Assembly: GCA_004335835.1 (NCBI GenBank)
Contig: RWJK01001509.1
Location: forward strand, 131,286 to 195,285
DNA: 64,000 bases
Reading direction: 5' to 3'
Source: Scenedesmus sp. ARA3
Taxonomy: Eukaryota > Chlorophyta > Chlorophyceae > Sphaeropleales > Scenedesmaceae
Shown here piece after piece: positions 1-64,000 of the stretch (its first letter is position 1; each line of letters starts with the position of its first letter). A program made the translations under genes and the position numbers. Under the pieces are notes generated by a model. That model was not told the DNA's origin. It searched no databases and saw nothing but the letters and a program-made list of their open reading frames with translations.

Positions 1-724
1 CCTGCTGCATTGCTGTTGTGAGTATCATCGTGTTTGCTGCTGCTGCTGCCTCCTGTGTCCTGCCCCAGCTGCAGCTGCGCGAGCTGCTGCTCTATGCTGT
101 CTGCCATTGCTGCTCCTGCAGCATCCACTGTTTGGTATTCCTGTCGCAAATCCTGTCACCACACAGCAGCAACCTGTACCCCAGCTGTTGCTGCTGTGCT
201 TGTTGTTACCAACACCTGACACAGAGCAACCTGATCTAGTGCCGCCCTAAATCCTGCTTCTGATGTCTGCTGCTGATGCTGTTGCTTCTGCTGCTGCTCA
301 CTCGTCTCCCAAAGCATCCAGCAAGCCAAACATTCCCCCACCACCTGATGCTGCTGTCTCTTCCTCCTCACTGCTGCCCGGGCTGTCCTTGGAAGGCTTC
401 CTGCTGCTCCGCTTGCTTGCAGCCTGCTTGCTGCTGCTGCTGCTGCCGCCGCTGCCGCTTGCTTTGGCCCTGCTGCTGTTGGTGTTCCCTTTTTCAGTTG
501 TCAAACTGCTTTTGGTCTTGCTGCTGCTCTTGCTGCTGCTCTTGCTGCTGCGTCCTGCAGCCTGTGGGGTGACTAAGTCTGCCGCAGCACTTGCTGCTGC
601 TGCTGCTGCTGCTGCTTCACTGCTGCTGCTGACTAGTGTCACTGCTGTTGAGGGCACCACTCTATACACTGCAGCCGCAGGCCCCTGCGGTGACACCTGC
701 AGCACCTGGCAGGACACAGACGCC
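1..724 (-). CDS. 3' part of an unknown Ser/Gln-rich protein gene, cut by the window edge
   Basis: I do not recognise this gene. On the minus strand an open segment from about 724 to 300 follows a plausible acceptor (GTGCTGTGCAG). It encodes an Ala/Ser/Lys-rich stretch with several Ser-Lys repeats, then an acidic SSEEEE patch and GLLDALGD before a possible donor (GA|GTGAGC) near 297. A second open stretch (upper edge unclear, about 270) ends at a CAG|GTGTTGG donor at 216. It joins in phase to an exon from 152 to the left edge, which reads DLRQEYQTVDAAGAAMADS and then Gln/Leu-rich, helix-like sequence. The phase between the first two pieces does not close with the sites I could find, so an exon is missing or mis-set. 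Composition looks coding, but there is no domain to name. The 3' end lies outside the window. Confidence 0.35.
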
Positions 725-1611
725 TGCACAGCACGCACCAGCACAGCACAACACATTCGTGAAAAGTTCTATGAGTTATGAAGTTGTGACAAAACAGCGT
801 GAGCTTTATTAGGCTGTTTACCTTGTGACTGCGCTGTTCCTCAAACGCTTGGACAAACTGGGTGGAGGGTGCCGAGGGTGGCCTGCTGGGCTAGCTGCTG
901 GCAGGCTGCTGCAGGGCATGTAGGGCATGTGAGCAGCAGCTCCATTGTATGCCAGTAAGCAGCCACGGCTGTAGCTGCAATCAATGTGTAATCTGGCACG
1001 GCAGCTGTTACTGTGCTTGCGGTGGATGGAAGCTGCTGCCACTCACCGACAGATGCACTGTGCAGCGCTGCTGCAGCAGTCGCTGCTGCAGGTGCGCTGA
1101 CGCTACAGGCGAGCCCAGCAGCTGCTCAGGCACAAGCACCTGCAGACACGTCAGCCAGCGGCAGCACCACTTACTGGCTCAAGTGCTTCGCGTTGACATC
1201 CCAGTAGCAAGCTGACGATGGTGCACAGAGGCAGCAGTGAGGCTAGCTGCTGTATCTGCTGAAGCTCTGCCGCTACACGACGGCACTCTGAGACACAATA
1301 TCAACCATGGCAGCGATGGAGAGCTGCACAAGCCGCTGTTGGGCTGCTAGTATGTTGAGGGCCTGCCCACCTTGATTGCAGTTGCTGTTACAACCTTGCT
1401 GGTGACTGGCTTGACTGACAGCAGCAGCTGGCTGCCGCGGCTGCAGGGCAGTGGCGCTGTGTGCAGGCCACACTGCACTGATGGGTCAACAGCTGCTGTT
1501 GACGCTGCAGCTGCAACTGTTGCTGTGCAAAGAAACCGATGTTTCACACCTGCAGTAAGCGAAGGTTAACACTTTGCAGCATGTCGATGCTCAGGTTGCT
1601 GCCTCCCTCTG

Positions 1612-1615
<4 letters not shown>

Positions 1616-1653
<38 letters not shown>
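1616..1653 (+). repeat. (CTG)n microsatellite
   Basis: About 12 uninterrupted CTG units. Read on the minus strand it encodes poly-Gln at the end of the possible exon at 1655-1845. One of the longer pure runs among many CTG/CAG arrays in the window. Confidence 0.9.
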
Positions 1654-1654
<1 letters not shown>

Positions 1655-1655
<1 letters not shown>

Positions 1656-1845
1656 TGCACTGCAGCTCACCGTCAAACTCACACTCTGCTATCACTGGCT
1701 GTCCGTAAGTTGTTCCGTTTGCTGTAATGTAGCTCAGCGGCAAGCGTAGGCGCCCAGTGCCAAGCTCGTCCACAGTGCTCAGCATGTCCAACTCGCCATC
1801 GCCGCAACGTCGCTCGAGATAGGTCAACAGCTTACAGTTGCAGGC
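1655..1845 (-). CDS. Possible exon of the same left-edge gene
   Basis: Minus-strand open segment after a TAG acceptor near 1846. It reads ACNCKLLTYLERR, then an acidic stretch containing GDGELDMLSTVDELGTG, then ITANGTTYGQPVIAECEFDG, and runs into a poly-Gln tract encoded by the CTG array at 1616-1653. The non-repeat part has a mixed, protein-like composition and no stops, unlike its surroundings. It may be an upstream exon of the gene whose end lies at 1-724, or a separate short gene. No start codon was found upstream and no family was recognised. Confidence 0.3.
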
Positions 1846-1860
1846 CTAATATAGGTTTAC

Positions 1861-3549
1861 GTCGCTGATGACCTTTTGTCAGGTGAGCCAGACGGGGCAA
1901 TCAGGGCACTGTGAAGTTGGCAAGGAAGTAACAGTGAGAAATGCCATACTTTGAATGGCAACCCACATCCAGCGCTGTTAAGACGTTCAGGATTTGCTAT
2001 GTCTGCAACATGTGACTAGAGGCTTCTAATACCCGTCCGTGATTGCACAGCTGCGCAATGTACATGCTGGTTGTGACTAGTTACAGCAGCTGACATCATG
2101 CCTGGCCTAGAGCCGATTTGGCTCAAACTGCTCAACCTGCTGCAAGCATGGTGGCACCCACGCTGGAAGACGTGCATGCCACGTAGTTCAGGCAGTAACA
2201 CAGCCAGAACCTTCTGTACCAAATGTGCACCTACTCTGCCTTTACATATGGGCATGCAGCAGAACTGCGATCAGCACAACTGCTGCAGTCGCCTGTGCAG
2301 TGTGCTGCTGCCCAGTAACAGACAGCACACTTGTCATGGCCCAGCAATCCTGCACTTGCAGGCTGGCACATAAAGCCATGATACATACATGCAGCTGCTC
2401 AGCTGCAGCATACAGCAGCCACATGCAGCTCTTGTCAACTGCAAGGACGTGCCTGTACATGAACGTTGCCTTGCATAAATCACGGCGCATATCGGTGCAT
2501 AACCAAGCCGCCAGCAGCTGCGTATGCAATCACACCCACCACCTGCCCAGCAAAGCACACAGAGTGTGCCAGCCTCGCTTTGTCTGCGTGCAAGACATAG
2601 GTGGCCTGTTGATACAGAACAGATCCCTAGCCCCGTACACTTTTGCCGAAAAGCATCCCAATTGGCACCCTTGCTTGTACATGTACAGCAAATACGGACA
2701 CCAGGCCACGGGGACATGAACTGCACATGTACATCATCACTCGGCATGAAGCAAACCCAATAACTACTTAGTACGGCATTGATGCCTGATATCATGATAC
2801 GACACGAGACATGTAGACACTGTACAACACCATGTCAGACAACAATTCCCGCCTTCCTTCTAACTGAGATAGACATTGCTGCGCAGGGGATGCGGTGCAA
2901 ACTCTACAAGAGCGTGCAAAGCTCGCCATACGCTTTAAGCTTCATGGGCTTATGATCTGTGCATGCATTCGTGCCACAAAGGTGCTGTGTGCCATCAAGG
3001 TGTGCATATGTTTTCAACACAAGAAGCCACGCCCACACTCACGTGCGCACACCGCTTACTCGCCAAGCTAACATCTGAATCAGCTATCCTGTGCATTGGG
3101 GTACTCCCAGCTGTGTATCAGACAGCCGTGCAGGAGTCATGCACATAACCTACACCATGGAAGGATATATGGGTAACATGAGCGTTGTAACACATGCGGT
3201 ACTGTTACTAACACAGTGCAGTAAGATATGTAGGCGTGGAGGGTGCAGCTCTGCAAGCAGTCATGCAGTAATCTGTACTACACACACTTCACCCTCCACT
3301 ACCACGCTTCCCCACACATCAGTTGTGCAAGTCGCCAGAGGATGAAGACGTAGCCAAACACACAAGGCACGCCGCACAAGGCATGAGATCGGCGATTTCC
3401 ACCAGCTACCAGCAAGCACCATGCAACACCCCAACACCTCACCCACGCATTCCACAAACCTGACCGCAACAACTGCACAGCCGACACCAGATCAACTCCT
3501 GCAGCGCAATGCTTGTGGCACACACGTCATCTGCCAAACAGGCCACCAC
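1861..3549. other. Intergenic, no gene recognised
   Basis: Apart from short ORFs with biased Cys/His/Thr composition typical of noncoding reading in this genome, I see no exon with matching splice sites, no RNA gene and no mobile-element signature. Confidence 0.5.
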
Positions 3550-6500
3550 TCACAGCAGCTGGCTGCTGCTCAGAACCACTTTGCCAGCATGCGCAGAGTC
3601 ATCAACGTCCCGCGGCCTCCTGCCTGCCGCTGCCGCACTCGCCTTCAGCTTCCCGCCGTCACCAGAGCCGCCAGGCAGCACGCTGGCAACATCCACATCT
3701 TTGTCTGCCAGTGCTGCTGCTGCTGCCAGGTCCGCCGCCGTCTCACTCAGTGCCTCGTCATCGGCCAGCTGGTACAGTGGCTGCTGCTGCTTCCACCTCT
3801 TGGGGATGAAGAACAGCACATCGCGCCCCGGCATGCAGCGCTCCAGGGCCATCACACCCAGCAGCACCACCAGGCTCAGCAGCGGGCACAGCAGCGAGTC
3901 CAGGCCCGTGTAGTCGCGCATGGGGGCTGGAGAGGCAGCAGCAGGAGGCGCAGCAGCAGCATGAAGCAGCAGCATGAAGAGGTGAGGTGCGGTGGAAGAT
4001 CTATTTGCCGGATTGGTTGGGGAGAATGTACTTTCGCATATGCAACAAGGGCAGGACTCGCCGCCCTGCCGTCATTCGAACTGTGACGCTGCCATGCTGC
4101 TATGCAGGCAACATACGCCCTGAAGAGCTGCCTGCTCTGCAGCTAACCGAGTTCCCACACACACGTTTAAGCCACTTGCTGCATAGCGCCTGGGCGTACT
4201 TGCTGCTGCATTGCATTCAAATGTGTGCGCTCACCTTGCTGGCAGGTGTCCTTCTCAGGGTCCCACAGCAGGCTGCTGTTGCCCTCGGGTGTGATGCTCA
4301 TAAAAGCAGGCAGTCCAGCCACCGCCTTGCCAAACTGCAGCGCATACTGCCCAAAGGCCACCAGAGAGCCGTCCTTTGGCAGCAGGAACTCCAGCAGGAT
4401 GCGCAGCGTGCTGCCCGCCACGCACGACGCGATGCCTGCAAATAGCATAGTTACAAGTGTTACAAATGGTTGCAGGAGCAGGTGGTGGATGCAGCAGCCA
4501 TGTCAGCCAACACTTTGCAGCAACAAATGTGTGTTTGGCAAGAGAACAAAACTGAAGCACTTGACAGCATGCAGGAGCTGCCCTATCTAGGCTGCAAGCA
4601 AAGGCACAAGGCAATGCTAATCTGCACATCTGCCGTTGCCTTGCGGCCTAGCACCAAAACTCCAGCCACACGCCCCGCACCCCACCTGCGTTGGGTGTCA
4701 CGCTTGGCCAGTACACCGCTGCCATCAGCGGCACGAAGCATCCCGCCAGCACGACATCAAAGGCCACCACCAGCAGATAGCCCGGGTTGTAGGCCAGCGC
4801 TGCCACCAAGCAGGCCAGGCCCGTCATGGGTATGGCAAAGATGCGCACCACACGCAGCAGGTTGGCATCAGTGGCGCCGATCCTGGGCACCTGCGGATGG
4901 ATGGGCGTGAGATGGTGGCAGCAGGGGTTGGTGGGAGGGTTGATTGTTGATTGATGGTGCAGGGGGTTTGGAAGCAGGTTGATTAGGCATGCATGATCAT
5001 TGCAGGCTGGGTGCTGCTGCACCTAGCTGTGCTGTGCAGGCAGTGCGCTGGGATGGACGTTTGTTCAACCAATACGTAGCTGTGCTGCTGTGCCCCGCGC
5101 ACCTTCCTGAAGATGTTGTGGGCCATAACCGTGGAGGTGGCCAGGATGGCCCCAGTGGCTGTGGACATGCTGGCACACAGGATGGCCAGCACACTCCAGC
5201 CGCCCAGCACCTGCAGGCACAGCCAACACACATAAACTGTGTGACACACACAAGTTGCCGGGTAGGCAAGTTACACTCACAAGCAGCTAGCAAGTCTTTC
5301 CGACATTGTTGTGCCATTTCCACCATCGGCCACACATCAACAACCTGGTGTCAGCCAGCAGCATAACACTGCAAGAGCGTCCGCCCCGCCAGCAGGCAGT
5401 CATCGGTGTTTGGCCTACCCACCCGTGGCACGCGCTCCCACAGGTACTTGAACAGCACAAACTTGTCATCCGGCAGCCACTGTGCGCACGAGGGCAGCCC
5501 CAGCGGCGCCGAGCACGTGTCTGCGGCAAACTCGGCATATGGGGAGTCTGGCCCGTGATACTTGCGCGCGTAGCCGCCCAGCAGCCCAAAGGGCACGCTG
5601 AAGCCCATCAGCACCAGCCCAGCGATGATGTTGGCCCAGCGCGCGGTGCGCGAGTTGCGCGCGGCCATGCTGCGCGCCTGCAGGGCAGCGCAGGGCAGGC
5701 AGGGTGTCAGCCACCAGCTGGCGGTCAAGGTAACACACAGCAGCTTGAAGCAGCACAGGGCCGCTGCAGCTACGCCAGCAGAGCCGCTGCGCAACAAATA
5801 ACATACTCAGCAGGGACCCGTGCATGCTGCGCAGTCCAGTGCAGCCAGTGCAGGCAGCTTCAGCAGCGGAGCAGGGTCGGCCCAGGCAGGCAGTACACAC
5901 ACAGAGCATGCCGCCCCACGGGGCGCACCTGGAAGTCCAGCGCGCAGAGGTTGCCCAGGCTCAGCACCACCAGCGTGGCCCCTGCACGGCACACCCAATA
6001 CACAGTCATGCTGCTGTTGAGGGTGTGATGAAGACATCGTAGACACTGGGGGCGCTGGGGTTGTGCAGTGCTCGCCATCAGCAGCATTGCCAGCCAGCAA
6101 GAGCTCTGCCAGGGCATGGCAGCACCCAAACCAGCGGACTCCCCACCAACCTGGCAACATACAAGCTGCTGTCTGCAGTGGCAGATACGTGCACACAACA
6201 GCTCAAGGCCTCCTGCAACTGACGCCACCCAGCGACATCACTCACAGTTCATGAGGATGGCATTTGGGAACGGCGCGTACGCGTCAACATCAGTCATGCC
6301 GCGGGGGTTGACAGCCATGTCGCCAGCAGGGAACGCAAAGTTGTCGCAGGTGCTGGCCCCAGTGGCCGGGTCCGTGCAGTTGACAGGGCCTGTGTAGCCC
6401 GGGGTTTTGGCCACTAAGCCGCCCCCCAGGTCCAGTGCAAAGCCCTTGGAGGGCAGCGCGTGTGCTGGGCTGTCGGTGGCCAGCACGTAGACGGTTACCA

Positions 6501-8872
6501 CCATCAGGCCCGTGAAGCCCAGCGCAGCCTGGCAGCAGCAGCGGCAGCAGCAGCGGCAGCAGCAGTGGCTGCAATGGTTCAAGTGGATAAGCGACAACAC
6601 CCACAATGCAGAGGTGCGTGCATTCCGCTTGTAGACTACGCCAGCAGCTCATCACACAGCAGACCCAGCAAGGTGGCTGCCTGTTCACACTTTGTAAAGA
6701 GCGCGAAGCAAAGCAGTTGGAGAGCGGCTGTGCTTGTAGGTGTCCCCCCAGGCTAATGCTGTTGCCATCTTCTACAATCTTATACAATCTGCTGCGTCCC
6801 CCAAGGGCTATCGTGGCCAGCCTCCCCTCACCTGCGGGATGTCCACGTAGGCGATGGAGAACAACCCGCCAGCAATCGTGTAGCTGGCCATCATAACGCC
6901 AGCAATCAGCACGCCGGCCCACAGCTGCAGCCCAAACAGGAACTGCAGCAGCAGGCTCGTGCCCACTAGGTTGCCGGCCAGCAGGCAGGTGAAGGAAGCC
7001 ACCTCAATGAGGGAGACAATGATCTCCATGCAGCTGCCGTACTTGCGGGCGAAGAGGTCTGGTAGGGTGAGCAGGCCCATGCGGTTGATGTGGCCGGATA
7101 TGGTGAGCCCGTTCTGCAGGCAAATGTTGTGCGGCAGCGGCAGGTAGCGGCAGTTGGGACGGAACAGTGTAAGTAGTTGACCAAACTGTAAGAGGAGGGT
7201 GGCGATGTGTACAGGGTCAGCAGTGAGTGCACAGGGGGAGGAAGGGGCATGGCGTATGTGACTGTATGTTTGCGTGGTCTTTGACAGGCAGGCTGACGAT
7301 GCTGCGCAATGCTTGCTGCTACACATGCGCCTGAGCAACGCCACCGCTGTTTGGTGTTGCAGCATCGCAGCTGGTGCTGACCAAGCTGCAGCACATCGCC
7401 GCGTGCGGCTTGCATGCCAAACAAAACAGCAGCGAGCGGGCAGTGCCACTCACGATGATGAGTGATATGCCCAGGCCCAGCGGCAGCATGGCACCATCCC
7501 AGAAGGCATACCTGCGGGCAGCAGGCATGGGACATACAGCACGTCAGCTGAAAGCTCATGCGGCACACGCACACAGCTTGCGGGATGGTGAGGGGCTTTA
7601 CTACTGGGCAGGGATCACTGCAACTACGCTGCTACCAGCCATCTGTCTTGCTGGCTGCAGCAGCAGGGGCAAGCAGCAGCAACAGAGCTGGGCCGCAACC
7701 ATCTAGTCTCAGGCTGCCGCTTGCTGAAACAACAGGTTTCTGGCACACACAGCAGCCGCAGCGGCAGCCGGCCGGCTCACTTGTACGACAGCGCCACGTT
7801 GCCGAGTGTGGCGTTGGAGTCCAGCCCCTGACCCAGCAGCGCAAAAATAACAATCCACAGCGGCAGCGTGCGCCCACACACAAAGAAGTTCTGCAGGGCA
7901 GGGAGCACAGCGCAGCAGACAAACGGTTGTCAGCGCCAGCGCTGGCAAGAGACACACAAATATGGAGGACAGGTGGCGGCTGCAGTTTGATGTTTGTGTG
8001 CGCATAAACGGATGATACTGCAGCTGTCGCATGCTACTGCTGCGCAACAGGGCAGCTGGTATGCAGCGGCAGTTGTGCTGGTAGCAGTGTTGACGCCATG
8101 CCTGCACAGCTGACTCAAACTCAAACCAGGTGGATTGCGTCGTGTGCGCTGGGCAGGGCACCAACCTTGTAGCTCCCTGCAACGCACGCAGGGAGTTCAC
8201 ACAGCCAATGTTTAGGTGTTGTTCACGGTCACTATTGACAAGGTTCTTCTCTCATGTGTGACTCAGCATGTAGCACAACTTGAACCGCATTGTGCGCAGG
8301 CCATACAGCCATTCCCGACTGCAGCATTGCACAGCACTGCACTAATGCATGCCATCATGATGACAGCTCACCTTTGATGGTCATGAAGCCGATGACAACG
8401 CCTGCCACAATCATGGCCACTGCAGCCACGATGAACGGCACGCCCCAGGACACGCCCAGCCCTGTCCTGTCCACCGTCTGCAGGACAGGCGGCAAGAAAG
8501 TAGCATAGAGTACAGGTGATGGGTCAACAAGGTGCATGCTTTGACCGCTGCTGTTGCTGTTGTAAGCAAGTACCTCGCTCTGTTCAGTAGTCAATGCATG
8601 CAGCATGCCAGCAGCTTAGACTACGGGTGATGGGTCAACAAGATGCCTTCGGTGACCTGCGCTGACTGCCATCACTAGCCGCTTCTCTTTTCATCTTTGG
8701 CCCCCGCATGCACCAGCTGTGCACTTCAGATACGCACCGCTGGGCAGGCGATGGAGCATACAAACTTCTGGCAGCAGCCGTACTGCTGCATGCCGGCGAC
8801 CTCATCCACTGTGTAGTTGTGCGTCCAGAGGCCTGGCGCTATCTCAAAATTTGACTCTGTGCAGTAGCTCAT
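3550..8872 (-). CDS. Sodium:solute symporter family (SSF/SLC5-like) transporter, 12 exons
   Basis: Integral membrane symporter that would couple solute uptake to a Na+ or H+ gradient; the substrate is not readable. My exon model (minus strand): 8872-8738, 8477-8372, 8176-8166, 7890-7781, 7511-7454, 7113-6832, 6528-6246, 5981-5929, 5677-5423, 5210-5103, 4890-4686, 4435-4235, 3926-3550. All phases close, giving 727 aa. The 11-base third exon is needed to read KGSYKNFFVCGRTLP across the junction. Family-like blocks include GQGLDSNATLGNVALSYK, INRMGLLTLPDLFARKYGS, MASYTIAGGLFSIAYVD, SLGNLCALDFQ and STATGAILATSTVMAHNIF, all typical of SSF helices. The Met start opens an extracellular, Cys-rich N-terminus before helix 1. 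The C-terminal tail (last ~110 residues) is soluble, with Ala/Asp-rich sequence. An acetate, proline or urea-type substrate is possible. The gene lies in tandem behind the SLC35-like gene. Confidence 0.9.
8166..8176 (-). other. 11-base microexon of the symporter gene
   Basis: Minus-strand reading is GCAG, then GGAGCTACAAG, then GTTGGT. It adds Gly-Ser-Tyr-Lys across both junctions and is the only way I found to keep the frame between the 8477-8372 exon (ends phase 1) and the 7890-7781 exon (starts phase 0). Confidence 0.75.
8505..8660. repeat. Short tandem duplication in symporter intron 1
   Basis: The block GGTGATGGGTCAACAAG occurs at about 8515 and again at about 8627, each followed by a similar G/T-rich stretch. 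The roughly 110-base offset matches the offset of many exon-edge copies elsewhere in the window, but here no exon sequence is involved. Confidence 0.7.
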
Positions 8873-9790
8873 CCTGGCCGCGCAAACTGGGCGATGGTGT
8901 CAGCTGCAATAGCAATTGGTTGAGTCTGCAGCGATGCAGGCCATTGCCAGCAGTAGCAGGCAGCAGCACCAGGTGCAGCAGCACTTGGATGGCAGCCGCA
9001 ACTGCGGACAGAACCTGCCTCGACCGTTCTAATGCTGGTATCGCAGCCAATGGTGCCGTGGTGCGACGTAGCTGGCGCAAGCAGGCTAACTCAAAGGGTG
9101 TCTTTTGGAGGTGCACTGCCCACGTGGTTGGCGTGCCCACGTGCTCAATACACAACGATGGCGGAGGGCGCCTCCATGCAAATAACCCGTTAAAAAAAGG
9201 CTTCTGAGCCGTGCTCACCTCAAGAGCGTCTTGTCAGGGCTGCAAGGACCTCAGGGTTCGCTGCTGTGCTTTGCTCGCCCCAATAACGAGCTGCGCCTAC
9301 AAGTTTCTAGTCTCACAACCAGATCCAACTGGAGAAGGTTCAAGCTGTCAGGGGTCGCAGCAACCGCATCAATGTTGCACCTGATGTACTCCGGTTTGTC
9401 TGATCACGTAAAGCACGTGTGCATCGTTTGATTGTTGTGTTTCCGAAAAAAACACTTTTCCTGCCATATAATGCTTTTTGTCCAGTGTAGCAGGCTGCCA
9501 GGCGGCCTGTCTTGACTGTGCAAACTTCTCCAACCCCTGCCAGGCTGGCCACGTGCACCTTCATAACCACCTCTCAACAAGGCCTGCGAAAAGATAACAT
9601 TGTATCCTGCGCACATATGGCAGAAGTACGCTTATTTGCAGCCTGATCAGCGCGAGAGGCCGCCAACCATGTCAGCAGTCAGCACTGCGCACACTGTGCA
9701 GTCGACTCTGTCGGACATGCATAGGCTGCACACTAATGCAAGACCACCAACTGCCATGTACGTGCGTTGAGGTGCACATCAAAACCAAGT
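8873..9790. other. Intergenic between two minus-strand genes
   Basis: Holds the 5' flank of the symporter gene and the 3' flank of the SLC35-like gene. I see no exon or RNA gene. The stretch 9420-9620 is more AT-rich than its surroundings. Confidence 0.5.
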
Positions 9791-11841
9791 CTATGCTGAC
9801 ACTGATTGCACCGCTCCTTCACTGTGCTGCTGCTGTCCCTCTCCGTCTCCAGCTTGCAGCAACCGCTCCTGCAAGCCACCATCCGCCGCAATATGCCCTG
9901 CTTGCTCCCCTGCTTGCCATCCACCGCTGCTGCCGCCCGCATCACTGCCAGCATCACTCCCGCCAGAGCAGTTGATGCCAAACACGCCAGCCAGAATAGC
10001 CACAGTGCCAGCTGCAGTAAGCAGCGTCGCTCTTCTACTGTCCATCCAGTGCGGGTGTCCCAGGCCTGTCCAGCTCAGCACCACATCTGCTGCTGTGGCC
10101 AGCGGGATCTGCACAGTCATGCCCAGCGTGGCCACTGTGGGGCCCAGCAGCAGCACTGCCCGCGCCCAGGTGTAGTCCGCGAGCACGTAATCCATCAGCC
10201 CTGCAGCAGCAGCCACGCAGCCAGGCAGCATGTCAAGCACGCGTGTAGTCATGCACGCCATGGGGTACGTCACAGTAGCTGCCAGGGCACGGCGCCTGCC
10301 TGCTGGCAAGCCAGGGCATGGTGCCAACCCGGCAGGCCTGGACGAATGCAGCTTTTGGCCTGCCTGCTGCATGCACCATACACAGTCACGGCATGCAGCA
10401 CGCTGCATGCACTGCAACGTACCTAGTGTCCGCGCTCCACTCTCCAAAGCAACTCTGTCAAAGCAGTCCAAACTGAGCGGCCTGCCCCTCACCGTTTATA
10501 CCCGCCAGTGCCAGCGCCTGCGGCTGCAGCTGCCGCACATCAAGCCACCCCAGCAGCTGCCCACAGCCCAGCAGCGGCAGCCCCACAGCAGCCGTCATAC
10601 AGCCGATCACGCCGAAGAACAGCGCTGGCGCCTCGGGGCTGTCATGACGCAGCTGCGCCTGCAGCGCCACGGTGTAGCCGCTGTACAGCAGTGCCGACAG
10701 CACGCACAGCGCGTCACCCAGCAGCTGGCCCTGGCTGGCGTCACCCGCGGCGGCGCCGTCAGCCAGCGTCACTAGCGCAGTGCCTGCAGGCAGGTGCCAT
10801 AAGAGCGCCGCAGCGGTGATGTTTTTGGTAAAGCTGCGGGGGCTAACTTGCAGCAGAGAGCTGGTGGCAGAGCAGGTTGCAGCTGCCGGTGGCTGGCAGT
10901 ACAATGCCACTTACGCTAAGCTGCTGCAGCTGGCGTGCTGTGGTGTCATATGGCTGCGGCTGCGCCTCCTTCCCTGCATCAAGTGGCAGCCGGCTGGCTG
11001 CTGCCACAGCCGCTCACCTGCCCTGATTATTGCTGTGTATTGCTGTGAATCCTGCCATAGCTGCTGCCATGGTTGCCGCTAGGCTGGCCAGCATTCAATG
11101 GTTATAACGTGCAAGCCGGTCAACCATTGCAGGTATAATGCAGCATAATGAGTACTCACATGGCTAGAAGTGGTCCCCCAAAAGGCCAAGACTGCAGCCA
11201 AGACTGCAGCCAAGACTGCTGCCAAGACTGCTGCCAAGCTGCCATGTTCGTTGGCATACTCGTTGCCATGGCTGCTGCCGTGCGCCCTCACCTGCCATGA
11301 CTGCCGCCACGCTGGCCAGCTTGGCAGCTGTCACGCGCTCCCGCAGCAGCGCGGCAGCCGCCAGCAGCGTGAACATGCAGCTGCTGCTGCTGAGGATGGT
11401 GTTGCTGGTGACGCTGGTGTGCGCTAGCGACAGCGTGAACGCGTACTGCGCCGCAAACCACACGGGCGCCACCTGCGCATGCGGCAACAGCAGCGAGTGG
11501 CACGGTAGCTGCCCTGGGGTGTGGCAGGGCCGTATGACATGCAGCTGAACAGGCATGGAAGCACACGCCAGGAGTGTTGTGTGTCAAGCATGCATCTGCA
11601 GTTGCAGCTGCGCCCAGTATCTCGGCAGCAGCAGAGCGCTTTATGCATACTTTGTATGCAGCTACATGCCTGGCTACATGTAACGGCACAGCCCACTTGC
11701 AGCATTACAGGCAAGAGCTGCTGCAGCCAACAGCACATGATGCTGGCACGGCCTCACTTGCCTTGATGGCGCTCCTGGCGGTGCTGCTGAGCCATGGGGA
11801 CTCGCACTGCTGCACAGCAGGTGCCTGCGCCCTGCAGCAGT

Positions 11842-11878
<37 letters not shown>

Positions 11879-12216
11879 TTGATGCTGTGGCAAGCAAGCT
11901 GTGGTTGCTGCCTGATACACTCCAGGTCAACACTGGCGGGGTCTAACAGGCATCAGCATCACCCTCTGTGCTGATGTACCAACCTGTACGAGCCGCAGCA
12001 TGCGTGCTTGAGGGCTATGATTGGGATGTAGATGCTGAACAGGGACGTGCAGATGAACACGAGCAGTGCTGATGGCAGCTGCGGTGTGCTGCCTGTTGCA
12101 TCTGGCCGCACTAGGAACTGAGCAAGGAAGCTGGCAGCAATCCACAGGACTGTAGTGAGCAGCACAAAGCCTGAGCCTAGGACTTTGGTGTGAAGGCGAC
12201 CGTAGACAGCAGACAT
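9791..12216 (-). CDS. SLC35F/EamA-family transporter (drug/metabolite superfamily), 5 exons
   Basis: Multi-pass membrane protein of the drug/metabolite transporter superfamily. It most resembles eukaryotic SLC35F5-type carriers of internal membranes, whose substrates are mostly unknown. Exons on the minus strand: 12216-11984, 11831-11762, 11472-11292, 10783-10493, 10200-9791. Phases close and give 394 aa. Recognisable blocks are VLWIAASFLAQFL (first helix), AQYAFTLSLAHTSVTSNTIL with SSSCMFTLLAAA (the SLC35F-like 'nxxLSSTSxxFTL' region), LGDALCVLSALLYSGYTV and LGMTVQIPLATAADVVL. The tail is Ser/Gly-rich and hydrophilic. The second intron appears to use a GC donor (AAG|GCAAGT), required to read IKVAPVWF. 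A 12-15 base CCAAGACTGC repeat lies in the third intron (about 11185-11245). Confidence 0.88.
11185..11245 (+). repeat. Short tandem repeat, unit about 14 bases
   Basis: Four to five imperfect copies of GCCAAGACTGCAG/TGCC in the third intron of the SLC35-like gene. No coding role is seen. Confidence 0.8.
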
Positions 12217-12471
12217 TGCTGCATGTCTGGTGGCGTGCAGGCACGCAGATGGCGGGCAGTGAACTGGGGACGATGGCAGCAGTGGAACAGCAGGTCCATG
12301 GCATCAAGCAACTGATCAGCGTGAGATTGAAAGCACGGAGCAGCCTTGAGGCAAGGGTCAGGTTACTGCTCTGCAAGTGTGTTGTTGCCTGTCAATGCCT
12401 GTTCAGCTTCAGCCATGTGACCCCCAAGCTGCTCGGTGCCACCACCCAGATCCAATGCCTCGATACGACGC

Positions 12472-12711
12472 TTATGAATATCTGTTGTACTTGATGCTCG
12501 ACAAGTAGCCAAATATGCGCAGGTCGATGTGCTGAGCTGCGGCGTAGGGCGGAGGTGCCGGAGTTCTGTATCGACGTGTGTGCATCAAACCATTAATATA
12601 ATAGTCTCGGTGATATGATCGAGGCACGTACCGGGTCCAGGGGCTGCGCCGTTCCACCGAGCTGCTCATAGCACCTGCCCCAGCGCCGTCCAGCTCCGCC
12701 GGAAAGTGCAC
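12472..12711 (-). CDS. Small basic Tyr-rich protein, 65-79 aa, unknown
   Basis: Short minus-strand ORF. Starting at the second Met (12669) gives 65 aa beginning MSSSVERRSPWTRYVPRSYH. It is rich in Tyr and Arg with a PAPPPYAAAQHIDLR segment, and the composition is unlike the noise ORFs around it. It could be a small organellar (for example respiratory-complex) subunit, but I recognise no family. It could also be the last exon of a spliced gene. Its 5' end faces the AP2 gene start, separated by about 160 bases from the AP2 ATG. Confidence 0.4.
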   Translation of the reverse strand: MHFPAELDGAGAGAMSSSVERRSPWTRYVPRSYHRDYYINGLMHTRRYRTPAPPPYAAAQHIDLRIFGYLSSIKYNRYS

Positions 12712-12828
12712 TGCAGCAAGTGAAGCTGGGGCGGCATTTGCTGCACTTTGTGCTGCTGCACGTTGCAGTCTTTCTTCTCAGCCGATAGGCCGCTTCCTGT
12801 GAGCAGCAGCAGGTGCAGGACAGTTACC
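12712..12828. promoter_or_regulatory. Probable bidirectional promoter region between small ORF and AP2 gene
   Basis: The two 5' ends face each other across about 120-160 bases, so the promoters must overlap if both genes are real. No TATA box or defined element was identified. Confidence 0.3.
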
Positions 12829-13367
12829 ATGTCCTCAGTGCCAGCACTGCTGCCTAATGGCGCCAGCGTGGACCATCTGATCAGCATTTTTGCAAACCCT
12901 GAGCAGCCTGCAGGCTGCAGGGACAGTGCCACCAGCCAGCAGCCATGCAACAGCAACTGCAAGGCGTCCACGCCAGCAGCAGCAGGCCCAGCTGCTGCTG
13001 CAATCGCAGCGGCCAACGAAACAGCAGCAAAGCACTCTGCCCGCCGCCAGCTAGCGCGCAACAGTGACAGCCAGCAGCAGCAGCAGCAGGGTGGTACGGT
13101 GCTGGCCTACCAGGTCACTCCCATCAACCTGTTGTCTGGCGCGGCACTGGCTCAGCCGCAGGTGCTGTCAGGCACAGCAGCCATAGCGCTGCACACGCTG
13201 CTGATCAAGCTGAATGCGCAGCGCCTGCAGGAGCAGCTCTTAGGGAAGCAGCAGCAGGTGACTGCAGAGCATTCTGAGGCCAAGCAACAGCAGCAGCAGC
13301 AGCAGCACCCAGCTGTGAAGCTGGAAGCCGGTGCTGGTGGCGCAGCGCCTGATGCACGCCAGGCTGT

Positions 13368-13410
<43 letters not shown>

Positions 13411-13775
13411 GCAGAGCCGGTTGGAGGGTTGCGCGCTGCGCTTGCGACAGCAGGGCGGGCAGCAGCAACAGCAGACCTGCAGGACATTCTGTCCCAGCTG
13501 CAGAGTGATGCGCACGTGGCAGAGGATGTGCTGACGCTGCTGCCGCAGCAGCTGCTGCAGCGGGGGCCATCTGCTATGATGCAGCAGCTGCAGCAGTACA
13601 TGGAGCTGCAACAGCGCCTGGATGGCAGGCAGCAGCAGCAGCAGCAGCTGGGGCCGGGGGCTGCATCAGCAGTCAGCGCAGGCCAGCAGCAGCAGACGGC
13701 CGCAGCAGAGCAGGCGATGCTTGACCTTGACCGTGCAGGCAGCGGTGCTAGCAGCAGCAGCTGCTCGGATCCCCT

Positions 13776-13821
<46 letters not shown>

Positions 13822-16606
13822 GGCAAGCAGCGCAGTGGTGCTGCTGTTGCTGCTGTCAGAGCCAAGGGTGCTGCTGTGCTAGGGCCTGGGCAACACAGCT
13901 GGCCTGCTGGTGCTGCTGGTGGTGGTGCTGGTGGCACCGCTGCTACGCCTGCTAAGCCGCGCAGGTGACACGTGTTTTTGTGGACAGTCGTTTGTATGCT
14001 TAACTGTGAACTGACCGTCCATGTGCTTGCGCACACCCATGTTCGCAAAAGCTGGTGTGCTGCGCGGGTGCGCAGGAGCTCTGCGCCCAGCCAGCAGCAG
14101 CCCCACTCTTGCACACTGCATGCTACTGCCTTTTCCTTTGCTTGCAGGCCCCCCCTCGATCCGCCCAAGCAGCAGCAGCAGCAGCAGCAGCAGCAGGCTG
14201 CGCAGCTGGATGCAGCCAGGCAGCAGCCAGACCAGTCCCACAGCAGGGGCGCAGCTGCCCCCTCCCCGCAGCCCAGCAGCAGAGCCGCAGCCAGCAGCCC
14301 ACAACCTCCTTCACCAACAGCAGCAGCAGCAGCAGCAGCAGGAGGCAGCGGCGCAGGCTCTAAGAAGCGCAAGGGGCCTGCCAGCCGCTACCGGGGTGTA
14401 CGGCTGCGGCCGTGGGGCAGCTGGGGTGCTGAGATACGCGACCCCAAGACCGGGGCGCGCGTGTGGCTGGGTGAGCTGGGTGGGGCTGCTGCCAGGGGCA
14501 TGGAGCAGCATGCTGCGGCGCACTGCAGATGTATGACCTAAAAAGCACGAAAAGTGTTCGTTCTGTTCTGATTGCTGCTTCACCTGCAGTACAGCTGCAC
14601 TGGCCTGCCGTGCTGCACTGCCAGTGTGGACGGTTTTTGAGGTCGGGGTGTGAGAGCCGCGCTCGCAGCGTCGACGACCACTGCTGGTGCTGCCGCACGG
14701 CCTTCCTTCTGCTCTGCGCATGACGCTGCTTGCTACTGCTGCTGCTGCTGCTGCTGCTGCCGCTGCCGCTGCTGCTGCCGCTGCCGCTGCAGGCAGCTTC
14801 AACTCTGGCGAGGAGGCGGCGCTGATGTACGACGCTGCCGCGCGTGAGATGCGGGGCCCTGCCGCAGTCTGCAACCTGCCGCCGCCCAGTGCCGAGGAGG
14901 CGGAAAAGTGAGTATGGCCGGCGGCTGACGGTCAACGAAGTAGCAGCAGCAGCAGCAGCAGCAGGATGAGGCCCAGCAGTGGTACATACAGTAGTTGCAC
15001 TCAAGTTTCAGCATTGTGCAGCGGTGTGTGACATCCATGGACACACTAGAATTTGGACTCTGTGTGCTGTGCACCGAAATGCAAGGCGAGTGATGCTTAG
15101 CAGCCATGTCAGTCTCGTCAATACGTGATAGAATCTCTCATGGCTGGGCAGCGGCAATAGGTCCTTCGCTTTGGCACTTTTGCTGCCTGCTGCTAGCACA
15201 CTATGTGCTCCTTTGGCTTGTGCTGGCCGGTGCTAACCCTGTGCCCTTGCATGCTGCGCTGCTCTACACCGCTGCCCTGCGCCTCACTCTTCCCTTTCAG
15301 GCTGGCTGTCAAGGTGCGCGAGCTGCTGTCCAAGAACACCAAGGTGGCCACCTTCTACCCTCGCGATGCAGCAGCAGCAGACCAGACGGCGCGGCAGCAC
15401 CTGCAGGAGCTGCTGCAGGCGCAGCAGCAGGCCCTGGGGCTGGGCGAGCACGGCCAGCTGGACAATGCAGCAGCAGATGATGATAACCACGAGCGTTATG
15501 ACAATGACAGCTTTGGTGATGCACCAGGCGGGCTGACCTTCCGGCGGGGCTTTGGCAGTGCGGCGGGCCTGGCTGCTGTGGCGGCTGCTGCAGCAGCAGC
15601 GGCAGCTGCAGAGGAGGAGGAGGAGGCTGCGGCTGCTGCTGCTTCTGGTCAAACACAGCAGCAGGAGCAGAAGCAGCAAGAAGCGCAGAAGCAGCGCAGA
15701 GCAGACAGCAAGACCAAGCAGCAGCAGCAGCAGCAGCGGGGTGACGCTGGCTGGCAGGGCAACCTCAGCGAGTATGACAGGCAGGCGCAGCAGCTGGCTG
15801 AGGAGCTGGCGCTGCTGGCAGGGGCAGTGCCAGCATCACCGCCACCTTCCTCACCCCCACCTGCAGACAGCATGCAGCAGCAGGAACCAGCCTCATCACC
15901 AGGTCAGCAGCAGCCGCATGTCAGCATCCTGCAGGAGGGCCTGCAGGATGCTGATGCAGCTGCAGCAAGCCCTGCAGCAAGCCCTGCTGTTGACTATGAT
16001 GCACAGGCACAGCAGATGGCTGAGGAGCTGGCGCTGCTTGCAGGAGCAGTGGCAGCGGCGCAGCAACCCGCAGAGGAGCAGCCGCAGTGTGCAGCAGAGC
16101 CATGCGGGCAGCAAGGGGCCGGCAGCAGCGCAGCAGCTGAGGGAGATGTGACTGCTGCAGCAGGTGCGGGTGGTGCTGCTGACTATGATTGGCAGGCGCA
16201 GCAGCTGGAAGAGGAGCTGCGGATGCTGGCTGGAGTGGTGGCGGGGCAGCAGCAGCAGCAGCAGCAGCAGCAGGTGGCTGCTGGCAATGACAGCTTGCAG
16301 GGTGCTGCGCCGGCTGGCTCTGCTGCTGTGCACGGCTCTGCTCCTGCTGGTACAACTGCGGATGGCACCTCAGGGAGTGTTGGCGCTGCTGCTGCAGTGG
16401 TTGCAGAGGATGCAGATGCATCATTTGAGTATGCTGCTGCTGCTGAGGCTGATACGCTTGATGCCTGGCTTAGCTGCGACGCTGCTGCTGGTGGTGCTGA
16501 CGGTGGTGCGGGTGACGCCAGTGATGACATTGATGATGAGCTGCCGCCTGCAAAGCGGCTGCGCAGTGATCCCGCGAATGATGATTATGTGCCGCTGTGT
16601 GACTAG
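12829..16606 (+). CDS. AP2/ERF-domain transcription factor, very Gln/Ala-rich, 4 exons
   Basis: Nuclear DNA-binding regulator. Exons 12829-13964, 14148-14470, 14793-14907 and 15301-16606 join in phase to give 959 aa (an upstream Met at 12748 is possible). A single AP2 domain lies at about residues 459-517: [20 protein letters not shown], then VWLG split by an intron, then [20 protein letters not shown] and GPAAVCNLP. The domain has the YRGVR, WGxWxAEIRD and [12 protein letters not shown] signatures. A Lys-rich KKRK patch just before it may be a nuclear localisation signal, and PAKRLR near the C-terminus another. Long Gln runs flank the domain. The C-terminal half carries three copies of a 21-residue helical unit starting YDxQAQQ (near residues 683, 757 and 820). 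The gene is far longer than a typical plant ERF. TGTAA at 16716 is a likely poly(A) signal. Confidence 0.9.
15773..16246 (+). repeat. Three in-frame copies of a 21-residue helical unit in the AP2 protein
   Basis: Copies start at 15773, 15995 and 16184. The consensus is YDxQAQQxxEELxxLAGxV; positions YD, QAQQ, EEL, LAG and V are constant. The linkers between them differ completely, so selection on the unit rather than a recent duplication is likely. Confidence 0.9.
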
Positions 16607-18147
16607 ACCTACCGCATATATGCGCAGCACTGCAGCATGCTGCGGCACTCATGAGCTATCGCGACTAGGGCAGGGTATAGCTCCTCCTACCAGCTTCATA
16701 GGACCCCTATGCATGTGTAACTTGCTCACTGTGGTAGCAGCAGTTGTCGACAGGTGTATGCAGGGCAAGAGTAGGCACCTGGATGTGTAGGTTGCTTTGC
16801 TTACACGTGGACGGTATCTCCTTGGCTGTACATCAGCTTTAATTGGCGGCATTTGGCCGTTGTGGTGTGCTAGCCTTGAGGCGGGCAGCAGTTCTATACA
16901 GGCAGCATTGCATGTTGACGTTGTGTTGACATCACTGGGCTGTCTGTCATGTGTGCTTCATGATGGCTGCAGTCACAAGCAAGCACTTAGTTGCACACCA
17001 GCATAGACAGTTGATGATGGTGCTTGAAATCAATCGAACATATGTCGGTTTTGCCACGGTAAAGGCAGTGGCCATGGCCTGTGGTGTCTGCAGCTGCAAG
17101 CGAATGGATGTGCGCAGCTGCTATCTGTTCAACACTGCAGTTATCCTTTCGCCATCAGCATATTATGGTGCTGGCAAAATCACTGCACGAGCCAGCTACT
17201 GCCACTAGTGGCTACTGGCCAGTTGACTGGACAGCTTACTGGGCTGGCTTTTGGCAGGGCATTTGCGCAGGTACCAGTGTGGCCTATGTGTCCTTTAGTA
17301 AGGACCAAGCTGTGCTACAGCGGCAGCTTTGCCTTTTGTTTTGGCAGCAGTGCAGCTGGTAGGCAGATCAGCATGACCACCTGTCTTTTTTTGTGGCCAC
17401 CTGTTGAGCCATTCATGGCTGCGGTGCGCCTGTACTACAGTAGTACACCTTCCTGGTGTTGTGCAGTGTGTGCTGAGCTCACCCTGCTAGCAGCTCGAGC
17501 GCTCGAGCCTGCCTGCGCCTGGACTGCCAGTGGCCGCTTACACTCTTCTTTGGTTACCAGAGGGAGCAAGGCCTTAATGGCTGGCCATACACAGCAATCA
17601 GGTGGGGCATCCATCCAAGCTTGCAAGCAATTGCATGTCACACGGTGCAGCTGTGCCTGGCCAAGCGCAGTGGGCAGCGCAGCGCTGGCTGCCTGCGCTC
17701 CGTTGAAGCTGGCCCGGCAGCTGGACACGCTTCACAGCGCGCACAATGATGCAAAACATGGTCGAACGCTCGCACGATGTTGGGTAGCAAAGTTCAAGTC
17801 ACCTCTGTTTACCATGCCGCAATGCGCACGGTCATTGGCAGCGCATGCTGAGCATGCTGCAGGATCACTGCGTGCCGCCAGCCAATGAGCAGGCGCAGCT
17901 GATCAGCCCAAACACGACCTGCTGCTGCTACTGCTGCCCAAGCAGTAGCTGGGAGCACGCCACTGAACAATCAACTTCCTGTCAACCAATGCCGCACAGT
18001 GAGCAACTGTACATTGGACATAGCTGGCTTTCCAACACCCCAACAGCCAAGCAGTCCATGCAGCACACAGCCTGCGGCACAAGACATGGATGCGGCAGCA
18101 GGCAGATGCAGCTTCAACATCACAACACAATGCAACACAGCGCCGCC
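16607..18147. other. Intergenic between AP2 gene and FEN1 (3' ends converge)
   Basis: Tail-to-tail spacer. A long plus-strand ORF at 17208-17888 has noise composition and no family features. A 14-base palindrome (CTCGAGCGCTCGAG) sits near 17493. I see nothing else. Confidence 0.5.
16716..16720 (+). terminator. TGTAA poly(A) signal candidate
   Basis: TGTAA 110 bases after the AP2 gene stop. In chlorophytes this pentamer is the usual poly(A) signal; assignment is by motif and distance only. Confidence 0.5.
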
Positions 18148-20888
18148 TCACTTCTTTTTGCCGGCTGAAATCGGCGCCTTCTTCACACCCCCCTTGGCAG
18201 CCATGCCGCCTTTTGCTGCCCCGCCCTTGCCGCCCTTGCCCTTGGCTGCTGCTGCTGCTGCCGCCGCCTTGGCCTTGCCTGCGGAGGGCTTGACTGTGAC
18301 TGGCCCGAAGAAGGACTCCAGCCGGCCCTGGCTGGCCTTGCCCTTGGCCGCGTTGATCTTCTTGACCGTGTTGCGCACGCGGTCCTCGTTGAAGCTCTTC
18401 TCGCCTGCAGGCAGGGAGGCAGCAGGCGGCAGGGGAAGGCAGCAGCAGTACCAGTCAGCACCTCATCCCCCCCAGCCTAGCCAGCCCCCTTACGCACCCA
18501 CTCAAAACGCGGTGAGCCCCTCCTCATTGAGTGCGCTCCACTTGAGCGGCGGCAGCTGTCATCAGCCAATGCACCCCCACCACTGCCCAGGCAGCCTCCT
18601 GACTCACCCACTAGGAACGCGATGAGCCCCTCCGCGTCCGGTGCGCTCCACTTGAGCGGTGGCAGCTGTCATAGGCCAATGCACCCCCACCACTGCCAGC
18701 CAGCCCCCTGACTCACCCACTAGGAACGCAATCAGCCCCTCCTCGTCCGGCGCGCTCCACTTGAGCGGCGGCAGCTGCTCTGCGGGCGTCACCTCGGGCT
18801 CTGCGAAGAAGGCGGCCGCCTCCTTGTAGGGGTACGGCTCGGGCAGCGGGTACTTGGCGGGGTCCAGCGACTGGCGGCAGCAGCAGCAGCAGGCAGACAT
18901 GTCGGCGCATTTGCATGCTTACTGAGATCTGTTGAAAGCGCGGTGGTGGGTGCAAATGTCAGTATGCTTGCAAGTGCACGAGCATGGTGCGGCCGTGTTG
19001 CGGCATTTGGGGGGAAGTGCTCAGTGATTTTACACTGTCAGGNGGGGGGGGGGCGGGGCAGGCTGGAGCGCCTTGCATGCAGCGGTGTGCAGTGCGCATA
19101 TAGTAAGGCAGAGGACGCAGACGAGGCATATGCTTGCACAGGATTGTCTGCCAGGCAGCCGGCAGCACTGCCCTGCCCTTGTGCATCGGCCACACAACAC
19201 CCGCCAGGCTCCTGCAACCCAGCACGTGCACGGCCTGACACGGTCAGCTGCATGCTTGACGCCCTTACTGCCGCGCCGTGACGCTGCTCTGCTGCACTCA
19301 CCGCCTCCACGTTGCCGTGCTGCTTGATGAGTTGCTCCATCCCCCCTGCCGCCTCCACACTGCTTTCCATCAATGTGTGCTATAAACGTACAATAATATC
19401 TGCTCACCGCCACGGCCGCCTCCACGCTGCCGTGCTGCTTGATGAGGTTGAGCGCGCGCACCGCGCCGATGCCGCGGATGTTGGCGGCGTAATCGCAGCC
19501 GCACATGATGCACAGGTCGATGAACTGCGTCATGTTCAGGCCCAGCTCCTGGCGGCGGGAGGCAGACACAGCATCAGCAGCAGCAGCATCAGCAGCAGCA
19601 CGTCACGGTATATACGGCAAGGCTGCCAGCTGACAATATATAACAGCACGATATCAAGAGCACAAGGGACATCATGGGTGTCACAGAGTTGGCGCTTGAG
19701 TTGCATGCCGGCACGCAACACTGATGCAGCCGCCTTCCTCCTGCTGAGCGCCTCCTCCTGCTGCCTTCCCGCACAGCTTCCTGCAGCGCTGCACGCATCA
19801 TCCACCTCTGTATCATCCAGCGCATCTGCTTGCACTGCCCCTGTCCAGGCCTTGCCCCAGCACACAATCAAACAACACCAGCAGCTGCCATACTGTTACA
19901 CACCCAGCCCTCACCTCCAGCAGCACCGGCAGGCTGAACTCCTGTATGGCTGCACTCTGGCTGGCAGGTGCCATCAGGTGCCTGATCAGCACCGGGCAGC
20001 CAAAGGTGAGGCAGTCCATGTCCTCTGTTGCTGCCCCGTACACCACGCCCGACTTGGCCATGGCTGCGCACTGCGCCTCCGCCTCGCTTGGCGCGTCGAT
20101 CACGGGCACGCCCATCAGCCGCAGCAGCTTCTTGCACTCCTCGTTGTGCTCGCTGGTCACCTGTTGCAGGTCATGTGTGGCCAGGCAGCAGATGCAGATG
20201 CATAAACGCATGGTTGGTCTATTGCCCCTTGTTGCGTGTGTGTACAGCCGTTGTGCTCTGGTCACCTGTTGCATGTTGTGTGTGGCCTGCACACGCAGCT
20301 GCTGCGCTGGCGCCTCGTAGCACCTCCCAGCATCACGCCCTTACTGCTGCACTGCTGCTGCTGCTGCTGTGCCGCACCTTGATGGTGCGCTTGCCGTACT
20401 TCTCTATGGCCTGCTGCTGCTGACATCCTCAAGCATCTGAACACTGCAACTGCTGCTACTGCTACTGCTACCGCTACTGCTACTGCTGCTGCTGCTGCCG
20501 CGCCGCACCTTGATGGTGCGCTTGCCGTACTTCTCTATGGCCTCCTGGTCCCCCGCCTCCTTGGCCTTCTCCAGGCCCTCGGTGGCCTCCTCGCGCCGCT
20601 CACGCCGCTGCCGCAGCTGCGCCATCTTCAGCTCGGGAGGCTTGCCCTCAAACACGTACACAGGCTTGATGCCTGCGGCAGCGCCAAGGGGCAAGCGGAG
20701 CCAGAGGGTGAACTGCTTGTTGTTTGCAGGTTGGTGCAGGTGGCATGCAGATGGGGTGAGTGGGCTGTGCAAGCGAATGCTAACAGCGCTGCATGCAGCT
20801 GGTGAAGCTGCCTGCGTTGGTGTTGGCATGGTAGCGCTGCATTACTGCTGCCACTTACTTACCACTTACTACTGCATGCAAGCTACAG

Positions 20889-20920
<32 letters not shown>

Positions 20921-21276
20921 GCTGTTTGCCAAGTTGAAGTACTGTTGTGCTGCTGGGCATGCTGGCGCGGCGAAGAGTGCCACAAGCGCTGCAGTGCTGG
21001 CAAGATTCACTACGGCTCCTGAGCTGTGTAGCAGTCCTCACCTGCTTCCAGCATCCTTGCTGTGCGGTAGAACATGCCTTGCAGGTGGCTGGTGACCTCT
21101 CCTGCCTCATTGGACAGCAGCTGGTCTCCCTGCCTGCCCACTACGGCCAGGAACTGGTAGATGTGCATACTAGCGTCTACTGCAATCTTGCGCCCGAAGT
21201 AGTTGTTAAAAGCCTGCTCCTTGATGCACTTTGGGGCGTTGTCGCCCAGAAGTTTGGTTAGGCCGTGAATCCCCAT
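18148..21276 (-). CDS. FEN1: Flap endonuclease 1 (FEN1/RAD27), 6 exons
   Basis: Structure-specific 5' flap nuclease for Okazaki-fragment maturation and long-patch base excision repair in the nucleus. Exons on the minus strand: 21276-21042, 20672-20509, 20160-19915, 19548-19408, 18870-18717, 18404-18148. Phases close and give 398 aa (about 380 in animals). Visible features: the [11 protein letters not shown]-terminus, metal-site Asp34 (AVDAS), Glu159/Glu161 (SEAEA), Asp180/Asp182 (TEDMD), Asp234 (GCDY) with the following helix-hairpin-helix IRGIG, PIP box QGRLESFF at 339-346 for PCNA binding, and a Lys/Ala/Gly-rich basic tail. The position equal to human Asp86 reads Glu (VFEGKPP, residue 87). 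Introns 2, 4 and 5 carry copies of exon edges with splice sites. The gene is head to head with the BOR-like gene across 498 bases. Confidence 0.95.
18484..18776 (-). repeat. Triplicated 3' edge of FEN1 exon 5 with donor site
   Basis: The unit is about 109-110 bases: 60 exonic bases from CAGCTG to the donor, plus about 49 intronic bases. The copy nearest the exon body (to 18717) is the functional one. The second (around 18601-18660) still reads [13 protein letters not shown] with GTGAGT. The third (around 18491-18550) has a stop and GTGCGT. Confidence 0.92.
19297..19345 (-). repeat. Copy of FEN1 exon 4 3' edge in intron 4
   Basis: The minus strand reads [11 protein letters not shown] followed by GTGAGT, a degenerate copy of the real exon end [14 protein letters not shown] (donor at 19407). 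The offset is about 110 bases. Confidence 0.85.
20256..20292 (-). repeat. Copy of FEN1 exon 3 5' edge in intron 2
   Basis: Minus-strand ATGCAACAG|GTGACCAGAGCACAA matches the real acceptor CTGCAACAG|GTGACCAGCGAGCACAA ending at 20160. The copy is about 105 bases upstream, has lost three bases and is out of frame. Confidence 0.75.
20371..20412 (-). repeat. Exact 42-base copy of FEN1 exon 2 3' edge in intron 2
   Basis: Bases 20371-20412 are identical to 20502-20543, covering the last 34 exonic bases (encoding [12 protein letters not shown]) and the donor GTGCGGC. The offset is 131 bases. Both copies are preceded by CTG arrays. Confidence 0.95.
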
Positions 21277-21774
21277 GCTGCCTGCTTGCTGTTGCTGCTA
21301 GAATGTTAGTGTAAGCTTTGATCGATGGTTTGTTTGTGCAAAATGGTTGCAGCGTGGCTGCAAAAATGCAAGTGAACGCGGGCTAAATTCAAAAGTTCAG
21401 ACAGCAATATCGGCAGCGGCAACGACGCAGACGTAAACTCGACCTCTAAAAGCACACTCAGCTTTCAGCGATGCGCCTGTAGCTGTGCTTTCCCTTTGTA
21501 ACCTTGGCTCATTAGTCATTGTCATTTAAGTAGGGCTCTGGATCGAGAGCGAATGCGTGGCTGCGCACATGATAAAAACGATATGGTTCACCTGTATTGT
21601 CCATTGCCGATGGCACTTGCTGCAAAAGCAGGCAGCAAAGCCTGGCAGCACGCTTCTGTCGCTGATGTTGCTTGCTGATCAAGTCAGAGACAATTCACAG
21701 AAAACAACATATTTCACTGTCTCAGGCTGAGAGTTTAATGCCGCTTGGGCTGCTGCCACAGCACTGCCGCTGCC
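21277..21774. promoter_or_regulatory. Shared divergent promoter of FEN1 and the BOR-like gene
   Basis: 498 bases between two start codons pointing apart. No specific element can be assigned. It is AT-richer than the neighbouring introns, with no CTG arrays in the central part. Confidence 0.4.
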
Positions 21775-22495
21775 ATGCCCAGTATACTGGGCGGCAGGTG
21801 GTGCCCAGGCAGGGGCATTGCAGCAGATGTGGCCGGCCGCTTGCCTTGGTACAGGGATGACTGGGTGCAGGGCACCAACTGGGGCCTCAAGTGAGCGCGT
21901 GAAGCACATATACAGCACAGCAGCTGCAGCAGGCAAGTGGCGGCAGTGGCAGCAGCTGCGACTCACTGGCATTCTGCTGCTGCTGCTGCTGCTGTTGCTG
22001 CTGCCAGGGTGCTTGCTCCTGCCACCTACATCTTCTTTGCGTCTGCGCTGCCTGCTCTTGCCTTTGGGCAGCAGCTGGCAATGGACACAGGTGGGTCGCC
22101 AGTGAGGTGTTTCATGCAACTGTCTGGACAGCTGCAGCCGCACCACCACAGCTTCACGCTGCTCATCGGGGCCGCTGCCGGATTGAAAGTTTCCTTGAAA
22201 AGCAGCAATCGGCTGAAGCTTGTTTACAAGTTGTTTAGCCGCTGCCGTACCAGTGAGCATTGTGCCAATAGCATCAGCCAAAAACGTATGCTGGATTCTG
22301 CGTTGTGAAGCGGCGTCGAGGCAATCCCATCAGCAACAGCTGGCGCAACTCACAGCTCAACTTCATCTTGTATAGTACTTCACTGGTGGCTGCCGCTGCC
22401 AAACTGCTGTCGTGCTGCTGGCAACAGAGGGCACGCTGACAGTGGTGCACGTGCTGGTGTCGACAGCACTGGCAGGCCTGGTGCAGGTGGGGGCT

Positions 22496-22545
<50 letters not shown>

Positions 22546-24833
22546 TGGCTGCCATGCAGTACGTAGCCACCAACAGGCTCATGCTGCCGCTGGCGGTTCA
22601 GGTCCACATGCAAGCACCACACTGCAACATCTGCGCTTGCTGGTGCGTGATCAGACTATGCAGCTGCATGCACTGGACAGCAGGGCGGGCTGCCGCACCT
22701 CAACCTGCTCCACACTGCACCACACCTGCCGCCTGACAAACACGTGTCTGCTGCTGCTGCTGCTGCTGCTGCGGCTGCTGCGGCTGCTGCTGCTGCTGCT
22801 GCTGCTGCGGCTGTGCATTGGCATGTGCCTGCCTGCCGCATCAGTCTCTACTAGGCGGGCAGCCGCTGCTGATCATTGGCGTGGCAGAGCCGATTGTACT
22901 GACCTATGGCTTCCTGTACAGCTTTGCCAAGCACGCGCCGGGGCTGGGGCCGGGGCTGTTCCTGCCGTTTGCGGGCTGGGTGTGCATCTGGACGGCGGTG
23001 ATGTGCCTGCTGCTGGCGCTGTCTGGCGCGTGCGCAGGCATAGGTGCGCGCCTGTGCCTGGGCCTCGTGTTGAAAAGGTGTTGCAAGAGGTTGGTTAAAA
23101 AGCTGGAAAATGGATAGGTGAACACGTCAGGCACGACCAGGGCCCATGTCGCAGCAGCATGCGTGTGAGACAGGCCGCGTCTGTCAACGCGGGTAGGTGC
23201 TGTGGATGCGCGCAAGTGGGTCCTGCTGCTGGGACGACAGATGTTGGTGTATGGTGCTGCCGCTGCCGCACTGCTCTACTGCGCTGATGAGCGTGGCTCG
23301 CTGCTGTTGACCATAGCTGCTGCCGCTGCTGCTGTTGATCTGTACAGACAAGTTCACGCGCTTCAGTGGCGAGGTGTTTGGAGCACTCATCGCCATCCTG
23401 TTCTTCCAAGTGGGCATCAAGGTGCGGCCAGTCGCCGGCAGCAGCAGCAGCAGCAGCAGCAGCAGGGGCAGCAGCGGCAGCAGCAGCAGCAGCGGCAGCA
23501 GCAGCAGCAGCAGCAGCGGTTGTGACAGTGACAGCACAAAGCAGTGACAGTTATGTTGCTGCAGCTGGGGCGCATGCTTCTGTCTGCTGCACCATGCACT
23601 GCTGTAAAACACAGTCCTGCTAGTTGAGGTCATATACAGGAGCCTGTTCACAGCTGCCACGCTCATCTTTCGTTGCGTGCTAGGCGGCCAGGCAACAGCC
23701 AAACCCCTCTGTGCTGCACTGCGCTCGATCAAAACCTGCAGGGTATCGTGCACGAGTTCCAGCCAGCCCCAGAAGCAGCAGCAGCAGCAGCAGCAGCCCC
23801 TGAGCCCGCCGCCAGCCAGCTACTGCTGATCAACGGCCTGTGGGGCCTGCTGCTGTCAGCAGGGCTACTGCTCAGCAGCCTGCTGCTGCGCAAAGCACGG
23901 GGCTGGAGGCTGGGGCGGCCCTGGCTGCGGGGGTTTGTTGCTGACTATGGCGTGCCACTGATGGTGGTGGGCTGGAGTGGGCTGTCGTTTGCGGTGGCGC
24001 CGGCGGCAGGCGTGCCGCGGCGCGTGCTGACGCCCAACACGTGGGAGGTGCGGCTGGCTGCGGGGGTGGCAGCTGCAGACATACAGATCACACAAGTTTT
24101 GTTTTATAAGTGTAAGCAGATGACCTAAACTGGCGTCAGCATGTAAGCTGCGGCTTGGGCTGCGGGTGCTGCACGCATTGCTGCTGCATGCTAGCTGCGG
24201 GGTGTGTTTCGGCTGGTTGCGCAGGCGCACAGTATAGTGAACCAGGGTTACTGTGGTGAGGTTGCTAGTTAGGCTGCATGATTGGCCTGACAGGGTCTGT
24301 TTCACACCTGCTGCTGCTGCTGTTGCCGCTGCTGTCGTGCGTGCATGCAGGTGGTGTCCAGTTGGAGTGTGGCGGGGCGGCTGCACGAGGTGCCCGGCAC
24401 CTACATTGCTGCTGCGCTGCTGCCTGCGCTGATCATCACGGTGCTGTTCTACTTTGACCACAGTGAGTCGAGTTAGAATGAAGAAAGATGCTCAGCAGCA
24501 GTCTCATGAGTGGACTTACGGCAAGATGTTGACAAGAGTTTGCATTTTGAAGTTGTGTGTTAGTTGCTGCAGTGTGGCAGCTGACGTTCAGCACCCGCTG
24601 CTTACACCAACCCAACAGCTGCAGCAGCTGTGACTGTTGCCGTGCTGCAGTGCGTCGGTGGCTGGCATGCAGTTGCTCGATTTCACGCCTACAGCTGTAC
24701 TTGCTGCCCTGCTGCTGCTGCTGCTGCTGCTGCCGCCAGACGTGAGCAGCCAGATGGCCCAGCAGCCCGAGTTCAGCCTGGCCAAGCCGCCAGCCTACCA
24801 CTACGACTTCCTGCTGCTGGCGGGCCTGGTGAG

Positions 24834-24865
<32 letters not shown>

Positions 24866-27014
24866 ATTGGCGCTGCCACATAGCGTGCACGGACCAAAAG
24901 CAGCCAACAAGCCAGCAGCAACAGAGCTCATCAATCTTTTGATGACTTGAATCGTCCACGTGTGCATGCAGCGACAGCAGGAGGGACAGGCACAAGCAGA
25001 GGCAGCCCCAGGGTAGCTGCAGTGGGCTGCTACTCAGCAACACGGACAGCAGCATGGCTGCCAGTGATGGTTGAGCTGCTGGCTGGCAGCCCCTGCAGGC
25101 TGTGGCATCAGCAGCACACACGCACTCTGTAGCATGCAAGTGACCTGCTCGTTGTAACATCCTTAGTGCAGCTGTACTAATGTGTTTCCGCCGCCGCCGC
25201 CGCTGCTGCTGCTGCTGCTGCTGCTGCCAGACGCTGGTGTGTGGTCTGCTAGGTATCCCGCCGGTGAACGGCGTGCTGCCGCAGGCGCCCATGCACACGC
25301 GCAGCCTGGCGCACCTGCGACGTACGCAGAAGCAGCCCGATAGTGACCAGCTCCAAGAGTTAAGCAGCACACATATGTCTTCTCCTGCAAATGGAGGGTC
25401 AGGTGGAGCAGCTGCTGCTGGAGGTGCTGCCAACTCCAGCGCTGCAGTTGCTGTTGAAGTGTTGCCGTCATTGCAGCCTGCTGCTGATGGCGGTGGTGTG
25501 CATGATGGTTGCTACCTGCAGCTGCAGGTGGGCTGGCTGCACAAGGGTGGCGGGCTGATCGGTGTGTCTGAAGCATGGCATGCCTTTCAGCAGCAGCGCC
25601 CAAGTATTCTCACACTCGTGTCCTGCTCCTGGCAGAGCCTCCTGGAAGAGCCTTCTGGGCTGCACCAGCACAGCCTCAGCAACACAGCAGTGCCTGCTGC
25701 CCTTGCACCTCATGCCTCGCCTGCAGGTGCGCGAGCAGCGCGTGACCAACCTGCTGCAGTCGCTGCTGCTGGCTGTGTGCCTGGGCATCACGCCAGCCAT
25801 CCAGGCCATCCCCACTGCCGTGCTGTGGGGCTACTTCATCTTCATGGCGGCTGAGAGCCTGCCGGGCAGCCAGCTGTGGGAGCGGCTGCTGCTGCTGGCC
25901 ACGGACCCGCAGCGCCGCATCAAAGTGCTGCAGCAGGAGCACGCGGCCTACCTGCAGGTGAGGAGTAGTAGTTAAAGCAGTAGTTGGTCAGTCCGTGATG
26001 AATGAAACAGGCTGTCGTGTTTGCTTAATAGTAGTGTACCTGCGGGTGCGCGCAGCGCGCCGTGGTTGTTGCCAGTGCTGCGCATATGGAAACATTACGT
26101 GCTTGCCATTGGCGACAAGGCGACCGCGATAAACCTGCGCGCCTGCCTGCCCGCCTACCTGCCTGCCTGCCTGCCTCATTTCTGCCCACCCCTCCCCAGC
26201 TGGTGCCCTTCCGCGTGGTAGTCCGCTTCACAGCGCTGCAGCTGGCGCTGCTGCTGGGCGTGTGGGCGCTGGTCACCTGGGCGGGCATCGCCGGCATCTC
26301 CTTCCCGCTGCCCATCATGGCGCTGGTGCCGCTGCGGCAGTACGTGCTGCCGCTGCTGTTTGACAGGAAGCATCTGGCCAGCCTGGATGCGGCTGCGTAC
26401 GAGGAGGCACCGGGGATAGCCGACAGGCTGGCAGCTGCGCAGGTGCGCTGCTGCTGCTGCTGCTGCTGATGGTGTTGTTCATATTGCTGCTGCTGCTGCT
26501 GCGCTGCATGAGGTACTCCAGACATGCTGTGTTAGCGTTGAGGTTTATGGTCAGAGAAGGTGGCGGCCGGTTGCCAGCAATGCTGTGCCACCAGACAGCT
26601 GCTGTGGCTGTGCACAGGGGTAAGGATGTGTTTTGATGCACATCACGGCGTACTGTGCAGACATGGCATGCACCTACCGTCAGCATACAGCTGCAACTGT
26701 TGCTCGCGCACTACCAGCTGCTGCACACTGCATTTGCACCTCCAATTAAGCGTATGTGCTGCGTGGTATGCTGCTGCTTCCAGGAGCTGTATGCGCTGGG
26801 GGCGATTGCGGAGGCGCCAGCACCACACCTCCCAGTGACAGCTGCCAGCCATGCAGTGGCCGGCACACCAGCAGCAGCAGCAGCAGCAGCAGCAGGGAGT
26901 GGGGTGGATGATGCTGAGCAGGAGGTGCTGTCGCAGGAGTTCCGCGGGCTGCAGCTGAGGCACCACATGACGCCCGAGGAGCTGGCACAGCACAGGCGGC
27001 AGCCAGGCGCGTGA
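21775..27014 (+). CDS. BOR1-like borate transporter (SLC4 anion-exchanger family), 13 exons
   Basis: Plasma- or internal-membrane borate/anion exporter of the plant BOR clade. Exons: 21775-21890, 22008-22090, 22428-22486, 22845-23043, 23348-23421, 23742-24047, 24351-24462, 24740-24828, 25231-25321, 25368-25423, 25727-25957, 26200-26442, 26784-27014. They give about 629 aa. SLC4 blocks in order: [179 protein letters not shown]. The first exon is too short to stand out as an ORF but aligns with the BOR N-terminus. The intron between exons 9 and 10 would be only 46 bases, so that joint is uncertain. TGTAA at 27107 follows the stop. Confidence 0.9.
22496..22544 (+). repeat. (CAG)n array just after a donor site
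   Basis: About 16 CAG units beginning nine bases after the exon 3 donor of the BOR-like gene. Confidence 0.9.
23438..23520 (+). repeat. Interrupted CAG array in intron 5 of the BOR-like gene
   Basis: CAG runs broken by GGCAGCGG units, starting 17 bases after the donor at 23422. Confidence 0.85.
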
Positions 27015-28625
27015 TGATGCAGCACATGCGCGCGCGCTACATACAGGGGCACCAGCTGCTGCTTGGTGCGGCCACGGTTTTTGATCACAGAGAGTTTGCA
27101 TTTGCATGTAAGCGTTCAAGCGCAGTGTCGGCGAATGATGTATCGGAGTAGTCCAGGAAGTTGTGGATTCAGCAGGCAGGGCAGTAGTAGTAGCAAGGAC
27201 TGCCTCTTTGCTTGTTGACACAGCCAAACCAACTTTTCACTGTCAACTTGTGTGACAGCGCTGCTGCACTAAACTTTGATGGTTACAGGTTCTGTAGCAG
27301 ACTTTCGGTTTTCAGATGGTAGGCTTTTCTCTGCTCAAAAGACAAAGCCGCACACACTGTGCTGTTGTGTTGTCACTCACGCAGCATCTCGCCTGTTGTG
27401 GTGCACAAGCTTGACGTTGAACCCTCTTGTTTATCGCTGCATATGTTTGGACCTGGTGCGCCTTGTGTGTAGTGCCGGCCATTTGCAGGTTGCAGCCAGC
27501 AGCCACAGTTGAAGCTTGTGGCCACCCAGCCCTGCACCATGAGGTTATTTTGCACCATGAGGTGTTACAATGTCCTGCTTGATGGCCAGTTCGCTGCCGC
27601 CACTGGCTGGCAAACTGACATCACTGCAGCATGCATGCGTGGGGCCAAGTGAACTTGCTTCAGTTGTATCGGGCCCAATGAACTCAAACCAGCACGAGTG
27701 ATGTATGGGCTCGACAACAAGTCGTGGCATGTGACAGACTGCTTGCCACTGTCGCTGTCACTGGCATCCGAAGGGTGTGTCTCCCGGTGCCCCTTTGCAT
27801 CTGCGCCGTGTTACTAAATGACAGCACCTTTGATTGTTGTCTGACTGAGTGCATCCTGTGCATGTATCCGTGGCATGTACTTCCACCTGTCACCTGAACA
27901 TGTAGCTACATGGCCATGGTGTAAAAAGGTTGGTGAGATTATCCACCTGTTGATTGACGTCAGGAGCTGAGAGTTTGTTTAATGGGTTTTGATTGACGTA
28001 TTAAAGTGACTTTGGGCTGACCGTGCTGCACGAACCGCTTGCGGCAGTGCCGCAGCGGCACTGTTGTTTGCGCACACTGCATTGATGCTGTCGTAACCAC
28101 ATCAACGCGGACAGCAAACACTAGAGCAAAATTACAAGTAACCGAGGTGGCAGAAAACGATGGCAAGCCTGGCAATATATATATGCAAGTTCTCATTGTT
28201 CTTCGCACGAAGCTGTGGTAGAGGCCACTCCTGCTGTTGAACACCCTCTGCCAGTCGTGCAGTGTCCATACACAGCCAGATGATAGAGTTATGTTTAGAA
28301 AGGGAAGACGCCCCTGACTATCGTGTCGCACGACTTTGTTGCCGACGCTGTTAATGTTTGTCTTTGAGGCTTCATGTAAACCCAGTCTGTACCAACATAT
28401 GTTTATTTGGTGTTTATCTTCTGATTACGAATGACACGAATGGAGGATCAAGTTCTGTCTCGCGAAGGGTGATGCTATGGCAGCACTGACGATAACAGAG
28501 TGTGGGTAAGAAACTCCGAGCGTGTTCAAGTCTGTGCTCGACAGCAGCGTCTGCATTTTTTGCGATCTACGTCAACTACAAGATGAAAACATATACAAGA
28601 ACAAGGAATTCCAACTAGCATCCTC
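27015..28625. other. Intergenic, no gene recognised
   Basis: Lower in CAG/CTG repeats and more AT-rich toward 28000-28620 than the genes. No exon chain or RNA gene seen. Confidence 0.5.
27107..27111 (+). terminator. TGTAA poly(A) signal candidate
   Basis: 93 bases after the stop of the BOR-like gene; chlorophyte-type motif. Confidence 0.5.
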
Positions 28626-31600
28626 ATGGACCACCGATTGCACCATCTCGGGCGCTTGCTTCAAGTACTGCTGATCGTCGGTCTAATTCAACAGTCTTGT
28701 GCAAGACATGTCCGTGTCCTGAACGCCAGAAGTGCCGCAGGTGAGGGCAACTGTGCTTGGCACTCCCCGACCTTCCAGTGGCCAGCACTTCCTACCCCGT
28801 GAGGTGTTGCATATCAGTTCGACTACTTTCCTGTACATGTTGGTTGAGATCGTTCGCCGCGACGTATGATGTGTTGGCAAGATGCGATAACTTGCCGGTT
28901 GCACGCTCTGCAGGCACGCTACGTAGGCTGCACTCTATCTCCGCAGCAGATACAACCTTAGAGGCTGAGACTGCAGCTGCAGGTGGGTGGCTGCGACGTA
29001 GCGCGGTGCAGCAGCACGCAGTGAGTCATGCCATCACACTATAGTACTGGCAGCCTCATCTCACAGGCTGGCCTGCGCCTATAAGTGTACATTTATCCAT
29101 TTGCCAGGTGCTCGTGCGGGAAGCAACACAACGAATGTCTGTTCTGCTACTGATACGATGCAGTGCCTTGCAATCAATGCTGTGTTGTGCTATACAGCAG
29201 GCTGGTGATACATTATGCTGATCAGTCAACTTGGGCTGTGCTGTTGCTGCAGGTGTGCAAGATAGCATCATAACAGACAGGTACATCGTAGCAATCGATA
29301 GCTCTGGCGATGCAAGCACAGCAGCAGCTGCACTTGTGGAAGAAGTGCGTGCAGCGCTGCGAACAGCAGGGGCAGGCGCCGCAGCAGCTGCAGCGGCAGC
29401 AGCAGCGGCACCAGATGCAGACATTGAGGTCTTGAAAGTCGGCCAGACAGCAGCAGCTGCAGACGTAGGGGCTGCAGCTGCAGCAGCTGGCGCCGCTGCC
29501 CCTGCTGCCACGCTCGTGCTGCGTGCCTCACCAGCCGCAATGCAGCACGTGCGAGCCTCTGCTCGTGTAAAAGCAGTCGTTCAGGACAGATATGTGCGCG
29601 CGCAGGCCCGAGGCCTCTCTCAGGCTAGCCCGGCCTGCGTGACCGCTAGCGCCATGCGCTCAGGCGTCAGCAGACCAGCAGCAGATGTGAAGGCGCCTTT
29701 GGTCAATGCATTCACCACGCTAGGGTGCAACGTCCAGAACGCCAAGTTTGTGTGGAAAGGCAGGTTCTGCCGCGGCAGCACCAGCAGCATCAACTTCACC
29801 GAAGTAGCAGCAGTAGACAGATTCACCAATGCAGCGCTGAGGACCAGCAAGGGAGCGCTGTGCAGGCTGGTGCGCGGGCCCAACCCCTCGGTGAATGCGC
29901 AGCGCTTTGGCAGCTGCAACGCAGCGCCTGCGGTGGCTGCCGGCCTGCCTGTGCGCGTGTGCGGTGCCACCGGCGGCAATGGCAATCTGGGCGGAGTCGG
30001 CACCACGCCTATGGGGCTGGTACTGCCCAGGGTGCCGCTGCAGCCAAATGAGCAGGTGGGCATGGCTGGCTTGCTGCAGTGGCGCAGCTTGCATCTGGCT
30101 TGCTCGACAGCTGTGCGCGTGCTGTTAGGCTGCAGCCCTGCACCACGCAGTGAGGTGCAGCGCCATGCAGGTGTGTGCTGCTGTGCCTTGAGCAGTGTGT
30201 CTTGAGGGAAGAGGTACATCCACAGGTCACTGCATCGCGCCTGAACATGCAGCTCACCTGCCTTGTTGTTGTGGTTCTGCGCTGCTGTCCGCGCTGTTGC
30301 GCAGGTGCCCAGCGGAGTGTCGCTGATTGAGGCTGCCAGGGGGGGCAGCGTGGGCAACATCAAGCTGGGCAAGACAGTCGTGGTGAGGCGCCGCTGCTGC
30401 TGCCAGGCCTGTGTTAAAACATTCTTTGAACAGCTACTTGATCTAGCAGCCACAGCAATACTACATGGATACATGCTTGGTCTGAGCAGTTTGGTGAAGC
30501 CTGTTGCAATAGAAGCTGAGTGTGTTGAATCCAAACACTGCTGCTGCTGCTGCGCTGCAGGTGGCTGTTGTGGACAGCGGCGTGGATGCCACGCACCCTG
30601 ACCTCAACTATGTGGGCGGCAAGGGCTTTGTCATCCCATCCACAGCAGTACCCGGGGACAGCGCAGACCCAGCCAGCGACCTCTACGGTGAGATAGGCCT
30701 GCACAGCAGCACACCAGCAGCACGCCTTGCCAGCAGCACGGCAGCCGTTTGGTCGCAGCAGTGCAAGGGTCAGTGGTCGTACAGCAGCTGCATCAATGCT
30801 GAAGTGCAAACTGCTGCGGTGTGTGACTGACGGCACTGTCCTTGGTGCTGCTGCTGCTGCTCTCCTGCAGGCCACGGCACGCATGTTGCCGGCATTGTGG
30901 GAGCGGAGAATGACAACAGCGGCCTGGTGGGGGTGGCTCCTGGTGTGGGCATCTACTCGCTCAAGATCCTCGACGCGCAGGGCGTGGGTGAGTGCTGCTG
31001 CGCACAGATACGCTTGTAGCTCACACTTCATCATTGAGGGCTTGATATCAAGCCAGGGCAAGCCCAATGCAGCAGCTGCACCTGTGTTTAGAGCATGCAG
31101 CTGACCCACTTCTGCACTTGCATGTCGATTGCAGCACTCCATCGGCAGCTGTGGCTCCTAGTGGATGCTGAGCAGCATCCTTGCACACATGTGCGCAACA
31201 CGTGCTTCAGTGCTGAGCCAAGGCGCATGTCACCCACACACCATGCACTGCTGTGGTGCGGTGTGCCCACAGGCTCACTGTCTGACTCGCATTTGCACTG
31301 CTGTGTGCCTTGCAGGCTCGCTGTCTGATGCCATGGACGCCGTCACCTGGGCCGCTGGAGCAGAGGGCCAGGCTGCTGGCATCCGAGTGATCAACCTGAG
31401 CCTGGCTGCAGCAGTGGACCCCGCGGCAGCAGGTGGGTGGTTGTTTTGTTTCTACTGGAGCCGCCATCAACAGGCCGTGCTGAACGCCTGCGTAAGCCAT
31501 GCACGATAACCAGCACGCGTGCATCTGGAGTGCTACAACAAGGCCTGCAGCCATTCCCCCAGCTGCCACTCATCGTCACTCTGATCTGAGCCTGTCTCTG

Positions 31601-32966
31601 CGCCTGCTGTGCCTGTTTCATGTGTGTGCAGACTATGCAGACACGCTGGCGCTGGTGTGTGATTCGTTCAAGCGCGCCTCCAACGCAGGCATCATAGTGG
31701 CTGCTGCTGCAGGCAACTACGGAGAGGACATCAGAGGTGAGTGGTGCCATGCGGAATCACTGCACCGCACCCGCTGCAGTTGTACCTGCTGCACTTGTGC
31801 ACTTGGCATGCCACAGTTCAGATCATAACACTGCTTGCAGCAGAGAGCCCTGTGCAGCCTGCACAAGCTGCAGGCCGTCAACACTACCACTGCATCCGCT
31901 TCAATCAACTACAGCTTGCTAACTGCTCTTGCGCGCCGCTGCTCCGCCTCTCTCGCCTCACCCCTCACCTCTCACCTCCCTGGCCATGCACAGGCTACCT
32001 GCCCGCCGCCTGCCCCACTGTCATCGCTGTGACCAGCATGGACCCTGCTGCCGGCTCTGCCAGCAGCTTCTCCAACTTTCTGGCTGAGCCGGCCAGCGCA
32101 GCAGAGAAGGGCAGTGTTATGGCGGCGCCCGGCAACGCCATCAACTCCACCATCTCGTACGCACGCGAGGACAGGTGTGTTGAGGGGAGCATGTGTCCTC
32201 ATTGCAGAGTGGTTGCAGGCGGATGCAGGCAGGCCTAGTCTGGCTATAGATGTGTCATAGTAGGGTGGCTGTACTACAGTAGCAGCAGCGTTTATGTGTA
32301 GGGGTGAGCAAAATGTGCAGCGCGGCTGCTGCAGGGGTGGCAAGCTGATACAGGCAATGCAGACCTGAGCTACAGCTGCTGGAATGTGTTTTTCTCTCTG
32401 CCTTTGCATAACGAGGCTGCACCCTGACGCGTCTGCTGCCTGCCTGCCTCTGTTGTCACGTGCTGCATTGTGCTGCAGTGGCTACCGCGAGCTCTCCGGC
32501 ACATCAAGTGAGCTGGCTGGCTGGGGGCGGCTGGCTGGCTGGCCAGCTGATGCGGTTTGCTTCACACCAGCTTTCGTGTTGCACAACAACACTGCAGCTG
32601 CATGCTTGGACTTGCCTGCTCACTCGTGCACACATCTGCAGATAGCTTTGAGCCCTGCGCATTATTATCAGGCATGATCTTTGCCTGCGGCTGCATGGCT
32701 TGCGCTGGCATGCGTCTGACATAGTGTGTATCACTGCCTGCCGGCGTGCTGCTGCTGCAGTGGCTTCTCCCCATGTTGCTGGCGTGGCAGCCGCATGCAT
32801 TGCAAGCGGCGCGTGTGCAGAGCCCACCGGCTATGCCAACTCAGCGGTGCTGCAAGCTGCTGCGCGCGAGCGGCTAGGCCAGCAGCCGGCTTATGGCTAC
32901 TCCAATGACGCCCGCAGCACAGGCACTGGGAAGTTCTACGGGAACTTGGTCTGGGCCATGTGGTGA
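28626..32966 (+). CDS. Secreted subtilisin-like serine protease (S8) with large prodomain, 11 exons
   Basis: Serine endopeptidase entering the secretory pathway. Exons: 28626-28740, 28914-28982, 29253-30055, 30305-30382, 30561-30687, 30871-30987, 31316-31432, 31632-31736, 31994-32174, 32479-32507, 32761-32966; phases close, 648 aa. The N-terminus is a signal peptide (hydrophobic LLQVLLIVGLIQQSCA). An I9-like prodomain (DRYIVAID ... VVQDRYVRA) is followed by a Cys-containing region up to about residue 350. Catalytic Asp360 (AVVDSGVDATHPDL), His399 (GHGTHVAGIVG), oxyanion Asn504 (VAAAAGN) and Ser580 (GTSMASPHVAG) are all present. The nucleophile sits in a 29-base exon, with the following Met codon split by an intron. 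Family members process or degrade extracellular or wall proteins; the substrate is unknown. Confidence 0.93.
31266..31330 (+). repeat. Copy of subtilase exon 7 5' edge in the preceding intron
   Basis: CACAGGCTCACTGTCTGAC at about 31268 precedes the real GCAGGCTCGCTGTCTGATG at 31312. The offset is about 43 bases, and the copy includes an AG acceptor. Confidence 0.7.
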
Positions 32967-35900
32967 ACTTCACCATGAAACACACCATTGGCTGCATTGC
33001 ATTGTACAAGAGTGCCCTATCGGCGGCTGGTTGCGTGGTGCGGACCTGGGAGTGAGCAGCTGAGGGGTTTTTGAGAACCGTCATTTCCCACCTTGACAAA
33101 GACTGCTTGAAAAAGATTTATATTTAGTTTTTGGTGTCCAGCTCAGCGGACGCTTCAGTGTCTGCCGGGCTGGTGCAGAGCCGCGTCGCTCTGTTGCGAA
33201 GCTTCCTCAAACTCACACCATTTTGGCAGATGCACGCAGGCATTGAGCTTTTCAATGTGCTTGTTATGCTTGTGATGCATGCTGCTACATCCGCGCTTGC
33301 TGGCCGCTAGTTGGAAAGCATACGTCCTTGCCAGGCTCACAGCCTGGCGCAGCAGCTGCCAGCTGTGCCGAGCATGTCTTACGTCTTGGATCTCACCAGC
33401 ACGCAATGGCAGGCTGATTTCGTTTACTGGGGTTGAGTGTGGGAAACTGGACCCGTGCTCTAGCTACGCCCACCTATGCCCCATTACAGATCCTTAGACC
33501 TGCCACATACATTATGCACAGCGCACAGCGGTGTGCACTGTGCGGAGCTGCTGCTGAGATCTGGTTGTCAAGTCATCAGCTTGCGGCTGAATCCGCTACT
33601 ATCATCATCAGCGTTGTTGAGCACATTGGGGTTGACTGTGATACAAATTTGTTACGTTGCTGGTGCCTTTTTCTGCGTACATATCTAGCGTCTGTGCAGC
33701 GATTGCTGATTGAAGGCACACCTCAATCTTTTCATTCCTTTGCTGTGGGTTTGTGATTCATGCATCCATTTCACGCAGTTCACGCATTGGCCCTGTCCAG
33801 CCGCATCTTGGGCTGCCGGTGGCTTATCTGCAGCCACTGACTGTGCATCAGCCCTCGCATTGATCCCCACGCATTGACAGGAGGCACAAGCACATGCGTC
33901 CGCCCTCATCCTACCGCTGCCACCAGCTGTCGGGCCCACAATGTGTAGCAAACTGCAGCTGCATGGCAGGCACACACACCACACCAGGTTACACTGGGCA
34001 CGGCGTGCTTCTAGCATGGCCATTGCTGCGTTTGAGGTTCCTGATGTGCTCTGTGTATACACTGCTCTTTCTCTGCTAGAACAGAGAGTTGCCGGCCTTG
34101 TGGGTGTGAGCTGTCGTGGTGGCAGCTAATCGCTGGACTGACAGCGGCTGTGTGCTGTGTTGCCTGTCGTATCATCATGCAGCATGAGCCATGTTAGGTC
34201 TGGTGTGGCTTGGTGTGAACTTGGTTTCCAGACTTAACTACACCCGTAGTGAGTGTGCGTGCTCTACTCATACGCTGGGCATTTCTAATGCGCATCAAGG
34301 CATTGCACAAGCTTCAAGCAGTTTGGCAAACATTGCCAAGCAGCACGCTGGATATCAGGGTTCCGAGTCTTGTGTATTTGCGTTGACCTAGCCGATATCA
34401 TGCATTGCTGCCGCTGCACCCGTTGAGTGCGAGCGGTTACTGCTTGCAGTGTGCAGAGACTAGCTAGCATCCCTAGTGCATGATGCATGGTTGCAATAGC
34501 AGGCTTGCAGTGACATGAGTGCTTCTGCAGCTGCTGAAGTGATGCAAAGCAGTACATCCATGTGCAGTGCTGCCATCGTGCAGGTCAGACACATGCACGC
34601 ATTGCGCTGTGTGAGAGCAGCCACAGCCGTATAAGCTGTGCTTGTGGAGAGAGCACACGCAGCCATGCCGCAGGCTGTGCGGCTGCTGTGTTGAGCCAGT
34701 CACTACATACCTTGCGGAAACACATGTGTGTCATGCCCAGCTGTTGAGTGTGTGAGGGCAGAAAGTACTGTTGTGCATGCGAGCGCTGCGTGTGCATTGA
34801 TGCTAGCGTCATTTGCTGCAACTGCCCACACAGCACCTTGGCGTTCCTGTCTGCATCATGCTGACAGTGCAAGGCCCTAGGTCGATGTGCAGGGCGGCTG
34901 CAGCCAGCACTGCTTGAGCTACTAGACTTGATTGTGTCAGAATCCAACCTGGCTGCTGTGTGCAGAGCATCACACGCGCAGGCCTGGTGCAAGCCCCGTG
35001 GATAGCGGCGGCCGCACCATACTATGATAGTTGCGCATGGCTATGGGCCCACTCTATGGGGCCCTGGCAGCATTGGCTCAACATTGCTAAGTTGCATAGA
35101 CGCAGAGCTGGGGTTGGTGTATGCCACCGACAGCTGGCTCCCTTGCTTCAAACAAGGGTGCTTTGAGTTGTCCTGCATTGTGTGCGGCGCTGCTTGCAAC
35201 AGCTTGCGGCACTGCCACGGGACGAGGTTCTAGTGCATTTCTGCGTGTGTGTTGCAGCACGGCATTGAACCTGCATGCTGCTGGGGCGAGGGAGTGGCGC
35301 GCCTGCTCAATGTGCTCACTTTAATGCTGCAATTCTTGTAGTTGAGGGTTCAGGCTGTGTGCTGGCCTGTGCTAGGCAGACGTACTGTTGCATTGGCCTG
35401 GGTGCTGTCACAATGCAGCACTCAACGCACGATTGTGCATATAGAATTGCATGGCGTCACTGTGTATGACCATGTACAGGTCGTGCAGAAGCGATGCCAG
35501 TGGTGTGATTGTTGAAGAAGACTGTTTGATTGTTGATGAAACCTGTTCATGTTACCACCGGTGTGCTGGTGTGGCGCAAACTGAAGGCGAAGCAGCGGCT
35601 CAGCCCCAGCGCATGTTGAGGCATGACTGTCAAAGGATTACAGCGCACGTGCTGACGCCATGGCACAGTCTAGCTGTTGCAGCCGTTGCATATCAGGCTC
35701 CCGGACTGAAGACTGTGCCTCGCCCACTTGATTTGCTTCTGTGTACCAAACTATGCGCATATGGTGCTGTATCTTGTTTTGCAATCAACACGACACCACT
35801 CTGCTTGCAGTGTGCTGCATGCTGTGGTGTCCTGCCCTGCCCATGCACCAGCTTCAAGCTAGGCTAGGGGCCCTGCCTTTTTAGCGGGGCCCGTATGGCC

Positions 35901-36682
35901 TACTATATGCGACGTTTGCGGAAGTTAAACCGATGTTCCAATATCTGCTGTCTACTGCTGTCGATGTTGACCGCATGCACCAATTACCAGGGCCCTGTGG
36001 TAACACTCCTTGGCTCAGTGCCTGCTGTTCCCCTCCGCAGATAGGCTTGCTGATTGGCTGATGCTCAGCAACTGCCACCTAGCAGATACCCTGTGCAAGC
36101 CTAGACTGCTTAACTCTGAAGCTGAACTCGAAGCTGAACTTCAAACTGAACAGCCCTTGCAGCTGAGGAAGATAGTGACACGAAAGTTTTGACGCTTTGG
36201 TTGCCTGCACTGGCACACCTCCACAAGGAGCTTGCGCCGCAGCCCTGCCGGCAAGCAGCGCCCGCAAACTCTTGCCACTTCATCGAGGCCAACAGAGTAA
36301 GGGACAATTCTTTAATTATTCTAGAATCAGATCTGTCCAGCAACATGTTACCCATTTGCAGATCACAGCAGCAGCCCTCTTGGCCCTCAGGGCCACAGGC
36401 TGTGCCTTTCGTTGCCTTGCGGTGTCGAGCAAAGCAGCAGCAGGAGGGAGCACATGGCCTGGTGTACCTCTGTGCCAAGGGAGTGCTGCTGCCAGCGCAA
36501 CCCAGCGAGACATGGCGCCATGCCAGCAGCCTTCTATAAGCAACTGCCCGTTTCACAACCAGCACCGTGCTGAGCACCTCGGGAGGCTGCTGCCTAGGAT
36601 TGTTCAGTTGTGCCGCCAGCTCATCATCATGTTACTCATCAAGCCATAGCATCAACGCCATCGGCCCCGCGCCCCAATGGAG

Positions 36683-36732
36683 NNNNNNNNNNNNNNNNNN
36701 NNNNNNNNNNNNNNNNNNNNNNNNNNNNNNNN
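36683..36732. other. Assembly gap (50 N)
   Basis: Run of 50 N, immediately followed by a (CAG)n array to 36789. The left flank (36615-36682) recurs at 42245-42315. Confidence 0.98.

Positions 36733-36789
<57 letters not shown>
36733..36789 (+). repeat. (CAG)n array at the gap edge
   Basis: 19 CAG units directly after the N run; the true array length is probably unresolved by the assembly. Confidence 0.95.
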
Positions 36790-36790
<1 letters not shown>

Positions 36791-37929
36791 TGAGTGGTGT
36801 GTGGCCATGTAGCTTGGCAGCTAGTGACAGTATGAAGCATTGTATGCACAGCATCAGCATTAGCAGCCGAGTTGTGCTGGGATGTAGAGTGGTGGGCCGA
36901 AACATGTTATCTCGTTGGAAGTCACATTGTCATGCACTCTGTCTGGCATCAGGGCCTTGGAGTGATGACCTGCAGCCTGCTGAGCGCTGGTAGTTACTAG
37001 TTACTCTTGAAGTCCTACGCATCAGAAGCAGGCAAGCCTGCTTGAGCCTATGCTCTTCTGTGCGTGAATTAGAGAAGGACAAGGACAGGCCTGGTATGGG
37101 CGCTGAGCACTGATGGGAATGAGGCGCTTGCCGCACATGCTGATGCCAGGTAGTACCCTTGATGATGATTCCACAATGACTTGCGCTTTTTACGTTGGTA
37201 TGTTTGAGTTTGGAATGGCTGCATGTTACCTTTCCAGGTTTGCTGCTTCTTGCAAGCATGGGTGCATGTGACTCGCAGGCTCGAGCAGTGTCAGCAGCAG
37301 CTCACTGCCTTTTTGAGTGGACTGTGTGCCAAGCACACTGTAATGATGGACAGTCCAGCATGAAAAATGCAAAGCTGCGCACCTTCAAGCATTGCTTACA
37401 CTGTGCTTATCCTGCTGTACAGCAGCACATGTGGGCTCCGCAGCATAGCGCATGACAACTTTGCACAGAAGCAACCGTGAGTGAGCAACATTTTGCTTCA
37501 GCTGCTCAATGACAATGTGAAAGTGACTGCAGCACGGTGCTGCAGCCACTGCCAGTGCAGCTGCCGCAGCTGCAGTGTACTGTCACTGAGTGCTCCAGCC
37601 CATGGGCCAGCGTAACTCAGCAACACTCGGATAGGGCCGACTTATGCCACGAATCCATGCTGTCAGCAGCTCAGAGCTAAAGCTTTAAAGGTCTGCTGCA
37701 CGTGCATTCACGTGAGAGGGCTGCAGCATGCTGCATTCCTACGGACCTTGGATGACCTTCGATGCATTGTAACCTTCTCCTTGCCTGCGGGCGATATCTG
37801 TGTCCCCTACACGACCTGAAATTCTTGCATATAGCAAATCGCTTTATCATATGCGCGCTGATGCCCTCTGATTCGTGGCAAAAGTCATTGCGTTCCAAGC
37901 GTTGATCAAGACACGTCAGCTCCTTTTGC

Positions 37930-40900
37930 TTGCCTAGCACACACTTCCAGCTCTACTCAATGTTACCGCTTACGAAATCTTTACCTCGAGCAGCTGCTGC
38001 ATGCTGGCTTGAGGCTGCGCAGGGCTTGCAGAGAACAGCAGCAACACCAGCAACTTCTCAGCAATGGCGTTCCTTCGTGCAATCCACGAGGAGCCGTCAG
38101 GACCTGCGTGTTGCTATTGTAGGCTGCGGTGTCGGAGGACCCGCTCTGGCTCTGCTGTTAAAGCAAAAGCTTGGATGCACGCCAATGGTGTTTGAAGCAG
38201 CACACGCCATCAAAGAGGTGAGATGCCCCATTCAGCTGCAAGGATATATACCATCAGGCAGTGCAGCAATGGTGCTGCAATCCTGGAGGCGCTGTAGTGA
38301 CAAACTGGTAGAGCTGCTGACAGTGCGTATGCGTAAAGAGGGTTTCTAAAGTGCACTGCAGAACTTCTGAGGGGCTGTCAGGCCTGCTGTTGTTCTTGCC
38401 TGCTGTTGTGGCGTCACATGCTGTTCAGCACACCATGAAAAGACACGCAGACCAGGCTTGCGCAAGCCAACGCTCCTTTCCTGCTAGGAATGCTGTGGAC
38501 GACTCCTGCTGCTTGCAAGCAAGCTTGAAAACCCTTGAACTGCTGCCCTGCCCCCACCAGCACACAACAAGCGCAACGCCAAAGTTGTTGCAAGCACCAG
38601 CCTATCACCCGGCCCTCTTCATGCTTCTATGGCAGCATAACTACTCAACGCCCTCCAATCCGGCTGCTGCTGCACACTTCTGCTGCACTAAGCACTCCAT
38701 TGCAATGTGGCCAAACGCAGCCTGCAGGTTGGCGCAGGCATCAGCGGTTTGGCGCCAAGCGGCATGCGTGTACTCAACTCCCTGCATTACCACTGCACTG
38801 TTCACAAAGTTCCCGACCCGCAAGGTGGTGCATGCATCAGCTTGGCACCAACTGCCGCACGCTCCCTGCACGGTCACTGCAACCTCACTGCACTGTGCAC
38901 TGTTGTCAAACTGCAGGGTGGCGCAGGCATCAGCTTGGCACCAACTGCCGCACACTCCCTGCACTGTCACTGCAACCCACTGCACTGTGCACTGTTTCCC
39001 ACCCGCAGGTTGGCGCAGGCATCAGCTTAGCGCCAAACGGCATGCGAGTGCTGGACTCTCTGGGCCTTGCTCAGAAAGTGGCAGCAGATGTGGGCGAGCC
39101 AATCCACACAATGCATGCCTCACGGCCAGATGAGCGCACCATCGTCGAGTTTCCGACTATGGCTATGGAGGTGCGGCAGGAAAGGGGCCTGGCAGTGTGG
39201 CAGTGTCAGTGCAACACACTGCAGTCATCGAAAGGGGCGCGGCACTGTGGCAGTGTCAACACAACACCCTGCAATCATTGAAAGGGGCCTGGTAGTGTGG
39301 CAGTGTCGATGCAACACCCTGCAATCAGTGAAAGGGGCCTGGCAGTGGCAGTGGCGTTGCAAGGGTTGCAGACTAGGGGCTGGGAGATAAGGAGGCTTCT
39401 TGTCCCTTTTAAGGGTGGTGGAATGGTGGAGTGACACGCGCAGCAACCATTGATGCCATGTGTGAGGCATGTGGCTCTAGGAGCCAGGTGCATGACAACC
39501 TTGCAACAGCCTGCATGACAAGCAAAGAAGCTGTGGCAGCTGCCTCGATACACCTGCACCCCAGTTCAAACACCTGTTGTGTGGTTGACATGTAGCAGCT
39601 CTCCAGTGGAGAGGTTCCTATGTTTGCCTGCTGCCTGCCTGCACTGCATGACCGTCACCGCTGTCGGTTGCTACTGCTGCTGCTGCTGTTGCTGCCAGCG
39701 CTTTGGCCTGCCTATGATTGGCGTGCGGCGCTTCCGGCTGCTCAATGTGTTGCTGGAGGCAATGCAGGCAGCCGACATTCCGCTGCAGCTGGGCAAGCGC
39801 CTGCATGAGATACACCAGCCACCAGGCAGCAGCAGCAGCGACAACAGCAGCACTGGCCCGGCAACGCTGGTGTTTGAAGACGGCAGCAGCAGTGAGGCAG
39901 ATTTGGTGGTGGGGTGTGATGGGCTGCGCTCACGCACATGCGCTATCGTCAAAGGAGGTGCGGAGCCGCCGCCAAAGTGAGTATGCTTGCGCTGCTATAC
40001 ATCACATACTATGCACGCCATGCTGTAACTTCTGCCCAGCCAGGAGGTGCTTGCACCATCACGCACCCAAAGTTCCGCCTCACCTGACAAATGTGTCTGT
40101 AATGACATTGTTTGTTGACAGTCCAAATACCAGCGGCAGCAGCTGATGCTGTTGTGTGCAGCCGTCCAGCAAGATGAATATATTTAGCAAGCCTTGCAAG
40201 CAGCATGCTGCTGTCGAGTGCCTGGTCTTACTAGGAGCCAGTAGCTGCATACAGTTTGTTGCTGCTGTCCATACATGCCTGTCAATGCATGTAGCTAGCG
40301 ACCAAAGCACACAACAACTCAGTTCTGACCTGCAACCTGCATTTGAAATGCGCACCATGTGCAAATTTCAGGTACACCGGCGAGGAGATAGTTTTTGCAG
40401 TCACCATGGATCGAAACCATGACCTCGTGCCACCAAACACCTGCCGCATGGTGTACGGCCCTGGCCACAAGCACTTTGGCACGTATGGCTTAGGCAGCGA
40501 CTGCAGCTGGTTCACGTCGACGGCGCGCAGCAGCAGCAGCGACAGCTGGGGCCCTGTTGCTGATGCTGCTGCCATTGAAGCAGTGAAAAGCGAGCTGGCT
40601 GACAAGTTCAAGGGGTGGGGTTTGGTACAGCGCATGCTGGAGCGCGAAGTGGCAGTCATGATTCGCGTGAGTGCCCATGCTACGAATGCAGTGATGACAC
40701 AAAAATGAAACGATAACCGGTGTAGATACACTGTGTGCTTCCTGTTGCTGGTTCCTGGGCATGACAGAATAGTGATGAGCAGTGTGCTGCCGGGTGTTGG
40801 TCAGGAACTAGTGCTGACAGCGGCCCAGTGTAATGCATGTCTCCGTTGAGGAAACAGCAGCTGCCTCTGCAGCTGTCCCCAGCACAACGTCACCTTGTGT

Positions 40901-41985
40901 ACACGCGCTGTGCTGTGGAGCAACCCCGGCAGTTTGCCACCATGCATCTGGGTGCAGCCGCAGCGGCAACTCATTGCCAGCTTTTGTGCTGCCAGCAACA
41001 GTGTTGCTCTGTCAGCTCAGCTGCGCTGTTTTCAGTGCTGCCCTCAGTGGTGTGTGAACCTCTCATTACGCCTGATGGGGGTTCGCACTCCTGGTCAAGC
41101 AACGTCAACCCCCTACATCCTGCTTGAGGCATAGGGGGTTAACATAACGCTGTGGATACTGACCTGCCGCTTGCAGGTGGGAGTTTTCGATCGCGACCCA
41201 ACACCTACATGGAGCAGTGGGGTGATCACGCTGCTGGGTGATGCAGCCAGCCCCATCCCGCCAAACCTCGGACAGGGCGGCAACAAAGCATTGGAGGACG
41301 CCGGAGTGCTGGCAGCCTGTCTGGCACGGTGGGTGTTGGCAGCAGTGGTTCACGCAAACCTGGAGCAAGAAAACGGCACGAACGAGGCCATCTATGGTCT
41401 TCTTGAACACAAGACATACTTGTGTGCAGGAGCAAACTATGTTCCATGGCCAGAACAGCTCCGGCATGGCTGTTGGTGTGGCGAAGCAAGCACAGGGTTC
41501 TCCATGCTACCTGGTTGCGCAACCCTAGTCAGCTCAGTTCACCAACACCTGGATTGCTGAATTGTAGCACCAGTTGGCGCCGCACCAGTTGCTGATTATA
41601 GATAGCAAGCTTGCTGCAGGCTGTGTTATTGTAGTGGCATGTATACATGGCACATGCCAATGCTGCCGCAACAGCAATAACCACACCATTGCCAGCTGTG
41701 CCCATGTAACCGCTGTATGATGGTGCTCCACTGTCCTTCTGCTGTGCCTGCAGTCACCAGAGCAACATCCATGCAGCCCTGAAGCAGTACGAATCGCTGC
41801 GCAGCAAGCGCGCAGCAGCGCTGCTGCGGCACTCCCGCAGCGCCAGCAGTGTGGCAAACCTGCAGAACCCGCTGGCTGCTGCAGCCAGGGACGTGCTGCT
41901 GCGTGGCATTGTGGCTACGAAGGGCACCATTCCTTCTGACTGGATGTGGCAGTACGACTGCGAGACGGCAGTGGCTCAGGGATGA
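37930..41985 (+). CDS. FAD-dependent monooxygenase (PF01494-like), 6 exons
   Basis: Class A flavoprotein hydroxylase related to salicylate hydroxylase and zeaxanthin epoxidase-type enzymes; substrate unknown. Exons: 37930-38217, 39009-39170, 39699-39976, 40372-40666, 41177-41328, 41754-41985; phases close, 468 aa. The dinucleotide fold VAIVGCGVGGPALALLL (GxGxxG at 65-70) follows a basic, Ala/Ser-rich N-terminus that could be an organelle transit peptide. The inner Met at 37960 is an alternative start. Other family blocks: GISLAPNGMRVLDSLGL, DLVVGCDGLRSR (the DG motif), and ITLLGDAASPIPPNLGQGG with ALEDA (the GD motif at 362-363). Intron 1 carries three extra copies of the exon 2 start, and the last exon is partly duplicated downstream. 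Confidence 0.92.
38720..39065 (+). repeat. Four tandem copies of the monooxygenase exon 2 5' edge
   Basis: Copies start at about 38727, 38822, 38917 and 39009 (the real one), spaced about 92-95 bases. The first keeps an acceptor CTGCAG and reads VGAGISGLAPSGMRVLNSL with one extra Gly codon. The middle two share decayed sequence around GCATCAGCTTGGCACC. Confidence 0.92.
39176..39355 (+). repeat. Minisatellite, unit about 50 bases, 3-4 copies
   Basis: GAAAGGGGCCTGGCAGTG recurs at about 39179, 39229, 39279 and 39329 with diverged units between. It begins only about 10 bases after the exon 2 donor of the monooxygenase gene. Confidence 0.9.
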
Positions 41986-42002
41986 GCGCCAGAGGCCAGT
42001 GA

Positions 42003-42231
42003 TTGAAACCGGGAATGACAGACGAGTCTCTCCATTCCATGTTCATGGCAGATGTGAGCATGCTGCTGCAGCGCTCGCGCGCAACTTGCAGTGGCACTGC
42101 TGTGACAAACCTGCAGAACCCGCTGGCTGCTGCAGCCAGGGACGTGCTGCTGCGTTGCATCGTGGCTGTGAAGGGCACCATTCCATCGGACTGGATGTGG
42201 CAGTGTGACTGCGAGACGGCAGTGGCTTAGG
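42003..42231 (+). pseudogene. Duplicated 3' part of the monooxygenase last exon
   Basis: Tandem copy with a 251-base offset from the last exon. It reads VTNLQNPLAAAARDVLLR and then IPSDWMWQ..CETAVA with a stop, closely matching the end of the monooxygenase. The upstream part of the exon is not conserved and there is no gene 5' to it. It could be a remnant of tandem duplication, part of the 3' UTR, or two haplotypes joined by the assembler. Confidence 0.8.
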
Positions 42232-42244
42232 GATGAGAAACAGG

Positions 42245-42315
42245 CCAGCTCATCATCATCATGTTACTCATCAAGCCATAGCATCAACGCCATCGGCCCC
42301 GCGCCCCAATNGAGC
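42245..42315 (+). repeat. Second copy of the sequence flanking the N gap
   Basis: Nearly identical to 36615-36682 (one extra CAT unit), with a single N at 42311 near the point where the other copy meets the gap. Confidence 0.9.
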
Positions 42316-43483
42316 GGCAACTACACCCTCGTGTTTGCAAGCATTACGCACACCCCAAGCCTTTTCAAAAAAAATCAGCAATGAACCTAGACACCAGTAA
42401 CCTAACAGAACCCCAAGCATCATCCGACACAAACCGCTTCACCTTCACCTCAGCATCTCATTAAACAGGCCAGCTGTGGGGATCAGGCCAGTGGTTGAAG
42501 GCAGCCGTTTACCAATGAGCCATTCACGTGGAGCTGCAGGTGGCAGCATGTCCAGCTGCCATTGCGAGGATGGCTGTTTGCATTGTACTGACGGAAGGCA
42601 TGAGTGCTACAGTGTAGCAGGTAGACATCTGTGCTGTTGTGTGCGGCGACAGGCAGCATGCGTGATGGTGCGCATTGCCACCAGCAGAGGCGACACAAGC
42701 ACGGCTCATCTGGTAACAAATCAATTACAGGCTTGTGAGCAGCACCTCCCACATTGTCAAGGCTTGCTCTGCACAGCACCTGGTGCGTAAAGAGAACACA
42801 ATCCACTGCCACAACACAGCAATATGACCTGCTTGCAGGCAGCTATGCACAGCTAACATCTGTGCCGAAACTACTGGTAGCCTTCCTTAGTACCTATAAC
42901 CACAGCTCAGCACAAAGACACGATACAAGCTGCGTGTTTGCAGCACCACGCCAGACAACCTGCAAGGCTTACCAAAACAAAACTGAGGCACATATTGACA
43001 GACCTCAGCACAAGCAACACGACTATACGGCATAAAATCAATTGGCTGCACAGCACAGGACAAGCGCCCAGGCTTGCAATGCATAGGCACAGCTTACAAA
43101 CCAGCTTGCAAGCTCCAGCGGACAGAAATCGCACGTGTTTGCAAGCGCAGCAGGCTGGCCCACAGCATGTACACTGCATTGCAGCGACAAACCATTAACT
43201 GCATTGCTGCAGCCAGCTACGCTGAACTTACAATGCGGCCGTGACAGCACATTTACACCGACATATCCGCGTGGCTCAACAGCAGCACAAGACAATACAG
43301 GACGCCAGGCACTGGCAGAAACTCCCATTAGTCACTGCATGCGACGCTGCAGCCCTGCTAGTTCGGCTGCAGCTCACTATACAACATCTTTCTTCCCGTC
43401 CACCAAACAGGTGCAATAATACACATGACTAGTCAACATGTGCGCTGGATGCTATGATGTTACCGTGCAGCTGCTGCTGTCAT
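42316..43483. other. Intergenic, no gene recognised
   Basis: Spacer between the monooxygenase and the kinesin 3' end (tail to tail). Only noise ORFs seen. Confidence 0.45.
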
Positions 43484-46400
43484 CTATCTCCAGCTGGGCT
43501 GGCCATGCCTGCTGTTGCTGCTGCTGTGCTCTGCTGATGGAACCTGAGACTTTGGCTCGCTGCTGTTGCTGCCGCCCCCGCTGCTGCTGTTAAACGGCAG
43601 GCGCGCGCTGTAGGGACCTGCAGCAGCAGCAGGACAACATAATGTCAGACAGGAGGCCAGCATTCCAGCAACTGCACACTCACTGCACCGTGCATAAGGA
43701 ACAGCCACAAACGGCAAGCACAGTCCAGCAACGGAAAGTGGTGCTGACAGAACCAACAGTGGACAGCGTCTCAGGCTGCGTGCAATGCCAAAGGCAGCTG
43801 GGCTGCTCACCATCCACACGTGAGCTTGGTATGCTGATGTTCAGCTTCTGGGAGCTGCTGCGCTGCGTGGAGCGCTGCGGTGCCTGCGGGCAGGTGAATG
43901 CAGGCAGTGTCAGCCACGCAGCTGCCGGCAATTTAGATATTCTACAACCATGGCCTCCTTAGCTGACAGCAGCAGCAACGGCAGCAGTCATGCTCGATGA
44001 GGAGCTCGACGGACGCACTCAGCAGGACACCTTAACCAGGCTGGCCCTGCCAATGCTAGCGCGCTACAAGCACAGCAGGCTGTGATACTGCTGCATCTTC
44101 CCTTTGGCTACTTCAGAAGCCCCAGTACAGACTGCAGCACAAAATCCACAACAACAGGACCCACCTGCTGCAGTGCTCCAGCAGGCGAGTGCTCCCGCAG
44201 AATCCGCTCAGCCCCCCCGCCTGCCAGCAAGCTGCCATCCATACTCTGCGCCACTACCTGCCTCCCTGCTGTCCCCAGCATGGACGCATTGCTGCTGCCG
44301 CCACCCGCATTGCTGCTTGTGTTGCTGCCGCCGCCAGCCGCCGAGTGCCCTGGCGATCTGTAGCGGCCGCTGGCGCTGCTGCTGCGGCCTAATGCACGGA
44401 ACGGGCTGCTGCCTGTTACTGCTACCCTGGCGCTATCGCCCTGGATGCTGTGGCGGGGCGAGGGCGAGGTGTAGCTTGAGCCGGGTGCTGAGCCAGGCTG
44501 GGAGTCGGACTGGTTCGAGCCAGCCGACAGCACCCGCCGTGCTGCGAGAGGCAAAAGCACCAGGCACCAAGCAGCAGCAGCAGCATAGCATCAGGTGCAC
44601 TCAGCAGAGCACCGGCTCTCAGGCAAAAAGGGAGACATGCAGAGCTGCGCAGCAGGGTCGTTGGTGAGGCCTCTGGCACGCTCGGGCCCTTCAGGCTTGC
44701 AGCAAGCCTGCAGGGCCGCAATACTAGATCTTGTTCGCCACCACAGCAGCAAGGCAGCTAGGCCTCACTAGCCGTTGCAGCCAGCTCACCTGCACCACCA
44801 GCAGCCAGCGACGTGCCCATGCTGCTGCTGCGCCGCACCACATTGCCGCCGCCGCTGCTGCCAGCAGCAGCGCCGCCATCTGCCATGCGGCTGCGCTGGC
44901 TGCTGCTCACTGCTGCGCCGCCTGCTGCTGCAGCGTCTGCTGCTGCGTCGTGGCTGCTGTGCTGCTGCTGTTGCGGCTGGCTGGTGGGTGAGCTGGGCAT
45001 GGACCATGTTGCTGCTCCTGTGATGCGATCGATGTCTGTCTCCTCATCTACACGCTCGTTCAGGTGCAGCATGCGCCTGTGGCAGCGGCAGCAGCAATGC
45101 GGCAGTACATGTGATAATGTGCTGAAACACGTCTACCTCGCACACGGATATATTTGCCCAGTTGTCATAGATCTGCCAGTGGCGTTCAGATAGCTACCGG
45201 GGCTGGCTGACCTAGCTTTTGACTGACTGATTGCGAGAGGGACTGTTACAAAACCCTGCAGCAGTGCAATGCCTTTGCCCACCTGTAGTCTGCAATGAGG
45301 TTGTCCTTGGTCTTGGCACCAGCAGTCCAGATCCTGCCGTCAATCTCCTGCCCAGTCATAGCCTCCTTCAGCAGCTGCGGCAGCAGCAACAACAGCAACA
45401 GCACAGCAAAGAAACCCCAACAGCCGTCAAAAGCAGCCAGCGAGCGTGACATCAGGGGTAGGACTAGACCATCAGCGGCATCAAAGTACAGTGTCCGTTC
45501 AGGTGGCGTTGATGAGACAAGCCATGATACCTTGCTCAAAGATCAGCACGGGTTAGCCTAAAAACATCCCAGAAACCTGTACGTAATCCCCAGCCTGCAC
45601 ACGCTGCCCACCTGGATTGTGAGCTTATCCACTGCTGCCAGCCCAGCCGATGCTCTACGTGAATTGATATCCTCCAGCACAGGCCGCTCCCAGCCTCGCC
45701 GCTTCTCATGATTGAAGGACACCTGCGCCGCGAGGCTGCGCCCGCCCGCCATGAACGCTGCTGCCGCTGCTGTGTGGCTGCTGCTGTTGCTGCTGGCTGA
45801 GGTGGCGCGGCTGCTAGCGTAGCTGCCTCCCCAGCGGCCAGACACGCGGGCGCTTGCTGAGACAGGGGCGCCAGCAGCATCTGCACACCATACATGACAG
45901 GAATGAACTGAATCGATCAGAGAGCAACATATGGGAAGCTGAAGCGGGTTGGGATGTGGACAGTTGGTCAGGCAGCCCAGGCTGTAGTTGAGTCTTGATC
46001 AAAGCTCAAAGCTCAGGAACATTTCGCCATCAACCACACAGAAATCCATGCAGATTATGCTACTAATGCAGGCAGTGGTGCTTGTGGCTCAGCCCTTGCA
46101 GGGAAATATCCATCGCAACTCACCGCCTGTGTCAGATGAGCCTGCTGACAGCCGCGAGTGCCCCTGCGAGTTCCTGCCGCCGTTCCTGTTGGAGCGCCGT
46201 CCTGCAGCCCTGCCTGCGGCTGCTGGCGTGCCATGCACTGCCGGGTCGTAGCTGGGATCGCTGTCCTCATTGTCATTGTCATTGTTGTCATCCCAATCCT
46301 CATCCTCCACCACTTCGTCTTCCAGCAGCATCTGCACGCCCTCGCGGCGCCTGCGCTGCTGCTGCTGTTGCTGCTGCTGCAGCAGGGCTCCGTCTACGCT

Positions 46401-49400
46401 GCGCGCCACCCATTGGCCGCCCCTGACCCTGCTGCTCCTGCTGCCAGACCCGCCGCCATCCCCGCTCCTTGGAAGCTGCTGCTGCTCACTGCCGCTGCCT
46501 CCGCCCTGCTGCTGCTGCTGCCGCCGCGTGCGCCGTCGCCGGCTGTTGCTGTTGCTCCCGGCTGACTTAGGCGTTGCTGGCTGCGAGCTTGGCCTGCTGT
46601 TCCAGCCCGGGCCGGAAGCATGGGGGCTAGATGCTGGCCTGCTTGCCGAGCCAACTCGGCTTGCACTGCCTTGCCTGCTACTGCTGCTGCCCAGGGCCCC
46701 TGCACCTTGCGGCTCTGGTGTGCTGCCACCTAGCGGAGGTGAAGTTGAGGGCTCTGGCTCCATGTCCAGGAAGTTCAGCTCCTTTGCTACTGCTGCTACG
46801 CCTGCATCTTCATGCCCTGCTGCATCCTCATCCTCTAACTGCCCTGCATCAGGCCCCTGCTGATGTGGCCAGAACCCGCCGCCCCGCTGCAGCCCCAGGT
46901 GAGGCGTGTTGCATGCGGAGAGGCTCTGCCGCCGGCCGCCAGCTGCTGCTGCGTTGTCTGCCTTGCCGGCGCTGCCAGGCCTGCTGCTGCTGAGGCCGAA
47001 GCCCCCACCCGGCATGCTACTGCCACCTGGGCTGCCAGGCAAGCTACTGTAGCTGGACCTGCCTTGCTTGTTGCCTCCAGGAATGGAGCGCCGGTGCGGG
47101 TGCTGGCTGCCTGCTGCTGCAGACTGCTTCTTGTATCCCTTCCAGTCGACTTCTAGTGCATCCAGCTTTGCTGCTAAGTCTTGAGCAGCCAGGCCAAGCC
47201 CTAAGCTGCCAGATCTATCAGGCCGCCGCAAGCCGCCGCTGTTGGCGGTTGCAATGCCGCCAGCAGCACCAGCCGCAGCCAAGTTGGCGCCCCCTAGGCT
47301 GAAGCTCGCTCTGCTGCTGCTGCTGGCTCCTGCAAGTGAGCTGTGCAAGCTTCCGCCGCCTTCGCTCAAAGAGGAGCGCTTGCCAGCGATAGCCGGCTCA
47401 GCAGCTGGCTCTGCGGCAGCTGCTGCAAAGGCGCTGCTGCTGCCCTTGCCTACTGCTGCTGGGTCGCCGCTGCTGCTGCCAGCGATGGTGGGGAAGCCCC
47501 CAAAGCTGCTTGAGGCTGCATCTAATGACCCGGAAGTAGTTCTGGGCGAGCCAGGGCTTGATCGCCAGGCCTTACCTGCCATCTGTAGCCGCAGCAGCTC
47601 CTGGTACCTGCTGCTGCTGTTGCCGCCGCCAGGTGAAGCATAGCGCTGCCTGCCAAGGCTGCGGCTGCCCACGCTGTTGTGTTCATAATGGGCCCTGCCA
47701 GCCAGTGCGTCTGCATGTGCGCTGCCAGCTGGCGAGAATGCGTCATCTGAAGGAGTTGGCATCTCCATGATAGGAGGCAAGCCCATGCTGTGCAGCAAGT
47801 TGTCTGCTTCAATGTCCACATCATCACGCCCATCATGTGCTGCCTGAGGCCCTGGGGACACCCCTGCAGCAGCAGCACTGCCCAGATGCCCCAGCAGGTC
47901 TGCTACACCCGCAGCATCATGCCTGCCAGCTGCTGCTGCAGCTGCAATCGCCGCAGCAGCTGCGGCTGTGCGCCCCGCAGACTCCTGCTTCGCCAGGCGT
48001 GCACGGAGCCTCGCTGCTGCTGCCACAGTAGCTGGCAAGCTGCCATCATTTACGCAGCCGCTGTCATCGTCCTCCTCACTATCGCTGGCTGCTGCTGCCG
48101 CTGCAGCCAGCGCCAGATGGTGGGCCGGAGTCGTGATGACTGCTGCTGTGGTGGCTTCTGCTTCGAGGGCCTTGCGCTTGGCCTCTGCTGCCTGCTGCAC
48201 TGACATGTCCAGCTTGATCTGCAGGATGTCTGCTGTCTCCTGCAGCTTGGCCAGATCCATGGCACCCTCGCACACCTAGGCGGTAGCAAAGCAGACAATA
48301 GCTAGTCAGCAATACCACAAACATCCCAAGAGCTGCGGTGTGCGCCTCCATTCAGCCAGCTAGGCTGCTTTGACCCTAGCATGCCTAGTCTATGCTGCTT
48401 GTGACCAGGTAATCCAATCAGTGAGATGCCCACAAGGAAGCCCCCAGTGCAGGAACCACCTTCTGTGAATGCGCTGCATCCTGTTCCCACACATAGCAGC
48501 TGTCCATCCACTTCTCACGCCACCTGAGCCACCCACCTGAGCCTTTTGTGCGCAGGCGCACATGAACAGCGTGCGCAGCAGCTCGCGCGCCTCGATGATG
48601 TTCCGGATGCCTGTCCAGCGCTTGACGTCCGCAGCGCCAGCGCCGCGCGACTGCTCGTCAGCGCGCGCACGCTCCCACTGCTCTTGCAGCTCCTGCAGCA
48701 CATAACAGGATGCAATGTTTGAGGTAGTGAAGCTGGCCGTCACTTCTACTCCTTCGGGAGCCAATGACACAACGCGGACCATCAAACCGCCGACAGGCAG
48801 GCGTGAGACATGCCATGACAACTGCTGGTTGCTGGGTGTGGAGTGCTGTGCAAACGAGGCCTGCAGGATAAGCCAGCTGTTAATACAGCAGCGCAGCAAG
48901 CCCATGCACTTCCTCACCTTGACATTGGCGCTGTGCTTGTCAATTGCTGCCTGCAGCCGTGCTGCTTCCTGCTGCAGCACCTCCTCCCTCGGCAGCGCAG
49001 CCTTGGCTGCTGCAGCAGCAGCTGCAGCTGCGCCTGCGCCGCGGCTGGCTGCGGCAGCTGCAGCAGCAGCGGCAGTGACCACTGGGCTGGGTGGCACGAG
49101 GCCTCCCAGCAGCATTAGCTGCTTCTGCACCTCGCGCAGCTTGCGGGTGGCCTCTGCGCGCTGCGCCAGCTCGCCATCAAGCACCTGATGCAGAGCATCA
49201 GCGGAGAATGATGCATGGTGTAAGGGAAGGCTGCAACCGCACGATTCAAGGGCTGGCCCAGTTGCATGCAAGCAATTTTCTCACTGCCATCTGGTGCCCT
49301 CGGCAACAGCCATACTCTGTCCAGTTTTTCGAAGCGTTCATAAACATTCCTTAACAGACCATTGACCGTAATCTTCTTGATCCTTAATCCATCAATGAAA

Positions 49401-52400
49401 ATGCTTGTGCTGTCAAATGCAACCCCTGCTGTGTGCACAGCTGCCTCCTCTCACCTTCTGGTACTGCCAGCTGGTGCTGCACAGCTCCAGCTCCTGCTCC
49501 ACCCACTCACGCCGCGCCTTCTCAGTGCGCAGCAGCGGCGCGGCTGCGTTGGGCTGCAGCTCAAGGTCAGCCGGTGCACTGCCTGCAAGGCGAAGGCATA
49601 CACAACAGTGAAACAGGTTGTTAGGGCCGCCGGGTGTGCAAGGCGCCTGCTGCAGCTCAAGGTCAGCTGGCGCGGTGCCTGCAGGGCCAAGCAAGCACAG
49701 CACAGGCGTGGCAGACAGGTGCTAAGGGTGGTGGTGTGCACACTGGCGAGGCGGCTGTTGCTCACAGCGCACTGCGAGAGCAACAGCTAAAAGCTGCAGA
49801 GCGAGGCCAGGTGATGGCAAGGACTGCAATTAAGGGGTTAGGGTAACCCCAGCCAGCCTGGAGATCGCAGAATCGGCGTCAGCACATGCTGTGCATGCAG
49901 CCACGCTACCATAGGTGCGCAAACACACAGCGACGGGCCCTCCACATCAACGCAGCCCTGCGGTGGCATGCTCACCGCGCTCGTCTGTGCCCGCGCCCTG
50001 CCCGGGCCGCTTGTCCCTGCGCACACGCGCCTGCAGCTCCAGCAGGTCCCGCAGCTTGCGGCGCGCCGCCTCAGCCTCCTCTGTCTTGCGCTTCAGCACA
50101 GCCTGCACATTAAGTGGGGCAACAGATGTGAGCATGCTGCATGTGATTTTTGTGTGATGCAGTCTGGGTATGCGGTGAGTTGCATACGTGGATGTAACGC
50201 CGATTACGGCACCTGCTGGTGCATGTGTGCATGTGCTGCAAGTGCTTAGATGTGCATGTGTGCAGCATGGTGTCCAGCTGCTAAACTATTGGGCACCAGA
50301 AGCCGTCCATTTCAGCTGCAACGCAGGCCACAGGGACCACTGACGCACTCTCGCACCTGCTGCTTGCTGTGCATCGCCTGGTGCTGCTGCAGCGCTGCGC
50401 TCTGGCGCTGCGCGTTGCGGCGCAGCTGCAGCACCTCTCGCTCCCGCATCAGCCGCCATTCCCTGAACTCCTTCTCCTTGGCTTCCATGCGGCGCTGCAC
50501 CGCTGCGCGCGCTGACTTCATGCGGCTGATGTCAGCCGTCAGCTGCTGGCACACTGCCTGCACACGACCCTGCAGGTGGAGGGTGAGGACATGACACATG
50601 GTCAGGTGAGAAAGCTGATCAGTACAAGGCAAAGCTACAAGAACGGCTACAACTCAGGTAACAGAGCACCATATCACACACTAGGGGCGCTGCAGTGCCG
50701 TGCAGGAACTGGCAGTTGCAAGTAAGCTGCAGGGTAACCCTGCCTCAGGCCTATGCCAAATTGGGGACTGCCAGGGTGAGAGCAACACAATGCATGTTGT
50801 TTCAGCGCGTTCCTCACCAGCTGTGCTGCGCTGCGCTTGGCTGCCTTCTCACGGTCTGCCAGCTCTTTGAGGCGCCGCTCCACTGATGTCAGCTTGTCCC
50901 GGTACTGCTGCTGCAGCCGCTTGCGCTCCTCAGCACCAGCCACCTCCACAGCCTGCAGCTTCTGCACTCGTCGAAAGCAGCAGCAGCAGCAGCAGGAAAG
51001 CAGGGGTGTGCATGGTCAGTGCAACGCTGCCAGAGCTTTGTGATTGCGCGTGCATTGCTGCCTCGAAGCGCCAAAGCACCACTGCATTATCCCATGTGGG
51101 GCACAACTTGAATCTGTAATGCCAGCTTTCCAGAGGATCACATGCTCCATAAACCAGCAGTTTCAACCGCTGCATATCTGGCTACCTCTCACTCAGAAAG
51201 CCGGCCATATGCAGGCAGATAAACATACACGGTTCTACTGACCTGCAGCAGTGCTGTCTTTTCCTTGGCCAGCGTGTCCCTCTCCTTCTGCAGCTCCATC
51301 ATGTACTTGCTCTTTGCTCCCTCCATGTCAGCAGCACTCTGCAGTGCCAGCAGCCGCTTCTGCTTGGCCTCCATCTGGCGAGCCAGCGCTGCGAGCTTCA
51401 TGTTCATCGCCTCGCGCGCCATCATGTGAGCAGCAGACTGCGCCAGCACCTCAGCATCTGACTCCACCTCCTGCTCGAGTACGTGGGCCAGCAGCAGCAG
51501 CAGCAGGATGAAGAATAGCACGTTGAAGAAGGGCTACGGCGATACGCCGTCTGCTACTATCAGCCATGGTTATATGCTTGCACAACTCCAAGCAGCATGC
51601 ATAAGCTGCTGAACTTCTGTGTGCCGGCAGCGGAGGTGTGCTGATACAGCAACCTGCCTGGCCAGAAAGATGCTTGTGCTGCCATCCTTGCCATAGCCAG
51701 CTGCAAGAGGTCAGGAAAAAAAGCACAGCACCACACTCACCACCAGGGGCTCGTCCAGCTCATCTGCTGCCTGCCTAGCAGGAGTCATGGGCGAGCAAGC
51801 ATCTTCATCTTCCTCCTCCAAGCTAACCCCCTCCAAGCTTATGCCCAGGCCAGCTGCTGCATGTGGATGCGGCGGGCTGCCGTGGCGGCTGTTGCCTCTG
51901 TTGCCGTGCGCACCAGCACCAGCAGCAGCAGCGCCGCCGCCGCCTGCGTTGCTGCTGCCGCGCGCGCGTGCGCCGCGCACGGATGCTCTGCCGAGGCCCA
52001 TGCCGCCGCTGCTCATGCCGCGCACCAGCACACTGGATGTCATACGCTGCAGGCTGCGCACTTGCCGCAGCTCGGACTCGAGCTCTGACACGCGCGCACG
52101 CAGGCCTGCAACCACACCCAGATCACCCATGATGCCACCAGCTGGCTGCTGCTGCTGCTCCGCTGCTGTTGGATCCAATGCAGCATCTGCCTGGCTGCCT
52201 CCAATGCTACTGGCGGGCCGACCAGCTGCTGCTGCTGCGTCCTGCTGCAATGCTGCCTTGACTGCGTCGTCGCTGGATGCAGCCAAGGCTAGCTGCAGGG
52301 CTTCCAGGCGCAGCAGGGCTTGATCACGCTCTGTTTCAGCTGACAGCATGCCACTTCGCAGCACCTGAACCTCTGCATGGGCAGTGTCCTGCAGCAAGGC

Positions 52401-55400
52401 AAGCACGGTGCGCCACAGTAGTTCACAGTGACGCAGGGTAGCCAGCGGAAGACTCGGATGGAAAACGGCATTGATGCAAGCCAAGAGATATTGCACCCAG
52501 CAATCCTGTAGGATAGCTGCCCAGTACAAGAGTTCTGACGTCAGCTGCACCTGAAACTTCGCTGAAACAATCTGCACATCAGCTTCACAGAGCTTCATAA
52601 GGTACCGCCTTACCAAAAACCAGCACCCGCCCCATAGCTCGTGCTGCAGCAATCTCCGCAGCTCTTATGCTCTCCCACCAGGTGCCTGACTCACCAGCTC
52701 CATCTGCTGCTTTGCGTTCTGCACCTCTAGAGCGTTGCAGCGCACTGCCAGGTCATCATATGCCTCCTGCAGCGCCTCACTCGCAACTGACTGCCCCGAA
52801 CGCCCCGCCGCTGCAAACACCGAAGCTGCAGCTGCATCGCCGCCCAGCGCCGTGCGCAGCGCAGTGTTCTCTGCTCGCAGCCCTGCGATCTGCTGCCGCA
52901 GCGCTGCGAGCTGCGCAGCAACAGGGTCGCGGTTGACGACTGGCTTGTTCTTGATCCTGCGGGCGCGGTCTGCGTAGCGCAGCGTGTTGAGGGACTCCTC
53001 CCTGTTGATGTCAGCAGGGCTGACGCAAGCGATCATGACGGTGCGCGAGTTGCCGCCCAGGCTGTCCTGCAGCAGCCGTGTCAGCTTTGAGTCCCTGCAG
53101 GAAGAAAAGCACAGCAGCAGGCGCAGAGTAAGGCGAAGCAATATCAGGCGTAGACCGGAAGGCAGCGAGCTGTGCCAGTGCATGGCAATTATAGGTGTGA
53201 TCGCTGCTGTTTGATGTATTCTGCACCCAACAGCCAGTCTTCTGCCCTACACAAGAGTTCACTGCAATGCCTGAACTACCTGTGCGTTGCAAAATGATAT
53301 TAGTAGTGAGATTCACCTGTATGGCACGTGGCTCTGGTTGTCCACCAGTGCTGTGATGACCTTGGCCAGCGCCAGCAGGCCCTTGTTAATGTTGATGGCC
53401 TCCTTGAGCCGCGCGCCCTGCGCGCCCGTGCGCTTGGCGCGCTCGCTGCCGGCAAGGTCCACCAAGTGCATCTGCATGGCATGGCCAGTCAAGCATGTGT
53501 GCATCGCGATGAGCGAGGGTGCTTTGTTGTGCAAAATACGTTGAGCAGTAGCGGGGGTGAAAGAAGGCATCCGTATGCACGAAAAACCAGTGGCAGGCAC
53601 AGGCGCATGTGCGCCCTGTAAAGCTCACAGCAGAGCTGATGCTGCCAAGCACAGAAAGCATTTCACGCTGAATGCTGCCCACCCACCTTGGCAATCAGGT
53701 AGTCATCGCCAGCCCCCTCCAGCTCTTCCTCATCTTCCTCCTCTGTTGACTCACCCTCACTGGTATCAGAGTTTGCACAAGGCGGCGGCAGCGTAGAGCC
53801 GCCAGGCGTGTACTCCACTGCTGGCGGCGCGCTGGCGGGGCGCACAATGTGGCGCTTGCGCTGCTCCAATGTGATGGTGAAGATGGCGTGGCTGCGGCTG
53901 GACCTGCACATCATATAGGATGGTTTTGTTGATTTGTGTAACCTCTGGTTATTGCAAACATTGCTGGCATGTGTTAGTGGGCTGTCCACCTGCAGTACTG
54001 TACAGCTGCTTGTGGTCGTCCTGCAGGCAGCTTGGCGCTGCTTAACCCAAACTGCCAGCTGCTAGCGCTGCATCACTTGCCTATCGCTGGGTTGTAAACC
54101 GAGCCACACACCTGTTGTTCATGTTGGTGCTTGCCACAGCCCGCACCAGTGTGCCCTGCATCAGCAGGTGGCTCATCTCCTCCCTGCTGTGCACCTGGCG
54201 TTCGCAGGCACCAGCCAGGCTGACACCACTGGGCAGCTCCCGTATGGTCACCACTGGGCGCGGTGCAGCAGAGTTTGTCCATAGCAGGTCACGCACCTCT
54301 TCCTGCGAGCAGGCAGCAGCATAACACGCGCCAGCAAGCTCTTCAGTCATATGCAACGACGCGGCAACTTGCAGGCATTTGTGCAGACTTTTTACTACTG
54401 CAGATATGCTACATTCCACTGCATGCAGGAACTGTGCAAAGCAGAGCTGCTTCGTGTTTTTTTGTCAAGAACTGGAGCTGCAATTGACAGCTGCTTGGTT
54501 AATGCTGCTGCTCGTTGGCCTGCTGCTGCTATGGCCAGGGCAGTGCGCGCTGCTGCACACCTTGTGTATCTCCACAAAGCTGACTTTGACGACAAAGTCT
54601 GTGTTGCTTTCTGCTTCCATCCTGGTGAACATCTCATCCATGACACTGGGGATAACGCCCTGGCTCTCCAGGTCAGGTGACCAGGAAGAGCCCATGGTGA
54701 ATGTCTTGCCAGAGCCGGTTTGCCCTGCAGGACAACAAACAGTTGATATGATTTAGGTCACACACGCTGCTGGCTATGCATAGCACTAGCTGCTGAGAAG
54801 GTGCACACGGCCATTGCTGATGCTTCCATGTACTGGAGTAAGCCAACGTTGCCGTCGCTGCAGTGCCGTTGCTGTTTGGACTGTGAGTTCCTGCAAGATG
54901 TCAGCTGCCTGCTAAACCAGCAAGCCTGTGGGCTGCCAGTTGCGCCTTGCAGCTGCTGCGCACCATAGGCGAACACCGTAGCATTGTAGCCCTTGAAGAG
55001 GCCCTCCACCAGTGGCTCCACGCAGTCCGGGTAAAGGTTGGCTGCGTCATCCCCGCCACCGCTGCCATACACATTGTCGTAGGTGAATGTGTGCTGCCCA
55101 ACGCAGATCTGCATACACAGCAAGAACAACATAAGGAACTGCTGGTGTTTGCATGTAGCAGAGGGCAGGCTTGCAGCTGTCCTGACAGCAACGGTTCATG
55201 CTGTTCATTGCTTTAGGGCACCATGGTATCACGCACCTGCGGCGTGCTCGGCGATACGTCTAGTATCTCCTGGCAGCCCTTGGCGAGTTCCTGCTCCACC
55301 AAAGGTCTAATGTGCACAGCCACACGCACTGCCACTGCATCTTCCTCCTTTCTCACTGCAGCACCGGCTGTACCAGGGCGAGGGCCACCCCCACCCCCAC

Positions 55401-55419
55401 TGCTGTCTTCCGCTGTCAT
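43484..55419 (-). CDS. Kinesin-4 family motor (FRA1/KIF4-type), 22 exons, about 2249 aa
   Basis: Plus-end microtubule motor; plant FRA1 members act in cortical transport and wall deposition, animal KIF4 in mitosis. Exons (minus): 55419-55237, 55108-54964, 54724-54561, 54302-54112, 53903-53687, 53471-53317, 53094-52695, 52388-51741, 51470-51243, 50961-50818, 50569-50357, 50102-49976, 49582-49455, 49184-48918, 48692-48537, 48275-46124, 45880-45612, 45374-45283, 45076-44790, 44541-44165, 43883-43811, 43617-43484. All phases close. The N-terminal motor has VHIRPL, P-loop GQTGSGKT (110-117), SSRSH, DLAGSE (305-310) and [18 protein letters not shown], the kinesin-4 neck. An acidic insert of about 50 residues sits between switch I and switch II. 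Coiled coils follow (exons 7-15), then a 2.15 kb exon and tail rich in Ser, Gly, Ala and poly-Gln with no named domain. The exact acceptors of exons 9 and 18 are slightly uncertain. Confidence 0.93.
49655..49692 (-). repeat. Copy of kinesin exon 13 5' edge in intron 12
   Basis: The minus strand reads acceptor-like CTGCAG followed by [10 protein letters not shown], a copy of the real [10 protein letters not shown] exon start at 49582. The offset is about 94 bases. Confidence 0.85.
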
Positions 55420-56387
55420 GCTGCTTTGAGACTTGGTCCCATTAATTAGGTGCTAAGCAAACGTACAACGATGACTGTGTTCTACTGACTGCTGAGTACA
55501 GCGGAAGAGCAGTGAGCAGGCACAACACAGTAGCATGCAAACATGGCTGTTGCTTGGTGCGTGTCTGCATCAGCGATGACGTGAATAGCATTTCATTGTA
55601 GGTATGAAAGTTGTTACTATGAGTGGGGACGCTGCATGCTTGCCGTGTCAACAGCAGGCCAGTCCTGCAGGCGGTTTGGGTTGTGGTACTTGCAAGTGAC
55701 AGCGGACGACCAGAAAAATATGTGATCTAATGATACGCAGAAGACTACAACCTCAAATAAAGGATTTGGGGCCTGGTGACAGACTTGACTTTCAAACAGA
55801 GGACAGCTGTGTTATATTTCTTGAAGTCGATCGAGGTGCGGACAACTGAAATGTCTCATCGATGCTAACAGAGCCCCCAATGCTTTACTCATTGCGTGGG
55901 TCATGTGCCATAGTTGCACCCGATGCAGCGGTTGTCGCCTAATGCCTGCACTCGAGTGCAGTGCAGGCCCTGCACCCAAGATCTCCTTCCTTCAAGACTT
56001 ATGCGCTTGATGCTCGCCAAGAAGTTGATGCCCTGACATTCTAATGCTTTCTGAGGCCATAGTCTGCTGATAGCGCTTTGACACAGCCCCAGAGACGGCA
56101 CGACGGGCAGCTGACAGGTCACCTGTTTGCAGTGCAAACCACATTCTGCACGTGTTCCATTCCTGCAGGCTCGGGACGTGCGCCAGTGCCCATAAGACAG
56201 AATCTTGGACGTCAGACTCAGAAATGACATGGTTACACGCTTCGCAACACAAGGAGTGCTGTAGCAAACGACACGGAGGATATGGCTCAGCTGAAACTGC
56301 TGGGGGCCCCCTGGCATTTAACAAACCGTCAGCGATATCTCGAGAGCTGGTGCCAGCCACAGCACCACGCACAGATAGGCCAACGCT
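55420..56387. other. Intergenic between kinesin 5' end and RTF1 3' end
   Basis: Contains the kinesin promoter region and the RTF1 3' flank. No exon or RNA gene seen. Confidence 0.5.
56233..56237 (-). terminator. TGTAA poly(A) signal candidate for RTF1
   Basis: Minus-strand TGTAA about 150 bases after the RTF1 stop. Confidence 0.4.
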
Positions 56388-59300
56388 TCATTCCATCATC
56401 TGCTGCGTGTACGCCATCTTGCGCTTCCAGTCGTCCAGCGTCAGCAGGCTGCGCCCTGCCATGTCCTGCTGCCGCTTCTCTACGCTTTGCAGCCACCGCA
56501 GGCCCAGCAGGCGCTTAGGCAGCAGCGCGCTAGCAACCTGGCCCGGCGGTGGCAGCCTGTCCAGGTCTATCTTCAGGTCAAGCACCTGCAACAGGCCAAC
56601 AGGCGGCAACGGCGGCGATACTTGGTGTTATGCGCTTACAACCGCATTTGCCCTTGAACCGCCTGCACGCCTGTGTCCTCATCCTTGTGCCACACCTACC
56701 TACTTGTTGCACTACTGACCTCATCAATGTGTCAGTGCAATTCCTGCATGCCGCCTTTCAGCAGGTCAAATTTATGCTGTCAAGCCGCTGGTTCCCGGCA
56801 CACACCAGCCATGCTGCTGTGCAGCATACGCAATAACACACGAGCTCTGCTGCTGTGCAGCAGTCACACATTTGCCATGCCTATCACTGTCATGATACAA
56901 CAGCGCACCTTGATGAGCTCCGAGGGCGCCATGGTCTTCTGCTTGCCCTGCAGCAGCGTCACATCCACGCTGCCCTGCCGCTGCATGCCGCCCTCTGCTG
57001 CTGCTGCCTTGGCTGCCTCCTGCTTCTCCTTGCTGGTCTGCCAGTACACCTTGGACTGCGTGTGGCGCCTGCTGAACACGTCGTTGCCCTCCTTGCCTTC
57101 CTTCTTGATGCCAGAGCTGGGGCCCACGCCTTGGAAGATCTGCGGGCACAGGCAAGAAGAGGATGCAGGAAGAGCAATGCAAGTCAAACAGCTGTGCAAG
57201 CCTGCTGTCTTCATCCATGACCTGCTTGCTCCCTTCTTTCTGCCAGACCTTGGGCCCACGCTTTTGACGACTCTGATTGAGTGAATGTGATTTGCCATGT
57301 GGGCTGACTGACACAAACATGACTCGTTGCGCACCTTGAGCACGTTCTTGTCCCTGTTGCGCATGTTGATGACCGCAAGCGCCATCTCAGTCGTGAGCTT
57401 GGCGCCGCCAGCAGCAGCGGCAGCAGCAGCAGCGCCCATCCCGCTGCCTTCTTTTTCCGCGCGAGCCGCCTGGATTGCTGCGTCCGCCTGCTGCGTGCGC
57501 TGCCGCTCCTGCTGCTCCAAGCGCTCAAGCTCATCCTGCAGCCTGCAGCACAGCATGCAGAGCAGGCAGGTGAGCACATCCCATTAAATCGGCATACACA
57601 GCAGACGCCAGCAGCACTGCAAGCGTAAACTCGGCGAGGTGCTGAGGATCGGCGTCAACAGCTCAGGACACCAAAGTGCTGCGTGCCTGTCTATTGCATT
57701 ATCCACCTGGTGGTCCAGGAACGCAGCCTTGGACCTTTTAGCCGCTGCTGTCCGCACTTTTGCATGAAGGCCGTTATGGCACCACACTGCCCTCCACCCA
57801 TATCTCAAGCCCACGCCAATACCACCCTAATCAACAGCAGTCAACACCGGTCAACCCACCGCAGGACCACGTCTTCCGGCTTGCCCTCTTGCCGAGCGAT
57901 GTTCAGCTCGTGCGTGAGCCGCGCCCTCCGCTCAGCCACAGTGCCCGTGCCCTTGCCTGCTGCGCGCTTGCGGTCCAGCAGCTGCTTCACCAGCACCGCA
58001 TTGTACTTGAAGCTGCAGACATGCAAAAGCCAGGTCAGGTCAGGTCATGTCAGGTTGCGTCGGGAGCAGCTTGTTGTGCAGGGCCAGGTGCAGCACTGCT
58101 GCTGCCAGCCCAGTAGCCATGCAGCAGAGTTTGAGAGGTTGCTGCTCACTGACCAAGCACAGCTCACTGCAAAGGGCTAGTTGCAGCACTGTTGCTGCCA
58201 GTGCTGTGCCTGTGCAGCCGTATGCGGCAGGTTGCTGATCACTGACCCAGCATCAGCATTTGGGACTTGTAGGCCACGCAGAGCAAAACAAAATTCATCT
58301 GCACGTAGATTGACTATCCATCCCAAACGCTGTTGTACATCTCTGTGAACCTTTAGGTGCATGACAGAGTAATACTTGCTGATGAGCTTAACTCGTGAGT
58401 GCTGCGGTCACTCACTTGCGCGCGTGCTGCAGCCGCTCCTGCGCCTGCTGCACGTCGCCTTTGGTGATGAACTTGCTGTGCCCGCGCTGCGCCTTGGCCA
58501 GCGCCTTGTCATACTCGGCCTGCGTGACTGCGCTGTTGCTGACCTGGCGTATGTTGCAAACCACACAGCACACACGCAAGGAGCGGTTCAGCGCATGCCC
58601 TAGTATGATGCAGTCAGTGATACTCGGCCTGCGCCACCGCGCTGTTGCTGACCCGGGCAAAATGCAGCCAAGCGGCATGCAGAGTTAACTTATGATCAGC
58701 AGTTCAGCCAAGTTATATGATACAGTCGGTCACACTCCGCCTGTGTCACCTCGCTGTTGCTGACCTGGCACACAAGCTGACAGTACAAAGGCATGTCATT
58801 TCTCACAGCAGCAAGCCCTGTGAAGCCTCACCATGCTCATCTGGTGCCTGAACACGCTGCCGCCTGACAGGTCGTCCATGTGCAGCCACTTGCGCGTGCG
58901 CGACGCCTTAGACCCAGCAGGGAACCTGCGGCCGCACAGCCACAGCACCGCCAGCAGCAGCAGCAGGCAATAGCTAGTAAGATACAGCCATTCCAACTGC
59001 ATGCCGCTGCTAGAAGCAGACGCAGCGCACAGCAGTTGACACAGGCTGCGCATACTCAATCCAAAGCTGCACAGCATGCCAAGCACGCAGGCTGTTGAAC
59101 TTCAACACACAGCAGCGCAGCACACGCGCAGCGCCGTCCACACAACGATTTTTGTTCTTTGCGTCAATTTGCAGATATACAGCAGGTTGGCAGCGGTTGT
59201 CGCTCCCTCACGTGTAACTGTTGCGCGTGACGATGTCGCTGATGCGCGCCAGCAGGTAGGACGGCTGCCCCGTGCGCGCCTGCTCCGCGCTGTTCACGAT

Positions 59301-61947
59301 GCGCAGCAGGCAGCCCTTCACATCTTCCTCGAAGAACGGCTCGCCGTGCCAGGCTTCCAAGTCGCTGCGGCGCAGCGTGATGGAGAGCACCTCGTCCAGC
59401 GTCGCGCGCTCCTCGCTCTCCTGCAAGCATACAGCAAGCATGAAACAAGGTTTGGCAGTTGCGAGCGGCTGTGCTTGGGTGTGTGTCTCGTGCGCGGCCG
59501 ATTGGAAGAAGATATGCACCTCTTCCAGCGACGTGCGCTCCTCGCGCTCCTGCAAGGGGTGCGGATGGTGCAAGCAGTGTGAACGATGCGTGCAGAAGAT
59601 GTGACGCTGTGCAGCTCCTCGCTGTCTGCAAGGGGTGCGGCAGGTTTGCAACAGCCGTGTCAGTTGTGAGCCACATGCACCGTCCACGTCCTCTTCAGAC
59701 AGCCCCGTCCTGCCAGGCTTCCTGCATCGCACGCTCCTCACTCTCCTGCAAGGGGTCCAGCCAAGGTGTGCAAGCACTGAGCAGGAAGAAGTTCAACAGT
59801 ACAAGCCGGCCGGCGTCAGTCGTCATTGACGCTGCTCAGGACCTGCAAGACGGCGCGCGCTTCGGATTCTTGCAAGTGGTGCGGATTTTTTTTGCCAGCG
59901 ATGCATCGTGCCGCATGGTGTGTTGCGTGTCTGTTGCATTGTCATGTGCGTGCCAGCTTTCCCCACCACTGCTGTAACCTGCACCCCTGTTGCTTTACAA
60001 TAAACATCAGCTGGCACCTCAAGTTCCTGCCCCAGTGGCGCACCTCATAGGAGCCTGCCCCCTCATCATACACCTCTGTGCGTGTGCCCAGCTGCCCGGC
60101 AGCCCTGTCTGCTGCTGCTGCTGCCTCCTCCTCTTCCTCCTCCTCCTCTGCTTCTAGCTCCTGCAGCTCATCACTGTCCTCGGCTTCTAAGGAGGCATCT
60201 GCGAGCATCAACACACAACAACAGACACAACAAAAAACCGTTGGCGTTACTAACTGCAGCAAGACAGCGGTCAGCAGATGACCCTAAAAAAAAAAGGGCC
60301 ACGCTAGCAGCTGCGCTAGCTCGTTATATCAAGAGAACACATGCAGCAGCAATGTGAGTGCACACACACATTGCTGCTCATGCAGCGTGGTTGCTTGAGT
60401 GCTGCCTTGACTATCTGCTGTGGCTACCTGTCTCCGAGGCCATCTTGTGCTTGCAGGAGCTTGCCTAGAACTTTTCGCAGTCGCTGTTCAGCGCTGCGCC
60501 CGGCTGCTTCTTGGCATCACAATCCTGAACGTGCACTGTAGCTTCTGACCTGCTGCAGCTGCTGCCACCCCCAGCTAGTCCACTGCCCCCAGAAGCCGCC
60601 TGACGTACATAATTCACTGCTATCACTGCTGCTGCATGCTGCGGATCTGCCAACCTGCAGCACAATCGACGATGCTGCCCCTTGCTTACTGCCCCTGGCT
60701 GCACTGCACATGCAGCAGCGCCCGCTACCCCCCACCCACCAGACTCCTCTGCCTCTTCTTCCTCCTCCTGCTCCTCATCTTCCTCATCCTGCTGCTGCCG
60801 CTTCTTCCGGCTGCGCTCTGCTTTCTCCTCCTCCTGCTGCTTCTTCTTCTGCCGCTCCTCGCGCTGCGCATGCGCTGCTGCGATGCGGCCGATGGCAGAG
60901 TCGGTGCCTGTCTGTGTGCGGGGGCGGCGCGATGAGGCGCGCACCTCCACCTGCAGATGCAGTGAGATGCGGCAATCATGCAGTTAAGCGGCACAAAGGT
61001 GCAGGTAAGCAGGCAGGGTGCAGCGCTTGAATGCAGGTGATGCAGAAAGGGCGAGAGAAAGAGGTGCAGAAGCGGTGAGTGCAGATGTGCGGTTGCTGAC
61101 AGCGTGGATGCTAAAATGCGCTGCAAGAGCTGCAGTTGCTGAGGATAGAGAGGCACCGATCAGCTGCGTTCTCACCCACACAGAAGCTGGCGGCATGGCA
61201 TGCAGCTGTGAGGTTCGAGCAGGTGCAACTGCTGTTCACGTCCTTTTGGCAACCGTGCTTGAATGATGCAGCGTCCATTCCAAGTCCACAGAACAAGCTA
61301 CACATGACAGGCAGCTGCCCAGCACTGCTAGACTGTACTCATGGCAGCATAGAAGCTGGTGATGCTGCCGTTATTGCTGCTACATGAGCGTCTGGCTGCT
61401 ACTGCTGCTGTGGCTGTTTACAGAACACCTGCTGCGACCTGTCTGATATACCACAGCTGTTGCACGCAGCAGTGATACTGTGCATGCGCAGCAGTGCATC
61501 AAAAGCTGTTTAACTTTCAGCTCCCTATCAGTTTGGCACAACAAGTTGCCCGTGTCACCCCACGAAACAGGGTATGGCCTTGCTACTGCTGCTGCTGTTG
61601 CTGCTGCTCACCTGCTCTGCCTCCTTGCGGACTTGGGTGAGCACTTGCTGGCGTTCTCGCTGTCTCTGTAGGATTTCTTCCCGCTCAAACAGGTACATCT
61701 CACGCTCCAGCTCATTCATGCCCTCCAGCTTGGCCCGCTCCTCAGCATCCATCCCGTCATCATCTGATTCCGAGTCATCGCTGTCCGCTGCTGCTGCCCT
61801 GCGCTTAGGTGCAGGTTTTTGCTGCCGTGCTGGGCGTTCCTCCTCATCCTCAGAGTCATCTGCCTTCCGGTTGCGCTTTTTGCCTGCTGCTTTGCTGCCT
61901 CTGCCCGTCACCAGCAGCAGCTCCTCGTCGTCAAAGTCCTCATCCAT
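56388..61947 (-). CDS. RTF1: RTF1 / VIP5, Paf1-complex subunit with Plus3 domain, 10 exons
   Basis: Nuclear transcription-elongation factor; in the Paf1 complex it promotes histone H2B ubiquitination and links Spt5 to chromatin. Exons (minus): 61947-61612, 60950-60740, 60198-60044, 59420-59212, 58925-58832, 58543-58416, 58012-57860, 57542-57335, 57139-56909, 56585-56388; phases close, 640 aa. The acidic N-terminus (MDEDFDDEELLLVTG) is followed by the RTF1-typical MNELEREMYLFEREE. Next come a basic/acidic coiled stretch and the Plus3 domain from about residue 235: SITLRRSDLEAWHGEPFFEE, VKGCLLRI, ISDIVTR, RTRKWLHMDD, VFRHQM. Then helices VSNSAVTQAEYDKALAKAQ and YNAVLVKQLLDRKR, and the C-terminal TLDDWKRKM. 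The human protein ends in a comparable LEDYKKRR motif. Several introns carry copies of exon edges. Confidence 0.93.
57225..57270 (-). repeat. Copy of RTF1 exon 9 5' region in intron 8
   Basis: Bases 57228-57265 resemble 57099-57139 (shared TGCCAGA and GGGCCCACGC blocks), at an offset of about 128 bases. Strongly decayed. Confidence 0.6.
58080..58260. repeat. Intronic tandem duplication, about 93 bases
   Basis: TTGCAGCACTGTTGCTGCCAG-like and GGTTGCTGATCACTGACC-like blocks each occur twice with the same offset, inside RTF1 intron 6. Confidence 0.7.
58510..58775 (-). repeat. Three copies of RTF1 exon 6 5' edge
   Basis: The real edge is at 58543. Copies lie at about 58620-58655 and 58728-58763, offsets 108-109 bases. 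Each keeps GTCAGCAACAGCG followed by coding-like sequence. The copy nearest the exon has an acceptor changed to CCGG. Confidence 0.9.
59395..59885 (-). repeat. Real plus four copies of RTF1 exon 4 5' edge
   Basis: The real acceptor TTGCAG|GAGAGCGAGGAGCG is at 59420. Similar CTTGCAG|GAGCGCGAGGAGCG edges occur near 59552, 59627, 59748 and 59868. Some include longer matches into the exon (for example LEEVHIF against LDEVLSI; CCTGCCAGGCTTCC shared). Confidence 0.85.
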
Positions 61948-62428
61948 TGCTCAATGATACTTATACCACTTTATAGCCGATGCAGGAACGATCTGAGCTA
62001 CACAGGCAGCTGTGGCAAGCAGAAGCTGTGTTGGCACCAGAATGGTGCTGTCTGCTGCACCAGTGTGCACCACTTATTCCTTGTACACAAACACTTCTTG
62101 AACTTGCAAGACCATGACCACTGGACTCCTTCAAAGGCAGTATGCACTTTACACACTGCTAGGCCACTCAGTGCTGTGTCCTGGGCCGCTGTTCACTGTG
62201 TTACTGACATTCATTGTAGCAGAAACCCTTGTCACATCAACCCACACCCACGCAGCATACTGACGACAGCCTCGGAACTGTATGTCCTGCTGCAACACCA
62301 TTACTCAAAAACTGCCCGTGTCCAACCTGCAGCACTCGGCTCTGCTGCAAGCACGCACTACATCTCCCAACCACCAGTGAACTGACTAAATACAATTGGT
62401 TGGTGATTCTGTCATAACTGACGTGTAC
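61948..62428. other. Intergenic between RTF1 5' end and recA-like 3' end
   Basis: Short spacer of about 480 bases with the RTF1 promoter. No element recognised. Confidence 0.5.
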
Positions 62429-63348
62429 TTATGCGCTCTTGACATCATCTTCATCATCACTCTCAGGGCCAGCAGCAGCAGGGCCATCAGCATCCAGCGC
62501 TGCTTCTAGCGCAGCAGGGTCCTGCAAGGCCTTGCGCACCAGCCCGGTCAGCTCTGACCGCAGCGCCTCATCTCCTGCAAGCCGTGCACTGGCCGCATCC
62601 CTGCCATGGCCCAACTTCTGCTCCCTGCAGCAGCAGCAGCAGCAGCAGCAGAGGCAGCACAGCAGCAGAAGTGACAATTGTCGCTGCCAAGAAGAGTTTG
62701 AACTTCGCTGTTTGCATGCACCTGTAGTCATCAGCATCTTAGCAATCGTGTCGTTGACCAAGCAAGCGCAATGACGCCAGGCTGCCTCCAGTGATAAAAT
62801 GACAGTGCTAGTAGTACTGTGAGCCCTTGGCAGTCACGCCGTGATCGGCGGCCGATGACAAGGACCCTGTCCTGGTTGGCAACAACGGGCAAATCGGGCA
62901 ATTGTTTTGTCGAGTAAGCCAGGCCAATAACCCCAAGCTGCTCACTTGTAGTAGTAGTGCAAGCCCTTGGCAGTCAACATGGACAAGGTCAAACATAGAC
63001 ACATAGGACGTTCATGTCCTCAAGTTGGCCAGGCCGCTCACTTGTAGTAGTAGTGCGAGCCTTTGGCAGTCACAATGCCCAGCAGCTCGCAGGCCTCCAG
63101 CAGCGTGGCGTTCATGTCAATGCCCTTGTTGAACTGGATGATGAACTCCGCTGACCTGCAGCCACGCAGATTGGCACAGGGTCTACATCAGTTGGGCAAC
63201 CCCAGCGCCAAAATCCTGCTGCTCCTGCTCTAGAAACCGTTGCAAGCCATCTTGTGCGCAGCTGTAGGGCGGTGCCACCTTGTTCTCGACCACCTAGGCC
63301 TGTACATTCACCCCAAAAGTGGGCAGAAAAAGGCCAGGCAGCACAATT

Positions 63349-63384
<36 letters not shown>

Positions 63385-63785
63385 TTATGACAGACCGGGT
63401 CACCTGTAGGGCGGTGCCACCTTGTTCTTGACCACCTTGGCCTTCCAACCCACGCCAATTGTGGCCAGCAAAGGCCAGGCAGGTAGCCAGCAAGACGCAT
63501 TCGGCATATGCAACAGTTACTCTGAGGTAACCCCCAGTAGCAGCCAAAAAGCGAACCTGTACGGCGGCGCCACTTGTTCTTGACCACCTTGGCGGTCACG
63601 CGCACCCCTGTCTCCACCTTGTCAGGGCCCATCACCTTCCCCCAACCACACACACATGCACTCAACAGCCAGCTAGCCAACAGGGCTCCTGCCAGGTGTG
63701 AAGCAGCTGGACCCCAAGCCAAACCCAAGACAGCCCAGACCTGTCCCACGTAAAGGAATGTCCCGTTTGCAATCCCAGCCCCACA

Positions 63786-63822
<37 letters not shown>

Positions 63823-63937
63823 AGCCAGACAGCCAGCCAGCCAGCGCACCTGTAAGGCGGCACCACCTTGTTCTTGACCACCTTGGCCTGTACATTCAAC
63901 CCGAAAGTTGCCAGCAAAAGGCCAGGCAGCATTTTTG

Positions 63938-63969
<32 letters not shown>

Positions 63970-64000
63970 TTATGACAGACCGGGTCACCTGTAGGGCGGT
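62429..64000 (-). CDS. RecA-like recombinase (organelle type), 3' part; gene runs off the right edge
   Basis: Bacterial-type RecA, in algae and plants usually nuclear-encoded and targeted to plastid or mitochondrion for DNA recombination and repair. Certain exons (minus): 63155-63042 reads SAEFIIQFNKGIDMNATLL and ends GIVTAKGSHYYYK; 62624-62429 reads EQKLGHGRDAASARL, then LTGLVRKALQD and an acidic tail before the stop. This matches the RecA C-terminal region (AEF...GI...; GxGR). Upstream, one long piece near 63640-63560 reads VMGPDKVETGVRVTAKVVKNK but is frameshifted just after. Several 38-base copies reading AKVVKNKVAPPYR follow. The true joint may use the internal AAG|GTGGTC of the long piece as donor and the copy at 63403-63430 as the next exon, but this is uncertain. 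The core ATPase domain lies outside the window. Confidence 0.88.
62806..63075 (-). repeat. Three copies of a recA-like exon 3' edge with donor
   Basis: The real end (VTAKGSHYYYK, donor at 63041) is followed in the intron by a copy at about 62943-62980 (LTAKGLHYYYK with GTGAGC) and a decayed one at about 62806-62848 (VTAKGSQYY then stop, donor lost). Confidence 0.92.
63262..64000 (-). repeat. Five copies of a 38-base recA-like mini-exon (AKVVKNKVAPPYR)
   Basis: Copies near 63262-63301 (stop, donor lost), 63408-63446 (intact), 63556-63597 (one base missing, but longest upstream coding), 63849-63887 (intact, with its own TGTACAG acceptor and GTGCGC donor, V for A), and one starting at 63986 that runs off the edge. 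Spacers share AAGGCCAGGCAG-type sequence and CTG arrays. Confidence 0.9.

Follow-up and report, generated by a model that had tools for sequence, protein, structure and literature searches.

In the intron-rich, alga-like genome studied here, the edge of an exon is copied together with its splice site into the adjoining intron at 57 of the 600 predicted splice junctions, and such copies occur in 47 of the 300 predicted introns. The best reading of this pattern, and in our judgement the probable one, is recurrent short tandem duplication with a unit of mostly 91-142 bases and a bias towards splice junctions. Both counts cover 238 kb, comprising the window (the whole stretch of 64,000 nucleotides that was analysed) and sampled loci of the same genome, and the pattern extends past the window into those loci; the N-rich loci L018 and L020 are excluded and L001 lies in the window. 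Computation on the sequence established that the copies exist, how they are oriented and where they lie, as well as the unit size, the array structure and the excess at junctions. Self-matches numbered 370 in the window and loci L002-L022, compared with 0-2 in each of five local shuffles. Gene models were taken from a self-trained finder working from sequence alone, which joined FEN1 to the genes downstream of it, overlooked the first exons of the monooxygenase and mistook part of an intronic FEN1 copy (20378-20410) for an exon.

Within the window we found 41 ungapped self-matches that were not of low complexity (offsets 12-1499), and setting self-matches against gene models by hand gave 11 copied splice edges, in keeping with the dozen or so junctions reported in the first-pass annotation. 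FEN1, on the minus strand, carries four of the examples. The donor edge at 20482..20547 (exon end 20509, ATCAAG|GTGCGG) recurs in the intron at 20351..20416, an offset of 131 bases supported by self-match and gene model, and self-matching places a copy of the acceptor edge of the next exon (20153..20182, edge 20160, CAACAG|GTGACC) in the same intron at 20258..20287, offset 105. A second donor edge (19416..19446, edge 19408, VEAAVA|GTGAGC) self-matches at 19301..19331, offset 115. At 18475..18777 a donor-edge array (edge 18717) holds the exon copy and two intronic copies at offsets of 109 and 219, making 2.8 units of about 110 bases, and the farthest copy has acquired a stop codon and missense changes. 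The monooxygenase gene, which has a FAD-binding domain match, shows an acceptor-edge array on the plus strand (38722..39036), with three copies upstream of an exon start near 39008. The remaining examples are on the minus strand. In kinesin, the acceptor edge at 49553..49595 (edge 49582) is repeated at 49649..49691, offset 96, as judged from self-match and gene model. In RTF1, which has a Plus-3 domain match, the acceptor edge at 57085..57142 (edge 57139) self-matches at 57218..57275, offset about 132, and acceptor-edge arrays lie at 58508..58769 (edge 58543, offsets 109 and 221) and 59387..59756 (edge 59420, offsets 129 and 325). RecA, with a RecA C-terminal domain match, has donor-edge arrays at 62809..63073 (edge 63042, offsets 96 and 236) and at 63256..63971, where the exon end AKVVKNKVAPPYR is present in four copies (offset 142 and others), all four being candidates for the used exon and one having a one-base gap. 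Thus both donor edges (FEN1, RecA) and acceptor edges (FEN1, monooxygenase, kinesin, RTF1) are affected, with one to several copies per edge and offsets mostly of 92-142 bases, in agreement with the 90-135 or so of the earlier account. It had also named a subtilase as a sixth gene, and there it did not hold: no junction copies were present at a score of at least 34, and at a score of at least 24 there was a single 16-base match (31270-31285). Neither an Rfam scan nor a tRNA scan gave a hit in the window.

Across the sample, exon-terminal 50-mers recurred in the adjoining intron for 19 of 229 donor and 22 of 239 acceptor edges, compared with 0/229 in shuffled introns and 0/195 in swapped introns. 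All of these copies are direct: when both orientations were scored, direct copies were found for 19/240 donor and 22/247 acceptor edges (together 41/487), and inverted copies for 0/240 and 0/247 (0/487). The other neighbouring intron contained a copy for only 1/221 donor and 2/219 acceptor 50-mers. Of 57 junction clusters defined by an alternative rule, 55 had a smallest offset of at least 91 bases. In 24 of 36 events the intronic portion of the unit was related above the 95% point of the null, and homology on the intron side spanned the full tandem length in 17 of the 36, being shorter in 19. At the level of individual matches, 36 predicted edges have at least two copies. Intronic copies continue together beyond the exon breakpoint in 46 of 85 copy-copy pairs, judged against the 95% point (3.8) of a null drawn from the same pairs, whose heavy tail (99% point 36.0) restricted us to that threshold. 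Such shared continuation is as in true arrays, and many of the edges with several copies are genuine tandem arrays. Most copy-bearing introns are longer than the offset, and they are longer than other introns (median 396 versus 264), in agreement with the proposal that the copies lengthen introns.

The 86 clusters were divided between junctions (50), introns only (8), exons only (4) and sequence outside predicted genes (24). It could be argued that tandem duplication falls at random and is then shaped by purifying selection and detection bias, so that exon-breaking events are lost and junction copies, one member of each pair being kept unchanged, remain recognizable for longer. Geometry alone puts about 0.45 of tolerated units at junctions, events also occur outside genes, and the window copies seem to evolve as dead sequence, as such an account would have it. 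However, when uniform tolerated duplications with decay were simulated in 219 introns without detected matches, using assumed substitution and indel rates and the same detector, the detected junction fraction was 0.37-0.43 in four settings, against 50 of 58 observed (binomial p about 1e-11). With only about 0.4 expected at junctions for random duplication after decay, and observed clusters standing at 50 versus 8, a junction bias remains, and we regard random duplication as an unlikely explanation for the whole pattern. The enrichment over intronic duplicates on which the first-pass annotation had staked its claim is therefore present in this genome sample.

The bias is also apparent when exon edges are compared with other positions, for which introns of 120-1500 bases were used (273 of 300). 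Edge 50-mers were copied in 41 of 468 cases, as opposed to 13 of 474 for 50-mers in the intron near the edge (p 7e-5) and 10 of 326 for the exon interior (p 0.001). Random 50-mers from intron interiors, searched on both sides, gave 12 of 237, a shortfall relative to the edges that is not significant (p about 0.1). Duplications covered 0.095 of unannotated sequence, 0.075 of intron sequence and 0.089 of exon sequence. The exon-only clusters had offsets of 105, 63, 102 and 162, all multiples of three, although the gene finder is blind to offsets that are not. Similar duplications are found outside predicted genes, where 14 of 22 clusters look noncoding, and so junctions are not the only sites of the process. 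The claim that splice junctions are what is copied therefore stands as regards the junction excess and has to be relaxed in view of the clusters outside genes and the intron-interior result. The excess may arise because the duplication step itself prefers junctions, rather than because copies are retained there.

Substitutions in the copied exon parts give a divided picture. In the window, mismatches at the three codon positions were 14/12/19, a third-position share of 0.42 compared with 0.48 in a dead-copy model, and from their sequence these copies appear to decay as dead sequence. Over all loci the counts were 59/55/181, and the third-position share of 0.614 (locus bootstrap 0.524-0.688) compares with 0.480 in the dead-copy simulation. 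The loci outside the window, with 45/43/162 when summed (162 of 250 at third positions), exceed the dead-copy expectation; together they show the mostly synonymous, allele-like differences that the window does not, and some copies in loci L021 and L016 differ almost only by synonymous changes.

A tally of 30/26/115 mismatches at the three codon positions in 36 events led us to consider whether exon edges from diverged haplotypes or strains had been joined side by side during assembly, an error to which exon edges would be prone through the conservation of exons but not of introns. Besides the third-position excess and the near-synonymous copies, the offsets are probably near short-read length, and N gaps are present in the assembly. 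Nevertheless, none of the 235 copy pairs has N within it. PMC9516828 describes false duplications as having gaps around them, and the lack of an assembly gap between any copy pair argues against misassembly. The breakpoints that intronic copies share in 46 of 85 pairs are non-exonic, no second version of FEN1, of kinesin or of the L016 exons was found in the assembly, and the copied exon parts contain 23 indels in 2778 sites in addition to the FEN1 stop codon. Neither a gap between copies nor a second haplotype, either of which would mark false heterotype duplication, was encountered in these checks. We consider misassembly quite improbable, and the copies are presumably real in the living genome.

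It is very unlikely that the copies are retained for a function, be it as alternative edges of exons, as reserve splice sites or as tandem exons: the third-position excess outside the window would fit, and 27 of 36 clean copies keep GT or AG with splice-site scores matching those of true sites, but nine have lost the dinucleotide, the exon parts carry indels, the window copies look dead, the copies are truncated rather than the complete exons with working splice sites expected of alternative or mutually exclusive tandem exons, and AGGT, which would allow splicing to the same protein, is not enriched within both copies (2 of 32 events versus 4.2 expected). The copies are thus probably without function, and the earlier suggestion that they supply decoy sites may hold for the 27 that keep GT or AG. 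CTG/CAG arrays, proposed earlier to lie near the copy boundaries, were convincing as breakpoints in L016 and FEN1 taken singly; overall, the boundary measure equalled the intron background (0.078 for both), and we rejected them. Paralogues as templates were likewise rejected, none being found for the L016 exons; at L011, 3400-4013 has many weak matches elsewhere, almost all of which fall in a single 130-base part coding for a glutamine-rich stretch.

Internal duplication within a gene, crossing the border of an exon and an intron, was reportedly described by Gao and Lynch in 2009, and our best reading is that the present pattern is a variant of this known process: the copies are direct and adjacent, and the unit consists of an exon edge plus part of the intron. 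PMC4974935 describes in a potato RdRp gene a single tandem duplication across an intron-exon boundary that produced a new intron. Splice signals are carried along in both cases; here, by contrast, an existing intron is lengthened, tens of junctions are involved, and donor and acceptor edges alike are copied. The model of Rogers, as outlined in PMC2891723 and PMC4974935, derives new introns from tandem duplication of an AGGT-containing segment and shares with our events the head-to-tail copies of exon sequence beside splice sites. Here the copies lie inside an existing, longer intron, whereas the model calls for AGGT in both copies and a new intron of unit length; with no enrichment of AGGT, the AG|GT route of intron gain raised in the first-pass annotation is not favoured. 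Several head-to-tail units are present, and the amplified, diverging arrays of FEN1, L016 and L015 resemble minisatellites or VNTRs, except that each unit starts in coding sequence of an exon and the units concentrate at splice junctions. False heterotype duplication (PMC9516828) shares the local duplicated exon pieces and, in part, the allele-like differences outside the window, whereas our copies have gap-free intervals, shared breakpoints, frameshifts and stops. Introners, a subject of PMC9860276, also alter intron content genome-wide, whereas in our case the copied sequence is local to each gene. The 221-base segment at 39180-39400 of the window and L016 3540-4804 matched their own locus only, instead of recurring in many genes as a mobile element would. 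Among the titles and opening abstract lines of open papers, we found no description of genome-wide exon-edge copying in introns.

Recurrent tandem duplication biased to junctions would operate as follows. A unit of mostly 91-142 bases spanning a splice junction would be duplicated, repeatedly in this genome; the copy joined to the exon would stay functional, while the extra copy and its splice site would be absorbed into a lengthened intron. The extra copy would usually decay as dead sequence, and some units may be amplified again to form arrays. More tentatively, a mutational process targeted to junctions might copy 90-140 bases of exon edge, such that introns grow from their borders and gather decoys; copies that differ only synonymously may then exchange with exon edges. 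Intron growth and the origin of new splice sites are an old open question that has usually been argued from single cases. With about one intron in six bearing a recognizable junction duplication, this genome would permit bulk measurement of the mutation step, the decay of decoys and the effect on splicing. Should the junction bias prove mutational, local duplication would be linked to DNA that is transcribed and spliced.

The assembly that holds the window comprises 87.3 Mb in 1567 contigs, and the window itself, probably from a green alga, is intron-rich, with a G+C content of 58%. Pfam assigns kinesin, RTF1 (Plus-3 domain), RecA, subtilase and FAD-binding monooxygenase within it, while FEN1 was identified by its match to solved structures. 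Ungapped self-comparison gave 41 local matches outside simple repeats and, when these were set against the gene models, 11 exon edges proved to have copies in the adjoining intron, in line with the first-pass annotation, which had claimed about a dozen copied junctions. FEN1 is the clearest case. In a single intron its donor edge recurs at an offset (the distance from edge to copy) of 131 and its acceptor edge at 105; a further donor edge has a copy at offset 115, and a third has an array of 110-base units, the most distant copy of which carries a stop codon and missense changes. The subtilase, also named among the affected genes, was not confirmed as one, having no edge copy at score 34 and one 16-base match at score 24.

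One RecA exon-end copy (63563-63632) has a frame broken by a one-base gap, and it is therefore uncertain which exon is used. The coding end of the monooxygenase, stop codon included (41850-41986), is repeated 251 bases downstream at 42101-42237; this 137-base duplication (score 107) thus spans the border of a coding region where no splice site lies. A 50-base tandem repeat of 3.4 copies (39180-39347) adjoins a monooxygenase exon.

Together with 21 stretches taken from the same genome (L002-L022), the sample amounted to 258 kb, or 238 kb with two N-rich loci left out. A gene finder trained on the sampled stretches yielded 28 genes, 328 exons and 300 introns, with a predicted donor consensus of CAG|GTGAG and acceptor consensus of CTGCTG..CTGCAG|G. 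Across all predicted introns the acceptor consensus is a CTG run ending in CTGCAG|G and not a plain pyrimidine tract.

Window and loci gave 370 local matches, and five local shuffles 0-2 apiece. Match coverage was maximal at exon edges, being 0.19 ten bases within the exon versus 0.05 thirty bases into the intron at donors, and 0.17 versus 0.08 at acceptors. In a gapped test, copies in the adjoining intron were found for 19/229 and 22/239 exon-terminal 50-mers, for 6/156 and 4/170 exon-interior 50-mers, and for 8/237 and 5/237 intron 50-mers adjoining edges; shuffled or swapped introns contained no copies of exon-terminal 50-mers. Random intron-interior 50-mers, searched on both sides, gave 12/237, which does not differ significantly from edges (p ~0.1). 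When edges were taken with a few intron bases, copies were present at 57 of 600 junctions and in 47 of 300 introns. In line with the proposal that copying lengthens introns, copy-bearing introns were longer (396 vs 264 bases, p 0.003).

Since a unit of ~115 bases often crosses a border in short introns, geometry alone would put 0.45 of tolerated duplications at junctions; when duplications were simulated forward in time, left to decay and scored by the same detector, the share was 0.37-0.43. Of the match clusters, 50 touched a junction, 8 were confined to introns and 4 to exons, and 24 fell beyond the predicted genes; the junction excess over expectation has p ~1e-11. Enrichment over intronic duplicates therefore holds in this sample of the genome (50 junction vs 8 intron-only clusters), and at least two of the eight (window 18475, L016 2746) belong by position to edge arrays. 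Duplications also abound where no gene is predicted, and of 22 such clusters tested 14 appear noncoding, so the process is general and, within genes, skewed to junctions. An unannotated stretch of one sampled locus (L019 6767-7371) holds a long array of 130-base units, with a 475-base match (score 358) and a low coding score.

Direct copies were found for 19/240 donor and 22/247 acceptor 50-mers, and inverted copies for none of them. Copies in the other neighbouring intron were seen in 1/221 and 2/219 cases, and the smallest offset was at least 91 in 55 of 57 junction clusters. The intron part of the unit was related above null in 24 of 36 events and its homology spanned the entire expected unit in 17; in the remaining events it ended before the full unit. 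At edges with multiple copies, the two members of a copy pair remain alike beyond the end of their match to the exon in 46 of 85 pairs, indicating arrays with common breakpoints. One L016 intron has four copies of its donor edge and three of its acceptor edge.

GT or AG is kept in 27 of 36 copies. In 62 alignments, whose exonic portions total 2778 sites, we counted 23 indels and mismatches of 59/55/181 by codon position within those portions. Window copies alone gave 14/12/19, matching the expectation for dead copies; all other loci pooled gave 45/43/162, a third-position share above the 0.48 of the dead-copy simulation. Intronic edge copies in L011, L016, L017 and L021 diverge from the exon chiefly at third codon positions, and in some copies (L021 3045, L016 3272) the differences are almost all synonymous. 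Such copies could reflect past use or exchange among diverged alleles. They could also represent diverged haplotypes in the assembly, in which no second version of FEN1, of kinesin or of the L016 exons was found; none of 235 copy pairs had N between the copies.

Judged by titles or the start of abstracts, searches of open papers yielded no description of genome-wide exon-edge copying. Gao and Lynch reportedly dealt in 2009 with internal gene duplication across exon-intron borders. In potato, a tandem duplication across an intron-exon border is described as having created a new intron (PMC4974935), and AG/GY-type duplications are described in Drosophila (PMC2891723).

The duplication seen here is direct, local and junction-biased, with a typical unit size. 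It may arise by slippage or template switching over ~100 bases in replication or repair; CTG arrays, near which the first-pass annotation placed the process, were not supported as a cause. AGGT is not enriched in the copies, which speaks against AG|GT duplication as the route of intron gain. Given this lack of AGGT enrichment, together with the loss of 9 of 36 splice sites and the indels that copies carry, we lean towards junctions being struck more often, rather than copies surviving better there.
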